64,000 bases of DNA. Source: Leucobacter luti. GTDB taxonomy: Bacteria; Actinomycetota; Actinomycetes; Actinomycetales; Microbacteriaceae. Position numbers and translations under genes: made by a program. Each line of letters opens with the position of its first letter. The stretch's first letter is position 1. The stretch covers positions 2,728,001 to 2,792,000 of the forward strand of contig NZ_CP080492.1 of NCBI RefSeq assembly GCF_019464495.1, given 5' to 3'. The notes under the pieces were generated by a model. The model worked only from the letters and a program-made list of their open reading frames with translations, made no database searches and was not told where the DNA came from. Below are positions 1-64,000 of the stretch, piece after piece.

Positions 1-1
1 C

Positions 2-823
2 ACCGTGCATACGGCGTTCAACAACCCGATGGTGGTGGCGAAGCAGCTGGCGACACTTGACCAACTCGGTGGCGGAGGCCGCGCCGGGTTGAATGTGGTG
101 GCAGGGTGGAATCTTCCCGAGTATGAGGCTCTCGGCACCCCCATGCCGGAGGCACACGATGACCGCTACGGCTTCGCCGCTGAGTGGCTCGACATCATTG
201 AGCGTGCGTGGTCTGCCGAGGGGAAGTTTCAGTACGACGGAACGTTCTACCAGTTGAAAGACAGTGAATCGGAGCCGAAACCGCACGGCGGTCGAGTGCC
301 GATCCTGAACGCCGGTTCTTCAGCACAGGGGCGTGACTTTGCCGCCCATTTCTCCGACTTTGCGTTTACGATCATTCCCGATGCTGAGACGGGCGCGGGC
401 ATCGCACGGCGCATGAAAGAAGAGGCGCGCGCAACGTACCAGCGCGAGGTCGGGGTGCTCACTCTGAGCCACGTGGTGTGTCGGGAAAGCCGATCGGAGG
501 CGGATGACTATCTTGCCTACTATGCCGAGGAGAATGCGGATTGGGGCGCGGTGGATTATCTGATGGGGCTGCAGGGGTTGCACGCGCAGTCGTTCACGCC
601 TGAGATGCTTCAGACGATGCGTTCTCGGTTCGCGTCAGGACACGGTTCGCTTCCGATTGTGGGAACACCTGAAGACGTTGCTGAGCAGATCCGTGCGGTG
701 AGTGACGCTGGCTTCGACGGCATGACCCTCGCGTTTGTCGACTACACGTCCGAAGTTGCGCGGTTTGGCCGCGAAGTGATGCCGATCCTGGAGCGAATGG
801 GTGTGCGGCTCCCGCGCAAATAG
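2..823 (+). CDS. LLM-class flavin-dependent monooxygenase (5' truncated)
   Basis: C-terminal part of a luciferase-like, FMNH2-dependent monooxygenase of the SsuD/NtaA type. The reading frame is already open at base 2, so the true start lies upstream and about 270 residues are visible. Family landmarks are the N-proximal stretch ending GRAGLNVVAGWN, the RYGFAAEWLDIIERAW helix and the late G-T-P-E-D-V-A-E-Q segment. Such enzymes use FMNH2 from a partner reductase to oxidise sulfonates, aminopolycarboxylates or N-heterocycles; the substrate cannot be read here. It ends 1 base before the downstream AraC start. The preceding genes are outside the window. Confidence 0.85.
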   Translation, partial: TVHTAFNNPMVVAKQLATLDQLGGGGRAGLNVVAGWNLPEYEALGTPMPEAHDDRYGFAAEWLDIIERAWSAEGKFQYDGTFYQLKDSESEPKPHGGRVPILNAGSSAQGRDFAAHFSDFAFTIIPDAETGAGIARRMKEEARATYQREVGVLTLSHVVCRESRSEADDYLAYYAEENADWGAVDYLMGLQGLHAQSFTPEMLQTMRSRFASGHGSLPIVGTPEDVAEQIRAVSDAGFDGMTLAFVDYTSEVARFGREVMPILERMGVRLPRK

Positions 824-824
824 C

Positions 825-1871
825 ATGCCTGGGAATCTGCTCACGGACTACCCCGTGGCTTGCACGTCGAGCCCCGGGCGACTTCGTGATGCGGTGGATG
901 GACTGACTGGATATGACCACGCGGTGCTGGGGCCTGCGATGACGCAGCGGCGGGCAGCCGCGCCGGACTGTGGGGCGCGGCAGCGTGCGGCGCCGTTGCG
1001 CGAGCTGCAGCCAGGGAGGGTCAACGGACTCCGGTTCGAGAGCCTCTCACTGGTCTTCGTCGCCTACGGGACGCGCGTCCAGGTGGTGGCGCCTCCGACG
1101 CGAGAACAGGTGGTGCTCGTTGTCCCCCTCGGGCCGATGCGGGTGGAGGTGGGCGGTCACGGCGCGCAGCTGACGACGCCGTTTGCGCTCTCGAGTTCGA
1201 TGGAAACGACGATGCACCCCGACCCGAGCGCGGGCGCGCTTGTTGGCGCGGTGCCCGTTGCTGAGCTGACCGCGCAGTTGTGCGAGAGTTTCGGTGCGGA
1301 GCGCGAGTTCGCTGTGGATCTGGCTCAGCCGCGACCGATTCCGCTGAACGCGGCCCCTGCCCTGCACCGCGTCTGGTCAGAGTTTGCCGGGCGCCCGACG
1401 CTGGATCCGACTCCGTTGTTTGACCGTCTTGTCATCGGGCTCGCGCCCTACGTGAGCTATGGCTCAGCCCTGCGCCCCGACCCGGTCGGCGTCGGTGCCG
1501 CGTCAGCGCACCCACTGGTGTCGCGCAACTCGCCGCCGCCGTATCTCACACACGCCGCGCGCTATCTGCGTCGTCACCTCGCTGATCCGATCTCACTCAC
1601 AGAGCTCGGGACCATCGTGGGGATCGGAAGCCGGCAGCTGCAGCTTGCGTTCCAGGCCCACCTCGGGTGCACCGCGCAGGAGTATTTGCGCAGTGCCCGG
1701 CTCGATCAGGCCTGGAGTGTGCTGCGCGAGCGCGCGCCAGGGTCGGGAGCCAGCGGTGAGCGAAACGTCGCGGCCGTTGCAGCCGAAGTGGGGATCCCGC
1801 ACAGTGGACGGTTTTCACAGTACTTTTTTGAACGCTTTGGTGTGCTGCCTTCCGCTGTGCGAGGGGCGTGA
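825..1871 (+). CDS. AraC family transcriptional regulator
   Basis: A 348-residue regulator. The N-terminal half resembles the AraC-binding-like domain of the FeaR/NahR-type group. The C-terminal ~100 residues carry the double HTH, with the first helix pair near ISLTELGTIVGIGSRQLQLAF and the second near VAAEVGIPHSGRFSQYFFERFG. I start it at the ATG at 825, just after the stop of the preceding monooxygenase; a GTG at 801 inside that gene is also in frame. It is transcribed towards the convergent iorAB/liv operon, so it is a candidate regulator of either neighbour. The ligand is unknown. Confidence 0.85.
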   Translation: MPGNLLTDYPVACTSSPGRLRDAVDGLTGYDHAVLGPAMTQRRAAAPDCGARQRAAPLRELQPGRVNGLRFESLSLVFVAYGTRVQVVAPPTREQVVLVVPLGPMRVEVGGHGAQLTTPFALSSSMETTMHPDPSAGALVGAVPVAELTAQLCESFGAEREFAVDLAQPRPIPLNAAPALHRVWSEFAGRPTLDPTPLFDRLVIGLAPYVSYGSALRPDPVGVGAASAHPLVSRNSPPPYLTHAARYLRRHLADPISLTELGTIVGIGSRQLQLAFQAHLGCTAQEYLRSARLDQAWSVLRERAPGSGASGERNVAAVAAEVGIPHSGRFSQYFFERFGVLPSAVRGA

Positions 1872-2196
1872 TCGGAACGTGCCGCGATCAGCGGCGTGCG
1901 TGGCCCTGAAGCCAGTGTCTTCCACGGATTCTCTGCCCATGCCAGCACGAGATATCTCTGCGGGGGAGGTTGTGGCGGAGGCTTGGGCGAGCTCGGGGAG
2001 CGTGGAAATCGCCGGGCGTGCTCGGGTAATAGCGGGGAACGGTGAGGGGTGCGGGGAGGATCGGCTCCCTGTTCCAACACCGCGCAGAATTCTGGTCACC
2101 ACAGCTGACCGCGGCCAGGATCGACCTCTGTGCTCGAAGACGTCACCGAGGACCCGGAAGCGAGCACGGCTGTGCCTACTTCCGAGCCCTCGATCG
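1872..2196. other. Intergenic region, no gene seen
   Basis: About 325 bases between the stop of the araC-type gene and the stop of iorB. Open frames here are out-of-frame extensions of the flanking genes with arginine/proline-rich compositions. The only structure I see is an interrupted dyad (CGGAAG at 2155-2160 with CTTCCG at 2179-2184, and GCAC/GTGC inside it), which could be a weak bidirectional terminator for the converging genes. Confidence 0.4.
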
Positions 2197-3845
2197 CTAC
2201 GCTGAGACGGGGAGTGCGCTGAGTGCTTTCGCGAGCGCCGTTCCATCTTCATCGGCGAGTGCTGCCTTGCTCAAGCGAGCGAGCGTCTTCGCGGCCTCCG
2301 GCGCCCCGATGAGCTGCGGAACAGTGGCCATGAGCGCTGCGAAGCTCTCCGAACCGTGCGCGTGTGTTTGGCCGTAGCCCTTGAGGACACGGGCACACTT
2401 GGCGACCTCGCACGCGAGTTCGTAGTCCACTTCAGCCGCGGTGACAGTGAGGTCGAGCCACGCCTCAATCGCGAGCTGCTCTCGCCCATAGCGGAGCGAG
2501 CGCGGTCGTATTGGGCGCATCGATGCCATCAGCCACAGCATGCTCGAGCCGAATACTGAGGTGGTGTTCACGATCATGCCATCTCGGGTGATCGCACCGA
2601 CGACCTTCGCGAACACCCGTGAGCGAGACAGCGCTCTGCCCAGCGCGGTCGGCAGCGTGTCAGTGATCTCGTCGACCTGCGGGTGGAGGAACTCGCGCAC
2701 TTGAGTGAGCTGACCCGTCTCCGCTTTTGCCTCAACGCGCACGCCTTCGATGCGGCTCTTGCGTAACTTCTGGAGTGCCACGTGAATGGTGTCTTGGTAC
2801 GACATCCAGAGCGCCGTGTGCCGAGCGACTTCAATCGAGAGTTCAGCACTGCCACTGCGCCCGGTATCGAACGGAATCACCCGTGAAATCCGGTCGAGGA
2901 ACAGATCCGTGTACGCCGGCCCCTGATACATCGCGGTGCGCACGCAACCGTGTACCACCATCGACCGCGCAGTTTCAGCGAACGCGGGCACCCGGTCCAT
3001 GCGATCGGCGATCTTGGGCCCCACGAGTGCGCGCGGATCGGAGATCGCGAGCTCCGTGTGGCGCTTCTCGGCTGCCTCTGCGGCCTCCTCCTCGGGATCG
3101 CGGGGGCGTCTGCGCCCGATCGTGACGCGCACGGGGCCGAGGCCAGATGGCGGGGCCGGGGAGCGGCAGCGAGCGCAGCTGCCTCGGCCGCTGCCTCCTG
3201 CGCTGCAGTGTAGCCGAGCCCAAACGCCTTGAGTGAGCGTTCTACGGCTTTCCCCGATCGCCTCAGCGACGCTTCAAATGCCTCACGCGGGATCGGCAGC
3301 ACACCGGACCCGGCGAGCGCCCCAAACAGTGAGGATGAGATCACACTCCCCGCCTGCGCTGCGAGCGCATTGAAGTCGGTCGCGATGAGTTGCTTGGACC
3401 CGGCGCGCGCCGAGCGCATCAGGCTCTCCTCGTCAACGCGACCATCATCCATCGCGATCTTCTCCGCGATCGAGTACACCCGGTTCGTTGATGCGATAAG
3501 CGTGGTGCGGTCTGGGGTGCAGAATCCGCGCTGCAGTGCGCGTCCCGCCTCCATCAGTTCTGAGGCGATTACGACGTCGACCTGGCCCGGGGTGGGGAAC
3601 AAGCTCAGAATCGGCTCCATGCGTGCGCTGCCCAGGCTCGCTGTGTCGCTGCGCGGGTAGAGCTCGACGTAGTACACGGTGGCGCCGGTGCGCTGTGCGA
3701 CGCCGGCGACGGAGGTGCTCTGCGTCACGAACCCGGCGTCCTCACCGAGTGAGACGATCCAGTCGGCCAGCACACCACCGCCCTCGCCGCCCATGGCGAG
3801 AACGGCGATGGTGATGGGACGGCGGCCGGTTTCCCAGGTGCTCAT
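2197..3845 (-). pseudogene. iorB: Indolepyruvate ferredoxin oxidoreductase subunit beta, frameshifted
   Basis: The beta subunit of the IorAB 2-oxoacid:ferredoxin oxidoreductase, which decarboxylates aryl-2-oxoacids to aryl-acetyl or aroyl-CoA. The N-terminal part (ATG at 3845, overlapping the iorA stop by 4 bases) has the POR-gamma domain with AMGGEGGGVLADW. It reads in one frame to about GLGYTAAQEAAAEAAALAAA. The C-terminal DUF6537-like part (from about SDPRALVGPKIADRM to PVSA) reads in a second frame. The switch falls at about 3140-3175 in a G/C-rich stretch with GGGG runs and is explained by one missing base; the total span of 1649 bases is one short of 550 codons. This is either a real mutation or a homopolymer sequencing error. 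Without repair the protein loses its C-terminal half. Confidence 0.8.
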
Positions 3846-6016
3846 GCAGCCACCTCGTACTGGCTCGCGCGTCGCTCGACGGGAGAGGACAGCATGGAGA
3901 TCCATGCGGATCGGATCTTGCCGAGGGTGCGGTCGCCCCAGCTCGGGTTGATGACGACGTCGGTGCGATAGAACGAGGGGCAAAGCGATGCCGCGTGGGC
4001 GTTTGCGCCGCACACGCCGCACCCCACGCAGCTGTCGATCACGGTCGCCACCGGGTCGGTGCGCATCGGGTCTGGATTCTCTTTCAGTGTGAGCGACGGA
4101 CAGCCCGAGATCCGGATACAGGCATGATCGCCTGTGCACGTGTCGGCATCAACACCGAAGCGCTGGCGCACCACCCGTTTTCCCGCCGCAATATCTTTGG
4201 CGCGTTTCGGCTTCTCGCGGCGTTGGAGATTGAGCTGACACTCGCTCTGCGCCACAATCACCTTCGGACCTTCGGTCTCCGTGGTGAACGCTTCAACGAA
4301 GATCTTCTTGAGTTTCGCGACGTCATAGGTGTGGGTCATCGTTTTGGCCCATTTCACTCCGATGCCGCGCACGGCGCGCTCGATCGGGTTCCCGGATCGG
4401 CGATTCGGCGTCTCGGCCTGGCCATAGGAGGACAGCACGTCCTGCCCGCCCGTTGCTGCGGCGTACGAATTGTCGACGACCACGACGACCTGGTCGTTCT
4501 TGTTGAACACAGCGTTGCCGATCCCGCTGGTGAGCCCGTTATGCCAGAAGCCGCCGTCGCCCATCACGCCAATGGTGGAGCGATCGGCATCCTTTGGGTT
4601 GAGTGCTGCGGCGCCCGCAGAGCCGAGTCCATACCCCATCGTGGTGCCGCCCAGGTTGAACGGTTCATTGATGCCGAAGAGGTGGCAGCCGATGTCCATG
4701 CTGACGTGGTGCTCCTGTCCCACCTCTTTCTCTGCGAGTTTCATCGCGGAGAAGATGGGGCGCTCCGGACACCCGGTGCAGAGCCCAGGTGGACGCGCCT
4801 GCACCTGCTGCGCATCGACACGGGCCGCGAATGGGCTCGCTGGATTTTCAGCGGGGAGTAGGAGCGAGGGCTGTGTCTCCATGAGCTGCGCGGAGTACTG
4901 CTCAAGGAATGCGGTGAGGCCTTTTGTGACGACCTGGGTGGTGTACTCGCCGCCCATCGGCAAGAGGTCCTTCCCATGCAGCGCCGTCGGAACACCGGCC
5001 TTGCGCAGGATTGAGTGCAGGTTCTGCTCGATGTAGTCAGGCTGGCCTTCTTCGAGGAGCAACACTGCTTTCTTGTCTGCGCAGAATTCGAGCACCTCTT
5101 CGTCGATGACGGGGTAGGTGACGTTCATCACGTACATCGGCACACGAGTGTTGCCGAACGCGTCGGAGCAACCCAGCAGTTCGAGTGCACGGTTGAGGGT
5201 GTTGTAGAGTCCGCCCTGCACGATGATGCCGATGTCATCGACGTCGCCCTCGAAGAACTCGTTGAGCTTGTGCTCCCGGATGTATTCGACGGCCGCCGGC
5301 CAGCGCGCATGGATCTTCTCGTGCTCGTGCAGGAAGCTCGCGGGCGGCAGCACGATGCGGCTGAGGTCCCGTTGTGGGTTTTCGACCGCGTCCGTGATTG
5401 TCATCGGTGGTCGAACGTTGTCCTCCGCGACGAAGGAGCCTTGGAGATGGCACGAGCGCAGCCGGAGGTCGAGCATCACCGGAGTGTTACTCGCCTCAGA
5501 GAGCGCGAATCCGTGCTTTACGGTGTTCACAATTGCGGCAATATTGGGGCGTGGATCGAGCAACCACATTTGCGATTTCATGGCGAAGGCGTGTGAGCGC
5601 TCCTGCATGATGCTGGATCCCTCACCGTAGTCTTCGCCGAGAATCACGAGGGCGCCGCCCTGCACCCCGCCGCTGGAGAGATTTGCGAGCGCGTCAGACG
5701 CGACGTTCAACCCCACCGTGGATTTGAAGGTGACCGCCCCTCTGAGCGGGTAGTGCACTGAGGCGGCGAGCATTGCTGCCGCCGTTGCCTCGGATGCGGA
5801 GTTCTCAAAATAGACGTCGAGCTCTTCCAGGATGTCGTGCGCGTCACCGAGCACGTCCATCAGGTGAGAGATCGGGGCGCCTTGATAGCCGCCAACGTAG
5901 GCGACTCCCGATTCGAGGAGGGCTTTCGTGACTGCGAGGATGCCCTCAACGTGCAGCGGAGTTCCTGCTCCAGATCGTAGGAGTTTGACCTCGTTGACGA
6001 ACGACCGTTCAGCCAT
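3842..6016 (-). CDS. iorA: Indolepyruvate ferredoxin oxidoreductase subunit alpha
   Basis: ThDP- and Fe-S-dependent catalytic subunit, 724 residues, the usual length for the fused alpha form. The order is an N-terminal pyrimidine-binding domain, a middle domain, a ThDP/Mg site (GDGGFWHNGLTSGIGN then VVDNSYAA), the motif LCTGCPERP, and a C-terminal ferredoxin-like segment with clustered cysteines (DTCTGDHAC, SGCP, SCVGCGVCG). The enzyme oxidatively decarboxylates aryl-2-oxoacids such as indolepyruvate with CoA and ferredoxin. The ATG at 6016 has an AAAGGG ribosome site, and the stop overlaps iorB. It follows livM on the same strand after 139 bases, so it may be co-transcribed or have its own promoter. 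Isatinate (2-aminophenylglyoxylate) is a plausible substrate given the neighbours. Confidence 0.92.
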   Translation of the reverse strand: MAERSFVNEVKLLRSGAGTPLHVEGILAVTKALLESGVAYVGGYQGAPISHLMDVLGDAHDILEELDVYFENSASEATAAAMLAASVHYPLRGAVTFKSTVGLNVASDALANLSSGGVQGGALVILGEDYGEGSSIMQERSHAFAMKSQMWLLDPRPNIAAIVNTVKHGFALSEASNTPVMLDLRLRSCHLQGSFVAEDNVRPPMTITDAVENPQRDLSRIVLPPASFLHEHEKIHARWPAAVEYIREHKLNEFFEGDVDDIGIIVQGGLYNTLNRALELLGCSDAFGNTRVPMYVMNVTYPVIDEEVLEFCADKKAVLLLEEGQPDYIEQNLHSILRKAGVPTALHGKDLLPMGGEYTTQVVTKGLTAFLEQYSAQLMETQPSLLLPAENPASPFAARVDAQQVQARPPGLCTGCPERPIFSAMKLAEKEVGQEHHVSMDIGCHLFGINEPFNLGGTTMGYGLGSAGAAALNPKDADRSTIGVMGDGGFWHNGLTSGIGNAVFNKNDQVVVVVDNSYAAATGGQDVLSSYGQAETPNRRSGNPIERAVRGIGVKWAKTMTHTYDVAKLKKIFVEAFTTETEGPKVIVAQSECQLNLQRREKPKRAKDIAAGKRVVRQRFGVDADTCTGDHACIRISGCPSLTLKENPDPMRTDPVATVIDSCVGCGVCGANAHAASLCPSFYRTDVVINPSWGDRTLGKIRSAWISMLSSPVERRASQYEVAA

Positions 6017-6086
6017 GGTATCTGCCCTTTCGTGTCATCATTGACGCGCGACTCCCCCGAGGATCGCACTCTAAACATATCAAAGA

Positions 6087-6112
6087 AAATGCGATCGTCA
6101 CGTAAATGCGAT
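6087..6112. promoter_or_regulatory. Direct repeat upstream of iorA, candidate activator site
   Basis: Two exact copies of AAATGCGAT start at 6087 and 6104, 17 bases apart in the same orientation, in the AT-rich gap upstream of iorA. Same-face direct repeats are typical of AraC-family sites, and an AraC gene lies at 825. The link is inference. Confidence 0.35.
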
Positions 6113-6155
6113 GAAATATTCGTGTTCCGGACGATTCATGTGCCCGGGTCAGTGC

Positions 6156-7244
6156 TTACTCTGCCGCCTGGGCCCCGGGACGAGTGATCTTCGGGCGGAA
6201 CGGCCACATTGCCTCGCGTCCCCCCGTGAGTCCCGCGGGACGGAAGATCAAGATGATGACCATGATCGCACCCAAAGTAATGAGTCTGCTGCCAGAGGGG
6301 AGCGAGATCATGAAGTCACCGAGTTGCACGCCTTTTTCGAGCAGGCTGAGTGCGTGGCTGAGCGCTGAAATCGCGAGCGTGCCCACCACGGCACCCCACA
6401 GTGAGCGCATGCCGCCCACGACGAGCATTGCGATCGTCGTGAAGGTGAAATCGAGCGAAAACTGCGATGCCTGTGCGACCCCGTTGAGCTGCACCCAGAC
6501 GGCGCCGCCGATCGCTGCGAGTGCCCCGGATACGGTGAACGCGATCACGCGATGCAGCGTGACGCGGACACCTGAGGCCGGTGCAGCCTGGATATTGTCG
6601 CGCGAGGCCCGCAGCATTCGCGCGCTGCGGCTCTGGCCATAGAGCCAGGCGAGTGCGATCACCAGGAGCGCGATGAGGAGCACGGTCTGCAGATCGAAGC
6701 TCCGCGGCAGACCGGTCATAGACTGGCCTGCCTTGGGGCCCACCTGTTTCCAGTACGTGAGAATTTGCACCACGAGCATCAGGAGGGCGAACGTCGCGAT
6801 CCCGGCCTCCAAACCGTTCAGCCGCATCAACGCAAGGCCGCTGAGGAGCGCTACGAGGCCGCCAGCCACTGCGGCGATAGCGAGAGCCACGAGCGGAGTC
6901 GCCTGTGCGTCGCTGAGGAACGGGAACAGATCGGGCATGATCGAGCTCTTAATGGTGGCCGGGATCGTGAGGAGCGACAGCGTCCACGCTCCCACCGCGA
7001 CGAACGCGATGTGTCCGAACGAGAGGACCCCGCTGTTCCCGATGAAGGTCCACATGGCGACCACGATGATGAGGTTTGCGAGCGCGTACCCGAGGTCGAT
7101 GGCCGCGGTTTGCGAGATCGAGCTCGCAAGGAATGAGAACAGCCAGACCACCACGAGCGGTACCACGAGAGTCCAGAGCTTCGCGAGTGGTTCCGGGATC
7201 GCGATCCCCGGGAAGCGCCGTGGCACGGAGTTCGGCGAGGTCAT
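6156..7244 (-). CDS. livM: Branched-chain/aromatic acid ABC transporter permease LivM
   Basis: Inner-membrane permease of the LivM family, 362 residues with 9-10 hydrophobic segments. The family signature lies near SGVLSFGHIAFVAVGAW, with the cytoplasmic coupling loop near SRSARMLRASRDNIQAAPASG. It pairs with LivH to form the channel. I start it at the ATG at 7244, which overlaps the livH stop (ATGA); longer frames upstream are antisense artefacts. The C-terminus is cytoplasmic and basic. It is the last liv gene in the order livK-G-F-H-M, immediately before iorAB, so the cargo is probably an aromatic or 2-oxo acid rather than leucine. Confidence 0.92.
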   Translation of the reverse strand: MTSPNSVPRRFPGIAIPEPLAKLWTLVVPLVVVWLFSFLASSISQTAAIDLGYALANLIIVVAMWTFIGNSGVLSFGHIAFVAVGAWTLSLLTIPATIKSSIMPDLFPFLSDAQATPLVALAIAAVAGGLVALLSGLALMRLNGLEAGIATFALLMLVVQILTYWKQVGPKAGQSMTGLPRSFDLQTVLLIALLVIALAWLYGQSRSARMLRASRDNIQAAPASGVRVTLHRVIAFTVSGALAAIGGAVWVQLNGVAQASQFSLDFTFTTIAMLVVGGMRSLWGAVVGTLAISALSHALSLLEKGVQLGDFMISLPSGSRLITLGAIMVIILIFRPAGLTGGREAMWPFRPKITRPGAQAAE

Positions 7245-8122
7245 GTGCGCTCCTTCGAGAGCCGTGAGGCGAAGATGCCATTGGGGGCGATTACGAGGAC
7301 GACCGCGACAAGGAGGTAGACGAACGCGATGCGGAAGTCGTTGATCCAGTCGGGCAAGAACGTGGTGAACAAGGAGAGTGCGAACCCCACGAGGAAGCCG
7401 CCGGCAACGCTGCCGCCGAGCCTGCCGAGGCCGCCGATCGTCGAGCCGATCAGTGCGAACAGTGTGACCTGCACGCCAAACGTTGGCCCCACTGAACCGC
7501 TCTGAGCTGTGAGTACGAACGCGATCGCTGCGGCGAGTACCCCGCTGATCGCGAAGGTAAGGGCGATGACGCTGCCTGCCCGGATGCCGAGCACGCGCGC
7601 GGCCCGGAAGTCTTCTGAGGCTGCCTGCACCTGGAGTCCCATGCTGGTGCGGGTCAGGAAGAGTCGCACCGCGAGGAGCAAGATCAGGCCGAGCGCAATG
7701 GAGACCACCGAGATCAGGTTGACGCGGAGTTCTCCGATCCGGATCGACGCGGTGAGACCCGGGGCGACCGCGGCCGAGAGGACGTTGGTCCCGAAGATCC
7801 CGTCGTACACTCGCTGCAGCAGGATGCTGACACCGAAGCTCGCGATGAGCAGCGTTGCCGGTGGCTGCGACCGGATCCAGCGGAACACCGCCGCGTCCAT
7901 GAAGAGCGCGAGCGCAACTGCGACTCCGATCGCCGCGATGATCGCGAGCGGCCACGAGATCGGCCAGAGGATGATGAGGGCGTAGCCCGCGGCCGTGATG
8001 AGCTCGCCATTTGCGAAGTTGGCGAGACGCATGACGCCGAAGACGAGGCCGATGCCGAGCGCAGCGAGGGCGTAGACGGCGCCGGTAGAGGTCGCGTCGA
8101 TGAGTGCCTGAAGGATATTCAC
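7241..8122 (-). CDS. livH: Branched-chain/aromatic acid ABC transporter permease LivH
   Basis: Permease of the LivH family, 293 residues. The N-terminal LIDATSTGAVYALAALGIGLVFGVM and the segment NFANGELITAAGY are typical of the family, followed by several membrane helices and the coupling-loop region SMGLQVQAASEDFRAARVLG. The GTG at 8122 overlaps the livF stop (GTGA), and the stop overlaps the livM ATG, so translation is probably coupled through livF-H-M. It works with LivM, the two ATPases and the lipoprotein LivK. Confidence 0.92.
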   Translation of the reverse strand: MNILQALIDATSTGAVYALAALGIGLVFGVMRLANFANGELITAAGYALIILWPISWPLAIIAAIGVAVALALFMDAAVFRWIRSQPPATLLIASFGVSILLQRVYDGIFGTNVLSAAVAPGLTASIRIGELRVNLISVVSIALGLILLLAVRLFLTRTSMGLQVQAASEDFRAARVLGIRAGSVIALTFAISGVLAAAIAFVLTAQSGSVGPTFGVQVTLFALIGSTIGGLGRLGGSVAGGFLVGFALSLFTTFLPDWINDFRIAFVYLLVAVVLVIAPNGIFASRLSKERT

Positions 8123-8889
8123 GAGCCGAGATACGCTTTCATGAGGAGGGTGGAGTCCTGTGCGTCGTCCGGGCCGAGGGTCATCGTGATGCGACCCTCG
8201 CTGAGCACGTGCGTGCGATCCGCCGCGGCGACGGTCTGCTGTGCACGCTGTTCCACGAGCAGAACGGCCGTGCCACGCGCGCGAATGCGTTCGATCGAGG
8301 CGAACACGGTATCGACCGCGGTGGGTGAGAGCCCGAGTGACGGTTCGTCGAGGGCGAGGAGCTTGGGTGCTGCAAGCAGCGCGCGACCGATCGCGAGTTG
8401 CTGTTGCTGGCCTCCCGAGAGCAGACCGGCCTGGCGGTCGCCAAACTCTTCCAGGATGGGAAACAGCGACAGCACCCATTTCAGGTCATCTGCGAGGCCC
8501 GTGGAGCTGGGACGGGCGGTCGAGCCGAGGCGCAGATTCTCCCGCACGGTCAGCCGTCCAAAGACGTTGTGCCCCTCTGGGACGAGCGCAATGCCCCGTC
8601 TGGCGATTCGCTCGGTCGGCTGCCCGACGAGACGTTGGCCGTCAAACTCGAGGGTGGTCGCACTCGCGCGTACTGCGCCAACGAGAGCGTGCATCGTGGA
8701 TGATTTACCGGCGCCGTTGGGCCCAATGATGCCGACGAGCTCACCTGCGTCGACGTGGAAGGTGATCCCGTTCACCGCAGCGATCCCGCGGTACGACACT
8801 GCGAGGTGTTCGACGGTGAGGAGGCGCTGGGCCGAGGGTGCCGGCGGGACCGTGGGAGTTGAGGGGGCCGACGCTGCCTGCGCGGTCAT
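8119..8889 (-). CDS. livF: ABC transporter ATP-binding protein LivF
   Basis: ATPase of the LivF type, 256 residues. Walker A is GPNGAGKSS at about residue 57, the Q-loop region carries VPEGHNVFGRLTVRENL (characteristic of LivF), the signature is LSGGQQQQLAIGRAL, and Walker B is LLALDEPSLGL. An unusual Ala/Pro-rich leader of about 22 residues precedes the domain (TAQAASAPSTPTVPPAPSA). The ATG at 8889 overlaps the livG stop and the stop overlaps livH. It energises uptake with LivG. Confidence 0.92.
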   Translation of the reverse strand: MTAQAASAPSTPTVPPAPSAQRLLTVEHLAVSYRGIAAVNGITFHVDAGELVGIIGPNGAGKSSTMHALVGAVRASATTLEFDGQRLVGQPTERIARRGIALVPEGHNVFGRLTVRENLRLGSTARPSSTGLADDLKWVLSLFPILEEFGDRQAGLLSGGQQQQLAIGRALLAAPKLLALDEPSLGLSPTAVDTVFASIERIRARGTAVLLVEQRAQQTVAAADRTHVLSEGRITMTLGPDDAQDSTLLMKAYLGS

Positions 8890-9662
8890 GCGAGAGGTCC
8901 TTCCGAGATCTGTTGGGCGGCGCTGCCCAGGTAGCTACTCGCCAGACGCTCGTCATGGCGGACTTGGTCCGGGCTCCCGTCGAGCACATTTTTGCCTGCA
9001 CCGAGTACGTAGATGTAGTCGCAGCTCGAGAAGATCAGCGGCATGTTGTGATCGATCAGGAGCACGCCGACGTTGCGGGCAGCAACGTCGCGCATGCTCT
9101 CACGCAACTGCGCTGCCTCGCCGTCGTTGAGACCCGCCGCCGGCTCATCGAGCAGCACGTAACTGGGCCGGGTGGCGAGCGCACGGGCGACGCCGAGACG
9201 GCGCTCGACCCCGTGCGGGAGTCGATCGGCGTCATGGAGCATCCAATCCCCGAGCTGCAGCTCCTCAATCAGGCCCTGCGCAATGGCTCGGGCCTGCTTG
9301 GGGGCTGCACCGCAGGCGATTGCGGTGACCTCAACGTTTTCGAGCACTGTGCACCGGCTAAAGAGGTGGCCGTGCTGGAAGGTGCGGGCGACGCCGCGGC
9401 GTGCGCGTCGTTCCGGGCGCACGCCGGTGAGATCACTGTCGTCCGCGATCACACGACCGCTGTCGGGCGAGTCATAGCCGGTGAGGATATTCACGAGCGT
9501 TGACTTGCCTGCGCCATTTGCGCCGATGAGACCGGTGACCCGGCCGCGCGGGATCTCGATTGAGACATCCTGCAGGGCTTGAACGCCGCTGTACGCGCGG
9601 GAGAGGGAATCCCCCTGCAGGCTGCCAGCGCCTGCAGGGGGAGTGTCGGAGTGCTGCATCAT
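8886..9662 (-). CDS. livG: ABC transporter ATP-binding protein LivG
   Basis: ATPase of the LivG type, 258 residues. Walker A is GANGAGKST and Walker B is YVLLDEPAAGLND. The C-terminal extension DYIYVLGAGKNVLDGSPDQV is typical of LivG. The signature is degenerate (LPHGVERRLGVARAL), as is usual for LivG proteins, which often have PYG/PHG in place of SGG. The gene starts 15 bases after livK with two adjacent ATGs, and codons 8-18 form a strong RNA hairpin (see 9611-9641). Confidence 0.92.
   Translation of the reverse strand: MMQHSDTPPAGAGSLQGDSLSRAYSGVQALQDVSIEIPRGRVTGLIGANGAGKSTLVNILTGYDSPDSGRVIADDSDLTGVRPERRARRGVARTFQHGHLFSRCTVLENVEVTAIACGAAPKQARAIAQGLIEELQLGDWMLHDADRLPHGVERRLGVARALATRPSYVLLDEPAAGLNDGEAAQLRESMRDVAARNVGVLLIDHNMPLIFSSCDYIYVLGAGKNVLDGSPDQVRHDERLASSYLGSAAQQISEGPLA
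9611..9641 (-). promoter_or_regulatory. Hairpin at the livK-livG junction
   Basis: A perfect 12-bp stem (CCCCCTGCAGGC at 9611-9622, GCCTGCAGGGGG at 9630-9641) with a 7-base loop, inside the first codons of livG about 20 bases after its start. A structure here can protect the livK end of the message or slow livG translation. There is no U-tract, so it is not an ordinary terminator. Confidence 0.5.
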
Positions 9663-9677
9663 GGGGTGCAGATCCGC

Positions 9678-10886
9678 TTAGCGGAGCACCTTTTCGGGTG
9701 CACGAGTTTCGAGATGTGCCAGCTTGCCGTCTTGCACCTGCAGCACGCGCTGCGGACGCTCAACGTTGACGTGCAGGTCCTCAGAGAAGGTGGTCGGGCC
9801 AACGAGCAGCGGCACGTCAGTGAAACCGAGGAAGGCTTCGGCGAGCTTGTCGCCGTCCCACGAGCCGGCCTCATCAAACGCGAGGGTCACGGCTTCGATG
9901 GCGGAGTCCCCGGTGGTCATGCTGCCGTTCTCGGGGCGAGCTCCGTACACCTCCTCGTATTTTGCGGAGGCATCGTTGACTTTGTCGTCACTGTCGTCGC
10001 CCCAGACTGAGGGGTAGGTCACGATGTAGTAGTCCGCGAGATTAGGGATCGCGTCGAGCCAGAACGTGCCGTCCATGCCAAAGCCGGAGACAATCGGGGT
10101 ATCGATGCCGCCATCTCGCAATTCCTTCGCGGCCTTGCCTCCGCCTTCGCCATAGCTGCAGTTGAACACCACATCGGGGGCGTCACCGCTCGTGATCTTT
10201 GAGACGGTCTCCTTGATGCTGTCGCCCTGAATGAAGCTGTAGCTCGCGATCTCGGTGCCCCCGAGCTCTGTGAAGCGCTTCGCCGCGGTCTCGCACTGGT
10301 TCTGCGTGTACTTGATGGAGTCGTCCTTGACGAACACGGCGCTCTTCCACCCCTGTTCGTACGCGAACTCGGCCATCACGCTGGCCTCGCCAGGAACGGC
10401 GTTGCCGAGTGAGAAGCCGATGTCGAGCCCGCCCTCCGGCCCGTAGATTGTGTCGCCGACACACGGGGCAATGTTGAGGATATTGTTCTCTTCGGCTACC
10501 TGTGAGGCTGGTACCGCAGTGTCGTAGTCGCAGGTGACCATGAGCACTTTTGCCCCGTCATCGATGAGGCTCTGCGCTGCCGGGGCGTACTTCTCGAAGT
10601 CGGATCCGGTATCGATGACTGACAGCTCGACGGGGGTGCCGTCGATGCCGCCCGCGTCATTGAGTTCGTCCACCGCGATCTTCATCTGGTTGAGTGCGGG
10701 GATGTCAAAGGGGGACATGAACCCGGTCTCGGCCATGACCGCACCGATCAGGATCGTCTCGTCGCTCCCGCCGGCCTCGTTCGAGCCGGAATTGGAGCCT
10801 GCCCCTGGGGCGGATGAAACGCATCCGCTGAGGGCGAGTGCGCTTGCGGCGACTGCCGCAAGTGAGATGAGAGCGGTCTTCCGCAT
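9678..10886 (-). CDS. livK: ABC transporter substrate-binding lipoprotein (LivK/type 1 periplasmic-binding family)
   Basis: Extracellular binding lipoprotein, 402 residues. The signal peptide MRKTALISLAAVAASALALSGC gives a lipidated Cys at residue 22, followed by a Ser/Gly/Asn linker and a two-lobed periplasmic-binding domain (TILIGAVMAETGFMSPFD, then VSKITSGDAPDVVF). I start at the ATG at 10886, with AGGAAGG upstream; the frame is open 24 codons further but that part is not signal-like. It is the first gene of the liv-ior unit and has its own promoter. The ligand is unknown; context suggests an aromatic or indolic acid. Confidence 0.9.
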   Translation of the reverse strand: MRKTALISLAAVAASALALSGCVSSAPGAGSNSGSNEAGGSDETILIGAVMAETGFMSPFDIPALNQMKIAVDELNDAGGIDGTPVELSVIDTGSDFEKYAPAAQSLIDDGAKVLMVTCDYDTAVPASQVAEENNILNIAPCVGDTIYGPEGGLDIGFSLGNAVPGEASVMAEFAYEQGWKSAVFVKDDSIKYTQNQCETAAKRFTELGGTEIASYSFIQGDSIKETVSKITSGDAPDVVFNCSYGEGGGKAAKELRDGGIDTPIVSGFGMDGTFWLDAIPNLADYYIVTYPSVWGDDSDDKVNDASAKYEEVYGARPENGSMTTGDSAIEAVTLAFDEAGSWDGDKLAEAFLGFTDVPLLVGPTTFSEDLHVNVERPQRVLQVQDGKLAHLETRAPEKVLR

Positions 10887-11046
10887 GGTCTCGGGCCTTC
10901 CTGTGGCGACGAGTCGGCTCGACTGTGAGTTGCGCCTCGTCTGGGTGTGGTCGGACATGCCAGTGTCGACCGGTGGACGAGTTACCGTGCTCGCTGGGCT
11001 GAGCCCAAAAGCCTCGATACGTCTGGTGTCGGCAGTGACAGGACAA

Positions 11047-11076
11047 TTTCTATCCCAGAAACGTAACGTTCGTCAA
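11047..11076 (-). promoter_or_regulatory. Promoter of the liv-ior operon with overlapping operator-like motif
   Basis: On the minus strand a TTGACG -35 (plus 11071-11076) is followed after 18 bases by TAGAAA (plus 11047-11052). The -35 is embedded in TTGACGAACGTTAC. The same ACGTTCG-type core recurs at the divergent ridA/FAH promoter (13698-13738), so both may be bound by one regulator, with the adjacent PaaX the obvious candidate. Confidence 0.5.
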
Positions 11077-11212
11077 GAGAATGTTTGAAAGTGCGTGAGG
11101 GTGCCCGAGCGCGCGCGACCGCGCATCTGAAGGCGCGATGCACACGCGCGAGACGCGTCGTGGTGTGGAATGCTGCCGCGAGATCGGCAGTGCTGCAACG
11201 TGGAGGTGGCGG

Positions 11213-12034
11213 CTACGCGCCGAGGGTCTCCTCAACAAACGCGAAGGCGTGGCGATCCAGGCGCTTCACGATGTCTTCGATCAGCGCGGTGGCGGGGTCC
11301 CCTGCCCAATCGCTGCGGAGCAGTTCGCGGGGGAGGCCCGGATCCCGCATCGGAAGAATGCGCCAATCGTCCAGTGCGCGGAGATAGTGCACGAAGCCGT
11401 CGCGTGGGGAGAGCTCTTCATCGCTCATGCGTTGGAGTGCGGTGAAGCCTGCCTGGTGCCGTGCGATAAAAGCGCGGTAGCCGGCGTCGATGCCCGCAAG
11501 GTCCCAGCTCTCGCGTGCCATGCCAGAGAGATCCTGGCCGCCGGCGTGCCGCCCAACGAAGAGGTTCGTGTTGTCCGTGAGTTCGAGATGGTCAATGAGG
11601 GCGAGCGCATCGGTGGCCATGCGGGCAGGGGCGATCCAGACCCCCTGGCCCACGTTGCCGAATCCAAGCGAGGCGAGGCGAGAGCGGAGGAGGTGGCGCT
11701 TGGCGCGCTGATCCTCGGGGATTGAGAACGTGGCGATGCACCAGCCGTCGGCAAGGTTGGCGGGCTGGCGGGAGTGCCAGATGTACTCGTCGCCCGCGGC
11801 AAGTGTGTGCTGGGCGAGGTCCGTCAGGCGATAGCCGCTGCGACCGTCGCGCTTTTCTGGGGTGAGCCAGTCGCGCTTCTTGAGGCGGGAAACGCCAGTG
11901 CGGGTGCTCGACTCGTCGATGCCGAGCTCTTCGAGGAGGGTCACGATGCCCTTGATGGGCATCCAGGCATCGGTGCGGCGGGCGAACGCTCCGAGCAGGG
12001 TAACGAGCAGCGTGCGGGAAGTGTTCGGTGTCAT
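11213..12034 (-). CDS. PaaX family transcriptional repressor
   Basis: A 273-residue PaaX-type regulator. It has an N-terminal winged HTH (SRTLLVTLLGAF, IDESSTRTGVSRLKKRDWL), a central domain (WCIATFSIPEDQRAKRHLLRSRLASLGFG) and a C-terminal PaaX domain (DGFVHYLRALDDWRILPMRDPGLP). Family members sense aryl-CoA thioesters, classically phenylacetyl-CoA. This one sits between the liv-ior operon and the thioesterase/FAH/monooxygenase genes, so an anthraniloyl-CoA or indoleacetyl-CoA inducer is plausible. It is divergent from the VOC gene. Confidence 0.92.
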   Translation of the reverse strand: MTPNTSRTLLVTLLGAFARRTDAWMPIKGIVTLLEELGIDESSTRTGVSRLKKRDWLTPEKRDGRSGYRLTDLAQHTLAAGDEYIWHSRQPANLADGWCIATFSIPEDQRAKRHLLRSRLASLGFGNVGQGVWIAPARMATDALALIDHLELTDNTNLFVGRHAGGQDLSGMARESWDLAGIDAGYRAFIARHQAGFTALQRMSDEELSPRDGFVHYLRALDDWRILPMRDPGLPRELLRSDWAGDPATALIEDIVKRLDRHAFAFVEETLGA

Positions 12035-12073
12035 TCGTGTGGTGCCCGTCTGCTCAGTGCCGGTGAGTGGTTC

Positions 12074-12103
12074 TTGACATATCTGTTGCGATCATCACAG
12101 AAT
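12074..12103 (+). promoter_or_regulatory. Probable promoter of the VOC gene
   Basis: TTGACA at 12074-12079, an 18-base spacer and CAGAAT at 12098-12103, 53 bases before the VOC ATG and within the region shared with divergent paaX. The -35 is consensus and the -10 is partial. Confidence 0.45.
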
Positions 12104-12156
12104 CGTGACAGTTTTGGGTGGAGCCCAACGGAGTGTGCTCAAAAGAAGGAGAGTCC

Positions 12157-12642
12157 ATGACTATCAGCCCCGCGTTCTCCCACGTCGGTATTACGGTACC
12201 GAATCTTCCGCAGGCCGTCGATTGGTACCGAGAGGTGTTCGGGTACTACCTGCTTGCGGGGCCGCTCGAGGTCCGCGAAGATGACAGTCCACTTGGCCGT
12301 GCCGCAACCGGCATCTACGGCGTCGGCTTCACGCGATTCCAGTTTGCTCACATGGCGTCCCCGGATGGCAGTGGGTTCGAGGTGTTCCAATTTGATGCCC
12401 CGGAGTATGAGCGCCCGGAGCGCAATTTTGAGTTTTGGCGTAGTGGGGTGAATCACTTCGCGGTGACCGCGAAGGATGTGACCGCGCTCGCCGCACAGGT
12501 CGTCGCGGCTGGTGGACGCCAGCGCTCTGACGTCGTGGTGATTGATCCGGATCGAGGGTTCGAGATCGTCTACTGTGAGGATCCCTGGGGCAATGTGTTC
12601 GAAGCGTGCTCGCACCCGTACACATATATGTGGAGTGCGTAA
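12157..12642 (+). CDS. VOC family (glyoxalase/dioxygenase-fold) protein
   Basis: A 161-residue protein with two beta-alpha-beta-beta-beta modules of the vicinal oxygen chelate fold. Likely metal ligands are the His of FSHVGITVPN, the Glu of GSGFEVFQF, the His of GVNHFAVTAKD and the Glu of GNVFEACSHPY, the usual H-E-H-E arrangement. Members include glyoxalases, epimerases and small extradiol-type dioxygenases. The start at 12157 is chosen for the AAGAAGGAGAG ribosome site; an in-frame ATG at 12118 lacks one. It is a monocistronic plus-strand gene ended by a strong terminator. Action on a ring-cleavage or CoA intermediate is only suggested by context. Confidence 0.85.
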   Translation: MTISPAFSHVGITVPNLPQAVDWYREVFGYYLLAGPLEVREDDSPLGRAATGIYGVGFTRFQFAHMASPDGSGFEVFQFDAPEYERPERNFEFWRSGVNHFAVTAKDVTALAAQVVAAGGRQRSDVVVIDPDRGFEIVYCEDPWGNVFEACSHPYTYMWSA

Positions 12643-12753
12643 ACGCGCACCCGTGTGAGGGGAGCACGCTGGCGGAGCGCGTCGGGCTCACGTGAAGAGC
12701 GCTTGCGGCTCGGGAGTGGAGCTGACGCCGCACGCGCCCTGTGCATCACCGAA

Positions 12754-12799
12754 CAGCGGGGGCGGGGCCTGGGGAGTATCCCAGGCCCCGCCCCCGCTG
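12754..12799. terminator. Strong hairpin terminator between convergent genes
   Basis: A perfect 20-bp stem (left arm CAGCGGGGGCGGGGCCTGGG, 12754-12773; right arm 12780-12799) with a 6-base loop GAGTAT. It lies between the VOC gene (+) and the thioesterase gene (-) and serves both. No U-tract is present. Confidence 0.8.
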
Positions 12800-12810
12800 G
12801 TTCCTGGCGG

Positions 12811-13209
12811 CTATGCGTCCCGCAGTATGGTGGTGACCCTGGCGGTCGACACGCGCTGTCCGGCCTCATCGTCGATCTCGACGGCGTAGACCGCCACTGT
12901 CTTGCCGAGTCGGATTGCGCTGCACGTCGCGGTGACGCGTCCTGCTGCAGTGCGCCCCGTGTGCGTCGCGCTGATGTCAAGGCCGACAGCGGTGCGGCCG
13001 TCTCCGGCGTGCTCACACGCTGCCAGTGATGCGAGTGTCTCCGCGAGCGTGCAGTATGCGCCGCCATGCATCGATCCGGTGATCTGACGGTTGCCGGCAA
13101 CGGGCATTGTGGCGACCGCGTGATCGGCGCTCACGCGCACGAATTCGATTCCGAGGCGCTCGTCAAGCTCGCCGAGGATGGTCTGTACTTGACCGGTGTT
13201 GGGGCTCAT
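12811..13209 (-). CDS. PaaI-like hotdog-fold thioesterase
   Basis: A 132-residue single hotdog domain. The motif SMHGGAYCTLAETLAS (catalytic HGG and the acidic residue on the long helix) and VGLDISATHTGRTAAGRV are typical of PaaI/YbgC-type acyl-CoA thioesterases. It would hydrolyse an aryl- or hydroxyaryl-CoA. It is 16 bases downstream of ridA on the same strand, so the two form one transcript. Together with the TesB-like gene at 14657 it gives the island two thioesterases of unrelated fold arrangement, which suggests CoA-bound intermediates are released to free acids. Confidence 0.88.
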   Translation of the reverse strand: MSPNTGQVQTILGELDERLGIEFVRVSADHAVATMPVAGNRQITGSMHGGAYCTLAETLASLAACEHAGDGRTAVGLDISATHTGRTAAGRVTATCSAIRLGKTVAVYAVEIDDEAGQRVSTARVTTILRDA

Positions 13210-13225
13210 GATTCACTCCTCGCGC

Positions 13226-13630
13226 TCACTCGGCCGCGTCGCCGATATAGGCGACGCCCTGTATTTCGATCAGCGCTTCCGGCTGCCACAGCTGGGTGAC
13301 GCCGACGCCGGCCATTGCCGGATACTCGGTGCCGGCCATCTCGCGCCAGATCTTGCCGATCTCGCGGCCGTTGCGCTGGTAGTCATCGACATCGGTGAGG
13401 TAGATCGTGACGTCGATGAGGTCGGTGGGCTTGCCGCCGGCGTGCGCAAGGGTGGCGAGTACATTGCCGAACGCCTGGACGAACTGCTCCACGATGCCAC
13501 CCGGCACAATCTGATAGTCCGCGTTGAGGGCGGTCTGTCCGCCGAGATAGACGAATGGGCCCGCCTTGACGCCGTGCGCAAAGCCCTTGGGTTTGCACAG
13601 CTGCGGGGGATTGATGATTTCTGCTGACAT
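13226..13630 (-). CDS. RidA family protein
   Basis: A 134-residue YjgF/YER057c/UK114 domain. Visible landmarks are GPFVYLGGQTALN, FGNVLATLAHAGGKPTDLIDVTIYLTD and the C-terminal WQPEALIEIQGVA. The Arg that imine deaminases carry in the loop before the last strand appears to be replaced (VTQLWQPEALIEI), so it may belong to a Rid subgroup without canonical imine deaminase activity. Relatives occur in aromatic amine catabolism, for example as 2-aminomuconate deaminase. It is divergent from the FAH gene and co-transcribed with the thioesterase. Confidence 0.88.
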   Translation of the reverse strand: MSAEIINPPQLCKPKGFAHGVKAGPFVYLGGQTALNADYQIVPGGIVEQFVQAFGNVLATLAHAGGKPTDLIDVTIYLTDVDDYQRNGREIGKIWREMAGTEYPAMAGVGVTQLWQPEALIEIQGVAYIGDAAE

Positions 13631-13695
13631 CGTTGTCTCTTTCCGAGCCTGCGGCTCATTGCAGGGGCCTTCGCGATCATATATTCATCTCGCAC

Positions 13696-13738
13696 TTGTG
13701 ACGTTCGTGAATATTCTGTCATACTTGGCGAACGTTCG
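13696..13738 (+). promoter_or_regulatory. Divergent ridA/FAH promoter region with ACGTTCG motifs
   Basis: On the plus strand TTGTGA (13696-13701), a 17-base spacer and TCATAC (13719-13724) form a likely promoter for the FAH gene. The -35 overlaps GTGACGTTCGTGAA (13698-13711). A second copy of the core lies in CGAACGTTCG (13729-13738). The same motif overlaps the livK -35. Confidence 0.45.
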
Positions 13739-13796
13739 GCGAAAGAGTTTTCGAACCATTGGGGCACGTCGCCCCAACCGACCTACGGGAGCAACG

Positions 13797-14660
13797 ATGC
13801 ACTTGGGGACAATCCGCACAGGTGACGGGGATACCCGCGCTGCAGTGCGTGAGGACAGCGACTGGATCCTCTTGGACGCCGCCGACGTCGGTGCGCTCAT
13901 CACCGATCCGCAGTGGCGGGATCGAGCAAAAACCGCCCTCGCGAATCCAGCTACGGCGCGAGTCCCCGAACGGGACGCGGTGCTCGCAGCGCCGATCCAG
14001 CGCCCCGCAAAAATCGTGTGCTGTGGCCTGAACTACCACGACCACATCGTGGAGACGGGGCGGGATATCCCGGAGTATCCCACGCTCTTCGCCAAGTTTG
14101 CAGACACCCTGACTGACCCAGCAGCCGACATCGTGATTGACGGCTCGGCTCAGGTCGATTGGGAAGCTGAGCTTGTCGTGGTGATGGGAGCGCCGCTGCG
14201 GCGCGGCACGCGTGAAGAAGCCGAAACCGCCATCCTGGGGTACACCGTTGCGAACGACATCTCATGCCGTGATTGGCAGGCTCGCACGCTGCAGTGGTTC
14301 CAGGGCAAGGCTTGGGATGGTACGACACCGATCGGCCCGGTCGTCGTCACTGCAGACACGATCTCACCGAGCACCGGGCTCGATATCACCTGCGAGATCG
14401 ACGGCGAAGTGGTGCAGCGCAGCACGACTCGCGAACTCGTGTTCGACGCTGCGACGCTCGCGGCCTATGTGTCCCAGTTCACGGAACTGAGTCCGGGAGA
14501 CCTGATCCTCACGGGAACGCCCGGTGGCGTCGGGCTCGGGTCGAACCCGCCGCGGTGGCTCGCCGATGGTCAAGTGCTCACGACCACGATCGAGGGAATC
14601 GGCACGCTTCAGAACACCATGCGGATTACCGCGCCAGACGATCAGGGGAGTCCAGCATGA
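13797..14660 (+). CDS. Fumarylacetoacetate hydrolase family protein
   Basis: A 287-residue FAH-fold hydrolase. Metal ligands lie in VDWEAELVVVMG (two Glu) and VANDISCRDWQ (Asp), followed by FQGKAWDGTTPIGPVVV and the C-terminal LILTGTPGGVG. The family includes fumarylpyruvate hydrolases, oxaloacetate decarboxylases and 2-hydroxyhepta-2,4-diene-dioate isomerases, all acting late in aromatic ring catabolism. I use the ATG at 13797 behind GGGAGC; the longer open frame runs into the promoter. The stop overlaps the TesB start by 4 bases. A role on a ring-cleavage product is inferred. Confidence 0.9.
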   Translation: MHLGTIRTGDGDTRAAVREDSDWILLDAADVGALITDPQWRDRAKTALANPATARVPERDAVLAAPIQRPAKIVCCGLNYHDHIVETGRDIPEYPTLFAKFADTLTDPAADIVIDGSAQVDWEAELVVVMGAPLRRGTREEAETAILGYTVANDISCRDWQARTLQWFQGKAWDGTTPIGPVVVTADTISPSTGLDITCEIDGEVVQRSTTRELVFDAATLAAYVSQFTELSPGDLILTGTPGGVGLGSNPPRWLADGQVLTTTIEGIGTLQNTMRITAPDDQGSPA

Positions 14661-15550
14661 CCGCCGCAGCTCCACCGACGAACCACATAGACTCACAGCG
14701 TTTCCTTGCAGCGATTGAGCTCACGGAGTGCGAAGCGGAAGTCTTTGATTGCGCGTTCGAAGTGATCCCGCAGTATGTGCCGTGGCCTAAAGCGTACGGC
14801 GGGGACGCGGTGGCGCAAGCGGCAGCTGCCGCCATTGCGACAGTAGGCAATGATCGCGAGCTCCACGCGCTGCACAGTTCGTTCCTCCGGCCCGTCACGA
14901 TCGGGGAGCCCGTGCGCTACGAGGTGGAACTCCTGCGTGATGGTCGCGGCTATTCCACCCGACACGTGCGCGGCTATCAGGCGGGCAAAGCTGTGTTCCT
15001 GACCACCGCCTCGTTTCAGGTGCCGGAAGTGGGGCCAGTATCCGCCCCCACGATGCCAGCGGTGACGCAGCCAGAAGAACTGCCGAGTGCAGCGAGCTAT
15101 CTCGCGGGGCGCGGCGGGGCTGACAGCGCCGCAGGTGACTACTGGTCCAGCGGCCGCAGCTTCGATATGCGACACATTCCTGGGCCGCTCTATCTGGAGG
15201 TGGACGGCGCCTCTGCACAGCACGAAGGAGTGTGGATCCGTGCGTTCGAAGCGCTCCCCGACGACCCGCGCACGCAGCAACTCGCGTTTGCGTACGTCTG
15301 TGACTACACGATCCTTGAGCCGTCGTTGCGTGCCCTCGGCTTGCACTGGTCTACCCCTGGGCTGGTGACCGCGAGCCTCGATCACAGCATGTGGTTCCAC
15401 GCTCCAGCGCGCGCTGACGAGTGGGTGCTCTATGCGCAGGAGCGGGCTGGGGTGCAGAGCGGGCGTGGCCTGAACGTCGGTCGCTTCTTCAGCAGAGACG
15501 GCACCCTCATCGCGACGGTCGCGCAGGAAGGCATGATCCGCACCCCCTGA
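14657..15550 (+). CDS. TesB-like acyl-CoA thioesterase (double hotdog)
   Basis: A 297-residue TesB/acyl-CoA thioesterase II-like protein with two hotdog halves: YGGDAVAQAAAAAIATV and LHALHSSFLRPVTIGEPVRYEVE, then the C-terminal SLDHSMWFHAPARADEWVLY and GRGLNVGRFFSRDGTLIATVAQEG. The Asp of the second helix region, which activates water in the family, is present in LDHS. It overlaps the FAH gene (ATGA) and precedes the CoA-ester monooxygenase by 137 bases, so it probably hydrolyses an aromatic or alicyclic CoA ester of the same route. Confidence 0.88.
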   Translation: MTAAAPPTNHIDSQRFLAAIELTECEAEVFDCAFEVIPQYVPWPKAYGGDAVAQAAAAAIATVGNDRELHALHSSFLRPVTIGEPVRYEVELLRDGRGYSTRHVRGYQAGKAVFLTTASFQVPEVGPVSAPTMPAVTQPEELPSAASYLAGRGGADSAAGDYWSSGRSFDMRHIPGPLYLEVDGASAQHEGVWIRAFEALPDDPRTQQLAFAYVCDYTILEPSLRALGLHWSTPGLVTASLDHSMWFHAPARADEWVLYAQERAGVQSGRGLNVGRFFSRDGTLIATVAQEGMIRTP

Positions 15551-15687
15551 GCCGAGGTCTCGCTTGCACGGTTCCCCCGCAGCTCGCAGCACCCCTGAGC
15601 GTTCTGAAACCTCTATCCACCCCGATCCATACTTGGCTGTCACGCCGTGGGAGCCCAGCACACCGTACACGCAGAAAGGATCCGCAC

Positions 15688-18072
15688 ATGGGCAAACGAA
15701 TTGCCATTATCGGAGGAGGCCCAGCGGGGCTGTACTTCGCAGTGCTGGCGAAGAAGCTCGATCCGAGCCACGACATCACCATCTGGGAGCGCAACGCCCG
15801 TGACGACACGTTCGGCTTTGGCGTCGTCTTTAGCGACGAGACGCTCAGCGGCATCGAAAATGCCGACCCCGAAGTGTACGCAGCGATGCAGTCCTGTTTC
15901 GCTCAATGGAACGAAATCGACGTCCACTTCAAAGGTGAGCGGATCACGATTGGCGGCCAGGGCTTTGCCGCCACGAGCCGCAAGGAGCTCTTGCTCCTGC
16001 TGCAGGAGCGCGCCCTCGCGCTCGGCGTCACGATTCATTTCCGAACCGAAGCTCCCGATGTCGATGAGCTCTCCCGCGACTACGACCTCGTGGTCGCGTG
16101 CGATGGCATCAATTCTCGCGTGCGGCCGCACTATGCCGATTCGTTCAAGCCGACGCTTGATCCGCGCCAATCGAAGTTCATCTGGCTCGGACTCGATCGC
16201 GCGATCGAAGCCTTTACCTTCCATGTGAAGCACACTCCGTGGGGAATCATGCAGGTCCACGCGTACCCCTACTCAGCTACCGAGAGCACATTCCTCGTTG
16301 AAATGCACGAAGATGTGTGGCGCAGCGCCGGGTTCGACGCAAGCGAGAGCACGAGCTTCCCACCGGGCGTCAGCGACGACGAATCGGTCGCGAAGCTCGG
16401 GGCCATCTTCGCGGAGGAACTGGACGGAGCGACGCTGCTCACGAACAATTCGAAGTGGATCACCTTCAATACCGTGCGCAACGAACAGTGGCGCCACGAA
16501 AACGTCGTGCTCCTGGGCGACGCTGCGCACACGGCTCACTTCTCGATTGGATCCGGGACCAAGCTGGCGCTGGAGGATGCGCTCGCGCTGGCAGCAAATG
16601 TGCATGAGTTCCCAGAGGACCTGCCCGCCGCGCTCGAAGCATATGAAGAGGAACGCCGCCCGGTGGTGCTCTCCCTGCAGCGGGCAGCGCAGGCCTCGCT
16701 TGAGTGGTTTGAGAATATTGGGCAGTACGCGGATCAGGATCCACTGCAATTCGCGTTCAACCTACTCACCCGTTCGCGGCGCATCACCTTCGAAAACCTC
16801 GGCCTCCGAGATGCGGAGTTCGCGGACATCATGCAGCGCGACTTTGCACAGCGGGTATCAGGAGCGGATATCCCAGCGATGTTCCAGCCTGCACAGATTG
16901 GCAAGCTGGAGCTCAAAAACCGGATCATTGTCTCAGCGATGAACCAGTACTCGGCCGAGGACGGCTTGGTGGGGGATTTCCACCTCGTGCACATTGGCAG
17001 CCGGGCGACGGGCGGGGCTGGGCTCATCATGTCCGAGATGATCGCGCCCTCCGCCGATGGCCGGATCTCCCCGGGATGTCCTGGGCTGTACACGGACGAG
17101 CAGCGCAATGCTTGGGCGCGCATTGTCGACTACGTCCACGCCAACTCCACCGCGAAGATCGGCGCCCAAATCGGCCACTCAGGGCGAAAAGGGTCAACGA
17201 AGAAGATGTGGGAGGGAATTGACGATCCCGTGGAAGCTGGTGGCTGGGAAGTCATTGCACCATCCGCAATCCCCTATGGGCCGGGATGCAATGTCCCGCG
17301 CGAGGCCACTTCTGCTGATCTGGATCGCGTCCGAAGCGAATACACGGCGGCCGCACGACGCGCGGATGAGGCCGGATTCGACCTCATCGAGCTCCATGCC
17401 GCACACGGCTACCTGCTCTCTTCGTTCCTTTCGCCGATTGCGAACCAGCGCACGGACTCCTACGGCGGTTCGCTGGAGAATCGGCTGCGCTACCCACTCG
17501 AGGTCTTTGACGCGGTGCGGGCAGTGTGGCCGGAGGAGAAGCCGTTGCTCGTGCGTATCTCGGCGCACGACTGGGTGCCGGGCGGCAACACAGACGAAGA
17601 AGCCGTGGCGATCGCCGCGGCGTTCATCGAACACGGCGCAGACGGAATCGATGTGTCTTCCGGTCAGGTCTCCAAAACCGAGAAGCCGCAGTTTGGTCGG
17701 AGCTACCAGACACCGTTCGCGGATAAGATTCGGAACCGTGTCGCCGAGAAGGCTGGTGTTCCTGTGATCGCGGTCGGCGCGATCTCCTCGTATGACGACG
17801 TGAACTCGCTGCTGCTCGCGGGGCGCTGCGATTTCGTCGCGATCGGCCGCAGCCATCTCTACGATCCCCACTGGACCCTGCACGCCGCGGCTGATCAGGA
17901 GTATCGCGGCGAGGCCGCCGACTGGATTGATCCGTATCGCGCTGGCCGTCGCAAGCCGCCCGTCGCACGAACGGACGCGGTCCGGCCGCGCCTCGAGCTC
18001 CTCACCGGAGCCACACCAGCCGATGGGGTGCACACCCGCTGGATTGGAGGGCAGACCATCCCAGTCTCGTAA
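15688..18072 (+). CDS. Two-domain anthraniloyl-CoA / salicylyl-CoA monooxygenase-reductase
   Basis: A 794-residue fusion. Residues 1 to about 390 are an FAD-binding aromatic hydroxylase (IAIIGGGPAGLYFAVLAKK; GDAAHTAHFSIGSGTKLALEDA). Residues about 395-770 are an Old Yellow Enzyme-type FMN domain (MFQPAQIGKLELKNRI, ELHAAHGYLLSSFLSP, DSYGGSLENR). This architecture is known from 2-aminobenzoyl-CoA monooxygenase/reductase of aerobic anthranilate catabolism and is often annotated salicylyl-CoA 5-hydroxylase/oxidoreductase. It hydroxylates the CoA-activated ring at C5 and can then reduce it. I start at the ATG at 15688 behind AGAAAGGA. No aryl-CoA ligase is in the window, so the CoA thioester must come from elsewhere, possibly IorAB. 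Confidence 0.9.
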   Translation: MGKRIAIIGGGPAGLYFAVLAKKLDPSHDITIWERNARDDTFGFGVVFSDETLSGIENADPEVYAAMQSCFAQWNEIDVHFKGERITIGGQGFAATSRKELLLLLQERALALGVTIHFRTEAPDVDELSRDYDLVVACDGINSRVRPHYADSFKPTLDPRQSKFIWLGLDRAIEAFTFHVKHTPWGIMQVHAYPYSATESTFLVEMHEDVWRSAGFDASESTSFPPGVSDDESVAKLGAIFAEELDGATLLTNNSKWITFNTVRNEQWRHENVVLLGDAAHTAHFSIGSGTKLALEDALALAANVHEFPEDLPAALEAYEEERRPVVLSLQRAAQASLEWFENIGQYADQDPLQFAFNLLTRSRRITFENLGLRDAEFADIMQRDFAQRVSGADIPAMFQPAQIGKLELKNRIIVSAMNQYSAEDGLVGDFHLVHIGSRATGGAGLIMSEMIAPSADGRISPGCPGLYTDEQRNAWARIVDYVHANSTAKIGAQIGHSGRKGSTKKMWEGIDDPVEAGGWEVIAPSAIPYGPGCNVPREATSADLDRVRSEYTAAARRADEAGFDLIELHAAHGYLLSSFLSPIANQRTDSYGGSLENRLRYPLEVFDAVRAVWPEEKPLLVRISAHDWVPGGNTDEEAVAIAAAFIEHGADGIDVSSGQVSKTEKPQFGRSYQTPFADKIRNRVAEKAGVPVIAVGAISSYDDVNSLLLAGRCDFVAIGRSHLYDPHWTLHAAADQEYRGEAADWIDPYRAGRRKPPVARTDAVRPRLELLTGATPADGVHTRWIGGQTIPVS

Positions 18073-18112
18073 CACCAGAGGACGCTCATCCCGCTAGGAT
18101 CACCTGGCGGGG

Positions 18113-18148
18113 CCGACGGGGGAGTGCGGCGCCGCACTCCCCCGTCGG
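18113..18148 (+). terminator. 36-bp perfect palindrome, terminator-like
   Basis: Arms CCGACGGGGGAGTGCGGC (18113-18130) and its exact complement (18131-18148) meet without a spacer. It lies between the monooxygenase and cyclase genes, both on the plus strand. There is no U-tract. It could be a terminator, an RNA-stabilising hairpin or a partial attenuator. Confidence 0.55.
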
Positions 18149-18185
18149 GACCCAGGTCGAACATCTCAAAGAGGAGAACCGCATC

Positions 18186-18956
18186 ATGACCACCACCGAA
18201 ATCGCTGCCGCGCTCGCGAGCGGCAGCCTCCGCATTCTGGATCTCACGAACACGCTGTCATCGGATACACCGACGCTGCGTTTGCCAGCACCGTTCGCGA
18301 ATCTCATTGACTTCAGCATGGAAGAAGTGAGCCGGTACAACGAACCAGGCCCCTTCTGGATGCATCAGAATATCCACACCGGTGAACACATCGGCACCCA
18401 CATCGACGCCCCAGTGCACTGGATCAGCGGTCGTGATGGCGTCGACGTTGCGAGCATTGTGCCGGAACGACTGATCGGCCCAGCGGTGGTGCTCGACTTC
18501 ACGGCGCAGGTCGCCGCGAATCCCGATTATCTGGTCACCATTGAAGATATCCAGGCGTGGGAGGCGGAGCACGGTGTGCTGCCCGACAACGCATGGGTGT
18601 TGTTCCGCACGGGGTGGGATCGATTCTCAGACGATCAGGAGGCGTTCCTCAACGCCGATGACACTGGTTCTCACACGCCCGGCATGACCGCCGAGGCCGC
18701 GAAGTGGCTCGCTGAGGAGACCAATATCTCTGGCGTCGGTGTCGAGACCGTGGGCATCGACGCCGGCCGCGGTGCCGAGCTTGATCCTCCGTTCCCCGCG
18801 CATTACCACCTGCTCGGAAACGACAAGTACGGGATCACCTCGTTGCAGAATCTGGCGCAGCTGCCCCCGACCGGCGCGGTCATCGTCGTCGCTCCGCTTC
18901 CCATCATCGGAGCAGGCGGAAGCCCGTCGCGCGTCTTCGCGCTGATCGACGGATAG
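18186..18956 (+). CDS. Cyclase family protein, isatin hydrolase / kynurenine formamidase-like
   Basis: A 256-residue metal-dependent hydrolase of the cyclase family. The full signature HxGTHxDxPxH is visible as HIGTHIDAPVH, with a further GVGVETVGIDAG segment typical of the fold. Characterised relatives are isatin hydrolase (isatin to isatinate) and bacterial kynurenine formamidase (N-formylkynurenine to kynurenine); both open an indole-derived amide. Next to an indole monooxygenase-like operon and the anthraniloyl-CoA enzyme, isatin hydrolase is the better guess. It has an AAAGAGGAGAA ribosome site and is 9 bases from the downstream RidA gene. Confidence 0.88.
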   Translation: MTTTEIAAALASGSLRILDLTNTLSSDTPTLRLPAPFANLIDFSMEEVSRYNEPGPFWMHQNIHTGEHIGTHIDAPVHWISGRDGVDVASIVPERLIGPAVVLDFTAQVAANPDYLVTIEDIQAWEAEHGVLPDNAWVLFRTGWDRFSDDQEAFLNADDTGSHTPGMTAEAAKWLAEETNISGVGVETVGIDAGRGAELDPPFPAHYHLLGNDKYGITSLQNLAQLPPTGAVIVVAPLPIIGAGGSPSRVFALIDG

Positions 18957-18965
18957 GGGCACACC

Positions 18966-19361
18966 ATGTCACGCACAGTGCTCACCCCAGACGGTATCCA
19001 TCCAGCTCCCGGGTTCAGCCACGTCACGATCGCACCACCGGGAACCACGGTCTACATCGCTGGACAGATGGCGATCGCGCCAGACTTCAGCGTGGTGGGC
19101 GGGGATGACCTCGGACAGCAGACCGCCGCAGCTATGCGCAACGTGAAGCTCGCGATGGACGCGGCGGGACTGACGTGGGACGACGTCGTTCGCCGCACGA
19201 TCTACACGACCGCGCCGACGGAGTTCGGGGTAATCACCGCCGCGATCGAAGAAGTACAGGGGAGCGATCGACACCCCTCGCAGACGATTGTCGGGATCTC
19301 GGGCCTCGCCATTGCGGGCGCGCTGATCGAGATCGAAGTCACCGGCGTGGTCCCCGCATAG
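18966..19361 (+). CDS. RidA family protein (second copy)
   Basis: A 131-residue Rid-fold protein: TTVYIAGQMAIAPDF, AAAMRNVKLAMDAAGLTWDDVVRRTIY and the C-terminal GALIEIEVTGVVP. Like the copy at 13226 it appears to lack the substrate-binding Arg of RidA imine deaminases (GISGLAIAGALIEI), so a hydrolase or isomerase role on an enamine or amide intermediate is possible. It is co-transcribed with the cyclase and followed by an intrinsic terminator. Confidence 0.87.
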   Translation: MSRTVLTPDGIHPAPGFSHVTIAPPGTTVYIAGQMAIAPDFSVVGGDDLGQQTAAAMRNVKLAMDAAGLTWDDVVRRTIYTTAPTEFGVITAAIEEVQGSDRHPSQTIVGISGLAIAGALIEIEVTGVVPA

Positions 19362-19409
19362 CGGTGCGTCGTCGCGCAGGTGCTCGAAGCACCCTGCACG
19401 GTATTGGCG

Positions 19410-19465
19410 CGCACCCGTGGCCGAGAGAGGCGTGGAACTCTCCTCGGCCGCGGGTGCGTTTTTTT
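19410..19465 (+). terminator. Rho-independent terminator after the cyclase-ridA genes
   Basis: A long stem with arms CGCACCCGTGGCCGAG (from 19410) and CTCGGCCGCGGGTGCG (to 19458), one G-U wobble and an inner AGAG/CTCT extension, followed directly by seven T residues (19459-19465). Confidence 0.88.
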
Positions 19466-19561
19466 GGGGTGTCACCCGTGTGCGGGGCGGCGACCTGCGG
19501 CCGGGGAGACAGCGCAACGCGCACCTGTGGCGAGCGGCACGCCCTCCGACTCCGCGGTTGC

Positions 19562-19606
19562 ACACGTCAGGCCTCGCTCCTGCCGCGGAGCCGAGGCCTG
19601 ACGTGT
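19562..19606. terminator. Hairpin terminator of the indole monooxygenase operon
   Basis: Arms ACACGTCAGGCCTCG (19562-19576) and CGAGGCCTGACGTGT (19592-19606), extended inward by CTCC/GGAG with a one-base bulge. It is 25 bases past the stop of the minus-strand FAD oxidoreductase. It has no clear U-tract. Confidence 0.65.
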
Positions 19607-19630
19607 TTGCGTGTGCTGGGATCGACCGCT

Positions 19631-21217
19631 CTACCGCGTGCGACGCGTGATGATGCGCTGAGCGACAATGTGGCCCGATCCAGCGCCAAGGCCGGGGCCG
19701 GGGTGCGTCGCCGCGCCGATATGCCATACGCCAGCAATGGGTGTGCGATGCTCGGCCGAACCGGGGAAGGGCCGCCAGCGCAGGTTCTGATCCAATTCCG
19801 CCGACCCACCGTAGGGATCTCCGGCAATCGCGTTTGGGTTTGCCGCAAGCAAGTCGGTCGGCGCGATGACGTCGGTGCCCAGGATCGTCGACTTCGTGCC
19901 AGGCGCAAACTCCTCAAGCCGATCGAGCACACGATCAACGTAGCGTTGCCGCAGCTCAGCGTCGTCCCACCCGCCACTCGTGTCGATCTGTTCGCGCGCA
20001 TCCCCGATCGGCGCAAACGGCACTTCCTGCAGTTGCAACCACAGTGTGGCCTTCCCCTCGGGAGCCCGGCTCGAATCGACCACGCTCTGCTGTCCGACCA
20101 CGACGGTCGGGGACGAGGGCAGCAACCCGGCTTCGGCCTGCGCACACGCAATCCCGGTGCTGCCAGAGCCATCGCTGAGGTGCACGAGCGGCACTTCCCG
20201 CAGCGCTTCGTCTTCCCACTGCAGCGGCTTGTCAAGCGCGAAGTGCAGTTGCATCGCCGCCCGTCCTGGCCGGTAGCTTGTTGCGGACTTCCGCTGCGTC
20301 GCCACCTCCGGCGCCCGAGCCAGCAGGGTCCCATAGAGCGCGCCAGGTGAGACGCTGGCGAGCACTGTGTCCGCCGTGATAAGCCCTGCCGAGGTCTGCA
20401 CCCCGGTGACCTTGCCACCGGCAGTCACGATCTCCTCCGCCTCGACTCCGGTGCGAATCTCGACCCCGGAATCGCGCAGCAGACTCTCGAACGCTGTGAG
20501 GAATCCCTGGACACCTCCCGTGACGATCGGGAGGCCGAACTGGTGCATCGCCGCAGCAAACACGGGGATCATCATGCCCCCGGTCGCGTGATCCGGCCCT
20601 AGCCCCGAGTGCAGACCCCACGGCGTCCACAACGCGTCCACTTCCCAACCGGTGAACTTGCGGCGGAGATAGCTCCGTGCGCTCGTCAGAGCATCGCGAG
20701 CCAGCTCCTCAACGCCCGCAACTTTCAGCCCGCGCACGGCTTTCCACCCGAGCTTGCCCAGCACCGGGGCGGAGCCGAGCTCGGCGCCGAGCGCCCCGAA
20801 AATCGTGGGTGCGCGCGTGCCGAATTCTTCGAGCATGCCCAGATACGCATCGCGATCAGCCGCTGATGCAAAGCCTTCGGCGGTGCGCGCAGGATCCCGG
20901 TACGCGATCGAGGTGCGGCGTTCGCCCTGTACGTCCGCGGTGCTTGCAGTGACCGCGGTTTCGCTGTTGCTGTAAGCGAGACCCCGCGCTGCGAGTTCCC
21001 CGCCCAGCTCGCCGAAGGCTGCGCTCGACACGAACAAGGGGTGCCAGGAGGAATAGGTGTCGTGCAAGAACCCGGGGACTGTGCGTTCCGGATCGGCGGC
21101 GATGAAACCACCGATCCGATCCGCTCGTTCCAGAAGTACTGTGGGGACCCCAGCTCGCGCGAGCTCTGCGGCCGCGACCATCCCGTTGATACCGCTGCCA
21201 ATGACGACTGTGGTCAT
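19631..21217 (-). CDS. CrtI-like FAD-dependent oxidoreductase
   Basis: A 528-residue NAD(P)/FAD-binding oxidoreductase of the phytoene desaturase/amine oxidase group. The N-terminal dinucleotide fold is VVIGSGINGMVAAAELARAGVPTVLLE with GGF, and the C-terminal FAD motif is GVWHIGAATHPGPGLGAGSGHI. The substrate is not readable. It is the last gene of the operon SDR / monooxygenase / flavin reductase / this gene, and its ATG overlaps the reductase stop. In place of the cofactor-free oxygenase known from Acinetobacter indole operons, it could oxidise a hydroxyindolinone such as dioxindole to isatin. That is inference. Confidence 0.85.
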   Translation of the reverse strand: MTTVVIGSGINGMVAAAELARAGVPTVLLERADRIGGFIAADPERTVPGFLHDTYSSWHPLFVSSAAFGELGGELAARGLAYSNSETAVTASTADVQGERRTSIAYRDPARTAEGFASAADRDAYLGMLEEFGTRAPTIFGALGAELGSAPVLGKLGWKAVRGLKVAGVEELARDALTSARSYLRRKFTGWEVDALWTPWGLHSGLGPDHATGGMMIPVFAAAMHQFGLPIVTGGVQGFLTAFESLLRDSGVEIRTGVEAEEIVTAGGKVTGVQTSAGLITADTVLASVSPGALYGTLLARAPEVATQRKSATSYRPGRAAMQLHFALDKPLQWEDEALREVPLVHLSDGSGSTGIACAQAEAGLLPSSPTVVVGQQSVVDSSRAPEGKATLWLQLQEVPFAPIGDAREQIDTSGGWDDAELRQRYVDRVLDRLEEFAPGTKSTILGTDVIAPTDLLAANPNAIAGDPYGGSAELDQNLRWRPFPGSAEHRTPIAGVWHIGAATHPGPGLGAGSGHIVAQRIITRRTR

Positions 21218-21744
21218 GAACCCTCCGTGCTCCGTTGCGTGGTGGTGCCATGATAGCTGCCAGCGTGGAACACCAGCGGATCCGCTGCGGCGTGCGCGTA
21301 TCGCTGAATCTGACCAATGTAGATGACGTGGTCGCCCGCTTCGTGTCGCGCCACTGTCTCGCACTCAAATGTCGCGAGTGTGCCTTCGAGCACCGGGATT
21401 CCCGCGATTCCTTCGCGCAACGGAACGCCGTCGAACTTGTCGGTGGATCCGGTCGCAAACTGCTTCGATAGATGCTGCTGGTCACTCGCAAGCACATTGA
21501 TCGCAAAGTGGCTTGCGGTCTCGAACGCTGGCAGGCTGCGCAGATGCCGGCCGGGGCACCACAGCACGAGCGGCGGGTCCATCGAAAGCGAGGTGAACGA
21601 GTTTGCGGTCACCCCGATCCGCTCGCCGTCTGGCGCAATCGTGGTCACCACGGTGACCCCGGTGGCGAACTGGCTGAACGCGTTCCGCAAATCACGCGGG
21701 TCGAATGAGTCTGAATCAATCATGGTGCTCATAGTCATAGGCAT
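21214..21744 (-). CDS. Flavin reductase (StyB-like partner)
   Basis: A 176-residue flavin reductase-like domain (FMN-binding split barrel): FATGVTVVTTIAPDGERIGVTANSFTSLSMDPPLVLW and later HFAINVLASDQQHLSKQF. It reduces FAD or FMN with NAD(P)H and hands the flavin to a two-component monooxygenase. It is 23 bases downstream of the StyA-like gene and overlaps the next gene, so it is the obvious partner of that oxygenase. Several Met codons (1, 3, 5, 8) are possible starts. Confidence 0.9.
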   Translation of the reverse strand: MPMTMSTMIDSDSFDPRDLRNAFSQFATGVTVVTTIAPDGERIGVTANSFTSLSMDPPLVLWCPGRHLRSLPAFETASHFAINVLASDQQHLSKQFATGSTDKFDGVPLREGIAGIPVLEGTLATFECETVARHEAGDHVIYIGQIQRYAHAAADPLVFHAGSYHGTTTQRSTEGS

Positions 21745-21767
21745 GATGAATTCCGTGTTCTTTCCGG

Positions 21768-23009
21768 CTACGCGTTCGCTCGCGCGGCCACTTCGGCGAG
21801 GTAGCGCTCGCTACCTTCGGGGGTGAGGAAGTAATCGCCAAAATCGACGGGGTCGGTGAAGCCGTTCGCGAAGCGGTGCGCGACCTCTGGGTACTGCGCT
21901 CCGGCGGCAAGAAGCTGGAGCACGTGGGGCGGCGGAGGGCTCAGCAGAGCGTTCGTCCAGTCGGCCACAGGCTTGATCCGCGCCCAGAACCGCTCAAAAG
22001 TATTCTGCTGGAACGCGCGATCGTAGGGCAGATTCTCATGATCCAGGATCGCATCGAGATAGCTTTGCGCGCACTTTGATGCGTTGTTCGAACCCTGCCC
22101 GGTGATGGGATCGTTCAAGACGACCACGTCCGCCATACCGAGCACGGTGCGACCGGAGGGGAGCTGTAAGACCGGGTGGCGCACCGTTGGCGCGAAGCGG
22201 CCTTGCAGCACACCGAGGTCATCGGTGAGGGCGATATCGCTTGCGCGCTCAGCCTCCCAGGGGAGGTATGTGCGCAGAAAGTCCATTGATGCGTCGAGGT
22301 GCTGCTCGGGAGTGAGGCCCTGCCACCGATCCAGCGGGCCGCCCGGGACACCCTCAAACACGAAGATATGGCAGTCGCCAGTGATCGTGGCCGCAGGAAA
22401 AACGAAGAACTCGCCGACCCCAGGGATGAGATTGAAGCTCACCCGCGAGAAGTCAGGGGTGGGCTCAAAGCCCGTGACGTAGGTGAGGGCGAGCGCACGC
22501 TGTGGCTCAGCGTACGTGCTGCGCTCCGTGTCACGCTCAAAGGCCCGGGCGATCTCGCCCTTCCCCGCAGCGACGATCACGAGCTCAGAATCGAGAGCAT
22601 AGCGTTCGAGGGCAGCGATATCGGCCTCCTCGTATACGATCTCCCCGCCGTTCTGCGTGAACAGCTCCATGAGCGCGGGGAATTTGATCCGCTGATCGAT
22701 CGCGTAGGCGGGGGAGTCGAGCTGCCCCGCCCAGCTGAAAAGCTTCTCGCCCGGCTGCTCTGGGTGTGGAACCGTGAAGCCGATGCCCTCGACCGGGGGC
22801 GCATCCGGCCACAGGTCGACGCCGACGGCGCGCTCATACTCCAGTGCCTTCGAAAACATGCACTGGCTTGAAGCGACGCGACCAGCCCGGATCTCCTCGG
22901 GGGTACGGTCGGAGATGAGGCGCACGTGGAAGCCGTGCATGAGGAGGCCGAGGCCGAGCTGAATGCCGGACTGGCCGGCACCGACGATGGTGATGTGACG
23001 CTGAGACAT
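21768..23009 (-). CDS. StyA-like group E flavoprotein monooxygenase, probable indole monooxygenase
   Basis: A 413-residue FAD monooxygenase of the styrene/indole monooxygenase family: ITIVGAGQSGIQLGLGLLMHG at the N-terminus, DPITGQGSNNASKCAQSY near the FAD site. Aligned by eye to Pseudomonas StyA, the positions that separate styrene from indole enzymes read Ser47-Gln49-Met51, Val73, Ile76 and Ala101. This matches the indole-type set S-Q-M-V/I-I-A as I recall it, not the styrene-type N-V-H-Y-H-S. The expected reaction is epoxidation of indole to indole 2,3-oxide with reduced FAD from the StyB-like partner. It is flanked by an SDR and the reductase, as in iif-type indole operons. Confidence 0.88.
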   Translation of the reverse strand: MSQRHITIVGAGQSGIQLGLGLLMHGFHVRLISDRTPEEIRAGRVASSQCMFSKALEYERAVGVDLWPDAPPVEGIGFTVPHPEQPGEKLFSWAGQLDSPAYAIDQRIKFPALMELFTQNGGEIVYEEADIAALERYALDSELVIVAAGKGEIARAFERDTERSTYAEPQRALALTYVTGFEPTPDFSRVSFNLIPGVGEFFVFPAATITGDCHIFVFEGVPGGPLDRWQGLTPEQHLDASMDFLRTYLPWEAERASDIALTDDLGVLQGRFAPTVRHPVLQLPSGRTVLGMADVVVLNDPITGQGSNNASKCAQSYLDAILDHENLPYDRAFQQNTFERFWARIKPVADWTNALLSPPPPHVLQLLAAGAQYPEVAHRFANGFTDPVDFGDYFLTPEGSERYLAEVAARANA

Positions 23010-23102
23010 GCTGTCCTTTCGAGAATCGCGGCGGATCTTCGGTGATCCATTGGGGGCTGAACGGGTGGAAGCGCTGCGGAGGGGCGTGCGCGCTGGAGAG
23101 CG

Positions 23103-23879
23103 CTACGGTGCGAGCAGCGGGATCGCCGGATCGCGCTGCTCAGGCCCCAGCGCCCCATATCCCCCGTCAACGGCATAGTCGGCGCCGGTGACGAAGCTCG
23201 AGGCGTCTGAGGCGAGGAACGACACGACGCGCCCGATTTCCTCGGGGCGGCCGAGACGACCGAGCATGTGAAAGTGCGCTGCGACGCGATCCGCGTGTTC
23301 CAGATTGCCTCCGGACACCTCTTCAATGACGTTTGACCACGTCCAGCCGGGGCTGACCGAGTTCACCCGAATACCGTCGGGAGCGTAGTCGAGCGCTTGG
23401 AGCTTGGTGAGGTGCACCACCGCGGCTTTGCTGACCGGGTAGACCCAGCGACCGGTTTGCGCGACAGCGGAGGAAATCGATGAGAAGTTGATGATCGCTC
23501 CGGTGCCACGTTGCGCCAAATGCGGTCTGGCGAGCTCCGACAGTCTGGCTCCGCTGACGAGATTGATGTTGAGCCCGGTGAGCCAATCGTCGCGCGAGGT
23601 CTCCGCTCCGTTGTCGAGATAGCTCGCGGCGAGGTTGACAAGCACATCGAGCCGTCCGTGGCGCTCGATGATCCCGGAGATGAGCGCCGCAAGCTGCCTG
23701 TCATCGGAGATGTCGCAGTGCTGCGCATCGATCTCCTCAGGGAGCTGAGCGAGGCCGGCCGCATCTATGTCGGCGACGATCACTGCGGCACCGTCCTGGT
23801 GGAGCACCTCGACGACGCCGCGGCCAATCTTCGTGGCGCCTCCGGTGACGAGGGCCACCTTGTCGGTGAGTGTGGGCAT
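23103..23879 (-). CDS. Short-chain dehydrogenase/reductase, IifB-like by context
   Basis: A 258-residue classical SDR. The cofactor motif is TGGATKIGRG, the active-site Ser lies in NFSSISSAVAQTGRW, and the catalytic pair is YPVSK. The usual NNAG is changed to NLAAS. The C-terminal TGADYAVDGGYG is typical. I start at the ATG at 23879 with a GGAGGA ribosome site; the open frame continues upstream without one. It is first in the operon with the indole monooxygenase-like protein. In Acinetobacter the comparable SDR oxidises the indole dihydrodiol to 3-hydroxyindolin-2-one, and the same role is suggested here. Confidence 0.9.
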   Translation of the reverse strand: MPTLTDKVALVTGGATKIGRGVVEVLHQDGAAVIVADIDAAGLAQLPEEIDAQHCDISDDRQLAALISGIIERHGRLDVLVNLAASYLDNGAETSRDDWLTGLNINLVSGARLSELARPHLAQRGTGAIINFSSISSAVAQTGRWVYPVSKAAVVHLTKLQALDYAPDGIRVNSVSPGWTWSNVIEEVSGGNLEHADRVAAHFHMLGRLGRPEEIGRVVSFLASDASSFVTGADYAVDGGYGALGPEQRDPAIPLLAP

Positions 23880-24043
23880 TGCGATCCTCCGGAGGTTCTT
23901 CGTTGAACTGCCGCACACTATTGGTGCGCGGCCAGGGCGGGTATGCTTTCCCTCAATCAAACGGGGTTGCGGGGCCGGGGGCTATCCACTGCGCGCGAGC
24001 CTTATCCGTTAAACGTCAAGCAACGCAGCGGACGGAGTCAACG

Positions 24044-25055
24044 ATGGTGCACCGAGCATGGGCGGCGCTGCCACGCGCCGAGGCGCTGCTCGCGTCTCGC
24101 ACTCCGACAACGGCCGTCTCCGTGGACGAGGCGCACGACACGATCTCGGCGGTCTTTTGCGACCATCATCTTGCACCGCTTGAACGCCGCGAGGTGAACA
24201 TGAACCTGCGCTCGGTGCGTGATGCAGGGGTGGGCATTGAGTTGCTCGACTACGGCGAAGCGGTGCGGATCCATGTCGGAGGAGGGCTGGAGAATTTCCA
24301 CCTCGTCCAGATCCCGCTGCGCGGCCGCGCAACTATGGAGGTGGGCAACGCACTCGTCCAGTCGTCGTCGCGGGTCGCGACAGTGCCTCCGCTCGATCGG
24401 GAGTTTACGATGCGCTGGGACACCGGCGTGCCCACTCTGATCCTCTACGCCGAACGGTCCCGGTTGCGCACGGTTGCAGAAGCGATGTACGGGGTCGATG
24501 GCGAGCGGCTGCAGCTGGGGTTGCATCTGCACTTGGATACCGTGGTGGGCGGCGACTTCCTGCGGGCATTGCTTGACCACCACAGTGTGCTCGAGCGTGG
24601 GAGCGCAGATGGCGCCTACGCACGGCGGCTCTCAGCCGAGCTGCTGCTGACGCGGCTGCTGAGCGCGGTGGACAACTCGGTGACTCGCTCGCTCGGCACC
24701 TGGGCGAGTGTGGAACGCGTCCGAGTGACGCCGGGGACGCGCTGGTGCGCCGGTTCGAGGATCGCATCGAGGGGGGTGCTGCGGAGGGGGCGAGTGTGCT
24801 CGAGATTGCAGCGCAGCTTGAGTGCCGTTGCGCACGCTGCAGTCGCACGTGCGCGCGGTGCGCGGAACCACGCCGACGGCGCTGCTGCGGGAGGCGCAGC
24901 TGCGGCACGCGCATACGCTCCTGGAGGCGGCGGATCCGCTGCGCGAAACCGTGACGGGAATCGCGCAGCGTGCCGGATTCACACACCTCGGCCGATTCTC
25001 GACCGAGTACCGGAGGCGTTTCGCGGAGTCACCGGGTGACACGCTGCGTCGCTAG
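24044..25055 (+). pseudogene. AraC family regulator with two frameshifts
   Basis: The N-terminal AraC-binding-like domain reads from the ATG at 24044 to about LGTWASVERV in one frame. The sequence then continues as SDAGDALVRRFEDRIEGG...EIAAQL in a second frame, and as VPLRTLQSHVRAVRGTTPT...RFSTEYRRRF in a third; the last two parts form the normal HTH domain ending at 25055. Adding one C near 24721 and one G near 24820 would restore a single ~337-residue protein with an unbroken AAQLGVPLRTLQ helix. It is divergent from the indole monooxygenase operon, where iif-type clusters have their AraC activator. It is either a decayed gene or carries sequencing errors. Confidence 0.8.
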
Positions 25056-25083
25056 CGGACGGGCAAGTAGACTCGCGAACACT

Positions 25084-25857
25084 ATGGCCGCAACGTTGAA
25101 CTCAGTGTCGAAGGCGCTCGACATTCTGCACCTCTTGCGTGCCCGCGGACCGCTCAAGCTCTCGGAGATCGCGGCCGAGATTGGAGTCGGTGGATCGTCA
25201 GCGCACCGTCTTGTCAGCACGCTGCGTGAGCAGCGTTTCGTGCGGCAAGAGGCGCATGGGAAACGCTATGAGCTCGGATCAGCGATGCTGTTCACCTCAG
25301 CGGTGTCAGCGTTGGAGCACTGTGTCGCGGTGAGTGAGCCGGTGATGCACGAACTGCAGCGGAGTTCACAGGAGACGGTGCACTTGACGGTGCTGCGCGG
25401 ACCGATTTGTCTCTTCGCAGCGTCGGTTGAGTCCCAGCAGCCCGTCCGGGTCACGAGCCGGGTGGGGCAAGGACCGCTCGCCCACACCGCTGCCGGTGGC
25501 AAAGTGCTCCTTGCCGCACTCGATTCCGACCGGCTTGCGGAGCTGTATCTGCGGCGGCCGCTCGAAGCGGCGACCCCGGAATCGGTGACGGATCCGGAGC
25601 TGCTGTGCGCCGAGCTCACGGGCGTCGCGCGTCTCGGCTACGCCAGAAACCGCGGCGAATCGGAGCCTGACATGTATGCGCTGGCGGTGCCCGTACGCCG
25701 CCCCAACGGCGAAGTGATCAGTAGTCTGACGGTTGCCGCGCCGCTGTCTCGCATGGGGATCTCAGCCCACGGGGACACGCTCAGCCCGCGCGAGAAGGAG
25801 CTGCTGCGGCAACTGCAGGCCGCGGCAGGCCAGATCGAAACGCTGCTGGCGTACTAG
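25084..25857 (+). CDS. IclR family transcriptional regulator
   Basis: A 257-residue IclR protein. It has an N-terminal winged HTH (LNSVSKALDILHLL, LKLSEIAAEIGVGGSSAHRLVSTL) and a C-terminal GAF-like effector domain (PLAHTAAGGKVLLAAL, GYARNRGESEPDMYALAVPV). IclR proteins commonly control aromatic catabolic operons. The ATG at 25084 is 28 bases after the araC-type gene, and the longer open frame overlaps that gene's HTH. The target is unknown, but it closes the catabolic island. Confidence 0.9.
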   Translation: MAATLNSVSKALDILHLLRARGPLKLSEIAAEIGVGGSSAHRLVSTLREQRFVRQEAHGKRYELGSAMLFTSAVSALEHCVAVSEPVMHELQRSSQETVHLTVLRGPICLFAASVESQQPVRVTSRVGQGPLAHTAAGGKVLLAALDSDRLAELYLRRPLEAATPESVTDPELLCAELTGVARLGYARNRGESEPDMYALAVPVRRPNGEVISSLTVAAPLSRMGISAHGDTLSPREKELLRQLQAAAGQIETLLAY

Positions 25858-25901
25858 CCGCAACGGGTGGACGCGGGTCTCCGCCAGAGTCACAACGCTC
25901 T

Positions 25902-25924
25902 GCCGTCGTGCGGCTCACGGCGGC
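25902..25924. terminator. Weak hairpin between iclR and rskA
   Basis: Arms GCCGTCGTG (25902-25910) and CACGGCGGC (25916-25924) with one G-U pair and a 5-base loop, between convergent genes. No U-tract is present. Confidence 0.35.
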
Positions 25925-26003
25925 GGCAGACACGCCGGTTGCGCAGACGGGGCGGCTCGCGCGCGCCGGGGCCTGCGAGTTCTCGTTGCAGGCGACTCGG
26001 CCG

Positions 26004-26843
26004 CTATGTCTCTTCGAGGCCTCCGGGGCTCGAAGCGGGAGTCGCAACGACCAGGATCGGCTCGGTTGTCGGCGCACCGGTCGCAGATCCGCCACGGTCC
26101 TCAACGGTGACCGCGAGCGCATCGCCCGGCTGGACATCTGATGCCAGCACGGCAGCATTCCGCTGGGCATCGACGGAGACGAGACCGAGAGATTTCGGTG
26201 TCCCGTCTCGGACGATCCAGAGCTCGAAATCGTGCGATCCCGCGAGCTCGGGAAGGCCCGCCGCCACGAGCACGGCTTCCCCTTTGGCGCGTGACCAGTG
26301 CAGCGTGGCTTGTCCTGCTCCGGCAATTGGGGCCGTAACGTACTGTGCATCCGGTGCGGCTGCGAGCTGCTCGAGTGCGACCGTGACCGGATCCGGCGGG
26401 GCCAGCAGGCCGCGCAGTGGGAAGGAGAACGAAAACACGAGCAAGATGGCCACGGATGCCGCGAGCACGAGCCACCCGAGGCGGCGCCGAGGTTTGGCCG
26501 AGAGCTCAGATTCGTCATCGTCAGCGTACTCGGCGAGCTCGGGGACTTCGGTGAGGTCTGCTTGACGCGGGTGCGGGTGCGGGATCGGATCCGGATCCTG
26601 TGCTGCCCGCTCAAACTGTGGCGCCAGCGCGATTGCGTCCAGGATTGAGGCGCGGGCGGTCACCGGCGGGGCGACCTCGCGCACGGAGGCGCCCAGGGCG
26701 GCCGCGGTGGCGCGGTCCTCCTCCACGATCCACTGCCACTCGGGATGTGCGGCGAGCGTTGCAGAGAACACCTGCTCTTCATCTGGCGACAGTGCGTGCA
26801 CCGCGCGCAGGGCGGAGAGCTCACGGAACTCGTGCTCGTTCAT
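26004..26843 (-). CDS. rskA: Anti-sigma-K factor RskA
   Basis: A 279-residue membrane anti-sigma factor. The cytoplasmic N-terminal region (HEFRELSALRAVHALSPDEEQVF) is the sigma-binding zinc-less ASD, a single membrane helix lies near LGWLVLAASVAILLVFSFSF, and the outer C-terminal RskA domain contains GSHDFELWIVRDGTPKSLG. It sequesters SigK and is released by proteolysis. Its ATG overlaps the sigK stop (ATGA), the standard pairing. The ribosome site is GGAGGAG. Confidence 0.9.
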   Translation of the reverse strand: MNEHEFRELSALRAVHALSPDEEQVFSATLAAHPEWQWIVEEDRATAAALGASVREVAPPVTARASILDAIALAPQFERAAQDPDPIPHPHPRQADLTEVPELAEYADDDESELSAKPRRRLGWLVLAASVAILLVFSFSFPLRGLLAPPDPVTVALEQLAAAPDAQYVTAPIAGAGQATLHWSRAKGEAVLVAAGLPELAGSHDFELWIVRDGTPKSLGLVSVDAQRNAAVLASDVQPGDALAVTVEDRGGSATGAPTTEPILVVATPASSPGGLEET

Positions 26844-27439
26844 CGTGTCTCCTCCAATGCTGTCCTGAGCCGGGACAGTCCGTCCCGAATGCGCGTCTTG
26901 ATGGTACCGAGCGGCGCTCCGAGAAGCACCGAGATCTCCGTGTGGCTGTAGCCGCCGAAGTAGGCGAGCACGATCGCTTTCCGCTGGGGTTCTGGGAGTG
27001 AGGCGAGACCACGCACCGCCTGCTCGCCGTCGACACGCAGCGCCACTTCTTCGTCAATACCTGGCACGGGGACCGCGAGATCGCGTGCGCCGCCTGCCAG
27101 GTCGCGGCGGCGTGAAGACTGCGATGCTCGCACTCGATCTACTGCCCGCCGATGGGCAATCGTGAGGAGCCAGGTGCGCGCGCGACCGCGTTCGGCATCG
27201 AAGGTGTTCGCCGTTTGCCAGGCTTCGAGGAACACCTCCTGCAGCACTTCCTCGCTCTGGGCTCGATCGATGAGCACCCGCAGAATCAGCCCGAAGACCC
27301 GAGCGGAGAGCAGATCGTAGAGCTGGGCGAAGGCGCGCTGATCGCCGCGCGCTGCGCGCGTGAGTGCCACATCGGCCGGATCAGCGCCTCCGCCGTCCCC
27401 CGGAATTTCGACCCCATCGATGACCATCTCCTCCAGCAT
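26840..27439 (-). CDS. sigK: ECF RNA polymerase sigma factor SigK
   Basis: An ECF sigma factor of about 199 residues. Region 2 is FAQLYDLLSARVFGLILRVL and EEVLQEVFLEAWQTANTFD; region 4 is YFGGYSHTEISVLLGAPLGTIKTRIRDGLSRLR. I choose the ATG at 27439 with GGAGG ten bases upstream; the frame is open to 27487. It is followed by the overlapping rskA. The next genes (dipZ and a fasciclin lipoprotein) are members of the SigK regulon in mycobacteria, which supports the SigK rather than a generic ECF assignment. Confidence 0.88.
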   Translation of the reverse strand: MLEEMVIDGVEIPGDGGGADPADVALTRAARGDQRAFAQLYDLLSARVFGLILRVLIDRAQSEEVLQEVFLEAWQTANTFDAERGRARTWLLTIAHRRAVDRVRASQSSRRRDLAGGARDLAVPVPGIDEEVALRVDGEQAVRGLASLPEPQRKAIVLAYFGGYSHTEISVLLGAPLGTIKTRIRDGLSRLRTALEETR

Positions 27440-27483
27440 GACGCATACACCTCCGTTCACCCCTCGTATGACCCGCGCGAGTC

Positions 27484-29211
27484 TCATCCGAATGTGAATG
27501 AATAGACCTGGACCCCGGGTGTGACGGTGAGGTCGAGCGTGCCAGCGGCCGGGTCTGAGCTCTCCACGAGTCGCACTGAGCGCGGAGTACCCCCGACGTC
27601 AATCGTGCGTGTGCCGCCTCCGCTCACGGCAACTTCGATCGTGCCGGACCCGGCAACGACTGTGCGGACTTCCTGCCCGCGGTAGGTGAGCCGGATTGCG
27701 GCGTCAGCTTGGGCGTCGTCTCCCGGCGTGGCGAACTGCGTCTCGACCGTCCACGCGCCAGAGAGCGCAAACGTGTCTTTCGACTGGTCTTCCGGGAATG
27801 TGAATTTCCGGGATCCGGCACGGTAGTCGCCCGGGCCAGCGAAGTTCCGATCCTTTGACGAGCCAAGGAACGTCTCCGGTGTTGTGCTGCCGAGCTCAGG
27901 TGTCGCATCGGTAGTGCCGGTTTTGGCTGGCAGCTTCACGCCGGGGTGCGCATCTGCAAGGAGCTCTCGGATCAGCTTCTCCGTTGTGTCGTAGTTGCCC
28001 TCACCAAAGGAAATATGGCGCACCGTTCCGCTCGCGTCGATGAGGTAGTGCGCCGGCCAGTAGCGGTTGCGGTAATTGGTCCACGTGGAGAGATCGTTGT
28101 CGAGCGCGACCGGGTACTCGATCCCAAAATCTGCGATTCCAGATTCCACGTTGCTGCGCTCCTTTTCAAACGCGTACTCGGGAGAGTGAACACCAATCAC
28201 TGCGAGCCCCGCATCACGGTATGCCTGATCCCACGCGACGACGTGTGGAATCGAGCGTTGGCAGTTGATGCATGAGTATGCCCAGAAATCAATGAGGACG
28301 ACCTTGCCGCGGAGCTGTTGCAGATCGATCGCTGAGTTTTCAGGAGTGTTGAGCCACGCCTCGATGCCGCTCAGTTCGGGAGCAGTGCCGCAGGAGTTCA
28401 GCTCAGGAGCGTCATTCGCGCACTTGTCGAGGTCACGGTTCTCATCGGTGATGAGCCCGCCGAGGCTGAGCGCGCTCCGGCCAGCATCGCTTTCGGCGAG
28501 ATCCTGCTGGAGGCCGGAGGTATAGTCCGGGAGGAGACGCTGGAGTGCCTGGGGCACGTTGAACGCGAGACCTATGGCGAGCGCGATGAGCGCGATGCCG
28601 CCGACGATCCTGATGGTCCGCTCTCGCTTCCGGAAGCCTCGAATGCGCTGGGCGACGCTGCGCCCGGCGAGCGCGAAGATGAGCAGGGGCACAGCGACGC
28701 CGAGGGCGAACGACACCGTGAGGAGTACCGTGTCGATACCGATCGCTCCGGTCGCGCCGGCGACGATGATCGCTGCGAGCACCGGACCAGCGCACGGTAC
28801 AAAGACGGTGCCGAGAGCGAGACCCATACCAAAACCGTTGCCGCCATCACCGACCTTGCGCCGAGGAAGACGCTGGAAGGGCTTCTCGAGGAGCTGCTCG
28901 AACCCGGGGAACAGCATGCCGACACCGATGATCGCGAGCACGGCCACGCCTGCCCAACGGATTGTGCTCTGAGGGATTGAGAGCAGACCGAGCAGCAGGG
29001 AGCCGAGCAGCGTGACCACGGAAAAGCTGAGCACGAGGCCGGCGATGATCCAATACGGCCTGCTCCTACGCGCATGAATGACCTCGGGCGCTTTGCCAGG
29101 TGCAGTGGGTTGCGCTCCGGCGGTGAGAAAGATGACGGGCAGTACAGGCAGAATGCAGGGTGAGATGCCGGTGATGAGTCCGCCGAGCAGACCGATGAGC
29201 ACGATATCCAT
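27484..29211 (-). CDS. dipZ: DipZ-type cytochrome c biogenesis / thiol-disulfide protein
   Basis: A 575-residue fusion. The N-terminal ~240 residues are a CcdA/DsbD-like membrane domain (TGISPCILPVLPVIFLTAG, GTVFVPCAGPVL, each with a conserved Cys). The middle is an extracytoplasmic thioredoxin domain with the active site SCINC (FWAYSCINCQRS). The C-terminal domain is a beta-sandwich (from about AGPGDYRAGSRKFTF). It carries reductant across the membrane to secreted disulfides. I start at the ATG at 29211; the longer frame lies in the intergenic region. It lies upstream of sigK on the same strand, and divergent from the fasciclin lipoprotein. Confidence 0.9.
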   Translation of the reverse strand: MDIVLIGLLGGLITGISPCILPVLPVIFLTAGAQPTAPGKAPEVIHARRSRPYWIIAGLVLSFSVVTLLGSLLLGLLSIPQSTIRWAGVAVLAIIGVGMLFPGFEQLLEKPFQRLPRRKVGDGGNGFGMGLALGTVFVPCAGPVLAAIIVAGATGAIGIDTVLLTVSFALGVAVPLLIFALAGRSVAQRIRGFRKRERTIRIVGGIALIALAIGLAFNVPQALQRLLPDYTSGLQQDLAESDAGRSALSLGGLITDENRDLDKCANDAPELNSCGTAPELSGIEAWLNTPENSAIDLQQLRGKVVLIDFWAYSCINCQRSIPHVVAWDQAYRDAGLAVIGVHSPEYAFEKERSNVESGIADFGIEYPVALDNDLSTWTNYRNRYWPAHYLIDASGTVRHISFGEGNYDTTEKLIRELLADAHPGVKLPAKTGTTDATPELGSTTPETFLGSSKDRNFAGPGDYRAGSRKFTFPEDQSKDTFALSGAWTVETQFATPGDDAQADAAIRLTYRGQEVRTVVAGSGTIEVAVSGGGTRTIDVGGTPRSVRLVESSDPAAGTLDLTVTPGVQVYSFTFG

Positions 29212-29395
29212 GAGGAGCCCTCTCTGGGAGCTGGTGCTGAACCCCTCGGGTGTGCCGGGGCCAGTGGTGTTGCTGAGTAGTTCGGTGCCGGCGGCAGATC
29301 GGATTGGAGCGGCGAAGGGTCGGGGCACGACGGCAGCTGGAATGCCGTGGGGAGCCGCCCTGCTCCGGGGCCTGAAAAGTTTTTTCCCAGATTTC

Positions 29396-29422
29396 CCATC
29401 CGTGAGTCGAGCGGCTCCGAAG
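29396..29422 (+). promoter_or_regulatory. Candidate SigK-type promoter of the fasciclin lipoprotein
   Basis: CCATCC (29396-29401) and CCGAAG (29417-29422) are separated by 15 bases, about 50 bases before the ATG. They resemble the mycobacterial SigK elements CCATCC and CCGAAT, though the spacer is slightly shorter than I recall for that consensus. Confidence 0.45.
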
Positions 29423-29470
29423 ACGACACAAGCCGCGGGAATCCGCGGATCGATTCTCTGAGGAGGAACC

Positions 29471-30151
29471 ATGTTCAAGACGAAGAAGACCCTCGGTACC
29501 GCGTTTGCTCTGACTGTGATTGGGGCGGCAACGCTGACGGGCTGTTCAATGGGCGCTGCAACGGATGAGGGCAGCGAAAGCAAGGCAGCGCCGCAGACGA
29601 GCGAAGAGGAGAGCATGCCGAGCACCTCGACGGACACGATGGATCCGGCAGCCAACCTTGTGGGCTCAGGCTGCAGTGCATACGCCGAGGCTGTACCGGA
29701 TGGGGCTGGCTCGATTCAGGGCATGTCGCAGGATCCGGTCGCGGTCGCAGCGTCGAACAACCCGATGCTCACCACACTCGTCGCAGCCGTCAGCGGCAAG
29801 TTGAACCCGGACGTCAATCTGGTGGACACCCTCAACGGCTCCGAATTCACCGTGTTTGCTCCGGTCGATGATGCCTTTGGCAAGATCGATGCCGCGACCA
29901 TTGACACGCTGAAGACCGACTCGGACCTGCTGACTAAAATCCTGACCTATCACGTGGTGGCTGGGCAGATTGAGCCAAGCGACGTCGCTGGCACACACGA
30001 AACCGTCGAAGGCGACGAGCTTGAGGTGACCGGTTCGGGTGACTCGCTCAAGGTCAACGGAGCAAATGTGATCTGTGGTGGCGTGCAAACTGCCAACGCT
30101 GTCGTATACCTCGTTGATGGGGTACTGATGCCCCCGGCTGACGAGCAGTAA
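29471..30151 (+). CDS. MPT83-like fasciclin-domain lipoprotein
   Basis: A 226-residue secreted lipoprotein. The signal peptide ends in LTGC (Cys25), followed by a Ser/Thr/Glu-rich linker to about residue 60 and one fasciclin domain ([57 protein letters not shown]). It resembles MPT70/MPT83 of mycobacteria, exported proteins under SigK control. Two extra cysteines (GSGC and VICGG) may form a disulfide handled by the adjacent DipZ. The ribosome site is GAGGAGGA. Confidence 0.92.
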
Positions 30152-30600
30152 CCCCTCACCGCTCACATACGGTCACTCGTCTGCGCCTCCGCCGTCCCGA
30201 GGTGTGCACGGGTGGCCGTATGTTTGTGCGGGGCGGTATTCAGGCGCAGAAACAAATCAACCTCGGCTGAGCGCTAGTATCACTCAACCGAGGTCTAACC
30301 AGATCACCTAGGCGAGTAGGTGGTCGATGGCTGTGCTCAGTCTACCGCGGCGAGGCCCGGGAACGTGCCTGGCAGGGTGGGGTGGGCGCGCCGCTCGGGC
30401 GCTCGGAGTGCTGGCAACCGCACCGCCCACCAGCGTCGACGACTCCGACGCCACAGAGGTCACGCTACGGGCGATGACGTCAGAACTCAGAGAATTCGAT
30501 GGGTCGCCACAGTGAACGTCCCCGAAATACGGAGCCGCTCACGGTTCGAGAAGTGAAATCTTGGGCTGAGCGAGGAACGCTCGGACTGCGAAACTGAGGC
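30152..30600. other. Intergenic region with inverted repeats, no gene seen
   Basis: About 450 bases without a convincing gene; the plus-strand frame at 30320-30556 is Arg-rich and lacks a ribosome site. ACATACGG (30165-30172) pairs with CCGTATGT (30216-30223) across a 43-base gap and may be a terminator of the fasciclin gene. A second imperfect hairpin, CCTCGGCTGAG with CTCAACCGAGG, lies at about 30260-30293. Confidence 0.4.
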
Positions 30601-30834
30601 TTACGGCTTGCTCTTGTTGGCGAGTGTCGGGGATTCCTCGCCAGTGAGACGGGCGCGGAGCCCCGAAGCGCGGAGGATGTCGCCCTCAAGGAAACGGATC
30701 TCCTCGACCGAAAGCGATCCTGACTTCTTTGCCTCTCCGATGAGCTCGAAGGCCGTCTGGATCTCGTCCTCCAGCCCGAGGGTCACGATGTCCTGGACCT
30801 CGATGGGGAGGCGCTGAAAACTTGCTGACGTCAT
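30601..30834 (-). CDS. Small acidic protein of unknown function
   Basis: I do not recognise this 77-residue frame. Its composition is protein-like (helical, acidic, few Arg/Pro), for example QRLPIEVQDIVTLGLEDEIQTAF and SVEEIRFLEGDILRA, unlike the antisense frames here. I start at the ATG at 30834; a GTG/ATG further up (30879) is also open. No clear ribosome site is visible. It stands alone between two plus-strand genes. It may be a real orphan gene or a remnant. Confidence 0.4.
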   Translation of the reverse strand: MTSASFQRLPIEVQDIVTLGLEDEIQTAFELIGEAKKSGSLSVEEIRFLEGDILRASGLRARLTGEESPTLANKSKP

Positions 30835-30989
30835 GAGTGAGACTTTAGCGGCGTATTCGCAGTCTCGCCGAACTGACACGGCATTCCGCCGGGCATTTCC
30901 CTGATCTACCGCCCACTGCCCTGAAATCTGGCTGCAAGATTACCGCTTCGATGCTATTTTGTTACCTAATTCGAGGAGGTGATGTATCG

Positions 30990-31475
30990 ATGCCAGCACG
31001 TGCTTGGGGAACCTGGCGTGGCTCTGGACAGACGCTGCTCGCTCTCGGTGCAGTTGTCACCTTCCTCATCCTCGGACTCGTCGGGATGCACCTGCACACG
31101 GACACGCCTGCTCCGCATCTCGTGCAGGGTGCAATGAACAGCGCCAGCGTCAGCGGATCCGACGCCAGCAGCACCCGCACATCTGGCACCGACGGCGTCG
31201 CGGCGCCAGCAGCCGGGCTCCCGGCACTCGCAGATCCAGCTGCTCACGCGATGGCCTCTGACCCCGACCTCGCTCGCCAGGGATCAATCAGCCTCGAACT
31301 CGTCACCGCCTGCATGCTCGCGCTCCTGATCACTCTGGTGTGTGCCGTGCGCCTGCTCCGCTTGCGTCGAAACCTTCCGCGCGCGCGTCAGGAACCCGAA
31401 ATCTGGCGATTCGTGAGCGCGATCCCCACTCGCCGCCGCCCGCTCTACCTCCTCTTCTCCATCAGTCGGACCTGA
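30990..31475 (+). CDS. DUF6153-like membrane protein
   Basis: A 161-residue protein with an N-terminal helix (LLALGAVVTFLILGLVGMHLHT), a long Ser/Ala/Asp-rich extracytoplasmic stretch and a second helix (LELVTACMLALLITLVCAVRLL), then a basic tail. The layout and the HLHTD segment resemble the DUF6153 proteins found near copper and respiratory genes in actinobacteria; the function is unknown. The ATG at 30990 has GAGGAGGT nine bases upstream, so it is preferred to the ATG at 30951. It heads a run of envelope genes to 34373. Confidence 0.65.
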   Translation: MPARAWGTWRGSGQTLLALGAVVTFLILGLVGMHLHTDTPAPHLVQGAMNSASVSGSDASSTRTSGTDGVAAPAAGLPALADPAAHAMASDPDLARQGSISLELVTACMLALLITLVCAVRLLRLRRNLPRARQEPEIWRFVSAIPTRRRPLYLLFSISRT

Positions 31476-31594
31476 GCGCGCTCGCGCTCTCCGCGAACCA
31501 CGCTTCGCGGTCCATCTGGCGTACCCGTGGCCCCGCTCGATGAGTGAGCCGGCCCTCTGGTGCGCCCGCGATCTGACTGAATTGGAATTGAACT

Positions 31595-31708
31595 GTGAGC
31601 CACCAAAAGAACCCGCTGAAGAAGCCGCTCTACTTTGTCCCCGGCGTTGCCGCGCTTGCCATCGGAACGGCGTGCCTCGTGCCGTTTGTGCTCGGAGGGA
31701 TGTGGTGA
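31595..31708 (+). CDS. 37-residue single-pass membrane protein
   Basis: A short frame starting GTG at 31595 and ending TGA at 31706-31708. It has a basic N-terminus (SHQKNPLKKPLYF) and one hydrophobic helix (VPGVAALAIGTACLVPFVLGG). The stop overlaps the GTG of the M23 peptidase gene, and the ribosome site of that gene (GGAGGG) lies inside its last codons. This arrangement is hard to explain unless the small frame is translated. I do not recognise a family; a small partner of the CtaG/oxidase system is possible. Confidence 0.6.
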   Translation: MSHQKNPLKKPLYFVPGVAALAIGTACLVPFVLGGMW

Positions 31709-32580
31709 CTGCCGGGTCCGCAAGGAACCCCGACCCTCGGTCGTATCCGAGTCGCAGAAGTGTACGCGCGGCAGATGTCTCTGTGCAGGCGGCCCCGGGC
31801 TTCGTGCTGACCCAGGCGCCACATTTCCGCCCGACCGAGATGCTGGAAGATTCGCCTCCACGGCGCCAGACCCTGCCCAACGACCTCCCGCTGCAGCGAT
31901 CCCAGCGAGCGGTGCACCGCACGCTGGCCGTCGCTGCGGTTGCAGGCTGCGCGTGCGTGCTCGCCAGTGCGGGTCTTCTGCCCGCAGCTGGACCCGGCGA
32001 AGCAGCGGTCGCGGCCGCTGCGGATGCCGCGCCCCAGGAACTCTTGCTGAGCGGAGGCGGATCGGCGTTAGAGAGCGCATTGGCGCCAATCGACGCCGTG
32101 CTTGAGGCGACTCCGGAGAACCAGAAGGAACTGCTCGCCGCGGGAATCGATTTCCGCAGCCTTCCCGATGCGACCACTCGCTACCCCTTCGACAGCGAAG
32201 TTCCGCTCACTGATCCCTTTGGTGCCCGTGCAGCGCCGGTGGCCGGGTTCCACGATGCCCAGGACATGGACGCTGGCGCTGGAGCAGAGATCCGCATCGT
32301 GGCCGACGGTGTGATCTCCGAAGCGGGCGTTGCCGCTGACGGCTGTGGTTTTGCGTTGAAAGTGCAGCATCGGATCGATGGCACGAACGTCACCAGCCGC
32401 TACTGCCACATGCAGGACAGCTCCCACGACTGGCGAGTGGGCGACGCAGTGCAACAGGGTGATACGGCTGGCCGGGTAGGGAACACCGGAATGTCATTCG
32501 GCGCGCACCTCCACCTTGCGATGCGGCAGAACGACGTGCCGATCGATCCGTTGCCGTTCCTCGCTGCACACGCGAAGTAG
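31705..32580 (+). CDS. M23 (LytM) family metallopeptidase
   Basis: A 291-residue envelope peptidase. It has an N-terminal cytoplasmic region of about 75 residues, a membrane helix near TLAVAAVAGCACVLASAGLL and a C-terminal LytM domain. Zinc ligands are visible as HDAQD (H...D) and the HLH of FGAHLHLAM, with the further catalytic His in SRYCHMQD. It would cut peptidoglycan cross-bridges or act as a LytM factor. The GTG at 31705 overlaps the upstream small gene (GTGA), with GGAGGG five bases before. Confidence 0.85.
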   Translation: MTAGSARNPDPRSYPSRRSVRAADVSVQAAPGFVLTQAPHFRPTEMLEDSPPRRQTLPNDLPLQRSQRAVHRTLAVAAVAGCACVLASAGLLPAAGPGEAAVAAAADAAPQELLLSGGGSALESALAPIDAVLEATPENQKELLAAGIDFRSLPDATTRYPFDSEVPLTDPFGARAAPVAGFHDAQDMDAGAGAEIRIVADGVISEAGVAADGCGFALKVQHRIDGTNVTSRYCHMQDSSHDWRVGDAVQQGDTAGRVGNTGMSFGAHLHLAMRQNDVPIDPLPFLAAHAK

Positions 32581-32658
32581 CGGGGCTTCTGAGCCTCACC
32601 ACGCCCGAGTTTTCCCGCACCCAGCTCCTCCACACCCCTGCACTTCCGAGAGAAAGAC

Positions 32659-33648
32659 GTGTTTCGCGTGCTTCCTGCAAATGTCGGTGCATCCGACAGC
32701 TCTGACCTGAGCGACCTGGTCCAGTTCGATCCGCTGAGTGCCTCCCCGCTCGCCTGGCTCGCTGTGGCCACCCTGGTCATGTACCTCATCGGTGCGATCA
32801 CGCTCTGGGTGCAGGGAAAACGCTGGGGGATCGGATCGACGCTGTCGTTCGTCGCTGGCTGCACGCTCTGGTTCGCCGCTACGGGGCTGAGCCTCAACGC
32901 GTACGCTGGCGAACTTGTCTCCGTGCTCTTGTTCCAGCACATTACGCTGATGGTCGCCGTGCCTCCGCTGCTCCTCATGGGCGCACCGGGCCGGCTCCTG
33001 CTGCGCGCTACGCCGCGGCAGGGGATCGGCCGTCCTGTACTGCGCGTGGCTCTCACTGGCCAGCGATCCCGGATCAGTTACGCGCTGCTCCACCCGGCGG
33101 TGGCGATTGTCGTTGCGGGCCTCGCGTTTCCAGCCCTGTACTTCACTGACGCGGTGAGCTGGATCCTGGCAGTGCCTGGCGGGCATCTGATCCTCCTCAC
33201 CTTGCTCTTCGTGTCGGGCGTCATCGCGGCTGCACCGCTGTGGTCGCTCGATCAATTGCCCCGCACGCCGTCCTACGTTGTGCGCCTCATCGACGTGGTG
33301 ATCGAGATCCAGATCCACGCGCTGTTTGGCCTCATTCTGCTGCGAGCCGGAGGCGCGTTGTTCAGCTGGTACTCAGATGAACCCGAAGAGTGGGGGATCA
33401 CTCGCGCACTCGACCAGGCCATCGGCGGTGGCCTGGTGTGGTCCTACGGCGAACTCCCGCTGCTCATCGTGCTGATCGTCACCCTATCCAAGTGGCGCAC
33501 GAGCGACCTTCGAGCTGCCCGGCATCGACAGCCTCAAGAAGACGCTGACCTCGATGAATACAACGCGTACCTTGCTGCCGTCGCTGCACGCGAGGGCCAG
33601 CCCCAGTTCCAATCCCAGCCCACCCCCGACAGGGAGACCCAGCCATGA
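32659..33648 (+). CDS. ctaG: CtaG-type cytochrome c oxidase assembly protein
   Basis: A 329-residue polytopic protein of the caa3_CtaG family, with about seven membrane helices and a hydrophilic C-terminal tail from about residue 280. Conserved features include LLFQHITLMVAVPPLLLMGAP, LYFTDAVSWIL and EIQIHALFGLIL, with His residues placed for metal binding. It is thought to assist copper insertion into the oxidase. It starts at the GTG at 32659 (GAGAGAAAG upstream) and overlaps the DsbA-like gene by 4 bases, so copper insertion and thiol chemistry are coupled. Confidence 0.9.
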   Translation: MFRVLPANVGASDSSDLSDLVQFDPLSASPLAWLAVATLVMYLIGAITLWVQGKRWGIGSTLSFVAGCTLWFAATGLSLNAYAGELVSVLLFQHITLMVAVPPLLLMGAPGRLLLRATPRQGIGRPVLRVALTGQRSRISYALLHPAVAIVVAGLAFPALYFTDAVSWILAVPGGHLILLTLLFVSGVIAAAPLWSLDQLPRTPSYVVRLIDVVIEIQIHALFGLILLRAGGALFSWYSDEPEEWGITRALDQAIGGGLVWSYGELPLLIVLIVTLSKWRTSDLRAARHRQPQEDADLDEYNAYLAAVAAREGQPQFQSQPTPDRETQP

Positions 33649-34373
33649 CCCATGATCCAGCCACTCGTCCCACTGCAACGCCAGAGCCTCGCAAGCGCCT
33701 CAGTACTTCGGCGAAGGCAGCCGTGATCACGATCCCGGCTGTGCTTGCACTGTTCCTCGTGCTGATTCTCGGGGCCGTGATCAGCCAGTCGAACTCGGAA
33801 CCGAAGGCCCTTGGCGCGGGCGGACCCGCTGCACGCGTGCCGATGGTGACGGACGACTCGCACGTTCTTGACGACGCAGGACCTGATGCTCCGACGCTGG
33901 TTGAATTCCTCGACTTCGAGTGTGAGGCCTGCGGGGCACTGTATCCGGTCGTTGAGGGCATTCGGGACGACTATCAAGGCCGGGTCAACGTTGTGGTTCG
34001 CTACTTCCCGATCCCGGGGCACCTCAACTCTATGAACGCGGCCATCGCAGTCGAGGCCGCGGCACAGCAGGGCGAGTTCGAGGGCATGTACCGCCAGATG
34101 TTTGCGACGCAGACCGAGTGGGGAGAGCGGCAGGAGTCTGAGGCACCACGATTCCGTGGCTTCGCTGAAGAACTCGGGCTCGACATGGATCGCTTCGATG
34201 CTGCGGTCGCGGATCCGGCGACACAAGAACGGGTCGAGGCCGACTTCGCCGCCGGACAGGCCCTCGGAGTGCAAGGCACTCCGACCTTCTTCGTCGACGG
34301 CGAGCCGCTCGATCCCACACAGCTGTCAGACATCACCGATGCACTCGACCGGGCAATCGCGGCGCGGCAGTAG
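33645..34373 (+). CDS. DsbA-like membrane-anchored thioredoxin
   Basis: A 242-residue thioredoxin-fold protein. One N-terminal helix (AAVITIPAVLALFLVLILGAVI) anchors it outside. The active site is FECEACGALYP (CxxC), the domain contains the helical insertion of the DsbA family, and GVQGTPTFFVDGEPL has the cis-Pro. It oxidises or reduces exported thiols, perhaps those of CtaG, the oxidase or copper proteins. It overlaps ctaG (ATGA) and ends the envelope operon; photolyase begins 45 bases later. Confidence 0.9.
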   Translation: MTHDPATRPTATPEPRKRLSTSAKAAVITIPAVLALFLVLILGAVISQSNSEPKALGAGGPAARVPMVTDDSHVLDDAGPDAPTLVEFLDFECEACGALYPVVEGIRDDYQGRVNVVVRYFPIPGHLNSMNAAIAVEAAAQQGEFEGMYRQMFATQTEWGERQESEAPRFRGFAEELGLDMDRFDAAVADPATQERVEADFAAGQALGVQGTPTFFVDGEPLDPTQLSDITDALDRAIAARQ

Positions 34374-34418
34374 CGAGCACACCAGGAGTTCGGAACCGAC
34401 TGCATACACTAGAGCACC

Positions 34419-35795
34419 ATGACCACTCTCGTCTGGTTCCGCGATGACCTCCGGCTTGAGGACCACCCGGCGCTCGCCGCCGGGGCAGCCGATTCCGATG
34501 GAATCGTTGCGCTCTATGTGCTTGATGAAGTGTCCCCCGGTTCGCGGCCGCTTGGGGGAGCCGCCAAATGGTGGTTGCACGGCTCGTTGGCCAAGCTGGG
34601 AGATGCCTTGGCAGAGCGTGGTGTTCCGCTGATTCTGCGCCGGGGCGCGGCGCGCACCGTCGTGCGCGAGGTGGCTGCAGAGTCAGGGGCGAATCGGGTG
34701 CTGTGGAACCGGCGCTACAGTGCCGAACGGGCCACAGACGCCGCGTTAAAAGCTGAACTCCGCGAGGCCGGGATCGCCGCCCACTCCGCACTCGGCAACG
34801 TGTTGTTTGAGCCTGGGACGATTCTGAACGGACAGTCTGAGCCGTACCGGGTGTACTCGGCGTTTTGGAGAGCCTGTCTCCACGCCGCTGCTCCGGAGGC
34901 TCCGCTCCAGGCGCCGAAGGCAGTGCGCGCTGCCCCGCGCCAACCGGCGAGCGACGATCTCAGCAGCTGGGCGCTGCGGCCCGCATCGCCTGACTGGGCG
35001 ACGGGGCTCGCAGAGCGGTGGGAACCGGGTGAGGCCGCAGCGATTGCCCAACTCGAACGGTTCCTTGGAGAGCGCGCAGCCGACTACGCACCGGGGCGCG
35101 ATTTTCCTGCCAGTGAGACGGGATCGGAGCTTTCGCCGTACCTGCGCTGGGGCGAGCTCAGCCCGCGCACTGTGTGGCACCGCGCGCTCGCGGCGGGGAG
35201 CGACACTGGGATGTTCTTATCCGAGCTGGGGTGGCGTGAATTCGCGTGGCACACTCTCTTCCGTGCCCCGGATCTGCACACGCGTGGCTTGAACCGGCAA
35301 TTTGACGCGTTCCCCTGGCGAGATTCTCCGGGCGAGGCGCTCACTGCTTGGCAGCTGGGCCGCACTGGCTTCCCACTCGTTGACGCGGGAATGCGCGAGC
35401 TCTGGGAAACCGGATTCATGCACAATCGTGTGCGAATGGTCACTGCCTCATTCCTCACGAAGAACCTGCTCATCGATTGGCGGGTCGGTGAGGCATGGTT
35501 CTGGGACACACTCGTCGATGCGGACGCCGCGAGCAACCCGTTCAACTGGCAGTGGGTGGCCGGGTGCGGCGCGGACGCTGCTCCGTATTTCAGGATATTC
35601 AACCCGCTCACGCAGCAGCAGAAGTTCGACCGAGGCGGCGAATACACCGACCACTGGGCCCCGGACAGTCTGCTCACCCCTGCGATTGTTGATCTGCGGG
35701 CGAGCCGGGTCGCCGCGCTGGCAGCGTACGATGCTGCGCGCGGATCGACACCTGGTACCGGGGTCTCCGCGGGCGAGCCCATCGAGCCCGGTTAG
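34419..35795 (+). CDS. phrB: Deoxyribodipyrimidine photo-lyase
   Basis: A 458-residue class I CPD photolyase. The N-terminal photoantenna domain begins TTLVWFRDDLRLEDHPALAAG, and the C-terminal FAD domain carries LGWREFAWHTLFRAPDL, MHNRVRMVTASFLTKNLLIDWR and NPFNWQWVAGCGADAAPYFR. It repairs cyclobutane dimers with blue light. Its stop overlaps that of the convergent alkylation-repair gene by 4 bases. Full length with all key motifs. Confidence 0.95.
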   Translation: MTTLVWFRDDLRLEDHPALAAGAADSDGIVALYVLDEVSPGSRPLGGAAKWWLHGSLAKLGDALAERGVPLILRRGAARTVVREVAAESGANRVLWNRRYSAERATDAALKAELREAGIAAHSALGNVLFEPGTILNGQSEPYRVYSAFWRACLHAAAPEAPLQAPKAVRAAPRQPASDDLSSWALRPASPDWATGLAERWEPGEAAAIAQLERFLGERAADYAPGRDFPASETGSELSPYLRWGELSPRTVWHRALAAGSDTGMFLSELGWREFAWHTLFRAPDLHTRGLNRQFDAFPWRDSPGEALTAWQLGRTGFPLVDAGMRELWETGFMHNRVRMVTASFLTKNLLIDWRVGEAWFWDTLVDADAASNPFNWQWVAGCGADAAPYFRIFNPLTQQQKFDRGGEYTDHWAPDSLLTPAIVDLRASRVAALAAYDAARGSTPGTGVSAGEPIEPG

Positions 35796-36610
35796 CTCAG
35801 TGATCGGAGCCCGCGCGCCACGATCCGGGTTGTTTCGGGTGAGGGGCTTTCCGCGAGCCAGCGCTTGCCCAGCGCGTGCGCCCAGTCTGGTCGTGTCCGA
35901 GCAGCATCGTTGATCCAGTTCGCTACTGAGTCCTGGACGTAGCGCTCAGGGTCGCTGCGCAGCGGTTCGAGGAGTGCTTCGCCCAGTTCAGGCTCGGACT
36001 TGAGCGCGCCGATGTGTGCAGCCCACACTCCACGCGGCCGGAGCGCCTCGCTCGCGAAGCGTCGCAGGTACGGCGAAGCCTCGGCAGTCCAGGGTGTGAG
36101 GCAACCGATCACGGTGTGCAGGTGGGTGATGAGGGCGGGCCTGATCCCCATCCACGCCCACTCGCGCACGGTAAAGCAGGCATCGTCCGCGAGCGGTCGG
36201 ATCCGTGTGAGGAGCCGTGCCATTCTGGCTGCGGGGTCGAGATCCAGCGCCGCATCGCGCTCTGGCACCCGCTCGTCTGCCGCGCCGATGGCAAAGCACA
36301 CCCACCCACGCGCCGTGTCTGATGGGTGGCTGCGCAGTGTTGCAAGCTGGCCCGGCTCGAGAAACGTGGTGAGTGCGTGCCCGATGGCGGTCATACGCTT
36401 GAGGATGCCGAGCTCATGTGCGGCGTCCACCGCGGCAGTGAGCTCTCGGCTCGCGTCTGGGATGACCGCTGCGAGGAGACGCCGGTGGTCGACCGCAAGC
36501 GCCTCAGTGAGGGTGCGCGCCTGCGCCGTTCCGGAGTTCAATGCGGCGAGGTGCTCCGGGGTGATGTCGCGGGTGCGACTGGCACCCCTTCCCTTAGTGT
36601 GCTGAGGCAC
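35792..36610 (-). CDS. AlkD-like DNA alkylation repair protein
   Basis: A 272-residue HEAT-repeat protein of the DNA alkylation repair family: SHPSDTARGWVCFAIG, FTVREWAWMGIRPALI and PYLRRFASEALRPRGVWAAHIG followed by YVQDSVANWINDAAR. Relatives such as AlkD excise N3/N7-alkyl purines without base flipping. I start at the GTG at 36610, which lies inside the end of the MarR gene; the longer open frame is antisense-like. Placed tail-to-tail with photolyase and downstream of marR, it may be co-transcribed with the latter. Confidence 0.8.
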   Translation of the reverse strand: MPQHTKGRGASRTRDITPEHLAALNSGTAQARTLTEALAVDHRRLLAAVIPDASRELTAAVDAAHELGILKRMTAIGHALTTFLEPGQLATLRSHPSDTARGWVCFAIGAADERVPERDAALDLDPAARMARLLTRIRPLADDACFTVREWAWMGIRPALITHLHTVIGCLTPWTAEASPYLRRFASEALRPRGVWAAHIGALKSEPELGEALLEPLRSDPERYVQDSVANWINDAARTRPDWAHALGKRWLAESPSPETTRIVARGLRSLS

Positions 36611-37130
36611 TGGCGCTGGCACTGGCAGTGCTCGTGGTGAGGTTGCGCTGCAGGGTGCTGAGCGCGGTGAGCGCTGTGCTCGCCGTCGTTGCGTCGAGTC
36701 CGCGGGTGAGTTGTCCGAGCCACTCGCCGTAGACAGGGCGCAGCGCATCGATCGCCGCCCGGCCGGCATCGGTGATCGACACCGCAAGAGAGCGGCGGTC
36801 GCTCGCGTGTGCGTTGCGGGCCGCGAAGCCTTGCCGCACGAGTCCGTCGATGAGCCCGGTCACGGCAGCGCGTGAAACGTCGAGCTGCTCCGCGATCGTG
36901 GCTGGTGTGCTGCCAGGGGAGCCCGGTTCCGCGCCCTGTGAGACTGCGAGCAGTACCGCGAAGCGGGCCTCTGTGAGGTCGAATTCTGCGAGCCGAGCAG
37001 TGCAGTCACGGTCGATCATGGTGGCGGTGCGCAGCACCGCCATGACGAGGTGCGCGTGCTCGGTGTGGAGGCCCGTGTGCTCAAGCAGGAGCTCGTGTTT
37101 TGTAGCAAAGAGCGAGTTCATAACCACCAT
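36594..37130 (-). CDS. MarR family transcriptional regulator
   Basis: A 178-residue winged-helix regulator: LTEARFAVLLAVSQG, TPATIAEQLDVSRAAVTGLIDGLVRQGF and SDRRSLAVSITDAGRAAIDAL. The C-terminus is a low-complexity (Ser-Ala)n-His tail encoded by repeated GGCACT-type hexamers that overlap the start of the alkylation-repair gene. The ATG at 37130 or the one at 37121 is the start; neither has a good ribosome site. A palindrome TTAATTAATTAA (37143-37154) directly upstream is a likely autoregulatory site. Confidence 0.87.
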   Translation of the reverse strand: MVVMNSLFATKHELLLEHTGLHTEHAHLVMAVLRTATMIDRDCTARLAEFDLTEARFAVLLAVSQGAEPGSPGSTPATIAEQLDVSRAAVTGLIDGLVRQGFAARNAHASDRRSLAVSITDAGRAAIDALRPVYGEWLGQLTRGLDATTASTALTALSTLQRNLTTSTASASASASAH

Positions 37131-37142
37131 ACTATCAAGAGG

Positions 37143-37154
37143 TTAATTAATTAA
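37143..37154. promoter_or_regulatory. AT-rich palindrome upstream of marR
   Basis: TTAATTAATTAA, strikingly AT-rich in this GC-rich DNA, lies 13 bases before the marR ATG. It could serve as the -10 region and/or a MarR operator. Confidence 0.45.
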
Positions 37155-37221
37155 TGAAGATGTCTGATCTGACGAGTCATTCTGGCGCAAACGCGCCCGT
37201 GCTCACCGGGGGAACAGTCGC

Positions 37222-37923
37222 TCAGAATCGCTCGTCTCGGAGCGCGGGGAGCACCACCTCGCGGACAAACGACGCGGACGAGAGCCCGAGTACCGTCCGC
37301 ACTACTGCGACGACGTCATGCACGGGGATGAGGGAGCCGCCCTCTCGTGCTGCCGCGATATCACGGTCGACGTCGAGCGAATCCTCCGTGTTGAGAGAGC
37401 CGAGTTGGAGCGTGGTGACGGCGAGCTGCTGGGCCCGGTAGCCTTCGCGGAGCGCTTCGGCAATGCCATTGAGGGCGGTCTTGGACGCGCCAAACGCGAC
37501 TTCGGGGCGGCCGTTGCCTGGCAGCGCAGAAGTGGATCCGGTGAGAATAACCCGCGGGCGCTTGCTCGCGAGCAAGCGAGGCATGAGGCGCTGCAATAGC
37601 AGAAGCGGTCCGGTCACGTTCGTCGCAATCAGATCGACGGTCACCGTGTCCTCCTGCGAGGTGAACTCGTACTCGGGGGTGAATGCGGAGGGTTCCCACA
37701 CGCCGAGGTTGTAAATCACCGCGTCGAGTTCGGCCGGTGCCGCGGCAGATACGGTGTCTGCCGCGAGTGCCGGGTCACGGAAGTCTGCGGCGATCCAGTG
37801 CGTGAGATCGCCGCCGTGCGGGACTGAACGGGCCACACCAAACACTTCGTGACCGTCACGCTGAAGGCCGTCGAAGAGGGCGCGACCGAGCCCGGAACTG
37901 GCGCCGACAATGAGTGCTCGCAT
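37222..37923 (-). CDS. Short-chain dehydrogenase-like protein with altered active site
   Basis: A 233-residue SDR fold: MRALIVGASSGLGRALFDGL cofactor motif, VIYNLG in place of NNAG, active-site region ILTGSTSALPG. The usual YxxxK reads FGASK, so the catalytic Tyr is Phe. It may be a binding or regulatory SDR, or use another acid. I start at the ATG at 37923; the open frame extends further in an Arg/Ser-rich artefact. It stands alone between marR and the two-component genes. Confidence 0.82.
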   Translation of the reverse strand: MRALIVGASSGLGRALFDGLQRDGHEVFGVARSVPHGGDLTHWIAADFRDPALAADTVSAAAPAELDAVIYNLGVWEPSAFTPEYEFTSQEDTVTVDLIATNVTGPLLLLQRLMPRLLASKRPRVILTGSTSALPGNGRPEVAFGASKTALNGIAEALREGYRAQQLAVTTLQLGSLNTEDSLDVDRDIAAAREGGSLIPVHDVVAVVRTVLGLSSASFVREVVLPALRDERF

Positions 37924-37981
37924 GCTCCGAAGTATCCCACGGAGGAACTGATGGGGTACCGAGACTGCGAGCGCCGCGCGG

Positions 37982-38659
37982 CTACCGGGCGAGACCTCGT
38001 GTGTACGCCAGGATGACGAGCTGCACTCGGTCGCGTGCCCCGAGTTTCGCAAGAATGTGGTTGATGTGGGATTTGATCGTGGGGAGCGAAAGCGTGAACT
38101 CCGCGCTGAGCTCCGCATTGGAGAGTCCTCGGGCGATCCCCATGAACACGTCGAGCTCGCGCGGCGAGAGGAGCGCGAGTGGATCCGGAGCCTCGGAGGC
38201 CTGCCCGGGCGAGCGGCTCGTGCCGCGTTGTGTTGGGGCCGAAGCGAAGGCCTCGATGAGGCGTCTGGTGGCGCGCGGCGCGAGAACTGATTCGCCGGCT
38301 GCGACGAGACGGATCGCCCCGGTGAGTTCTTCGGGCGTCGCACGTTTGGTGAGGAAACCGCTCGCGCCGGCCGTCAGGCTCCCGAAGGCGTACGCGTCGA
38401 GATCAAACGTGGTCAACACGAGCACCCGGGTGTCGGGTGTTCCCGAGACGATCTGTCTGGTCGCCTCGATCCCGCCGATTCCTGGCATTCGAACGTCCAT
38501 GAGCACCACATCTGGGAGGAGTCGGCGTGCCTGCCGCACGGCATCTTCTCCGGTGGCAGCTTCACCCGCCACAGTGAGGTCGGGGGTCGAATCGATGAGC
38601 AGGGCATTGCCCTGCCTGATGAGGGCGTGGTCGTCAACGAGGAGGACGCTGATGCTCAT
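37982..38659 (-). CDS. NarL/LuxR-type response regulator
   Basis: A 225-residue response regulator. The receiver has VLLVDDHALIRQG, phospho-Asp in DVVLMDVRMPG, Thr in VLTTFD and Lys in FLTKRATPEE. A Ser/Pro-rich linker leads to a LuxR HTH (LSPRELDVFMGIARGLSNAELSAEF and LPTIKSHINHILAKLGARDR). The ATG at 38659 overlaps the stop of the kinase gene (ATGA). The target genes are not evident. Confidence 0.93.
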   Translation of the reverse strand: MSISVLLVDDHALIRQGNALLIDSTPDLTVAGEAATGEDAVRQARRLLPDVVLMDVRMPGIGGIEATRQIVSGTPDTRVLVLTTFDLDAYAFGSLTAGASGFLTKRATPEELTGAIRLVAAGESVLAPRATRRLIEAFASAPTQRGTSRSPGQASEAPDPLALLSPRELDVFMGIARGLSNAELSAEFTLSLPTIKSHINHILAKLGARDRVQLVILAYTRGLAR

Positions 38660-39936
38660 GCCGCGCCTCGGATCCGGGGGAGGCGTGCGCTCGTGCGCCA
38701 CCCGCTCGCAGTAGGGCCTGATTCAGCGGTGCCGCCGAGCGCCGCCGCGCGTTCGCGAATCCCGGTGATGCCATATCCGCGTGGGCTGGATGGTGCTGCC
38801 GTGGCGGGTATCAAGATGGCCCGATATCGAGGGTGCTCAGGGAATGCTCGGGGCGAGAGCCCGCGACCGTTGTCAGTCACGATGAGCGTCACGTCGTCGC
38901 TGGTGCCCTTCACGAGTACCGTGGCGCCGGTCGCGTCAGCGGCGTGGCGCAGGGTGTTGGTGAGTGCCTCCTGCACGATTCGGGATACGGCATGGCGCAT
39001 GCGCGGATCCTCCGCGGGAGTGTGGGCGGTGGCGAGGCGGGTGGGATCCGGGCCAATGACGCACAACTCGACCGGAAGACCAGCGGAGCGGAACCGAGCG
39101 GCGAGCTCCTGAAGCGTCGGGAGCGTCGCACCGGAGGTGTGCAGCGCATCGTCGAGCTTCCGGTCTGCGCCGCGGAGTACGCCCAGTACGCCGTGCATCC
39201 GCTCGAGCGAGTCTCTGCCCACCTGCGCTATCGACGCAACCGCCGCGCGTGCCCGATCCGGGTGTGTCTCCCAGGCTGCCGTGGCACCACCGGCCAGGCT
39301 AATGACGACAGTGAGGGAGTGCGCCACTTCATCGTGCATCTCGGCCGCGATGCGGGTGCGTTCGGCGAGTGCAGCGCGCTCGATTCGCTCGTTCACGACT
39401 TCTGCAAGCCAGACCTCGCGCTCACGGCGCTGCCGCACCCAGAATCCGAGGAGGAGCGCGCCGATCGTGAACGGATCGATTCCAAATGCCGGCACCGAGC
39501 GCTCGCCGGCGAGCGAGTTCGGGACTGTCGCCACGGCCGTGATGATGATCGCCATGACGTACCCGGACGCTGCCCAACCCAGACCGCGCTCGGCTGCAAG
39601 GGTGAACACCGCGAGTGCTGCGACCGGAAACACCGGCGATGGTGGCCAGGAACTCACGAGCGGGCTCAGGGTGCACAGGGTGGCGACGACGAGGAGGACT
39701 GTCAGGGGCGCTCGCTTGCGGAACACCAGTGCGAGGCAGACGAGTGGGAGGCTCAGCGCACCCCACCAGCTCAGTTCTGCTTGGCTCAGGAGCATGGTGA
39801 GCGCGAGCGGCGTGCATGCGAGCAGGGCTGGCCATACGGCGACATGCACCGGGTGAGCGCGGAGCCAGGAGCGGAACCGTCGCGGCCGCACCTGGAGGTC
39901 CTCGACTCGGAGTCGGAGATCGCCTGTCTCGGTCAC
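38656..39936 (-). CDS. Sensor histidine kinase (HisKA_3 type)
   Basis: A 426-residue NarX/DesK-like kinase. About five membrane helices occupy residues 30-170, so no large sensor domain is present. The dimerisation/phosphoacceptor segment is RTRIAAEMHDEVAHSLTVV (His of MHDEVAH), and the ATPase domain has QEALTNTLRHA (N box), DNGRGL and GYGITGIRERAAALGG. It phosphorylates the overlapping response regulator. The signal may be sensed in the membrane, as in DesK-like kinases. Confidence 0.93.
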   Translation of the reverse strand: MTETGDLRLRVEDLQVRPRRFRSWLRAHPVHVAVWPALLACTPLALTMLLSQAELSWWGALSLPLVCLALVFRKRAPLTVLLVVATLCTLSPLVSSWPPSPVFPVAALAVFTLAAERGLGWAASGYVMAIIITAVATVPNSLAGERSVPAFGIDPFTIGALLLGFWVRQRREREVWLAEVVNERIERAALAERTRIAAEMHDEVAHSLTVVISLAGGATAAWETHPDRARAAVASIAQVGRDSLERMHGVLGVLRGADRKLDDALHTSGATLPTLQELAARFRSAGLPVELCVIGPDPTRLATAHTPAEDPRMRHAVSRIVQEALTNTLRHAADATGATVLVKGTSDDVTLIVTDNGRGLSPRAFPEHPRYRAILIPATAAPSSPRGYGITGIRERAAALGGTAESGPTASGWRTSARLPRIRGAA

Positions 39937-40085
39937 TCAGTGTCCCTCTCTGTGCTGCGCAGCTGTGCGCTGCGAGGGACGCACTCGCTGCCCTACGTCA
40001 GCGGGGTCCCTGCGTCTGCGCTCCTCTGAGTCTGACGCTAGTGTGCCGGACGAGGCGGAGATACCACCCCTGGGTTGATATGGGA

Positions 40086-41012
40086 CTACGCTCCAGGAGC
40101 AGTGAGCGCGGCAGCAATCGCTGATTCAGCAGTGGGATGCGCGAACGCGAACCCTGACCGGGTGAGCACGTCTGGAGCGACGGACGCATCTGCGAGGAGG
40201 AGTGAGTCAGCTGCGTCGCGGCCCAGCACAGTGCGCAGCGCCCATGCTGGGGCAGGCACGATATATGGTCTGTGCAGACGCTGCGCGAGTTCGCGTCCAA
40301 TTGTGCGGGCGCTCGCCGGCGTCGGTCCGCTGAGGTTGACGGGGCCTGTCACGGCTGTGTCAGTGCCCGCACGGTCTATCAGGTGATGGATTGCGCGCAC
40401 CTCGTCCGTGAGGGAGATCCACGGCCAGATCTGGTCTCCTGAGCCGAGTGGCCCACTCACTCCGAGCTTCGTGAGAGCGATGAGCGGTTTCAACACTCCG
40501 GCGGGGTGCAGGAGCGACGCGGTGCGCAGCAGCGTCACCTGGGCAGCGGGTCCCGCCTCCCGTGCGGCACCCTCCCACTCCGCACAGAGCTCCGCCAGGA
40601 ATGTCGATCCGGGCGCCGACGCCTCGGTGAGGAGTTCACCAGGCCGGTCGCCATAGAAGCCAACGGCCGAAGCCGAGAGGAATGCCGGGGCATCGGCGCC
40701 CAGATCGCGGATCGCGTCGGCCAGCGTGCGGGTCGGTGCGATCCGCGACGCGACGAGTTCGGAACGGTACGTGCGGGTCCACGGAAGCCGTCCGATGCTC
40801 GCGCCGCCCAGGTTCACGACAGCCCGCGCGCCTTGGAGTACGCCGGGGTCTAACGGTGCAGCACCTGGCGCCCATTCCACTTCGTCCGCGGCCTGTGGTG
40901 CGCGCCGCACGAGCCGGGTGACTCTGAGACCGTCTGCTCGGAGTGCGGCTCCGAGCGCACTTCCGATCAACCCTGATGACCCAGCCACGACAACCTTTTC
41001 GGGTGTGCCCAT
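40086..41012 (-). CDS. TIGR01777 family NAD-dependent epimerase-like protein
   Basis: A 308-residue extended-SDR protein: VVVAGSSGLIGSALGAALRADG, VNLGGASIG, SASAVGFYGDRPGE and the C-terminal PYIVPAPAWALRTVLGRDA. This matches the YfcH/SulA-like family of nucleoside-diphosphate-sugar epimerase-related proteins of unknown substrate. The ATG at 41012 has GGAGG eight bases upstream and is preferred to more distal ATGs at 41030 and 41081. It is co-directional with the membrane protein upstream. Confidence 0.88.
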   Translation of the reverse strand: MGTPEKVVVAGSSGLIGSALGAALRADGLRVTRLVRRAPQAADEVEWAPGAAPLDPGVLQGARAVVNLGGASIGRLPWTRTYRSELVASRIAPTRTLADAIRDLGADAPAFLSASAVGFYGDRPGELLTEASAPGSTFLAELCAEWEGAAREAGPAAQVTLLRTASLLHPAGVLKPLIALTKLGVSGPLGSGDQIWPWISLTDEVRAIHHLIDRAGTDTAVTGPVNLSGPTPASARTIGRELAQRLHRPYIVPAPAWALRTVLGRDAADSLLLADASVAPDVLTRSGFAFAHPTAESAIAAALTAPGA

Positions 41013-41092
41013 GCGCACACCTCCCTCCATTGGTTGCGCCCAGGCTATACGGTGTGCATGGGTGAAGCTCGGGCGTTGCAATCTGGGCGGGA

Positions 41093-41764
41093 CTAGCGCC
41101 GGTGGGCCCGGCCTTTCCTGCCGGGAATTGACTCCTGCAGTCGCTCCTGAAGTTCAGCGGTGAGATCGGCGAAGTGCTGGTTACACGTCGCGATCTCCGT
41201 GTCGAGTGCGGCGTAGGTTGCGGCGCTCGGCGTGACCTCCACCTCGAGTGCACCATCCCGCACGCGATCCAGTTGCAGACCAATCCCTGCGACGTGCTGC
41301 AGGATGTCGGTGGTATCCGCGCTCGCCGCAAGGAACTCTACCCAGCGGCTCAGTGCGTCAGCCAGTGCGGCGCGCTCGGCCACAACAAGGTCCCGCAGTG
41401 CATGCAACTCCGCTGGCCAGGCCTCCTGGGGAAGCGTGGAATCAAGGCGCGGGATCGTACGCGCGACAATGATTCCTTTGGCGATCTCGCTCTCGTCATC
41501 GTCTGCCACGTCGTGCAGGATCTCAGTCAGCGCCAACCGAGTGACAGGCGCCCAGCGCCTCGCGTTGGAGCGGGCGACCATGCGATCGATGACGAGCACG
41601 GTCAGGAGAAATGAAACGAGACCTGCGGCTAAGCCGGAAAGGATCACGAGATCTTGCCACACCCCAGTTGCGATGTCGAGCCAGATGACCACGACGATGA
41701 GCACAATTGCGCCAATGATTCCGGCGATGTGCAGCGCGCGCTGCAGCGGCGACTCCCGAGTCAT
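41093..41764 (-). CDS. Two-helix membrane protein of unknown function
   Basis: A 223-residue protein with two N-terminal helices (IAGIIGAIVLIVVVIWLDI and LVILSGLAAGLVSFLLTVLVI) and a cytoplasmic helical domain rich in Ala, Glu and Asp to the C-terminus. I recognise no enzymatic motif. It has a good ribosome site (GAGGGAG). It is divergent from the copper ATPase gene across about 180 bases and may share its regulatory region. Confidence 0.75.
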   Translation of the reverse strand: MTRESPLQRALHIAGIIGAIVLIVVVIWLDIATGVWQDLVILSGLAAGLVSFLLTVLVIDRMVARSNARRWAPVTRLALTEILHDVADDDESEIAKGIIVARTIPRLDSTLPQEAWPAELHALRDLVVAERAALADALSRWVEFLAASADTTDILQHVAGIGLQLDRVRDGALEVEVTPSAATYAALDTEIATCNQHFADLTAELQERLQESIPGRKGRAHRR

Positions 41765-41884
41765 GTGCTCCCTCTGTGGATCCGTGGTGATGCTTCACAC
41801 CATAGCCGAGCGCTGGACTCCCGCGACGGCGCGGGAGAGACTGGCAGTGATCGGTCGCGGGGAAATTGAGACCCGAGATCAGGA

Positions 41885-41901
41885 ATACCCCCGCAGGGTA
41901 T
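41885..41901. promoter_or_regulatory. CsoR-type copper operator upstream of copB
   Basis: ATACCC (41885-41890), five bases CCGCA, then GGGTAT (41896-41901). A perfect inverted repeat of the kind bound by the copper sensor CsoR, 47 bases before the copB start. No csoR gene is in the window. Confidence 0.65.
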
Positions 41902-41947
41902 ACGGTTGTGGGTGTCGATGCTCCAAGCGGGCGGAGAGGGGATCACC

Positions 41948-44113
41948 ATGACGAATCCAGAGGCGCACGATACGCACACTGGCCACGATATGAGCGGTGC
42001 GCAGGCCGGTCACGGCCCAGCCACCGAGCATGTCGATCATGAGCGTGCCAATTCGCACGCTGGGCATGACATGGATGGGGGCCATGACGGCCACAGTATG
42101 AGCGGTCACGGCGGACACAGCGACCATGTCGCGCAGTTCCGGCGCCTGTTCTGGATCATGCTCCTGCTCGCGATCCCCACCTCCGCGCTGTCGGGGATGT
42201 TCGCGATGATCCTCGGCTATCAGCTCCCCGACGTGCCCGGCCTTGCCTGGATCTCTCCGATTCTCGGGACCGTGATGTACGTCTGGGGTGGACGTCCGTT
42301 CCTCGTTGGAGCGGTCGCAGAGCTCCGCGCCCGCAAGCCAGGAATGATGCTGCTCATTGGCCTCGCCATTACGGTGGCGTTCCTCGCTTCGTGGGGGTCA
42401 ACACTCGGGCTCCTCGATCATCAACTTGATTTCTGGTGGGAGCTCGCCCTCCTGATCGTGATCATGTTGCTCGGACACTGGGTTGAGATGCGCTCGCTCG
42501 CGCAAACCACCTCAGCGCTCGATTCGCTCGCGGCGCTCTTACCCGACACGGCTGAGCGAGTGACGGGCGATGAGATCCTCGCGGTCTCGCCGTCTGAACT
42601 GCGCGTCGGAGATATCGTTGTGGTGCGACCGGGCGGCAGCGTCCCAGCTGACGGCCGAGTTGTCGATGGACGCGTCGCGATGGACGAGTCCATGGTGACA
42701 GGCGAGTCTCGCACGGTGACGCGCACGGTCGGCGACCGAGTGACCGCGGGCACGGTTGCGACCGACTCAGGGCTGCGCGTCGAAGTCACTGCGACGGGCG
42801 AAGATACAGCACTCGCCGGGATTCAGCGCCTCGTGAGCGAAGCGCAGAACTCGTCCTCGCGCGCTCAGCGACTCGCTGATACGGCTGCCGGGTGGCTGTT
42901 CTGGTTCGCGCTTGGCGCTGCGGTGCTTACCGCGATTGCCTGGACCCTGTTCGGTCTGCCCGATGAGGCTGTCGTGCGCACGATTACCGTACTGGTGATC
43001 GCCTGCCCTCACGCGCTCGGGCTCGCGATTCCGCTCGTCGTTTCGATCGCGACGGAACGTGCCGCTCGTGGCGGAGTGCTGGTGAAAGACCGACTGGCGC
43101 TTGAGAGCATGCGCGGCGTCGACGTCGTGCTGTTTGACAAGACAGGCACCCTCACCAGGGGCGAGCCGACGGTGGCGGAGATTGTGACCGTGGGGGAGTG
43201 GACGGAAGACGAGGTGCTCGCATTTGCCGCAGCTGCGGAGCACGACAGCGAACACCCGCTTGCACGAGCGATCGTGCGCGCGGCCGTGGAGCGCTCGTTG
43301 CGTATCGCGTCCGCGAGTGGGTTCTCATCGTCACCCGCCGTCGGCGTCACCGCAACGGTGGCTGGCGCCGTCGTGCGGGTCGGTGGTCCGCATCTGCTCA
43401 CCGAGGAAGGCGCAGCGGAGCTTGCTGCCGTGGCTGCCTGGCGGGAACGGGGCGCGATCATCCTGCATGTGCTCCGCGACGGCGAAGTCATTGGTGCACT
43501 CTCGTTGAGCGACGAAATCCGACCGGAGTCTCGTGAGGCTGTCGCTGCGCTGCACCGTCTCGGTGTCACTGTCGTCATGATCACCGGCGATGCCGAGGCC
43601 GTGGCGCGCACGGTCGCGGCCGAGCTCGGCATCGATCGTGTCTTCGCTGGGGTTCGGCCAGAAGACAAAGCTGCGAAGGTGCACGAGCTGCAGCGCGATG
43701 GAAGCCGCGTCGCGATGGTCGGTGATGGTGTGAACGATGCCCCGGCACTGGCACAGGCCGATGTCGGGCTCGCGATCGGTGCGGGAACCGACGTGGCGAT
43801 TGCCTCGGCCGGGGTGATCCTCGCGAGCGATGATCCGCGCTCCGTGCTCTCCGTGATTCAGCTCTCCCGCGCTGCGTACCGCAAGATGCAGCAGAATCTG
43901 TGGTGGGCCGCTGGGTACAACCTGATCTCAGTGCCGCTTGCTGCCGGCGTGCTTGCGCCGATTGGCTTCGTGCTGCCGATGTCGGTCGGCGCGGTGCTGA
44001 TGTCACTGTCGACCGTCGTGGTGGCGCTCAATGCGCAGCTGCTACGTCGGCTCGATCTCCGGCCGGAGGTTGTGACGCGCGAAATCCTGGGTGAAGGGCC
44101 GAGTTCTCGCTAG
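41948..44113 (+). CDS. copB: CopB-type copper-translocating P-type ATPase
   Basis: A 721-residue P1B ATPase. The N-terminus is a His/Met/Gly-rich metal-binding region (repeated GHDM, GHS, GHGGH) to about residue 62. Eight membrane segments follow. The ion-path motif is CPH (VIACPHALGLAIP), which marks the CopB/P1B-3 group rather than CPC-type CopA. The phosphorylation site is DKTGTLT, and the hinge has GDGVNDAPAL. It exports copper to the outside. I start at the ATG at 41948 behind GGAGAGGGG. Its stop overlaps that of soxR. Confidence 0.93.
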   Translation: MTNPEAHDTHTGHDMSGAQAGHGPATEHVDHERANSHAGHDMDGGHDGHSMSGHGGHSDHVAQFRRLFWIMLLLAIPTSALSGMFAMILGYQLPDVPGLAWISPILGTVMYVWGGRPFLVGAVAELRARKPGMMLLIGLAITVAFLASWGSTLGLLDHQLDFWWELALLIVIMLLGHWVEMRSLAQTTSALDSLAALLPDTAERVTGDEILAVSPSELRVGDIVVVRPGGSVPADGRVVDGRVAMDESMVTGESRTVTRTVGDRVTAGTVATDSGLRVEVTATGEDTALAGIQRLVSEAQNSSSRAQRLADTAAGWLFWFALGAAVLTAIAWTLFGLPDEAVVRTITVLVIACPHALGLAIPLVVSIATERAARGGVLVKDRLALESMRGVDVVLFDKTGTLTRGEPTVAEIVTVGEWTEDEVLAFAAAAEHDSEHPLARAIVRAAVERSLRIASASGFSSSPAVGVTATVAGAVVRVGGPHLLTEEGAAELAAVAAWRERGAIILHVLRDGEVIGALSLSDEIRPESREAVAALHRLGVTVVMITGDAEAVARTVAAELGIDRVFAGVRPEDKAAKVHELQRDGSRVAMVGDGVNDAPALAQADVGLAIGAGTDVAIASAGVILASDDPRSVLSVIQLSRAAYRKMQQNLWWAAGYNLISVPLAAGVLAPIGFVLPMSVGAVLMSLSTVVVALNAQLLRRLDLRPEVVTREILGEGPSSR

Positions 44114-44580
44114 CGTGAGTGGGAGGGATCTGGGTCGTGGCCGATGCGCCGCGGCCCCGGTCCTTCTGCCGCGAGACGGTCGCCCGGATTCAGCGCCCGG
44201 CAGGTGTTGAGTGACAGGCATCCGCAGCCGATACATCCGGTGAGCTCCTCCTCAAGCATCTCCAGTTCACGGCGCCTGGCCTCCAGCTTCTCGTGCCAGG
44301 ATCCCGCGATTTTTCGCCAGTCGCTCTTGCCCGGCATGCGGTCGTGTGGGAGCTCCGTGAACACGGTGGCAACCTCGCTCAGTGGGACACCAAAGCGGCG
44401 CGATGCAAGGATGATTCCGATCCTGCGCAACACATACCGTGGGTAGCGGCGCTGGTTGCCTGCGGTGCGGATCGACGCAATCAGGCCTTCTGCTTCGTAA
44501 TAGCGCACGGCGCTGGGCGCGATGCCGGAGCGGCGGGCGACCTCCCCGACTGTGAGGAGATCTTTCGGCGTGGCCACCAT
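44110..44580 (-). CDS. soxR: Redox-sensitive MerR-family regulator SoxR
   Basis: A 156-residue MerR-family activator. The HTH is LTVGEVARRSGIAPSAVRYYEAEGLI, followed by QRRYPRYVLRRIGIILASRRFG and a dimerisation helix. The [2Fe-2S] ligands are the four Cys of CIGCGCLSLNTC (CX2CXCX5C). Oxidation of the cluster by redox-cycling compounds activates transcription. The start at 44580 has AAGGAG upstream. There is no soxS; the divergent MFS gene behind a SoxR box is the obvious target. Actinobacterial SoxR proteins typically control a few efflux and oxidoreductase genes. Confidence 0.95.
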   Translation of the reverse strand: MVATPKDLLTVGEVARRSGIAPSAVRYYEAEGLIASIRTAGNQRRYPRYVLRRIGIILASRRFGVPLSEVATVFTELPHDRMPGKSDWRKIAGSWHEKLEARRRELEMLEEELTGCIGCGCLSLNTCRALNPGDRLAAEGPGPRRIGHDPDPSHSR

Positions 44581-44588
44581 CGTGCTCC

Positions 44589-44619
44589 TTGACTTCAAGT
44601 TGACTTGAAGTTTTAGGGT
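44589..44619 (+). promoter_or_regulatory. SoxR-controlled promoter of the MFS gene
   Basis: -35 TTGACT (44589-44594), a 19-base spacer and -10 TAGGGT (44614-44619). Between them lies the perfect dyad ACTTCAAGT-TG-ACTTGAAGT (44592-44611), matching the SoxR box. The over-long 19-base spacer is the MerR-family hallmark. Predicted transcription starts at about 44626-44627, at the GTG start codon itself. Confidence 0.85.
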
Positions 44620-44626
44620 AGCAGGC

Positions 44627-46039
44627 GTGAACCCAACAGACACTTCCCCAGCCCCCGTTCTCGCTTCGCAGACTCAGCCGGGCAGCTGGCGTGATCTGCT
44701 GAGCCCGGCACACGCACCTGTCGTTACGGTCCTTGCCAGCGGTGTTGGGCTCTACGCGATGAACCTCTATTTCACCGCAGCACTCCTGCCAACGGTCGTC
44801 GCTGATATTGGCGGCGCCCGGTACTACGCCTGGACAGCGACGGCCTATTTGATCACGGCTGTCATTGCGACGATGCTCGTCGGACGACTCCTCGCGCTCG
44901 CTGGATCGGCCAAGATGTACGCACTGGCGTTCAGCATCTTTGCGCTCGGCACATCGATCTGCGCCCTCAGCCCAGCTATGGAATACCTCGTCGGCGGGCG
45001 CGCGGTGCAGGGGTTCGGGGCCGGCATGCTTTCCGGGCTCGGCTACGCCGCGATTCGAAGCACGCTTCCTGAGCGTCTGTGGGTGAGAGCGACTGGGGTG
45101 ATCTCCGCCATGTTCGGCGTGGGTGCGCTGCTCGGGCCTGTGCTGGGCGGAGGATTTGCCGAGCTGGGGCAGTGGCGCTTGGGCTTCGGCGTGCTCTCGG
45201 TGTGCGGGCTCCTGCTGATTCTGGTGGCCCTGCGCTCGCTGCCATCGGCTCCTGCGCGACTGTCTGAGCCAGCACCCATTCCTGTGCTCCCGATGGTGAC
45301 GCTCGCCGCAGCCGCCGCCGCACTCAGTGTCAGTGCGATGCTCGCCGGGGTACTCATGTGGATCGCGATCGGGTCCGGCCTGTTGCTCCTCGCGCTGTTC
45401 CTGGTGTGTGACGCCAGGCACCCCCATGGAGTGCTGCCCCGGCTCACGTACACGCGGGGAAACCCGTTGAAGTGGGTCTACTTGACTGTTGCAGTGTTCT
45501 GCGCGGGGGTCATGTCCGAGAATTTCATTCCGCTGTTTGCGCAGCAGGTCGGGGGCGTCTCGCCAATGCTTGCGGGGATTATCGGGGCAGCGCTCTCGCT
45601 CGGCTGGGTCGGCACCCAGCTGTTCAGTGTGAATGCGAGCGGGAGTGCCGCGCGGAGGCTCGTGCGGCTCGCGCCGTGGCTCCTCACAGCGGGTCTTGCC
45701 GCGTATGGATTGTTGCAGATGGTGAATCCTGGCCCGTGGGTCGTTGTCGCGTGGGCGAGTGTGCTTTTCATTGCCGGGGGTGGAATCGGCCTGGCCTTCC
45801 CCCACCTCTCGGTCGCAGCGATGAGGAGCACTGCGGATGAGCGGGAGGGAGCCAAGGCTGCTGCCGCGGTGAGCACGACGCAGCTCATCGCGTTCACGCT
45901 GACCTCCGCGCTCGCGGGAAACCTCCTGCTGCTCGGCGCCGATCCGGTCGGGTCTGCCCGGTGGCTGATCCTGGGCATTGCCGCGCTCACGGTGTGCGGC
46001 ATCGCTACGGCGATCGCAGCGACCCGGCCGCGCCGCTGA
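44627..46039 (+). CDS. MFS efflux transporter, SoxR target
   Basis: A 470-residue major facilitator with 12-14 predicted helices: LYFTAALLPTVVADIGG, TAYLITAVIATMLVGRLLAL, GGRAVQGFGAGMLSGLGYA and a later GAALSLGWVGTQLFS. Subfamily cues are those of drug:H+ antiporters. It starts at the GTG at 44627 with no ribosome site and with the promoter -10 only seven bases away, so the message is probably leaderless. Under SoxR control it likely exports a redox-active compound. The 3' end overlaps the convergent FBP gene by 35 bases. Confidence 0.9.
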   Translation: MNPTDTSPAPVLASQTQPGSWRDLLSPAHAPVVTVLASGVGLYAMNLYFTAALLPTVVADIGGARYYAWTATAYLITAVIATMLVGRLLALAGSAKMYALAFSIFALGTSICALSPAMEYLVGGRAVQGFGAGMLSGLGYAAIRSTLPERLWVRATGVISAMFGVGALLGPVLGGGFAELGQWRLGFGVLSVCGLLLILVALRSLPSAPARLSEPAPIPVLPMVTLAAAAAALSVSAMLAGVLMWIAIGSGLLLLALFLVCDARHPHGVLPRLTYTRGNPLKWVYLTVAVFCAGVMSENFIPLFAQQVGGVSPMLAGIIGAALSLGWVGTQLFSVNASGSAARRLVRLAPWLLTAGLAAYGLLQMVNPGPWVVVAWASVLFIAGGGIGLAFPHLSVAAMRSTADEREGAKAAAAVSTTQLIAFTLTSALAGNLLLLGADPVGSARWLILGIAALTVCGIATAIAATRPRR

Positions 46040-46535
46040 GTGCTGCCTGGCGCAGCACCTCCGTGATGAAGGCGGTGGATCGCTCAGCGAGTTGCTCACG
46101 GCGCGTTGCGACAAGTTCTTCTGCCGGGGGATCGAGCGGCGTGAGTGGTTGGAGCCGGTTGACCCTGGCGTTGCAATCGAGGTCGACGCAGAGGTAAGTG
46201 CCGATCGTGGACTGTGCGCCGCGGCGCGGGGTGGTGGGGGCCGTGAACAGTGCGACTTGCTCGAAACGCCGCGGGAGGCGACAGAATTCGCACATCACCG
46301 CTCGCCCCTGGGCCATGCGCGTGCGGGTCGTGGTGAGCATGATCCCAGTTGGAGTACCTGCCCGCTCGATGAACAGGTAGCCGCGCTGTGGGGCGCTCGG
46401 ATCGCGCCAGCCCAGGTAGTCACGTTCACCGAGCGGGGGTCGGAGGGGGCGCCGGGGCATTCGAACAGTGCGGCGGGTGGCCGCGTCGACATTTCCGAGC
46501 GCGGAGCGGAGCGTGGTCAGTGAGTGCGCGTGCAC
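46005..46535 (-). CDS. FBP domain-containing protein (EF-G-binding C-terminal domain)
   Basis: A 176-residue protein with a treble-clef zinc site: CEFC (in RAVMCEFCRLPRR) and CVDLDC (TYLCVDLDCNARV). This matches the C-terminal domain of fusidic-acid resistance-type EF-G-binding proteins, common as a stand-alone protein in actinobacteria. It may act on stalled EF-G, but the N-terminal helical part of FusB is absent, so function is uncertain. I start at the GTG at 46535 behind AAAGGAAT. It is divergent from the TetR gene and converges with the MFS gene. Confidence 0.82.
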   Translation of the reverse strand: MHAHSLTTLRSALGNVDAATRRTVRMPRRPLRPPLGERDYLGWRDPSAPQRGYLFIERAGTPTGIMLTTTRTRMAQGRAVMCEFCRLPRRFEQVALFTAPTTPRRGAQSTIGTYLCVDLDCNARVNRLQPLTPLDPPAEELVATRREQLAERSTAFITEVLRQAALSGAAGSLRSP

Positions 46536-46617
46536 AGTATTCCTTTCTGGAATTGGGGCGAAGAGGGTCGGAGCGGTCACGGCTAGCGAGGCGCAAAGCG
46601 GATTACTCGCTCCAATT

Positions 46618-46631
46618 TGTACAAGTGTACA
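46618..46631. promoter_or_regulatory. TetR-type operator candidate
   Basis: TGTACA-AG-TGTACA, a perfect 14-base dyad between the FBP and tetR genes, 45 bases before the tetR ATG and next to a possible TTGTAC -35. The position suggests autoregulation and control of the divergent gene. Confidence 0.5.
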
Positions 46632-46675
46632 GATTTGTGGGATAGGCTGCATGTATCACTGCGAAAAGAGGATTC

Positions 46676-47224
46676 ATGGCCTATCTGCCCCGCGACGAGC
46701 GTCGCGTCGCGATCGTGGATGCCACGCTTCGGGTGATCCGCCGCGATGGCTTCGGGGCGGTGTCCGCGCGTGCGGTGGCGCAGGAGCTGGGGGGATCACC
46801 CGGCCTGATCCATCAGCACTTCCCGAGCGTTCAGGAGCTTGTGGCGACGGCGTGGCGGGGGTATGTCTCCGAGAATCTCGCGGAGTTTTCCGGTGCGATG
46901 CTGCACCGCGAGGTGGATCCGCTCGCCGAGTTTTTTGCGAACCATCTCGACCAGAGTCAGGGTGCTGAGCTCTGGATCTGGGCCGACGCCTGGGCTCACG
47001 CGCTGCGCAGTCCGGAGTTTGCCGCGGTGTTCGCCGAAACGCTCTCGCAGCTCACGGGCGCGCTGTGTGACGCGGCTCCCGAGGTGACTGAGGTCGGGGC
47101 GGAGCGGGCGGTGCTGCTCGGGGTAGCACTCGCCGGGGCGCAGCGGATTGCGCCAGAGCGGTACGGCGTGGAGCGGCTAGCGGCGATTATCGCGGAGTCT
47201 TCCCCCGGTGTGGTCAGCGGGTAG
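46676..47224 (+). CDS. TetR family transcriptional regulator
   Basis: A 182-residue regulator with the N-terminal HTH RRVAIVDATLRVIRRDGFGAVSARAVAQELGGSPGLIHQHF and a helical ligand domain containing ELWIWADAWAHALRSPEFAAVF. The layout resembles BetI/PsrA-like TetR proteins. The ribosome site is AAGAGGA. The inducer and targets are unknown; the nearby dyad suggests the FBP gene and itself. Confidence 0.9.
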   Translation: MAYLPRDERRVAIVDATLRVIRRDGFGAVSARAVAQELGGSPGLIHQHFPSVQELVATAWRGYVSENLAEFSGAMLHREVDPLAEFFANHLDQSQGAELWIWADAWAHALRSPEFAAVFAETLSQLTGALCDAAPEVTEVGAERAVLLGVALAGAQRIAPERYGVERLAAIIAESSPGVVSG

Positions 47225-47282
47225 CGCTGCGCACGTCCCCGAGCGCAGCTTGTCCTCAGCTTGGACTGGAACGATACCGGGT

Positions 47283-47924
47283 ATGGGTATTGCTGCTACG
47301 CCACTGCGCTCCGCTGTGACCGTGTCCGTCCTTGGTGCGGCGCTGCTGCTCTCAGCATGCGCGCCAACTGGGGAGGATGCTGGGGCTCGAGCCGGATCCG
47401 CCGCAGTGGCTCCGGGTTCTGTCGCAGAGAGTGTTGCGGGCACGTTGGCCACGCTCGCGAACCTCGGTCTCAATGCTGAGGACTCGACCGCACTCGCCGA
47501 GGGGTTGGATGCGCTGGCGGTCGCGGATCGTCCGGCTGAGCTGATGGCCACGATTATGCCGACCGAGGTGCGGATCCAGCCAGATCAGCCGGGTGAAATC
47601 ATCGTACCGATCGCTGACGATCAGTTCTATCTATCGCTCGCACCGTACCGCACTCAGACGCACCCGTGCACGTTCCATGTGCCGACGTCTTGTCTCGGGG
47701 AGCTGCGCGGAGTCGATGCGCAGCTGCGAGTCACCGATGCGGCGACAGGCGACGTGGTTGTTGACCGTGCTGCGCGCACGGGGGACAACGGGTTCATGGG
47801 CGTGTGGCTGCCGCGAGATCGTGAGTTCGTTGTTGAGGTGACCGTGGCTGGGGACACGGGCACCCAGACCGTGCGCACCGGAGCCGAAGACCCCACGTGT
47901 CTGACCACGCTTCAGGTTTCGTAG
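47283..47924 (+). CDS. cueP: CueP-like copper-binding lipoprotein
   Basis: A 213-residue exported lipoprotein. The signal peptide ends in LLSAC (lipid Cys at about residue 26). The mature part carries the CueP core: PTEVRIQPDQPGEIIVPI, FYLSLAPY, the cysteine/histidine motif THPCTFHVPTSCLGEL and DGNxGFMGVWLP-like NGFMGVWLPRD. CueP is the periplasmic copper chaperone of Salmonella and has homologues in actinobacteria. It is a few kilobases from copB and fits a copper-tolerance block. The start at 47283 is chosen because it begins the signal peptide. Confidence 0.88.
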   Translation: MGIAATPLRSAVTVSVLGAALLLSACAPTGEDAGARAGSAAVAPGSVAESVAGTLATLANLGLNAEDSTALAEGLDALAVADRPAELMATIMPTEVRIQPDQPGEIIVPIADDQFYLSLAPYRTQTHPCTFHVPTSCLGELRGVDAQLRVTDAATGDVVVDRAARTGDNGFMGVWLPRDREFVVEVTVAGDTGTQTVRTGAEDPTCLTTLQVS

Positions 47925-47927
47925 CTT

Positions 47928-47982
47928 CAACGAATTTCGCACCTTTTCGTTGCTTGAGCGACTAAATTCGTTGTGATATGAT
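47928..47982 (+). promoter_or_regulatory. Strong promoter of the PACE gene with repeated half-sites
   Basis: -35 TTGAGC (47954-47959), 17-base spacer, -10 TATGAT (47977-47982). A perfect inverted repeat CAACGAATTT (47928-47937) / AAATTCGTTG (47964-47973) places one arm inside the spacer, and a third TTCGTTG lies at 47946-47952. This looks like a repressible promoter with multiple operator half-sites. Confidence 0.7.
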
Positions 47983-48058
47983 CTTTGCACCACCGTAACC
48001 GCGTTTCTTGAGTGCTCACATTGAGCATTCCGCACATCGGTGAGTTGGAGTGATACCC

Positions 48059-48541
48059 GTGACCGCCCGAGGCCACACCCGTTCCGTTCTTCCCGTCCGT
48101 GAAGAGCTCAGATTCTTCCAAGCGCGTCCAATCCTGCGCCGCGTCGTTTTCGTCGCGGGGTATGAGGGCCTCAGTATCGTGTGTACGGTCGTGGTGCTCA
48201 GTGCGCTGCTCGGTCACGGAGGAAGTGAATCAACGCTGACCGCAATCCTGGTATCGACGACAGCGACGGTGTGGAACTATGCGTGGAACACGATGTTCGA
48301 GGCATTCGAGCGTCGCCGCGGACTTACCGGGCGCGGTGTGCGAGTGCGCGCGCTCCACGCGGTCGGGTACGAGGGCGGTGTGCTGCTGTTCACCATTCCG
48401 CTCGTGGCCCTGATGCTGGGCATCACGGTGTTCGAAGCCCTCGTGATTGAGGGTGGCTTGCTCGTGTTCTTCTTGGTATTCACAGTCGTGTATACCTGGG
48501 TGTTCGACCGCGCATTCGGGTTGCCAGCCTCTGCGAAGTGA
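48059..48541 (+). CDS. PACE family (chlorhexidine/biocide-type) efflux protein
   Basis: A 160-residue protein with two bacterial transmembrane pair domains, four helices in all: RRVVFVAGYEGLSIVCTVVVLSAL then TVWNYAWNTMFEAFERR, repeated as ALHAVGYEGGVLLFTIPLVALML then FFLVFTVVYTWVFDRAFG. The conserved E of GYEG and the N of WNYAWN/VYTWVFD are the PACE signature (AceI family). Relatives export chlorhexidine, acriflavine or short diamines. The GTG at 48059 has GGAG eight bases upstream; a GTG at 48050 is also in frame. The family is mainly known from Proteobacteria. Confidence 0.87.
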   Translation: MTARGHTRSVLPVREELRFFQARPILRRVVFVAGYEGLSIVCTVVVLSALLGHGGSESTLTAILVSTTATVWNYAWNTMFEAFERRRGLTGRGVRVRALHAVGYEGGVLLFTIPLVALMLGITVFEALVIEGGLLVFFLVFTVVYTWVFDRAFGLPASAK

Positions 48542-48557
48542 GGTCAGCTTCGCCGCG

Positions 48558-48631
48558 GTGGGCTCAGTATGCGCTGAGCTCACCCGAAGTGACGCGGCTC
48601 GGGCGTTCGCCCATGCTGCAGGCCCGAGCCG
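48558..48631. terminator. Two tandem hairpins between PACE and SDR genes
   Basis: The first hairpin pairs GTGGGCTCAG (48558-48567) with CTGAGCTCAC (48574-48583) around loop TATGCG. The second pairs CGGCTCGGGC (48595-48604) with GCCCGAGCCG (48622-48631). They lie between convergent genes. Confidence 0.65.
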
Positions 48632-48653
48632 ATTCCTTGCAACGCGTGGCGCG

Positions 48654-49487
48654 CTAGTGCGCCCCCTGAATTCTGGCGAAGGTGTCGCGGATCCCCGCCT
48701 CGTTCCACGACCAGATGTCGTCCCCGCGCAGCACGACGTCTGCCCCGCCGTCGCAGTAGATCGTCTGCCCGCAGCAGTGAGTGTTCTCGACAGACGTGAG
48801 CCAGATCAGCAGATTCGCGATACTCTCCGGCGCCTGGTGGGAATTCAGTGGCATGGGGACCACCGAATCGACCAGTTTCCGGCCGTCCTCGCTCGCAAGA
48901 AGCTCCTGGGTCATTGGCGTGATCACGGTACCGGGGCCAACCGCATTGAGCGGGATTCCCGCCCCTGCCCACAATGCCTTCGGGGCTTCGCGGCGGACCC
49001 AGCGAGACACCGCCTGCTTCGACGAGGAGTAGATGAGGTTTCCTGTCTGAGGATCGCCCGCGAGTTGCTCGGCGATCGCGAGCGCCGCCTGTTCGTCGTC
49101 CTGCAACAGCGCTTCGACGAGCGGCGGTGCAACGGGCTGGAGCGATGCCATTGAAGAGATGAGCGCCACGCGAGGCGCCGGGGACGTTGTGAGCGCTGGC
49201 TGCATGGCCTCGAGAAACTCCGTCATACCAAAGTAATTCACCGCGGCGGTGACGGGCTTCGGAATCGACAGTCCAGCGCAGGCAATGACTGCGTCCACGG
49301 TGCCGTTTGCGAGGCGTGTGGCCTCAGCGGCAGCGGTGAGGCGTCCCTCGCGGTGAGAGAGGTCTCCTGAGACCTCGACGCCGGCGAGGTCCACTCCGAT
49401 GACAGTGTTGCCGGCAGCGCGGAGGATTTGCGTGGTGGTCTTGCCGATGCCGGATGCTGCGCCGGTGACAACGTAGGTGCGTGACAT
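48654..49487 (-). CDS. Short-chain dehydrogenase (3-alpha-hydroxysteroid dehydrogenase-like)
   Basis: A 277-residue SDR: TYVVTGAASGIGKTTTQILRAAGNTVIGVDL, the shortened Rossmann half without a long helix (VDAVIACAGLS), active-site Ser in VALISSMASLQ and catalytic YSSSK. The shape, with a helical insert before YSSSK, is that of HsdA-type dehydrogenases. It is 14 bases downstream of a MarR gene on the same strand, so MarR probably controls it. The ATG at 49487 has GAAAGGAAT upstream. Confidence 0.9.
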   Translation of the reverse strand: MSRTYVVTGAASGIGKTTTQILRAAGNTVIGVDLAGVEVSGDLSHREGRLTAAAEATRLANGTVDAVIACAGLSIPKPVTAAVNYFGMTEFLEAMQPALTTSPAPRVALISSMASLQPVAPPLVEALLQDDEQAALAIAEQLAGDPQTGNLIYSSSKQAVSRWVRREAPKALWAGAGIPLNAVGPGTVITPMTQELLASEDGRKLVDSVVPMPLNSHQAPESIANLLIWLTSVENTHCCGQTIYCDGGADVVLRGDDIWSWNEAGIRDTFARIQGAH

Positions 49488-49501
49488 GGTGGATATTCCT
49501 T

Positions 49502-49972
49502 TCACTGGGGTGGGGTCTGGGTGAGGTCGGCAATGAAGCGAGGGAGCAAGCGATTAAGGTGCCCGCGATCGGCTGGAGTCCAATCGCGGGTGGCCGCGTC
49601 GATCATGGCCATCCCCGCGGCAAACAGCTCGTCAAACGTCGACTGGCCAAGCGCGGTGAGGGTGACGGTCACGGAGCGGCGGTCTTGCTCCTGAGTGCTG
49701 CGCAGTAGGAGGCCGGAATCGGCGAGGCGCGCGAGCAGCTTTGAAGTCGAAGGCCTGCTGAGATGTGTTGCTTCGGCGATGGCGCTCGGGGTGGCCGTGC
49801 CGCCTTCGCGACCGAGAATGTAGAGCGCACGAACGGCGGTGGGATCAAGCCGAACCGATCTTGAGAGCATCACGCTGCGCTGGAACTCGAGTGAGGTCCA
49901 GTGTGAAATGAAGCGCGTGAGCGCGAGCAGCATCGCGCCGGTGTCCGGAGCGTTGGCTTGGTCCTCATCCAT
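49502..49972 (-). CDS. MarR family transcriptional regulator
   Basis: A 156-residue MarR protein: DPTAVRALYILGREGGTATPSAIAEATHLSRPSTSKLLARLADSGL and DRRSVTVTLTALGQSTFDEL. It precedes the SDR gene on the same strand. A 19-base dyad (TAGTTGC-N5-GCAACTA, 49992-50010) lies 20 bases upstream and is the likely operator for this unit and possibly the divergent SDR genes. Confidence 0.92.
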   Translation of the reverse strand: MDEDQANAPDTGAMLLALTRFISHWTSLEFQRSVMLSRSVRLDPTAVRALYILGREGGTATPSAIAEATHLSRPSTSKLLARLADSGLLLRSTQEQDRRSVTVTLTALGQSTFDELFAAGMAMIDAATRDWTPADRGHLNRLLPRFIADLTQTPPQ

Positions 49973-49991
49973 GTCTTGAGTGTACGCTCAG

Positions 49992-50010
49992 TAGTTGCTT
50001 CAGGCAACTA
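49992..50010. promoter_or_regulatory. MarR operator candidate
   Basis: TAGTTGC (49992-49998), spacer TTCAG, GCAACTA (50004-50010): a perfect 7-bp dyad of typical MarR size between divergent marR and the SDR gene at 50133. Confidence 0.6.
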
Positions 50011-50132
50011 TGTGTGAAGCAGGGAGATGCACGCATGCCAACGCACTCCGGTGTGCGATTGCGCCGGCATCCTGAGTGAACGGCCAGGCTTCTCCCCTTT
50101 CTCTCTCGAGCGATCAGTTCTAGTGTGGAGAC

Positions 50133-50786
50133 ATGGCACGCATCATTCTCTTTGGCGGCCACGGCCGCATCGCACTCCTGACCGAGCCGCTCCTCGTCGA
50201 GCGGGGGGACCACGTCACAGCGGTGATTCGCAATCCTGATCACGCGGCAGAAGTCGCGGCAACTGGTGCCACACCGCACGTCGGAGACATTGAGCAGCTC
50301 GATGAGCATCAGCTCGCCGAGCTCATCGTCGGCCACGACGCAGTGGTGTGGTCCGCCGGAGCTGGCGGCGGTGACCCTGCACGAACACGAGCCGTTGATC
50401 AGGATGCCGCAATCCGCACGATGACCGCCGCGGCCTACGCTGGCGTACCACGCTTCGTCATGGTGTCGTACTTCGGCGCCTCGCTCGATCACGGGGTCCC
50501 AGAGGACAACTCATTCTTCGCCTACGCGCAAGCGAAGGCCGCTGCCGATGAGCACCTGCGCAGCACCGAACTCGAGTGGACGGTGCTCGGACCGGGCACG
50601 CTCACCCACGACGAGGGCACCGGGCTGATCGACACCACCGCACGAGCCTCCGCAACGGTATCGCGCGCAAACGTCGCGTCAGTGATTGCCGAAACGCTTG
50701 CTGACCCCGCAACGGTGCGCCGCACCATCCGTTTTATTGATGGGGACACCCCGATCGCGGACGCGATCTCCGGAGCGGCTGCGTGA
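50133..50786 (+). CDS. NAD(P)H-binding atypical SDR
   Basis: A 217-residue NAD(P)-binding protein of the NmrA/YwnB-like type: MARIILFGGHGRIALLTEPLLVERGDHVTAVIRNP and the later FFAYAQAKAAADEHLRSTELEWTVLGPGTLT. A YxxxK-like YAQAK is present. Proteins of this class act as flavin/quinone-type reductases or redox sensors. The stop overlaps the GTG of the next SDR gene (GTGA). Confidence 0.88.
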   Translation: MARIILFGGHGRIALLTEPLLVERGDHVTAVIRNPDHAAEVAATGATPHVGDIEQLDEHQLAELIVGHDAVVWSAGAGGGDPARTRAVDQDAAIRTMTAAAYAGVPRFVMVSYFGASLDHGVPEDNSFFAYAQAKAAADEHLRSTELEWTVLGPGTLTHDEGTGLIDTTARASATVSRANVASVIAETLADPATVRRTIRFIDGDTPIADAISGAAA

Positions 50787-51583
50787 GCCAATCGACCCCA
50801 GTGCAGTCCACCCCGGCGCAGGCGGGGAGCCCACACGCTCGCTCGGCGATCGTCACCGGAGCAGCGAAGGGGCTGGGGCGAGCAATCGCCCGCGAACTCG
50901 CGAGCCGGGGCGAACGGGTCGCGCTCTGCGACGTTGACATTGACGGCGCTGCGGACACCGAACAGCTGATCCGCGAGACAGGTGGACACGCTGAAGTGTT
51001 CGGGTGCGATGTGAGTGATGAGCCGAGCGTGCAGGCTGTCGTCGCTGCGGTGGCTGAGCGCCTCGGGCCACCACTGATTCTGGTCAACAACGCCGGGGTC
51101 TTGCGTGATGACCTGCTCTTCAAAATGCCAGTGGACAACTGGGACACCGTGATGAACGTGCACCTCCGCGGTGCATTTCTCATGAGCCGTGCCGCGCAGG
51201 GGTACATGGTCGAGCACGGCTGGGGGCGAATCATCAACCTGTCGAGCACGTCAGCGCTCGGGAATGCGGGCCAGGCAAACTACGCAGCAGCAAAGGCCGG
51301 CATTCAAGGGTTCACCAAGACCCTTGCGCTCGAGCTCGGTCGCTTCGGCGTCACCGCGAACGCGGTAGCGCCGGGCTTCACCGTGACCGATATGACCCGC
51401 GCCGTCGCGGATCGGCTCGGCATAGGATTCGACGAACTTGTCGTACGCGAGGCCGCGGCCACTGCAGTGCGCCGTGTGGGCACTCCGGAGGACATCGCTC
51501 ACGCGGTCGCCTTTTTTGCAAGCCCACACAGCGGGTTTGTCTCCGGCCAGGTGCTCTATGTCGCGGGCGGACCGCGCGGCTAA
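50783..51583 (+). CDS. FabG-like short-chain dehydrogenase
   Basis: A 266-residue classical SDR: SAIVTGAAKGLGRAIARELASRGERVALCDVDI, VNNAGVLRDDLLFKM, INLSSTSALGNAGQANYAAAKAG (catalytic S, YxxxK) and SGFVSGQVLYVAGGPRG. It is similar to 3-oxoacyl reductases, but the DRLGIGFDELV insert suggests a dedicated catabolic substrate. The GTG at 50783 overlaps the upstream gene, so the two are translationally coupled. Confidence 0.9.
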   Translation: MSQSTPVQSTPAQAGSPHARSAIVTGAAKGLGRAIARELASRGERVALCDVDIDGAADTEQLIRETGGHAEVFGCDVSDEPSVQAVVAAVAERLGPPLILVNNAGVLRDDLLFKMPVDNWDTVMNVHLRGAFLMSRAAQGYMVEHGWGRIINLSSTSALGNAGQANYAAAKAGIQGFTKTLALELGRFGVTANAVAPGFTVTDMTRAVADRLGIGFDELVVREAAATAVRRVGTPEDIAHAVAFFASPHSGFVSGQVLYVAGGPRG

Positions 51584-51606
51584 GCCTCGTCGAGCCGGCG
51601 CGGGAT

Positions 51607-51924
51607 TTACGACGTCGACGCTGGCCTATCAGGCCACGCGATGGTGCCATCAAACTCGGGATGCCTGCGCAGCCACGCTGCAACGAATGGGCAGCGGGGA
51701 ATGATGGTGAGGCCAGCGTCACGGGTGCTCTCTAGCGCAGCGGAGACGAGCGTGCCCCCGAGGCCGCGACCCCCGAACGAGGGGTCCACTTCCGTGTGCA
51801 TGAAATCGCGGACGGTGCCCTTCGCTCGGGTGCGGTACTCCGCAAACCCTGCAATCGTGCCGTCAACGGTGATTGTGAAGCGCGATCCCTGCGGATCGTG
51901 TTGGACGTGAATCTGTTCGGACAT
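51607..51924 (-). CDS. YjdJ-type GNAT-fold acetyltransferase
   Basis: A 105-residue minimal GNAT domain of the kind with an acetyl-CoA loop but short fold: FTITVDGTIAGFAEYRTRAKGTVRDFMHTEVDPSFGGRGLGGTLVSAAL (loop GGRGLGG) and IIPRCPFVAAWLRRHPEF. The substrate is unknown. The start at 51924 has AGGAGAA upstream; the open frame extends into non-coding DNA. It lies 61 bases downstream of the pirin gene, on the same strand. Confidence 0.9.
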   Translation of the reverse strand: MSEQIHVQHDPQGSRFTITVDGTIAGFAEYRTRAKGTVRDFMHTEVDPSFGGRGLGGTLVSAALESTRDAGLTIIPRCPFVAAWLRRHPEFDGTIAWPDRPASTS

Positions 51925-51985
51925 GTGTTCTCCTGAGAGGAACTGGTGAATGAAGGAAGCGAGACGTGAACACGCGGGACGGTGG

Positions 51986-52993
51986 CTACTGCTGGCGCGG
52001 AATGAGTCGTGCCACGGGCGCAGCGGGGGCTGGCAACGGGGGATCTGGCTCGGGGTGGGGGAGACCGAAGCGCTCTGGGTTGCTCGCGAGGGGCTGCGAG
52101 CGTCCGCTCGCCTCGCCTGAGGGATCACTCACGCCAACGGCAGCGAGCTGTGCCTGCCAATCGGCGCGCGCACGCATAATCTCCTCATGGTCGCGGCCGA
52201 GGAAATTCCACCACATGATCAGCTGCTCACCCAGCGGTTCGCCGCCGATCAGCAGGAGTCGCGCACCGGCCTCACCCGCCGTGAGGCGTAGCAGGTTGGC
52301 TCCGGCTGCTGCGAAGCCGAGTGCGTCTGGCACGAGTTCCAGCGTGGTCGCCGCAGCCACGGCGACGCGTTCGACCGCCACGGATCCGCTGTCTACGAGG
52401 ATCCCGTGTTCGAAGGCGGGCGCTACGTCGATCTCCAACACGGCGCCTGGCACGAGTTGCAGCTCGGCACCGAGCAGCGGCGAGTGGGTGACGATCGGAG
52501 AGGTCGATCCGAGCACTGAACCCAGGAACACCTGTGCGATCCAACCGGGCCCATGCGCCAGCGGCGGCTCGTAGTGAGCAAACGTTGGCGCGACATTGGC
52601 CGCGTGTTTCGGGAGTGCGATCCAGAGCTGCGCACCGTGCAGCACCGTGGTGCCGTCCGTGGATCGCTCAGAGTGGCTAATACCGTGGCCAGCCGTCATG
52701 AGATTCAGCTCTCCCGGACGCACGAATGCGTGAAAGCCGGCGCTGTCGCGGTGCTCGATCTCGCCGGCAAAGAGCCAACTTACAGTCTGCAACCCGATGT
52801 GCGGATGGGCAGGCACGTCCATACCCCCGGTGCGAGAGACGTCATCAGGACCATAGTGGTCGAGGAAGCACCACGCGCCGATGAAGGACCGGGCCCGCTG
52901 GGGAAGAGTGCGCCGCACGGTCATCGCGCGCAAGCCGCCGAGCGGCACTTCACGCGGAGCGAGCAATTGCAGCGTGCGATTCGGATCAGTCAT
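51986..52993 (-). CDS. Pirin family protein
   Basis: A 335-residue bicupin-type pirin. Metal ligands of the N-terminal cupin are visible as HPHIGLQT (two His) and GHGISHSE (His, Glu). A second cupin domain (SPLLGAELQLVPGAVLEIDV onward) and a Pro-rich tail follow. Pirins can have quercetinase activity or act as redox-sensing cofactors. Upstream, two terminators separate it from the hydroxyacid dehydrogenase unit. Confidence 0.92.
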   Translation of the reverse strand: MTDPNRTLQLLAPREVPLGGLRAMTVRRTLPQRARSFIGAWCFLDHYGPDDVSRTGGMDVPAHPHIGLQTVSWLFAGEIEHRDSAGFHAFVRPGELNLMTAGHGISHSERSTDGTTVLHGAQLWIALPKHAANVAPTFAHYEPPLAHGPGWIAQVFLGSVLGSTSPIVTHSPLLGAELQLVPGAVLEIDVAPAFEHGILVDSGSVAVERVAVAAATTLELVPDALGFAAAGANLLRLTAGEAGARLLLIGGEPLGEQLIMWWNFLGRDHEEIMRARADWQAQLAAVGVSDPSGEASGRSQPLASNPERFGLPHPEPDPPLPAPAAPVARLIPRQQ

Positions 52994-53077
52994 GTCCCGT
53001 CCTCATTCCGTTGCCTGAAACCGCTGCCCGAATCTGGCGCCGGGCTCGGTCTCCCCCGTCCCTCGCGCAACGAAACA

Positions 53078-53156
53078 GCTCGCGCCACGTCTCCAGTGTG
53101 ACACGGAGACGTGGCGCGAGCCAGTGCGCTGCCTGAGCGGAGCAGCCCCGCTCAGG
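53078..53156 (-). terminator. Tandem hairpins after the 2-hydroxyacid dehydrogenase
   Basis: In the direction of transcription, CCTGAGCGG/CCGCTCAGG (53132-53156) is followed by a perfect 17-bp stem GCTCGCGCCACGTCTCC (53078-53094) / complement (53105-53121) with a 10-base loop. Confidence 0.72.
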
Positions 53157-53174
53157 GGGAGGCCGGGAACGGAA

Positions 53175-54182
53175 CTACGCGGTCGCGACCGGGCGGTTCA
53201 CTGGGGAATCAGGGGCACCTGATGTGAACAGCGTGACAGCGTTCTGAGCCTGGATACGCACGTACTCGATCTCGGTTCGAGCCGAGAAATATGCGATGTG
53301 CGGAGTCAGTACGACGTCGTCGCGGCCGAGCATCGGGTGATCGGCAGCAGGCGGCTCGGCCTCGAGCACGTCGAGCGCTGCGCCCGAGAGCTGGCCCGAG
53401 TCGAGGGCCGCAGCGAGCGCGTGGTGATCGATGAGCGCACCTCGGGACACGTTCACGAGCACGGATCCAGCGGGCATCGCAGCGAGGAACGCTGCGTCGA
53501 CCATGTGCTCGGTTTCCGGCGTGAGCGGCAGGTGGAGCGACAGCACATTCGCGCTGCTGCGCACCTCCTCAAGTGAGGTGCGGCGCACCCCGAGCGCGTC
53601 AAGGTCCGCTCGGATCTCTGGCGTATCGGGAAGCATCGGGTCGTAGCCGATCACGTCACCGAAGAGCGGGCGCGCGAGGCGGATCAGTTCGCGGCCGATC
53701 TTGCCAAGGCCGATGATCCCGAGCGTCGTCTCGCTCATTCGCGGCGGCGGGGTCGCAGCGCGATCGTTCCAGTGTGCCGGGTTCGCTGAAGCCCGATAGA
53801 AGGCGAGCTGGCGGCAGCTCGCGAGCAGCAGGGTGAGCGCGTGGGTCGCGACCTCTTCGGTAGCGGCACCAGGCACGTTCGTGACCCAGACGCCGTGTTC
53901 GGTGGCGGCTTCGAGATCGACGTAGTCGAAGCCCATCGACATCAGTGCCACGATGCGCAGCTGCGGCATCGCCTCGATCATCTCGCGGGTGACAGTGGCG
54001 TAGCCAGGCAGCAGCACAGACGCGTCCTGCGCACCTGCGATGATCTCGGCAGTATCTCGTGTGCCGAGCACACGCACCTCGAAGCCAGCAGCTTCGAGAA
54101 GCGCGATCCCGATCGCGGGATCGGTGTCGTCGACGTCGGTGTAGACGGCGACGGGGCGAGGATCGGAAGTGAGGTCGGTCAT
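53175..54182 (-). CDS. D-2-hydroxyacid dehydrogenase (CtBP-like)
   Basis: A 335-residue NAD-dependent dehydrogenase: GIIGLGKIGRELIRLARPLFGDVIGYDP cofactor motif, catalytic Arg in VNVSRGALID, Glu in DVLEAEPP and His in LTPHIAY. The N-terminal region resembles the C-terminal-binding-protein group. It reduces a 2-oxoacid or oxidises a D-2-hydroxyacid. It lies 3 bases downstream of the ThDP enzyme gene, so the two are one operon, and the dehydrogenase may supply or remove the 2-oxoacid used there. Confidence 0.92.
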   Translation of the reverse strand: MTDLTSDPRPVAVYTDVDDTDPAIGIALLEAAGFEVRVLGTRDTAEIIAGAQDASVLLPGYATVTREMIEAMPQLRIVALMSMGFDYVDLEAATEHGVWVTNVPGAATEEVATHALTLLLASCRQLAFYRASANPAHWNDRAATPPPRMSETTLGIIGLGKIGRELIRLARPLFGDVIGYDPMLPDTPEIRADLDALGVRRTSLEEVRSSANVLSLHLPLTPETEHMVDAAFLAAMPAGSVLVNVSRGALIDHHALAAALDSGQLSGAALDVLEAEPPAADHPMLGRDDVVLTPHIAYFSARTEIEYVRIQAQNAVTLFTSGAPDSPVNRPVATA

Positions 54183-54185
54183 ACG

Positions 54186-55817
54186 TTATTCCCCCTGCGC
54201 GACATCGAAGGCCGCCTGGTCGATGTGAATGAGTTGCAATCCGCCGGCGGCAACAGCAGCGGTCACGGCATCGGAGAGCTCGGAGGCCGTGGTCGCGCGG
54301 CGCCCCGTGCCACCGAACGCGTCGGCCACTGCCGACCAGTTGGGCTGCACGAGGTCGACTCCGACAGGCGCGATCCCCGCGTCCAGCTCGTTCTGCTTGA
54401 TCTCGGCGTACCCACCGTTGTCGACGACGATGACTGTGACGTCTTCGCGCTGCTCCACCACGGTGATGAACTCGTTCATGGAGAACATGAGTGCACCATC
54501 GCCCAGCACGGTGAATGCCGGGCGTTCGGGAGCGGCGATACGCGCGCCGAGCGCTGCTGGCAACCCGTAGCCGAGCGTCGCGTACGTCGCCATGTATGGT
54601 GTCGAGTTCGGCGTGGAGACCCGCAGCGTGTTGAGCAGGCCCCAGTAAGCGATCTGCGAGGAGTCGGTCGTCACGATGGCGTCCTCGGGCAGTGCAGCCG
54701 CAATGACCTCGGCGAGCCTCGTGTTCGACTCGGAAAGCTCAAGCGATTCCGCGCGCACTGCGGCACGGGCCTGGCTCACGGCACCGACGGCACCAGCAAG
54801 GTCGCGCGGCTCGCCCTCGCCGAGCGCGGCGGTGAGTGCGGTGAGCGTCGCGGCCGCGTCGCCGACGAGGCCGATGTCTGCGCGGTGGTTCTTCGTGATC
54901 TGCGATTCGAGGAGGTCGATCCGAATCACTTTTCCAGTGGCGGCGAGCTCCGAGACCCAGAGCTCAGCCTCTCCCAGCTTTGACCCGACGATCAGGAGCA
55001 CGTCTGCGTCCTGTGCGACACTGCGGCCCGCTGCGAGACGCAGCGCCGAACCGACGGAGAGTGGATGGTGCTCGTCGAGCACCCCTTTCGCGTTCAGCGT
55101 CGTAACCACTGGGGCGCCGACCCGTTCCGCGAGGGCGCGGAGTGCAGCGGACGCCCGGCGAGATCCGCCGCCGGCGAGAATGGCGGGGCGCTGTGCAGCT
55201 GTCAGGAGTGTTGCAGCCTGTGCAATCAACGCTGCATCAGCCGTGGGCGCAGGTGCGAAGCTCCGCGGGGCGGTGGCCGCGGCAGCGAGTTCGGTTTCCT
55301 GCTCGAGGACGTCGAGGGGGACCTCGATGTACACCGGGCGCGGGCGCGTAGTGGCGAAGAGCTCGAATGCGTCGTGGATCGCAGTGACAGCCTCGTCAGC
55401 CGAGGTCACGCGACGGCCCCACTCGACGATTGCGGAGGCAGCGCTGAGCTGGTCTTTCGTCTCGTGCAGTGTGCCGACATCGGCGAACTCGGCGCCAATG
55501 GCCGGGCCTGGGGCGATGAGGATCATGGGCCGCGACTCGCAGTAGGCAGTGCCAGCTGCGGAGAGTGCGTTGAGCAGGCCGGGTCCGCTGGTGGTCACGA
55601 CCACACCGGGAAGTCCGGTCTGGAGTGACCAGCCGTCAGAGCCATAGCCAGCACCCTGCTCGTGGCGGGCTGTCACGGGGCGAATCCCGAGCGCGCCGAG
55701 CGGGCGGTAGAACTCGAGGTTGTGCGTGCCTGGGATACCGAAAACGGTGTCGATGCCATAGCCACGGAGAGTCTCCATGACGACCCAGCCGGTCGTGCGC
55801 TTAGGTGTGGTCTGCAT
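54186..55817 (-). CDS. Acetolactate synthase-like ThDP enzyme
   Basis: A 543-residue three-domain ThDP protein. The catalytic Glu is in ARHEQGAGYGSDGW, the middle domain is ILAGGGSRRASAALRALAERVGAPVVTT, and the ThDP/Mg site is LGDGALMFSMNEFITVVEQREDVTVIVVDNGGY. It belongs with acetolactate synthase, benzoylformate decarboxylase and indolepyruvate decarboxylase; the substrate is not readable. No small regulatory subunit is nearby, so a catabolic 2-oxoacid decarboxylase is more likely than a biosynthetic synthase. I start at the ATG at 55817 behind GAGGAG. Confidence 0.9.
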   Translation of the reverse strand: MQTTPKRTTGWVVMETLRGYGIDTVFGIPGTHNLEFYRPLGALGIRPVTARHEQGAGYGSDGWSLQTGLPGVVVTTSGPGLLNALSAAGTAYCESRPMILIAPGPAIGAEFADVGTLHETKDQLSAASAIVEWGRRVTSADEAVTAIHDAFELFATTRPRPVYIEVPLDVLEQETELAAAATAPRSFAPAPTADAALIAQAATLLTAAQRPAILAGGGSRRASAALRALAERVGAPVVTTLNAKGVLDEHHPLSVGSALRLAAGRSVAQDADVLLIVGSKLGEAELWVSELAATGKVIRIDLLESQITKNHRADIGLVGDAAATLTALTAALGEGEPRDLAGAVGAVSQARAAVRAESLELSESNTRLAEVIAAALPEDAIVTTDSSQIAYWGLLNTLRVSTPNSTPYMATYATLGYGLPAALGARIAAPERPAFTVLGDGALMFSMNEFITVVEQREDVTVIVVDNGGYAEIKQNELDAGIAPVGVDLVQPNWSAVADAFGGTGRRATTASELSDAVTAAVAAGGLQLIHIDQAAFDVAQGE

Positions 55818-55873
55818 GATGCTCCTCAAGTTCTGTGCGGTAACAGCAGTGGGTTCAGATGAAAGTGGGCGAG

Positions 55874-55910
55874 AAAAAACCGGCCCCACCTTGGTGCGGC
55901 GGGGCCGGTT
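55874..55910 (-). terminator. Rho-independent terminator of the MHS transporter gene
   Basis: Stem AACCGGCCCC (55878-55887) / GGGGCCGGTT (55901-55910); read on the minus strand it runs directly into a T6 tract (55874-55879). Confidence 0.9.
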
Positions 55911-55921
55911 GTGAAGGGGAA

Positions 55922-57274
55922 CTAGTCGGTGATGTTGACGGCGGTGGTGTCAGTGCGTGCCGTGAACGAGCCGGTCACCGGTGCAGTGTCGGAGTGCTGC
56001 GGTGCGAACCGAACGCCGATCCAGGCGGCGAGTGTCAGCACACCGAAGAACGCGACGACAGACCAGAAGTTGCCACCGGTCCATACGAGCAGGAGCGAGG
56101 CAATGGCGGGGGACAGCCCACCCCAGACCGCGGCACCCATGCCGTACGAAAGCGACATTGACGTGTAGCGCGACTGCGGACGGAACATCTGCGCCATGAG
56201 CGTTGACAGCGGCGCCCATGCGCCACTCAGAGTGACGCGGATCAGGATCACGAACAGCCAGATCATCGCAATGTTCTTCGACTGAATCGAGAGCACGAGC
56301 GGCAGGATCACGAGGAACGAACCGATGATACCGATGTACATGACGGTCTTCGCGCCGATCTTGTCACCGAGGGCAGCAATCGGCAGCGTCACGAGCGCTT
56401 CAATCAGTGAGGCAATGGTGAGTGCGCCGAGCATCACCGAGGCATTCAGGCCGATCTCCGGGGTCGCCGCGTAGTTCTGCACGAACGTGGTGGCGATCAC
56501 GTAGCCGCCTGAAGACATCGCGATGATGAGGAAGCCGAGCAGAATGGGGCTCCAGTTGTTCTTGAGTGCGAACAGCAGCGGAGTCGACTGCTCCTGGCCT
56601 TCGACCTTGGCGGCGAACACCGGGGTCTCCTCAACGCGGTAGCGCACCCAGAAGCCCACAGCGATCAGCACGATGCTGAAGATGAACGGCAGACGCCAGC
56701 CCCAGCTCATCAGAGCGTCTTCGCCGAGGGCCGAGAGCGCCCAGAACGCGCCAGTTGCCATCAGCGCGCCGAGTGGATTGCCGACCTGCGTGAAGCCGCC
56801 GTAGAAGTTCTTCCACTTAGCGGGTGCGCTTTCGACAGCCATCAGGCTTGCGCCGCCCCACTCGCCGCCGACGGCGAGCCCCTGCATCATGCGGAACAGG
56901 ATGAGCAGGATCGGGCCCCAGATGCCGATCTGGGCGTATCCGGGAAGCAGTCCAACGAGCGTCGTGGCGACGCCCATGAGCACGAGCGTGATGGTCAGGG
57001 CTGGCTTGCGGCCGAGTTTGTCTCCGATATGGCCGAAGATGATGCCACCGAGGGGACGCATGAAGAAGGCGACGGCGTAGGTGCCGAAGGACGCGAGCGT
57101 AGCGAGCGCAGGATCAAGGTCTTCGGGGAAGAAAACGTGCGGGAAGATGATCGCCGCCGCGGTGGCGTAGACGTAGAAGTCGTACCACTCGATCGTGGTG
57201 CCCACGAGAGCGGCCATGCCGCCCTTGAGGGCCCTCCGGTGAGTATTCGGCTCTGCCGAGGTAGTTGTTGACAT
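55922..57274 (-). CDS. MHS-family MFS metabolite:H+ symporter
   Basis: A 450-residue 12-helix facilitator of the metabolite:H+ symport group: GTTIEWYDFYVYATAAAIIFPHVFF, GGIIFGHIGDKLGRKPAL, RMMQGLAVGGEWGGASL and VRYRVEETPVF. Relatives (ShiA, ProP, KgtP) import shikimate, proline/betaine or dicarboxylates. Placed between the ThDP enzyme and the amidohydrolase genes, it probably imports their substrate. The start at 57274 has AAGGAG upstream. Confidence 0.92.
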   Translation of the reverse strand: MSTTTSAEPNTHRRALKGGMAALVGTTIEWYDFYVYATAAAIIFPHVFFPEDLDPALATLASFGTYAVAFFMRPLGGIIFGHIGDKLGRKPALTITLVLMGVATTLVGLLPGYAQIGIWGPILLILFRMMQGLAVGGEWGGASLMAVESAPAKWKNFYGGFTQVGNPLGALMATGAFWALSALGEDALMSWGWRLPFIFSIVLIAVGFWVRYRVEETPVFAAKVEGQEQSTPLLFALKNNWSPILLGFLIIAMSSGGYVIATTFVQNYAATPEIGLNASVMLGALTIASLIEALVTLPIAALGDKIGAKTVMYIGIIGSFLVILPLVLSIQSKNIAMIWLFVILIRVTLSGAWAPLSTLMAQMFRPQSRYTSMSLSYGMGAAVWGGLSPAIASLLLVWTGGNFWSVVAFFGVLTLAAWIGVRFAPQHSDTAPVTGSFTARTDTTAVNITD

Positions 57275-57363
57275 GTGAGCTCCTTCGCTGGATGCCGGTG
57301 TGGCTGGGGGTGAAGTGATCGGGGTGGTGCGTGCAGTGGTGCGGGGGGACACCAGAGCGGGGG

Positions 57364-57396
57364 CGGATCGGGGCGGCGCAGCGCCGCCCCGATCCG
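57364..57396 (-). terminator. Hairpin terminator of the amidohydrolase gene
   Basis: Perfect 15-bp stem CGGATCGGGGCGGCG (57364-57378) / complement (57382-57396) with loop CAG, just past the amidohydrolase stop at 57404. No T-tract. Confidence 0.75.
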
Positions 57397-57403
57397 ATGC
57401 AAC

Positions 57404-59068
57404 TTAGTACACGCGCTCTCCGCCGACCCAGGTCGAAGCAACTGCCACTGCGGCAAGCTCCGGGATTGGGGTGGCGTAAGGATCGCGATCGAGCACGGCG
57501 AAGTCAGCGCGCTTGCCGACTTCGAGGCTGCCGAGCTCGTCCTCGCGTCCGAGGGCGCGGGCTGCGGAGATCGTGTGTCCGCGCAGTGCGGTGTCGAGGG
57601 AGACCGCGAGGTCGTCGGATCCGAGCTGGGTTCCGCGGCGAGTGATGCGTGACACCGCAGCCTGGATCGCTTCCATCGGGCGCGGATCTGCCACGGGGGC
57701 GTCCGAGGAGATCGTCACCGGCACGCCAGCGCGCTCGAAATCGCCGAGCGGGTTGAAGCGCTCGCCGGGAGTGCCGATCGCCTGCTCCACGCCCTCGCCC
57801 CAGTTGAAGTGGTGCTGGGGCTGATTGACGGGCATGATGCCAGACTTCGCCATGCGATCAATCTGCTCGAGTGTTGGCAGCCCACAGTGCTCAATGCGGT
57901 GCCGCGCATCGCTGTCGGGGCGCTCGGCGAGCGCGGCCTCGATTGCGCTGATGACCATCTCGAGCGCCGTCGGCGACTGGGAATGCGTGGCCGTCTGCAG
58001 GCCAACACGGTGTGCCTTCTTGATCAGCTCCGTGTAGTCGCCAGGCTCGTGGTAGAGCTGGCCCGTGCGGCAGGGATCGCCCACATAGCCGTCGGGGAAG
58101 TACGCGGTCCAGCCGCCGAGCGTGCCGTCGGAGTAGAACTTGATCCCGGCGAAGCTCAGGTGCTCGTTTCCGAACTGGCCGTGCAGGCCCATCTCAATCG
58201 CCTCGTCGAGGAGATGTGAGAGCAGGTACATGCTGACACGCACTTTGAGGTCGCCGGACTCTGCGAGCCGCAGGTACATGTCGAACTCGCGGCGGCTGAC
58301 CTGGGCATCGCCAATCGTGGTGACCCCGCCCGCGAGGAAGTTCTCCTGGGCGGCCGCGAGTTGCAGTTTGTGCTCGGCAGGCTCGTCCGCGAGATGGAAG
58401 TTCGGTCCGTGGTGGCCGATCTTGACGCCTTCGAGGCCCGTCAGGACGTTGCAGGCCGCGTCCGAGAGTTCGCCGGTGAGCTCACCGTCTGCATCGCGGA
58501 AGAACTCGCCACCCTTGGGGTTCGGGGTGTCCTTGGTGACGCCATGCAGTTCGAACGTGTAAGAGTTCACCACGCCGCCGTGGCCCGACGCGTTCATGAG
58601 GTAGACCTCGCGGTCAGTTGCGACCTGATCGAGTTCCTGGCGCAGCGGGTGGCGCTGCTCAGCGAGATTGCGCTGCTCGTAGCCATAGCCGCGGATGGGG
58701 CGGCCTGCCGGCAATGTCTGTGCTGCCTCCTGCAGGAGAGCGACGATTTCGGGGATCGACCCGGCCTTCTCCGGGCCGCAGTCGACCCAGCTCATCATCT
58801 GCCCGAGCATCAGCGGGTGTGCGTGGGCGTCAATGAAGCCGGGAACAATCGTGGTGTTGCCCAGGTCGACGAGTTCGGGGGTCATCGCCGACACCTCGGC
58901 CGCAGCAGCGCGGCACTCTGCGATGGACCCGACTGCGCGGATCCGATCGCCAATGATGAGGAACGCCTCCGGGGCAGATCCTGCGGCATCGAGGGTGTGG
59001 ATCTGGGCAGCGGTGACGATGGTCGGCGCCTGAATGGCCGGGGCCTGGGTAAACGCGAGCTTTCGCAC
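57404..59068 (-). CDS. YtcJ-like amidohydrolase (first copy)
   Basis: A 554-residue amidohydrolase-superfamily protein. Metal motif HAH in VPGFIDAHAHPLMLGQ, an ATHSQSP His, DARHRIEHCGLP and SSDAPVADPRP (late Asp). The C-terminal strand is the usual ALGREDELGSLEVGKRADFAVLDRDP. Family members hydrolyse N-acyl or cyclic amides and esters, with broad annotation. The GTG at 59068 has AAGGAG nine bases upstream; an ATG at 59110 is open but lacks one. It is divergent from a two-headed Lrp regulator that likely controls it. Confidence 0.88.
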   Translation of the reverse strand: MRKLAFTQAPAIQAPTIVTAAQIHTLDAAGSAPEAFLIIGDRIRAVGSIAECRAAAAEVSAMTPELVDLGNTTIVPGFIDAHAHPLMLGQMMSWVDCGPEKAGSIPEIVALLQEAAQTLPAGRPIRGYGYEQRNLAEQRHPLRQELDQVATDREVYLMNASGHGGVVNSYTFELHGVTKDTPNPKGGEFFRDADGELTGELSDAACNVLTGLEGVKIGHHGPNFHLADEPAEHKLQLAAAQENFLAGGVTTIGDAQVSRREFDMYLRLAESGDLKVRVSMYLLSHLLDEAIEMGLHGQFGNEHLSFAGIKFYSDGTLGGWTAYFPDGYVGDPCRTGQLYHEPGDYTELIKKAHRVGLQTATHSQSPTALEMVISAIEAALAERPDSDARHRIEHCGLPTLEQIDRMAKSGIMPVNQPQHHFNWGEGVEQAIGTPGERFNPLGDFERAGVPVTISSDAPVADPRPMEAIQAAVSRITRRGTQLGSDDLAVSLDTALRGHTISAARALGREDELGSLEVGKRADFAVLDRDPYATPIPELAAVAVASTWVGGERVY

Positions 59069-59266
59069 GGTGGGAACTCCTTCGTTGTGAATCGATACGA
59101 GCGTACGCATGTTCCGAGAGGAAGTGTGACCACATAGCGGTCTACTGTGTTCAGAACAATTATTTTGTCGATCAGAAGTGCCAGAAATCCTGAGTTCGTG
59201 TGGAATTGGGGTGTACAGACGCGTTTTTGTCGAACTTAGAGGAAGCGATTCTGGCATGATGGCCAG

Positions 59267-60190
59267 GTGGACGAATTCGACGAAGACCTCATCCGTGCGT
59301 TGCAACTCGATGGGCGGGCGCAGTTCTCCGCCCTCGCGGCGCAGCTCGGAGTGCACCGCACCGTGGTGGCTCAGCGTGTGCACGAACTGCTGTCGACCGA
59401 GGAGATCCGCATCCTCGCGGCGGTTCACCCCCGAGCTGTGGGGCTTCCAGTGCAGGTCAACCTACAGTTTCGAATCAGCGGGCCGACTTCGCCAGTGTTT
59501 GAGCGGCTGCTCGAATTCACCAATGTCGTGTTCTTGTCCGAGATTAGCGGGCAGTCCCAAGGCGTTGTCGAAGTGTGGGCGGCATCGCTCGACGAGATGG
59601 GCCGCTCAGTGCGAGCGATCCAGGCGATTCCCGGAGTGGGGGAAGTGCAGTTCACGATCTATGACCGCGTGTTGCGCCGACTGCGGCTCGGTGAGGATCC
59701 GGATCCCACGGAGCTCGCATTCGACTCGTTCGACATTGAGCTGATGGGAGAACTGCAGACCGATGGTCGCTTGACCTTCGGTGAGCTTGCGCGGCGGACG
59801 GGGCGCTCTGCCTCGGCGTGCCGGGCTCGAGTGCTGCGATTGCTGGAGTCGGGAGTGATGCGAATCGGCGCGGTCCGCAGCCGGCGCAACGCGACCACCT
59901 CGGTGCTTGCGGGTGTGGGAATCATGCTTTCGGGAGATGCCGATGGGCTCGACTCCGCTGAGGAGCTCCTCCTCACGATTCCCACGATTGAGTTCGGGGC
60001 CCGCACGCTCGGGCGCTACGGCCTGATCGCCACGATTGCTGCCCGCTCGATTGCGGACTACACAGAGATTGTGCGCACGATCAGGGAGCATCCGAGCGTG
60101 TCCCGGGTGGAGACCTGGGTGCACGCGTATGTCTGGCTTGAGCGCTATGAGTGGAGTCTTGATCGCCTGGAGCGATTGCAGGAAGGGTGA
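59267..60190 (+). CDS. Two-headed Lrp/AsnC family regulator
   Basis: A 307-residue regulator with two Lrp units in tandem. The first HTH is EDLIRALQLDGRAQFSALAAQLGVHRTVVAQRVHEL with a ligand (RAM-like) domain to about residue 145; the second is IELMGELQTDGRLTFGELARRTGRSASACRARVLRLL followed by another ligand domain. Double-unit Lrp proteins are typical of actinobacteria. It starts GTG at 59267. Divergent from the amidohydrolase/transporter/ThDP genes, it is the likely regulator of that catabolic block. Confidence 0.9.
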   Translation: MDEFDEDLIRALQLDGRAQFSALAAQLGVHRTVVAQRVHELLSTEEIRILAAVHPRAVGLPVQVNLQFRISGPTSPVFERLLEFTNVVFLSEISGQSQGVVEVWAASLDEMGRSVRAIQAIPGVGEVQFTIYDRVLRRLRLGEDPDPTELAFDSFDIELMGELQTDGRLTFGELARRTGRSASACRARVLRLLESGVMRIGAVRSRRNATTSVLAGVGIMLSGDADGLDSAEELLLTIPTIEFGARTLGRYGLIATIAARSIADYTEIVRTIREHPSVSRVETWVHAYVWLERYEWSLDRLERLQEG

Positions 60191-60234
60191 GCCGCCGTCG
60201 ACGGTGGGGCTTCCTACTGCGCCCGGGCGCTGTC

Positions 60235-61224
60235 TCAGCCTGACGCGCGCGGGATGAGGGGGGAGGGGACGGTCCAGCGCACCGGAGAGGTCGGGCGTTC
60301 ACTGTCGAGGAGATCGAGCATGAGCTCGGCGCAGCGGCGTCCGAACAGCCGGGGCTGGAGATCGATGGCCGTGATGGGGGGCGTGTGGAATGCCATCATC
60401 GGGCTATCGACGCCCGACACGAGGCGCACGTCGGTGCCGAGCGACTTTCCGAGACTCCGAAGGATGCCGGCGATTCGCATGGCAATCCCGTCTCCCGCGG
60501 CGAACACGGCGTCGCAGCCAGACTTCGCGTCGAAGAAATCCGCGAGATCGCGCACCAGCTCCTCATTCGTGTCATGGATGCTGACGGAGGCGATCCGGGG
60601 GGTGACGCCGCGTTCAGCGCACCATGCGAGGTACCCGCGCTCGAGCTCCACTGACCATTCGGACACGCGCTCGATCTGCAGTAGCCCGGGGCGCCGAGAG
60701 CCAGCGGTGAGGAAGCGATCGTAGATGAGTCGCACGGTCTCCTCGTTGGGGGACTCGACGAGGCCCCAGGGTGAGCCTGCTTCTGGCGGTGGGCGGTCGC
60801 CGGTTACGGTGGGGAGATTCTGTGACAGGATCTCCGCGACGCCCGGGTCGTCGCTATGCGGTTCGATGAGAATGAAGCCGTCAACGCGAGGGAACGCGTC
60901 AGCGCGACGCCCGTGCGCGACGTTGGGGAGCAGTGTCACCGAGCTGCCTTCGAGGTGGAGCGCCTCGGCAATGCCGGTGGTGACCTCCGAGTAGTAGCCG
61001 AAGTGCACAGCCGTGCTCGGAAGATAGAGCCCAATTGCGCCGACTTTGGCCTGGCGCAGGGCGCGGCCGACCGGGTTCGGGCGGTAGCCGAGACGTGCGG
61101 CGGCCTCAAGTACTCGGTCGCGCGTGCGCTCGGATACGCCCGGTTTGCCATTTAGCGCGAGTGAGGCGGCCGCGGTCGACACCCCTACGTCACGCGCAAC
61201 ATCGGCGAGTGTGGTGGGGGACAT
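60235..61224 (-). CDS. LacI family transcriptional regulator
   Basis: A 329-residue LacI/GalR repressor. HTH TLADVARDVGVSTAAASLALNGKPGVSERTRDRVLEAAARLGYRPN (with hinge helix) and a periplasmic-binding-like effector domain (VDGFILIEPHSDDPGVAEIL, AVFAAGDGIAMRIAGIL). It is divergent from the second amidohydrolase gene; the 32-bp palindrome between them is its likely operator. Confidence 0.93.
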   Translation of the reverse strand: MSPTTLADVARDVGVSTAAASLALNGKPGVSERTRDRVLEAAARLGYRPNPVGRALRQAKVGAIGLYLPSTAVHFGYYSEVTTGIAEALHLEGSSVTLLPNVAHGRRADAFPRVDGFILIEPHSDDPGVAEILSQNLPTVTGDRPPPEAGSPWGLVESPNEETVRLIYDRFLTAGSRRPGLLQIERVSEWSVELERGYLAWCAERGVTPRIASVSIHDTNEELVRDLADFFDAKSGCDAVFAAGDGIAMRIAGILRSLGKSLGTDVRLVSGVDSPMMAFHTPPITAIDLQPRLFGRRCAELMLDLLDSERPTSPVRWTVPSPLIPRASG

Positions 61225-61304
61225 GGGGCTCCGGTGGGGTGTGGGGCGCTCGAACAGGTGAGGCCTGCGCGAGTTGCCGATTCTCTGGACTCAATGCTAT
61301 CGTG

Positions 61305-61336
61305 CACTTAATCGATTTAGCTAAATCGATTAAGTG
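61305..61336. promoter_or_regulatory. 32-bp perfect palindrome, double LacI operator
   Basis: CACTTAATCGATTTAG (61305-61320) followed immediately by its exact complement (61321-61336). It holds two ATCGAT cores, centred 14 bases apart, each a LacI-like half-palindrome with a CG centre. It lies midway between divergent lacI and the amidohydrolase gene, 44 bases before the latter. Confidence 0.85.
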
Positions 61337-61379
61337 ACGTATTCGGGAGTCCTCGAGCACAACGGAGTCAGGAGACCAG

Positions 61380-63047
61380 GTGGAGCAGATCGCACTCGCA
61401 TTCGTTGGCGGGCACGTCTTTGACGGGAGCGGCGCGGACCCCGTGATCCTCGATGTCGGCGTGCTGGGCGATCGCATTGTCGCAGTTGGCGAAGCTGACG
61501 TGGCGGCCCGCACCGGCGCTGACACACGGGTGATCGACCTCACAGGTAAACTCCTGCTCCCCGGCATTATCGACTCGCACGTGCACCCGATCGAGGGCGG
61601 GCTCGAGCGACTTGGCTGTGACCTGTCCGGCGGGTGGACCCGCGAGGACTACCTGGAAACCGTGAGCGCCTACGTCGCAGCACACCCAGATACAGAGTGG
61701 ATTCTCGGTGGCGGCTGGCAGATGGCTGCATTCCCTGGTGGCTTCCCGCTGGCGGCCGATCTCGATGCGATCTGCTCCGATCGGCCGATGGCGATTTCGA
61801 ACAGGGATCACCACAGCACGTGGGTCAACAGTGAGGCACTGCGGCGCGCTGGGATCACACGGGACACCCCAGATCCAGCCGACGGGACGATCGAGCGCGA
61901 TAGCGATGGTCACCCGACCGGCACGCTGCATGAGGGAGCGCGCATGCTCGTGCTCCGGCTCGCCCCCGAGCCCACCGCAACGGACATGCGCGCCGCGCTG
62001 CTCGCCGCGCAGGAGTACCTGCACGCCTTCGGAATCACCGCCTGGCAGGACGCCCTGATTGGTGACTACGGCAACCATAGTTCGCAGGAGGTGCACGTGT
62101 ACCGCGCTGCGTTTGACTCGGGCGAGCTCCATGCTCGGGTCAACGGCGCACTCTGGTGGGACCGCGAGGGTGGAGCTGAGCAGATCGCCGAGCTCGAGGC
62201 CGTTCGTGCTGAGCACCAGGGTGACGACTTCCGACTCACAACGGTCAAGATCATGCAGGACGGCGTGGTGGAGAACAAGACGGCAGCGGTGAGCGCGCCC
62301 TACCTCGCCCCCGGCTGTGCATGCGGGGACGCCTCCGACACTGGGATCTCGTTCATCGAGCCAGCTGAGCTCGCGCGCATCGTCACCGCGTTCGACGCCC
62401 GAGGGGTGCAGCTTCACTTCCATGCGATCGGAGATCGAGGCGTGGCCGAGTGTCTCGATGCCGTCGCGGCAGCACGCGCGGCGAACGGAGACACCGGTCC
62501 GACGCACCACATCGCCCACCTCCAGGTGGTACGCCCTGCAGATCTGCCCCGATTCGCTGAGCACCGCGTCGCGGCGAACATGCAACCGCTCTGGGCCTCC
62601 TACGATCCGCAGATGGTGGATCTCAACGTGCCGCTTATCGGCGCTGAACGAGCCGGGTGGCAGTATCCCTTCCGGAGCATTCTCGAGCACGGCGGCCAAC
62701 TGGTCGCGGGATCTGATTGGCCTGTGACCACCGCGGACCCGTGGCTCGGGATGCACGTCGCCGTGAACCGGCAGCACCCGGACGGACACCCGGATCGCAA
62801 CGCCCGTGTATTTGTGCCCGAGCAACGGCTGGAACTCGGCGAAGCACTGCGCGCCTATACACGCGGTGGGGCGGAAATCAACGGCTGGGATCACGAGCAA
62901 GGGGCGATCGTACCTGGCGCGATCGCCGATCTCGTGATCGTGGACCGAAACCCGTTCCTCGGGCCGATCGAGGAGATTGCAGCGACCACGACCGTCGAGA
63001 CCTTCTCGCGCGGCCGATCGGTGTACCGCGCAGCTCAGGCGTCCTAG
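61380..63047 (+). CDS. YtcJ-like amidohydrolase (second copy)
   Basis: A 555-residue relative of the gene at 57404. Metal motif HVH in LPGIIDSHVHPIEGG, HFHAIGDRGVAE, HHIAHLQVV and SDWPVTTADPWLG (late Asp), with the C-terminal QGAIVPGAIADLVIVDRNPF. Starts GTG at 61380 behind AGGAG. It is followed by the amino-acid-type binding lipoprotein, suggesting hydrolysis of an imported N-acyl or cyclic amino-acid derivative. Expression is probably repressed by the adjacent LacI protein. Confidence 0.88.
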   Translation: MEQIALAFVGGHVFDGSGADPVILDVGVLGDRIVAVGEADVAARTGADTRVIDLTGKLLLPGIIDSHVHPIEGGLERLGCDLSGGWTREDYLETVSAYVAAHPDTEWILGGGWQMAAFPGGFPLAADLDAICSDRPMAISNRDHHSTWVNSEALRRAGITRDTPDPADGTIERDSDGHPTGTLHEGARMLVLRLAPEPTATDMRAALLAAQEYLHAFGITAWQDALIGDYGNHSSQEVHVYRAAFDSGELHARVNGALWWDREGGAEQIAELEAVRAEHQGDDFRLTTVKIMQDGVVENKTAAVSAPYLAPGCACGDASDTGISFIEPAELARIVTAFDARGVQLHFHAIGDRGVAECLDAVAAARAANGDTGPTHHIAHLQVVRPADLPRFAEHRVAANMQPLWASYDPQMVDLNVPLIGAERAGWQYPFRSILEHGGQLVAGSDWPVTTADPWLGMHVAVNRQHPDGHPDRNARVFVPEQRLELGEALRAYTRGGAEINGWDHEQGAIVPGAIADLVIVDRNPFLGPIEEIAATTTVETFSRGRSVYRAAQAS

Positions 63048-63133
63048 CTTCGCACTCCCGCCCTCTTTCGTCCCCGCACCACTTCCATACTCACGTCACA
63101 TCCACCCCCATCCGCATGCATTGGAGCATCGAT

Positions 63134-64000
63134 ATGACCCGTTTCGCCCAGTTCTCACATCGCACTCGTCCCGTCACCGCGAGCGCAGCAGTCGTCGTGG
63201 CTGCCGGCCTCGTATTCGGACTCGCAGCTTGTGCCCCGCAAGCTGTGGAACCCACCGCTGATCGCCAGAGCGGCGTCGATGTCACGGAGCTCACCATCGA
63301 CACGAGTGCAGCTGCGCTGCTCCCGAAGGACGTGGCCGAGGCGGGCACCCTCGTCGTCGGCGTCGACCCCACCTATGCGCCGAACGAGTTCAAAGATCCG
63401 AACGGCGCCCCCATCGGCTGGGAGATCGACCTGATCGATGCCGCGGCAGCCAAGCTCGGCCTCACGACGGACTACCGGGTCGCGAAGTTCGACAACATCG
63501 TGCCGAGCATCCTCGGCGAGAAATACGACCTCGGTCTTGGCGGCTACTACGACACGAAGAAGCGACAGGAAACGCTCGACATGATCGACTTCTTCGCGGC
63601 AGGCAACCAGTTCGCAGCCCCAGCGGACGCTCCGATCACCGACGAACTTGACGCGTGTGGCCTGAAAGTCGGGGCCCAGAACGGCGGCTCCGCCGCACTT
63701 GAGTATCTCCCGGCGCTGCAGGACCGCTGCGCCGACGCAGGCGAGGGAGCCATTGAGGTGCTGGGGTACGAGACACAGGACGAGCAGACTGCTGCACTCA
63801 AGCTGGGTCGCATCGAGGCCATGGTCTCCGATTCACCAGTGACAAGCTACGCCGTGAAGCTGAGCGAGGGCGAGTTTGTCGCGTCCCCAGTGTTCGATCA
63901 GATTCTCTCGGGCGCACCGGTCAACAAGGATCGCGGCGAGTTCGCCGAGGCCATGCGCTCTGCCATCCAAGGTCTGCTGGAAGACGGCACCTACAGCGAG
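63134..64000 (+). CDS. Family 3 amino-acid ABC transporter substrate-binding lipoprotein (3' truncated)
   Basis: The first 289 residues of a binding lipoprotein; the frame is still open at base 64000. Signal peptide ends LAAC (lipid Cys33). The mature part begins GTLVVGVDPTYAPNEFKDPNGAPIGWEIDLIDAAAAKLGL, the SBP_bac_3 signature, with later DLGLGGYYDTKKRQE and ALKLGRIEAMVSDSPV. It should bind an amino acid or a related amide. It follows the LacI-controlled amidohydrolase by 86 bases and the permease/ATPase genes are presumably beyond the window. Confidence 0.9.
   Translation, partial: MTRFAQFSHRTRPVTASAAVVVAAGLVFGLAACAPQAVEPTADRQSGVDVTELTIDTSAAALLPKDVAEAGTLVVGVDPTYAPNEFKDPNGAPIGWEIDLIDAAAAKLGLTTDYRVAKFDNIVPSILGEKYDLGLGGYYDTKKRQETLDMIDFFAAGNQFAAPADAPITDELDACGLKVGAQNGGSAALEYLPALQDRCADAGEGAIEVLGYETQDEQTAALKLGRIEAMVSDSPVTSYAVKLSEGEFVASPVFDQILSGAPVNKDRGEFAEAMRSAIQGLLEDGTYSE

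Follow-up and report, generated by a model that had tools for sequence, protein, structure and literature searches.

A gene island of Leucobacter luti for a probable aerobic indole route via isatin, with IorAB as proposed replacement of an anthranilate-CoA ligase

A gene island of Leucobacter luti probably (we place the probability near 0.75) encodes an aerobic route of indole breakdown via isatin, in which IorAB would replace the ATP-dependent anthranilate-CoA ligase. This reading draws on directly observed gene content, gene families, conserved gene order, co-occurrence and an empty ligase slot. The island lies in the window analysed here, a stretch of 64,000 nt (assembly GCF_019464495.1, contig NZ_CP080492.1, 2,728,001-2,792,000, forward strand), to which all coordinates refer. 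In the proposed pathway, indole would be oxygenated by an indole monooxygenase (IndA) with its flavin reductase, an IifB-like short-chain dehydrogenase (SDR) would yield dioxindole (3-hydroxyindolin-2-one), and a CrtI-like FAD enzyme would convert the latter to isatin. An isatin hydrolase would open the isatin ring to give isatinate (2-aminophenylglyoxylate), which IorAB would decarboxylate oxidatively with CoA, forming 2-aminobenzoyl-CoA, CO2 and reduced ferredoxin. A two-domain flavoenzyme would dearomatise 2-aminobenzoyl-CoA. Loss of the enamine nitrogen would be due to RidA, and ring opening and product release to thioesterase and FAH enzymes. We infer each of these reactions in L. luti, above all the isatinate step, the FAD-enzyme step and those following the monooxygenase.

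Gene content, order and regulation of the island

All genes on which the original prediction was built were present at their places between 2,197 and 23,879. The gene list can be extended, with livKHMGF, paaX, VOC, hotdog, ridA1, FAH, tesB and ridA2 also situated in the island. The gene order is repeated in four other genomes of the genus (in one of them without a match to ridA2), is kept in a fifth in which IorAB has moved, and is split across contigs in a sixth. Its recurrence in other Leucobacter genomes indicates that the arrangement is not due to chance. No ferredoxin gene was found among the island genes, and neither an aminotransferase nor a Rieske oxygenase of the IadCDE type was present among those scanned.

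The genes livM, livH, livF, livG and livK (6156-10886, reverse strand; open reading frames and translations), which share the direction of iorAB and are conserved in relatives, encode a branched-chain-type ABC transporter proposed to import an aromatic acid. LivK has weak model matches, while the other liv names were given by reading of the translations. Three regulators are encoded: a PaaX-family protein (11213-12034, reverse strand; TIGR02277 145.9 bits, below the cut-off of 264.55), an AraC-family protein with an AndR-like sensor part (24044-25039, forward strand), which runs out of frame before the DNA-binding part in this assembly, and an IclR-family protein (25084-25857, forward strand), which relatives retain at this end of the cluster. 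A VOC/glyoxalase-family protein (12157-12642, forward strand) was recognised by model and domain matches. A palindromic putative operator is common to the promoters of the liv-iorAB and fah-tesB-monooxygenase genes, with TAACGTTCGTCA (11064-11075, forward strand) upstream of livK-iorAB and TGACGTTCGTGA (13699-13710, forward strand) upstream of the run fah-tesB-monooxygenase-isatin hydrolase-ridA2. The pattern was found by eye, defined after looking and then checked; it is absent from the 267 bp examined in one relative (G050) and ambiguous in another (G032), and comparison of the liv and fah intergenic regions gave no exact common word of at least 9 letters. A shorter form of the pattern also occurs at 53,875.

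Upper pathway enzymes

The closest solved relatives of IndA (21768-23009, reverse strand; StyA-like) are 7z4x (E 1.6e-152) and 9lrq. The record title of 7z4x is putative flavoprotein subunit, and we take this protein to be an indole monooxygenase. Against the StyA model IndA scores 233.6 bits (cut-off 550). The fingerprint of the group E indole monooxygenases (IMO, IndA/IifC type) is S46-Q48-M50-V/I73-I76-A96 (PMC13101512); S-x-Q-x-M can be read directly in IndA, and the V73 and I76 positions are compatible with its alignment to 7z4x, so that S46-M50, V73 and I76 would place the protein in this group. The flavin reductase gene (21214-21744, reverse strand; model match) encodes its predicted partner. 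The SDR (23103-23879, reverse strand; PRK08265 360 bits, cut-off 294) adjoins IndA as in iif loci, in keeping with the IifB-like placement originally claimed, and is 55-57 % identical to the IndA-adjoining SDR of five iif-type loci.

In the iif cluster of Acinetobacter and Burkholderia, the cofactor-free oxygenase IifA makes anthranilate, according to the available portions of two reports (PMC12538310, PMC6221969). Indole monooxygenase, flavin reductase and SDR are common to both arrangements, whereas the CrtI-like FAD enzyme, isatin hydrolase and IorAB occur in the Leucobacter island and IifA in the iif cluster. A search of the window's first 40 kb and of the compared regions of relatives gave no IifA match at 1e-10, and with IifA as the required gene the island would not be classed as an iif cluster on the basis of these 40 kb. 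The CrtI/CrtO-like FAD enzyme (19631-21217, reverse strand; model and domain matches) is proposed as the dioxindole-to-isatin dehydrogenase or oxidase, a step assigned to it by elimination. When eight IndA+SDR loci outside Leucobacter were compared for IifA, CrtI and isatin hydrolase, five had IifA and lacked isatin hydrolase within the flank examined, while the other three had CrtI and isatin hydrolase without IifA, a split that fits the predicted replacement of the cofactor-free oxygenase by an FAD enzyme. A CrtI-like homologue (at least 34 % identity) together with isatin hydrolase was found in 8/80 IorA loci.

There is a minor possibility that the island serves another indole compound, such as skatole, indole-3-acetate or imported isatin or isatinate, with the lower half of the pathway unchanged. 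This would suit the Liv-type transporter adjoining iorAB, the occurrence of IorAB and the hydrolase in iad (indole-3-acetate) loci, and the class-B flavin monooxygenase that replaces IndA in some IorA loci. However, the indole-type monooxygenases as nearest solved chains of IndA, its S-x-Q-x-M motif, the iif-like neighbourhood of the SDR and the absence of any Rieske oxygenase from the scanned island genes point to indole itself.

Lower pathway enzymes

The two-domain flavoprotein of the 2-aminobenzoyl-CoA monooxygenase/reductase type (15688-18072, forward strand) consists of FAD_binding_3 and Oxidored_FMN (OYE) domains. Its score of 1181.4 bits exceeds the cut-off (1078) of NF006101, a model named salicylyl-CoA 5-hydroxylase/oxidoreductase, and predicts membership of this family, with 2-aminobenzoyl-CoA as putative substrate. 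The proposed ring C-C hydrolase is an FAH-family protein (13797-14660, forward strand; PF01557, E 2.6e-65), and two candidate thioesterases are encoded, one TesB-like acyl-CoA thioesterase (14657-15550, forward strand; TIGR00189 197.5 bits, below the cut-off of 292.85) and one of the hotdog fold (12811-13209, reverse strand; TIGR00369 86.3 bits, cut-off 36.6). Two RidA-like proteins score below the TIGR00004 cut-off. The first (13226-13630, reverse strand; E 4e-14), a homologue of which is also found close to the monooxygenase in most modules of the ligase type, is the proposed deaminase of the dearomatised enamine; the second (18966-19361, forward strand; E 4.6e-12) follows the isatin hydrolase gene.

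Co-occurrence and the ligase slot

Aerobic 2-aminobenzoyl-CoA metabolism by a ligase and a monooxygenase/reductase is a feature of Azoarcus evansii. The two-domain monooxygenase is common to this pathway and the island, but the former starts from anthranilate with an ATP-dependent ligase (Qu et al. 2017, as described in the accessible part of PMC6221969), while isatinate and IorAB are proposed for the latter. No aryl-CoA ligase is encoded in the island, as originally noted, and by the requirement for a 2-aminobenzoate-CoA ligase it would not be assigned to the Azoarcus-type pathway. Seven AMP-binding proteins are encoded in the genome, with acetate/propionate, fatty-acid, MbcS-like, MenE and PaaK models as the best matches. 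A search of the whole genome with an anthranilate-CoA-ligase-like query (2-aminobenzoate-CoA ligase) gave no match at E <= 1e-40, the distant similarity amounting to 25-28 %.

Of 149 related genomes, seven contain IorA, and exactly these seven also have the monooxygenase at 80-100 % identity as well as IndA and isatin hydrolase (both >80 %), a co-occurrence of the kind that the original prediction had proposed to look for. The monooxygenase is present without IorA in a further 12 of the 149. If IorAB stands in place of the ligase, a ligase is predicted in relatives without IorAB. In 8/12 of these, a ligase-like gene is indeed located in the gap that separates the tesB and monooxygenase genes (corresponding to 15551-15687 on the forward strand of the window), and in another 3/12 it is within 6 kb; the contig of the last (G105) is too short. 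The slot holds no ligase in any of the seven IorAB genomes, and the substitution first proposed thus agrees with 11/12 relatives on one side and 7/7 on the other. With G105 dropped, a nearby ligase in 0/7 versus 11/11 genomes gives a Fisher p of 3e-5, uncorrected for relatedness. The closest solved structure to the slot ligase (G034 copy) is the anthranilate-CoA ligase 4wv3. An AMP-binding gene beside the cluster of G036 is 24 % identical to the anthranilate-type ligase and was not counted as one.

In a class-wide sample of 394 genomes, isatin hydrolase was found in 10/10 genomes with IorA versus 48/384 without it, and in 9/10 it lies on the IorA contig, 0.2-14 kb away; the nine other IorA genomes stem from only three families (six in f51, two in f44 and one in f22), so that the class-wide p-value overstates independence. 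The IorA search listed at least 8000 candidates. Among the 80 IorA loci of named genomes, the examined flank contains isatin hydrolase in 51 and not in 29; for loci flanked by 9 kb or more on each side these numbers are 46/59 and 13/59. A ligase (at least 40 % identity) was detected in 3/19 IorA loci with the monooxygenase, and in the Tsukamurella locus too a ligase accompanies IorA and the monooxygenase. Equivalent gene sets lacking a ligase occur on an Alloyangia plasmid and in Providencia alcalifaciens. The monooxygenase is in the examined flank of only 4/34 IorA loci with a Rieske gene.

An unlikely alternative is that isatinate gives free anthranilate, by another enzyme or spontaneously, for activation by a CoA ligase from a different locus, with IorAB having an incidental or side-branch role. 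An unlinked anthranilate-CoA-ligase-like gene is kept in 6/7 IorAB genomes, which suggests that anthranilate may also enter there; it lies beside an MFS transporter gene in G001 and G015, the two genomes scanned for its neighbours, and in G001 also beside a PaaX homologue, and L. luti itself encodes PaaK. When iadC-K2 is given back to a Variovorax strain deleted for the iad locus, anthranilate is restored (sections available of PMC12633357), showing that anthranilate formation is possible without IorAB. Set against this, the unlinked ligase is in pieces in G019 and G032, and internal stops interrupt one of the two copies in G036 and the match in G050. In none of the 149 relatives does IorA occur apart from the remaining island genes, and among testable loci only the IorAB genomes lack a ligase in the usual slot. 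The original prediction had named a co-regulated ligase elsewhere as evidence against it; the L. luti genome, which has no match at the above threshold, speaks for the prediction, and the unlinked homologues of the other genomes would speak against it if they were co-regulated with the cluster.

Isatin-hydrolase-like cyclase

The cyclase (18186-18956, forward strand; 5nmp, E 7.2e-79) retains the metal ligands and His/Asp proton network of isatin hydrolase (GEHIGTHIDAPVHW, IDA and AH at aligned places). Both published signatures, a WxW/FxW pocket and a GLQC/GLAS motif (PMC6117287), are absent, with WMH and GITS in their respective places, and the protein is described here as isatin-hydrolase-like rather than as a proven member. 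The pattern G[ILV]T[SL] is found in 115 of the best 120 homologues listed, the other five having no pattern match. Among 54 homologues in loci fetched by the IorA or IndA search, read by aligned columns, GLQC occurs in 39 and GLAS in five. Sixteen homologues are encoded outside the cluster in the 149 relatives, of which 15 are directly followed by a ThDP decarboxylase-like gene, an arrangement that would fit a 2-oxoacid as product of the hydrolase, and the locus of the sixteenth ends early. No aldehyde dehydrogenase that would complete a decarboxylase route was found among the seven ORFs scanned near such a pair in G129.

It is very unlikely that the cyclase, instead of being an isatin hydrolase, catalyses a step later than that of the monooxygenase, such as conversion of a ring-cleavage intermediate. 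Its gene does follow the monooxygenase gene in the same orientation, and its second-shell motifs are unlike those of characterised isatin hydrolases, but no monooxygenase gene was detected in 36 of the 51 IorA loci with a hydrolase homologue (flanks <=10 kb), the Providencia and Azospirillum homologues of equivalent clusters carry GLQC, and the ThDP partner genes suggest a 2-oxoacid product.

IorAB

IorA (3842-6016, reverse strand) is a ThDP subunit with PF02775, and IorB (2197-3845, reverse strand) is frameshifted in this assembly into an N part with the POR domain (2877-3845), the only POR match in the genome, and a C part with DUF6537 (2197-3117). Six relatives have a single intact IorB frame of 547-555 aa, and two database entries of 549 aa match 66 % of the query, with 100 % identity over that part. 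The two pieces score 347.7 and 298 bits against PRK08312 (cut-off 348), the gene being split in two frames; the homologues from Alloyangia (655) and Providencia (715) score higher. Against the indolepyruvate ferredoxin oxidoreductase (IOR) models, IorA reaches 284 bits for TIGR03336 (cut-off 650.9) and the IorB N part 29.1 bits for TIGR03334 (cut-off 205.8), scores that would not class them as IOR. That the substrate of IorAB is an amino-acid-derived arylpyruvate such as indolepyruvate, the island being a loose set for aromatic catabolism, is scarcely probable: the family name and the ThDP and POR domains suit it, but, besides these scores, the IorA-type relatives in Alloyangia, Providencia and Variovorax likewise fall far below the IOR cut-offs, an aminotransferase is missing among the island genes scanned, and IorA occurs in only 10/394 class genomes, all with isatin hydrolase. 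IorAB is instead proposed to be an isatinate:ferredoxin oxidoreductase (CoA-acylating). Phenylglyoxylate oxidoreductases of anaerobes convert an aryl-2-oxoacid to an aryl-CoA; the proposed reaction differs in its aerobic context and ortho-amino substrate.

Relation to known systems and implications

The iad loci for indole-3-acetate (IAA) of Variovorax, Achromobacter and Bradyrhizobium share with the island IorAB (as IadA/IadB) and, in the position of IadI, a homologue of isatin hydrolase, but begin with IAA, using a Rieske oxygenase and removing the side chain, while the island route would begin with IndA. In the portions available of PMC9613470 and PMC12633357, isatin and isatinic acid were detected in Variovorax paradoxus CL14, and no pathway step is assigned to IadA/IadB, which the former describes as markers of aerobic auxin-degrading iad loci. 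The literature searched, with most subscription journals outside its scope, yielded nothing linking isatinate with 2-aminobenzoyl-CoA or isatin hydrolase with indolepyruvate ferredoxin oxidoreductase, no IorAB-isatinate step, and no confirmation of the anaerobic isatinate conversion cited in the original prediction. As to the novelty it claimed, IorAB was already part of an aerobic isatin-forming pathway in the available portion of PMC9613470, as IadA/IadB of the IAA loci.

More widely, and with less confidence than for Leucobacter, we favour the view that the IadAB/IorAB subfamily (PRK08312-type beta) comprises isatinate:ferredoxin oxidoreductases misnamed in databases, with 2-aminobenzoyl-CoA as a hub for aerobic indole and indole-3-acetate breakdown in Actinomycetota, Pseudomonadota and Acidobacteriota. 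The IorAB isatinate step may be common to many soil bacteria. The island is a candidate gene set for two points that a 2018 review listed as open (PMC6221969, in the sections available): the participation of isatin in indole breakdown and the identity of the genes for its anthranilate part. If the proposed reaction is correct, IadA/IadB of the iad loci would gain a pathway step, and the widely used indolepyruvate oxidoreductase annotation could be corrected. The IorAB route would furthermore save ATP-dependent activation, and would join an O2-using upper pathway to low-potential, ferredoxin-dependent acyl-CoA synthesis, an unusual combination in an aerobe.

Gene content and integrity of the island

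The predicted island was confirmed from iorB (2,197) to the SDR gene (23,879), with AraC and IclR family regulators encoded beyond, and lies on a single contig of 3.41 Mb; the proteins encoded in the window are closest to Leucobacter (IorA identity of 93 % to L. chromiireducens and 92 % to L. luti). The minus strand carries iorB, iorA and livM-H-F-G-K, then paaX, hotdog and ridA1; VOC, fah, tesB, the two-domain protein of the 2-aminobenzoyl-CoA monooxygenase/reductase type (hereafter monooxygenase), the isatin hydrolase-like cyclase and ridA2 follow on the plus strand, and the CrtI-like, flavin reductase, indole monooxygenase-like (IndA) and SDR genes on the minus strand. The transporter, PaaX, RidA, thioesterases, FAH and VOC extend the gene list of the original prediction. 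At the left edge of the island (5–1,871) are a gene for a luciferase-like monooxygenase and, after it, one of the AraC type whose DNA-binding part is AndR-like.

IorB, the sole POR-domain match in this genome, is split over two frames in the assembly, with a single frame of 547–555 aa in six relatives. Over the 66 % of the IorB query that aligned, identity to two 549-aa database entries is 100 %; one of these is located on a contig of 3,432,167 bases. The change maps to the linker that separates POR from DUF6537 and is poorly conserved, so that an assembly error or a very recent event is the probable cause. Only the sensor part of the AraC-family protein (24,044–25,039) remains, its DNA-binding part being lost in this assembly; given that relatives align over the first ~70 % of the gene (as two pieces in the case of G032), the frame probably changes ahead of the DNA-binding part.

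Co-occurrence of IorA with the island genes

Among 149 related genomes, IorA (E ≤ 1e-100) was found in seven (G000, the genome containing the island, and G001, G015, G019, G032, G036 and G050). The co-occurrence looked for in relatives was borne out, with IndA and isatin hydrolase (each > 80 % identity) and the monooxygenase (80–100 %) in the same seven; the remaining IndA-type matches share 32–35 % identity, while sixteen further hydrolase homologues, outside such clusters, share 50–74 %. Gene order is conserved in G001, G015, G019 and G032, with no ridA2 match in G001. In G036 IorAB is found ~18 kb beyond livM and VOC has no match, while the G050 cluster is split over contigs, the available parts of which match the island; in both genomes ridA2 occurs ~2.4 kb from iorB and not beside the hydrolase. 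Relative to G001, G036 and G050, VOC (12,157–12,642) and ridA2 (18,966–19,361) are the least constant island genes.

In a class-level sample of 394 genomes, IorA occurs in ten and isatin hydrolase in 58, the latter in 10/10 genomes with IorA versus 48/384 without it (Fisher p 2.4e-9). Both are encoded on one contig, 0.2–14 kb apart, in nine of the ten. These ten include G000, and the other nine belong to three families, so that few independent events are represented.

IorAB and the CoA ligase

The monooxygenase (61–78 % identity) occurs without IorA, here termed the ligase-type module, in 12/149 relatives, leaving out G022 and G085 with a partial match only (46 %). An anthranilate-CoA ligase-like gene is located between tesB and the monooxygenase in eight of the twelve (G070, G059, G034, G071, G052, G106, G024 and G129), and within 6 kb in G111, G093 (one internal stop) and G025. 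In G105 the contig bearing the monooxygenase breaks off, and a ligase homologue (54 %) is encoded on a different contig. The best solved relative of the G034 ligase is the anthranilate-CoA ligase 4wv3 (E 2.9e-81); with the benzoate-CoA ligase family model, the G034 ligase reaches 321.9, short of the cut-off (375.25). By contrast, tesB and the monooxygenase adjoin without an intervening ligase in all seven IorAB genomes. The claim that IorAB, the proposed isatinate to 2-aminobenzoyl-CoA enzyme, replaces a CoA ligase is well supported by these and further comparisons. Since paaX, ridA1, fah and tesB are common to both module types, the IorAB cluster resembles a ligase-type module from which the ligase was lost and to which indole and IorAB parts were added, a direction of change which we infer. 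The isatinate chemistry is a proposal, and the product of the two-domain monooxygenase would be an enamine.

Unlinked ligase homologues, however, are retained in 6/7 IorAB genomes and count against a simple replacement. These comprise a 67 % homologue in G001, one of 62 % ~95 kb away in G015, two in G036 (one with an internal stop), one of 56 % with an internal stop in G050, and genes in pieces in G019 and G032. An MFS transporter gene adjoins the ligase in G001 and G015, as does a PaaX homologue in G001, while a PaaX homologue is found ~5 kb from the pieces in G032. G000 alone among the seven has no ligase match at E ≤ 1e-40; the seven AMP-binding proteins that it encodes resemble ligases of other types.

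Isatin hydrolase-like cyclase

The cyclase matches four solved isatin hydrolase sequences (E 7e-79 to 8e-64), with their metal ligands and catalytic residues kept. The WxW/FxW and GLQC/GLAS signatures described in PMC6117287 are absent from the island cyclase. Across the hydrolase homologues at loci fetched via IorA and IndA, GLQC occurs in 39/54 and GLAS in 5/54, and the Providencia and Azospirillum hydrolases carry GLQC. A ThDP decarboxylase-like gene is found directly downstream of 15 of the 16 outside-cluster homologues, the sixteenth locus ending too soon; hydrolase and decarboxylase-like gene (loci L017–L031, from other Leucobacter and related genomes) possibly form a separate isatin-handling pair. 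If the hydrolase yields a 2-oxoacid, a ThDP-dependent partner of one kind or the other would be expected.

Related loci in other taxa

In a scan across phyla, the best 80 of 592 confirmed IorA loci were analysed. A hydrolase homologue is present in the examined flank of 51/80, and of 46 of the 59 loci whose two flanks each reach 9 kb or more, the monooxygenase (at least 40 % identity) in 19/80, and the Rieske gene typical of indole-3-acetate (iad) loci in 34/80. The hydrolase lies within ~250 bases of iorA in Pimelobacter, Nocardioides, Nocardia and Terrabacter, among others, and in two Acidobacteriota MAGs and one Sphingopyxis MAG. None of these three markers was found in 18/80; twelve of these have a cut flank, one of which is on a contig also represented by cluster genome G015, and six lack the markers despite 10 kb on both sides.

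Providencia alcalifaciens encodes SDR, IndA, flavin reductase, hydrolase, CrtI, porin-like, AraC, IorA and IorB proteins together with thioesterase, monooxygenase, cupin and FAH; the ligase query matched nothing in the 22 kb examined. The same core plus RidA is found on an Alloyangia pacifica plasmid, with no ligase annotated or matched in 33 kb. The counterparts of the island in Alloyangia, Providencia and Tsukamurella (L147, L144 and L148) have cupin genes close to FAH. In Azospirillum thermophilum, one plasmid carries SDR-IndA-reductase-transporter-CrtI-hydrolase and another iad-type IorAB and the monooxygenase.

Nineteen records of the plasmid collection contain an IndA relative, and eleven of them were examined: five are iif-type loci with the cofactor-free oxygenase IifA, two contain CrtI and hydrolase without IifA, and four are without IifA, CrtI, hydrolase, or an SDR directly beside IndA. 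IifA and hydrolase occur together in the examined flanks of none of eight IndA+SDR loci, Providencia included. In Tsukamurella, Pimelobacter and a Pseudonocardia MAG, IndA is replaced by a class-B-like flavin monooxygenase, a weak trimethylamine-monooxygenase match, alongside SDR, CrtI and hydrolase genes. This enzyme, encoded in clusters with CrtI, isatin hydrolase and IorAB (L068, L075 and L148; no IndA in the examined flank), is a possible alternative entry to the same route.

An operator-like site

The pattern TRACGWWCGTSA occurs without mismatch at two places in the 64 kb, upstream of livK-iorAB (11,064) and between ridA1 and fah (13,699), with the shorter form ACGTTCGTSA additionally at 53,875. 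Before fah, all six of the cluster genomes examined have the exact core, as do two of the ligase-type modules, G034 and G024; variants occur in G025, G129, G070 and G052 and weak forms in G059, G071 and G106. Before livK, it is exact in 3/6, has one mismatch at approximately the same place in 2/6 and is not clear in G032; it was not found in the 267 bp examined for G050. In the SDR-araC region it is absent from 5/6 and present in G015. As the pattern was devised after inspection of the sequences, a shared operator-like site of the livK-iorAB and fah runs is a lead.

Relation to known indole pathways

According to PMC12633357, anthranilate was restored by iadC-K2 in a locus-deletion strain, and C8H7NO3 and C7H7NO accumulated strongly only in strains overexpressing the whole iadC-K2 region; that text names neither iadA nor iadB. 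The two formulas correspond by calculation to isatinate and 2-aminobenzaldehyde, respectively, as expected if isatinate is normally consumed by IadAB, the IorAB of this locus, and if the deletion removes iadAB; anthranilate forms regardless. The role of isatin and the genes for anthranilate are given as open questions in PMC6221969, and general background is available in PMC13101512, PMC9871250, PMC12538310, PMC8383072 and PMC6117287. As judged from gene content, the system is a new combination, with an entry part like that of iif clusters, an isatin middle part common to the iad loci, and the lower part of the 2-aminobenzoyl-CoA pathway joined on.
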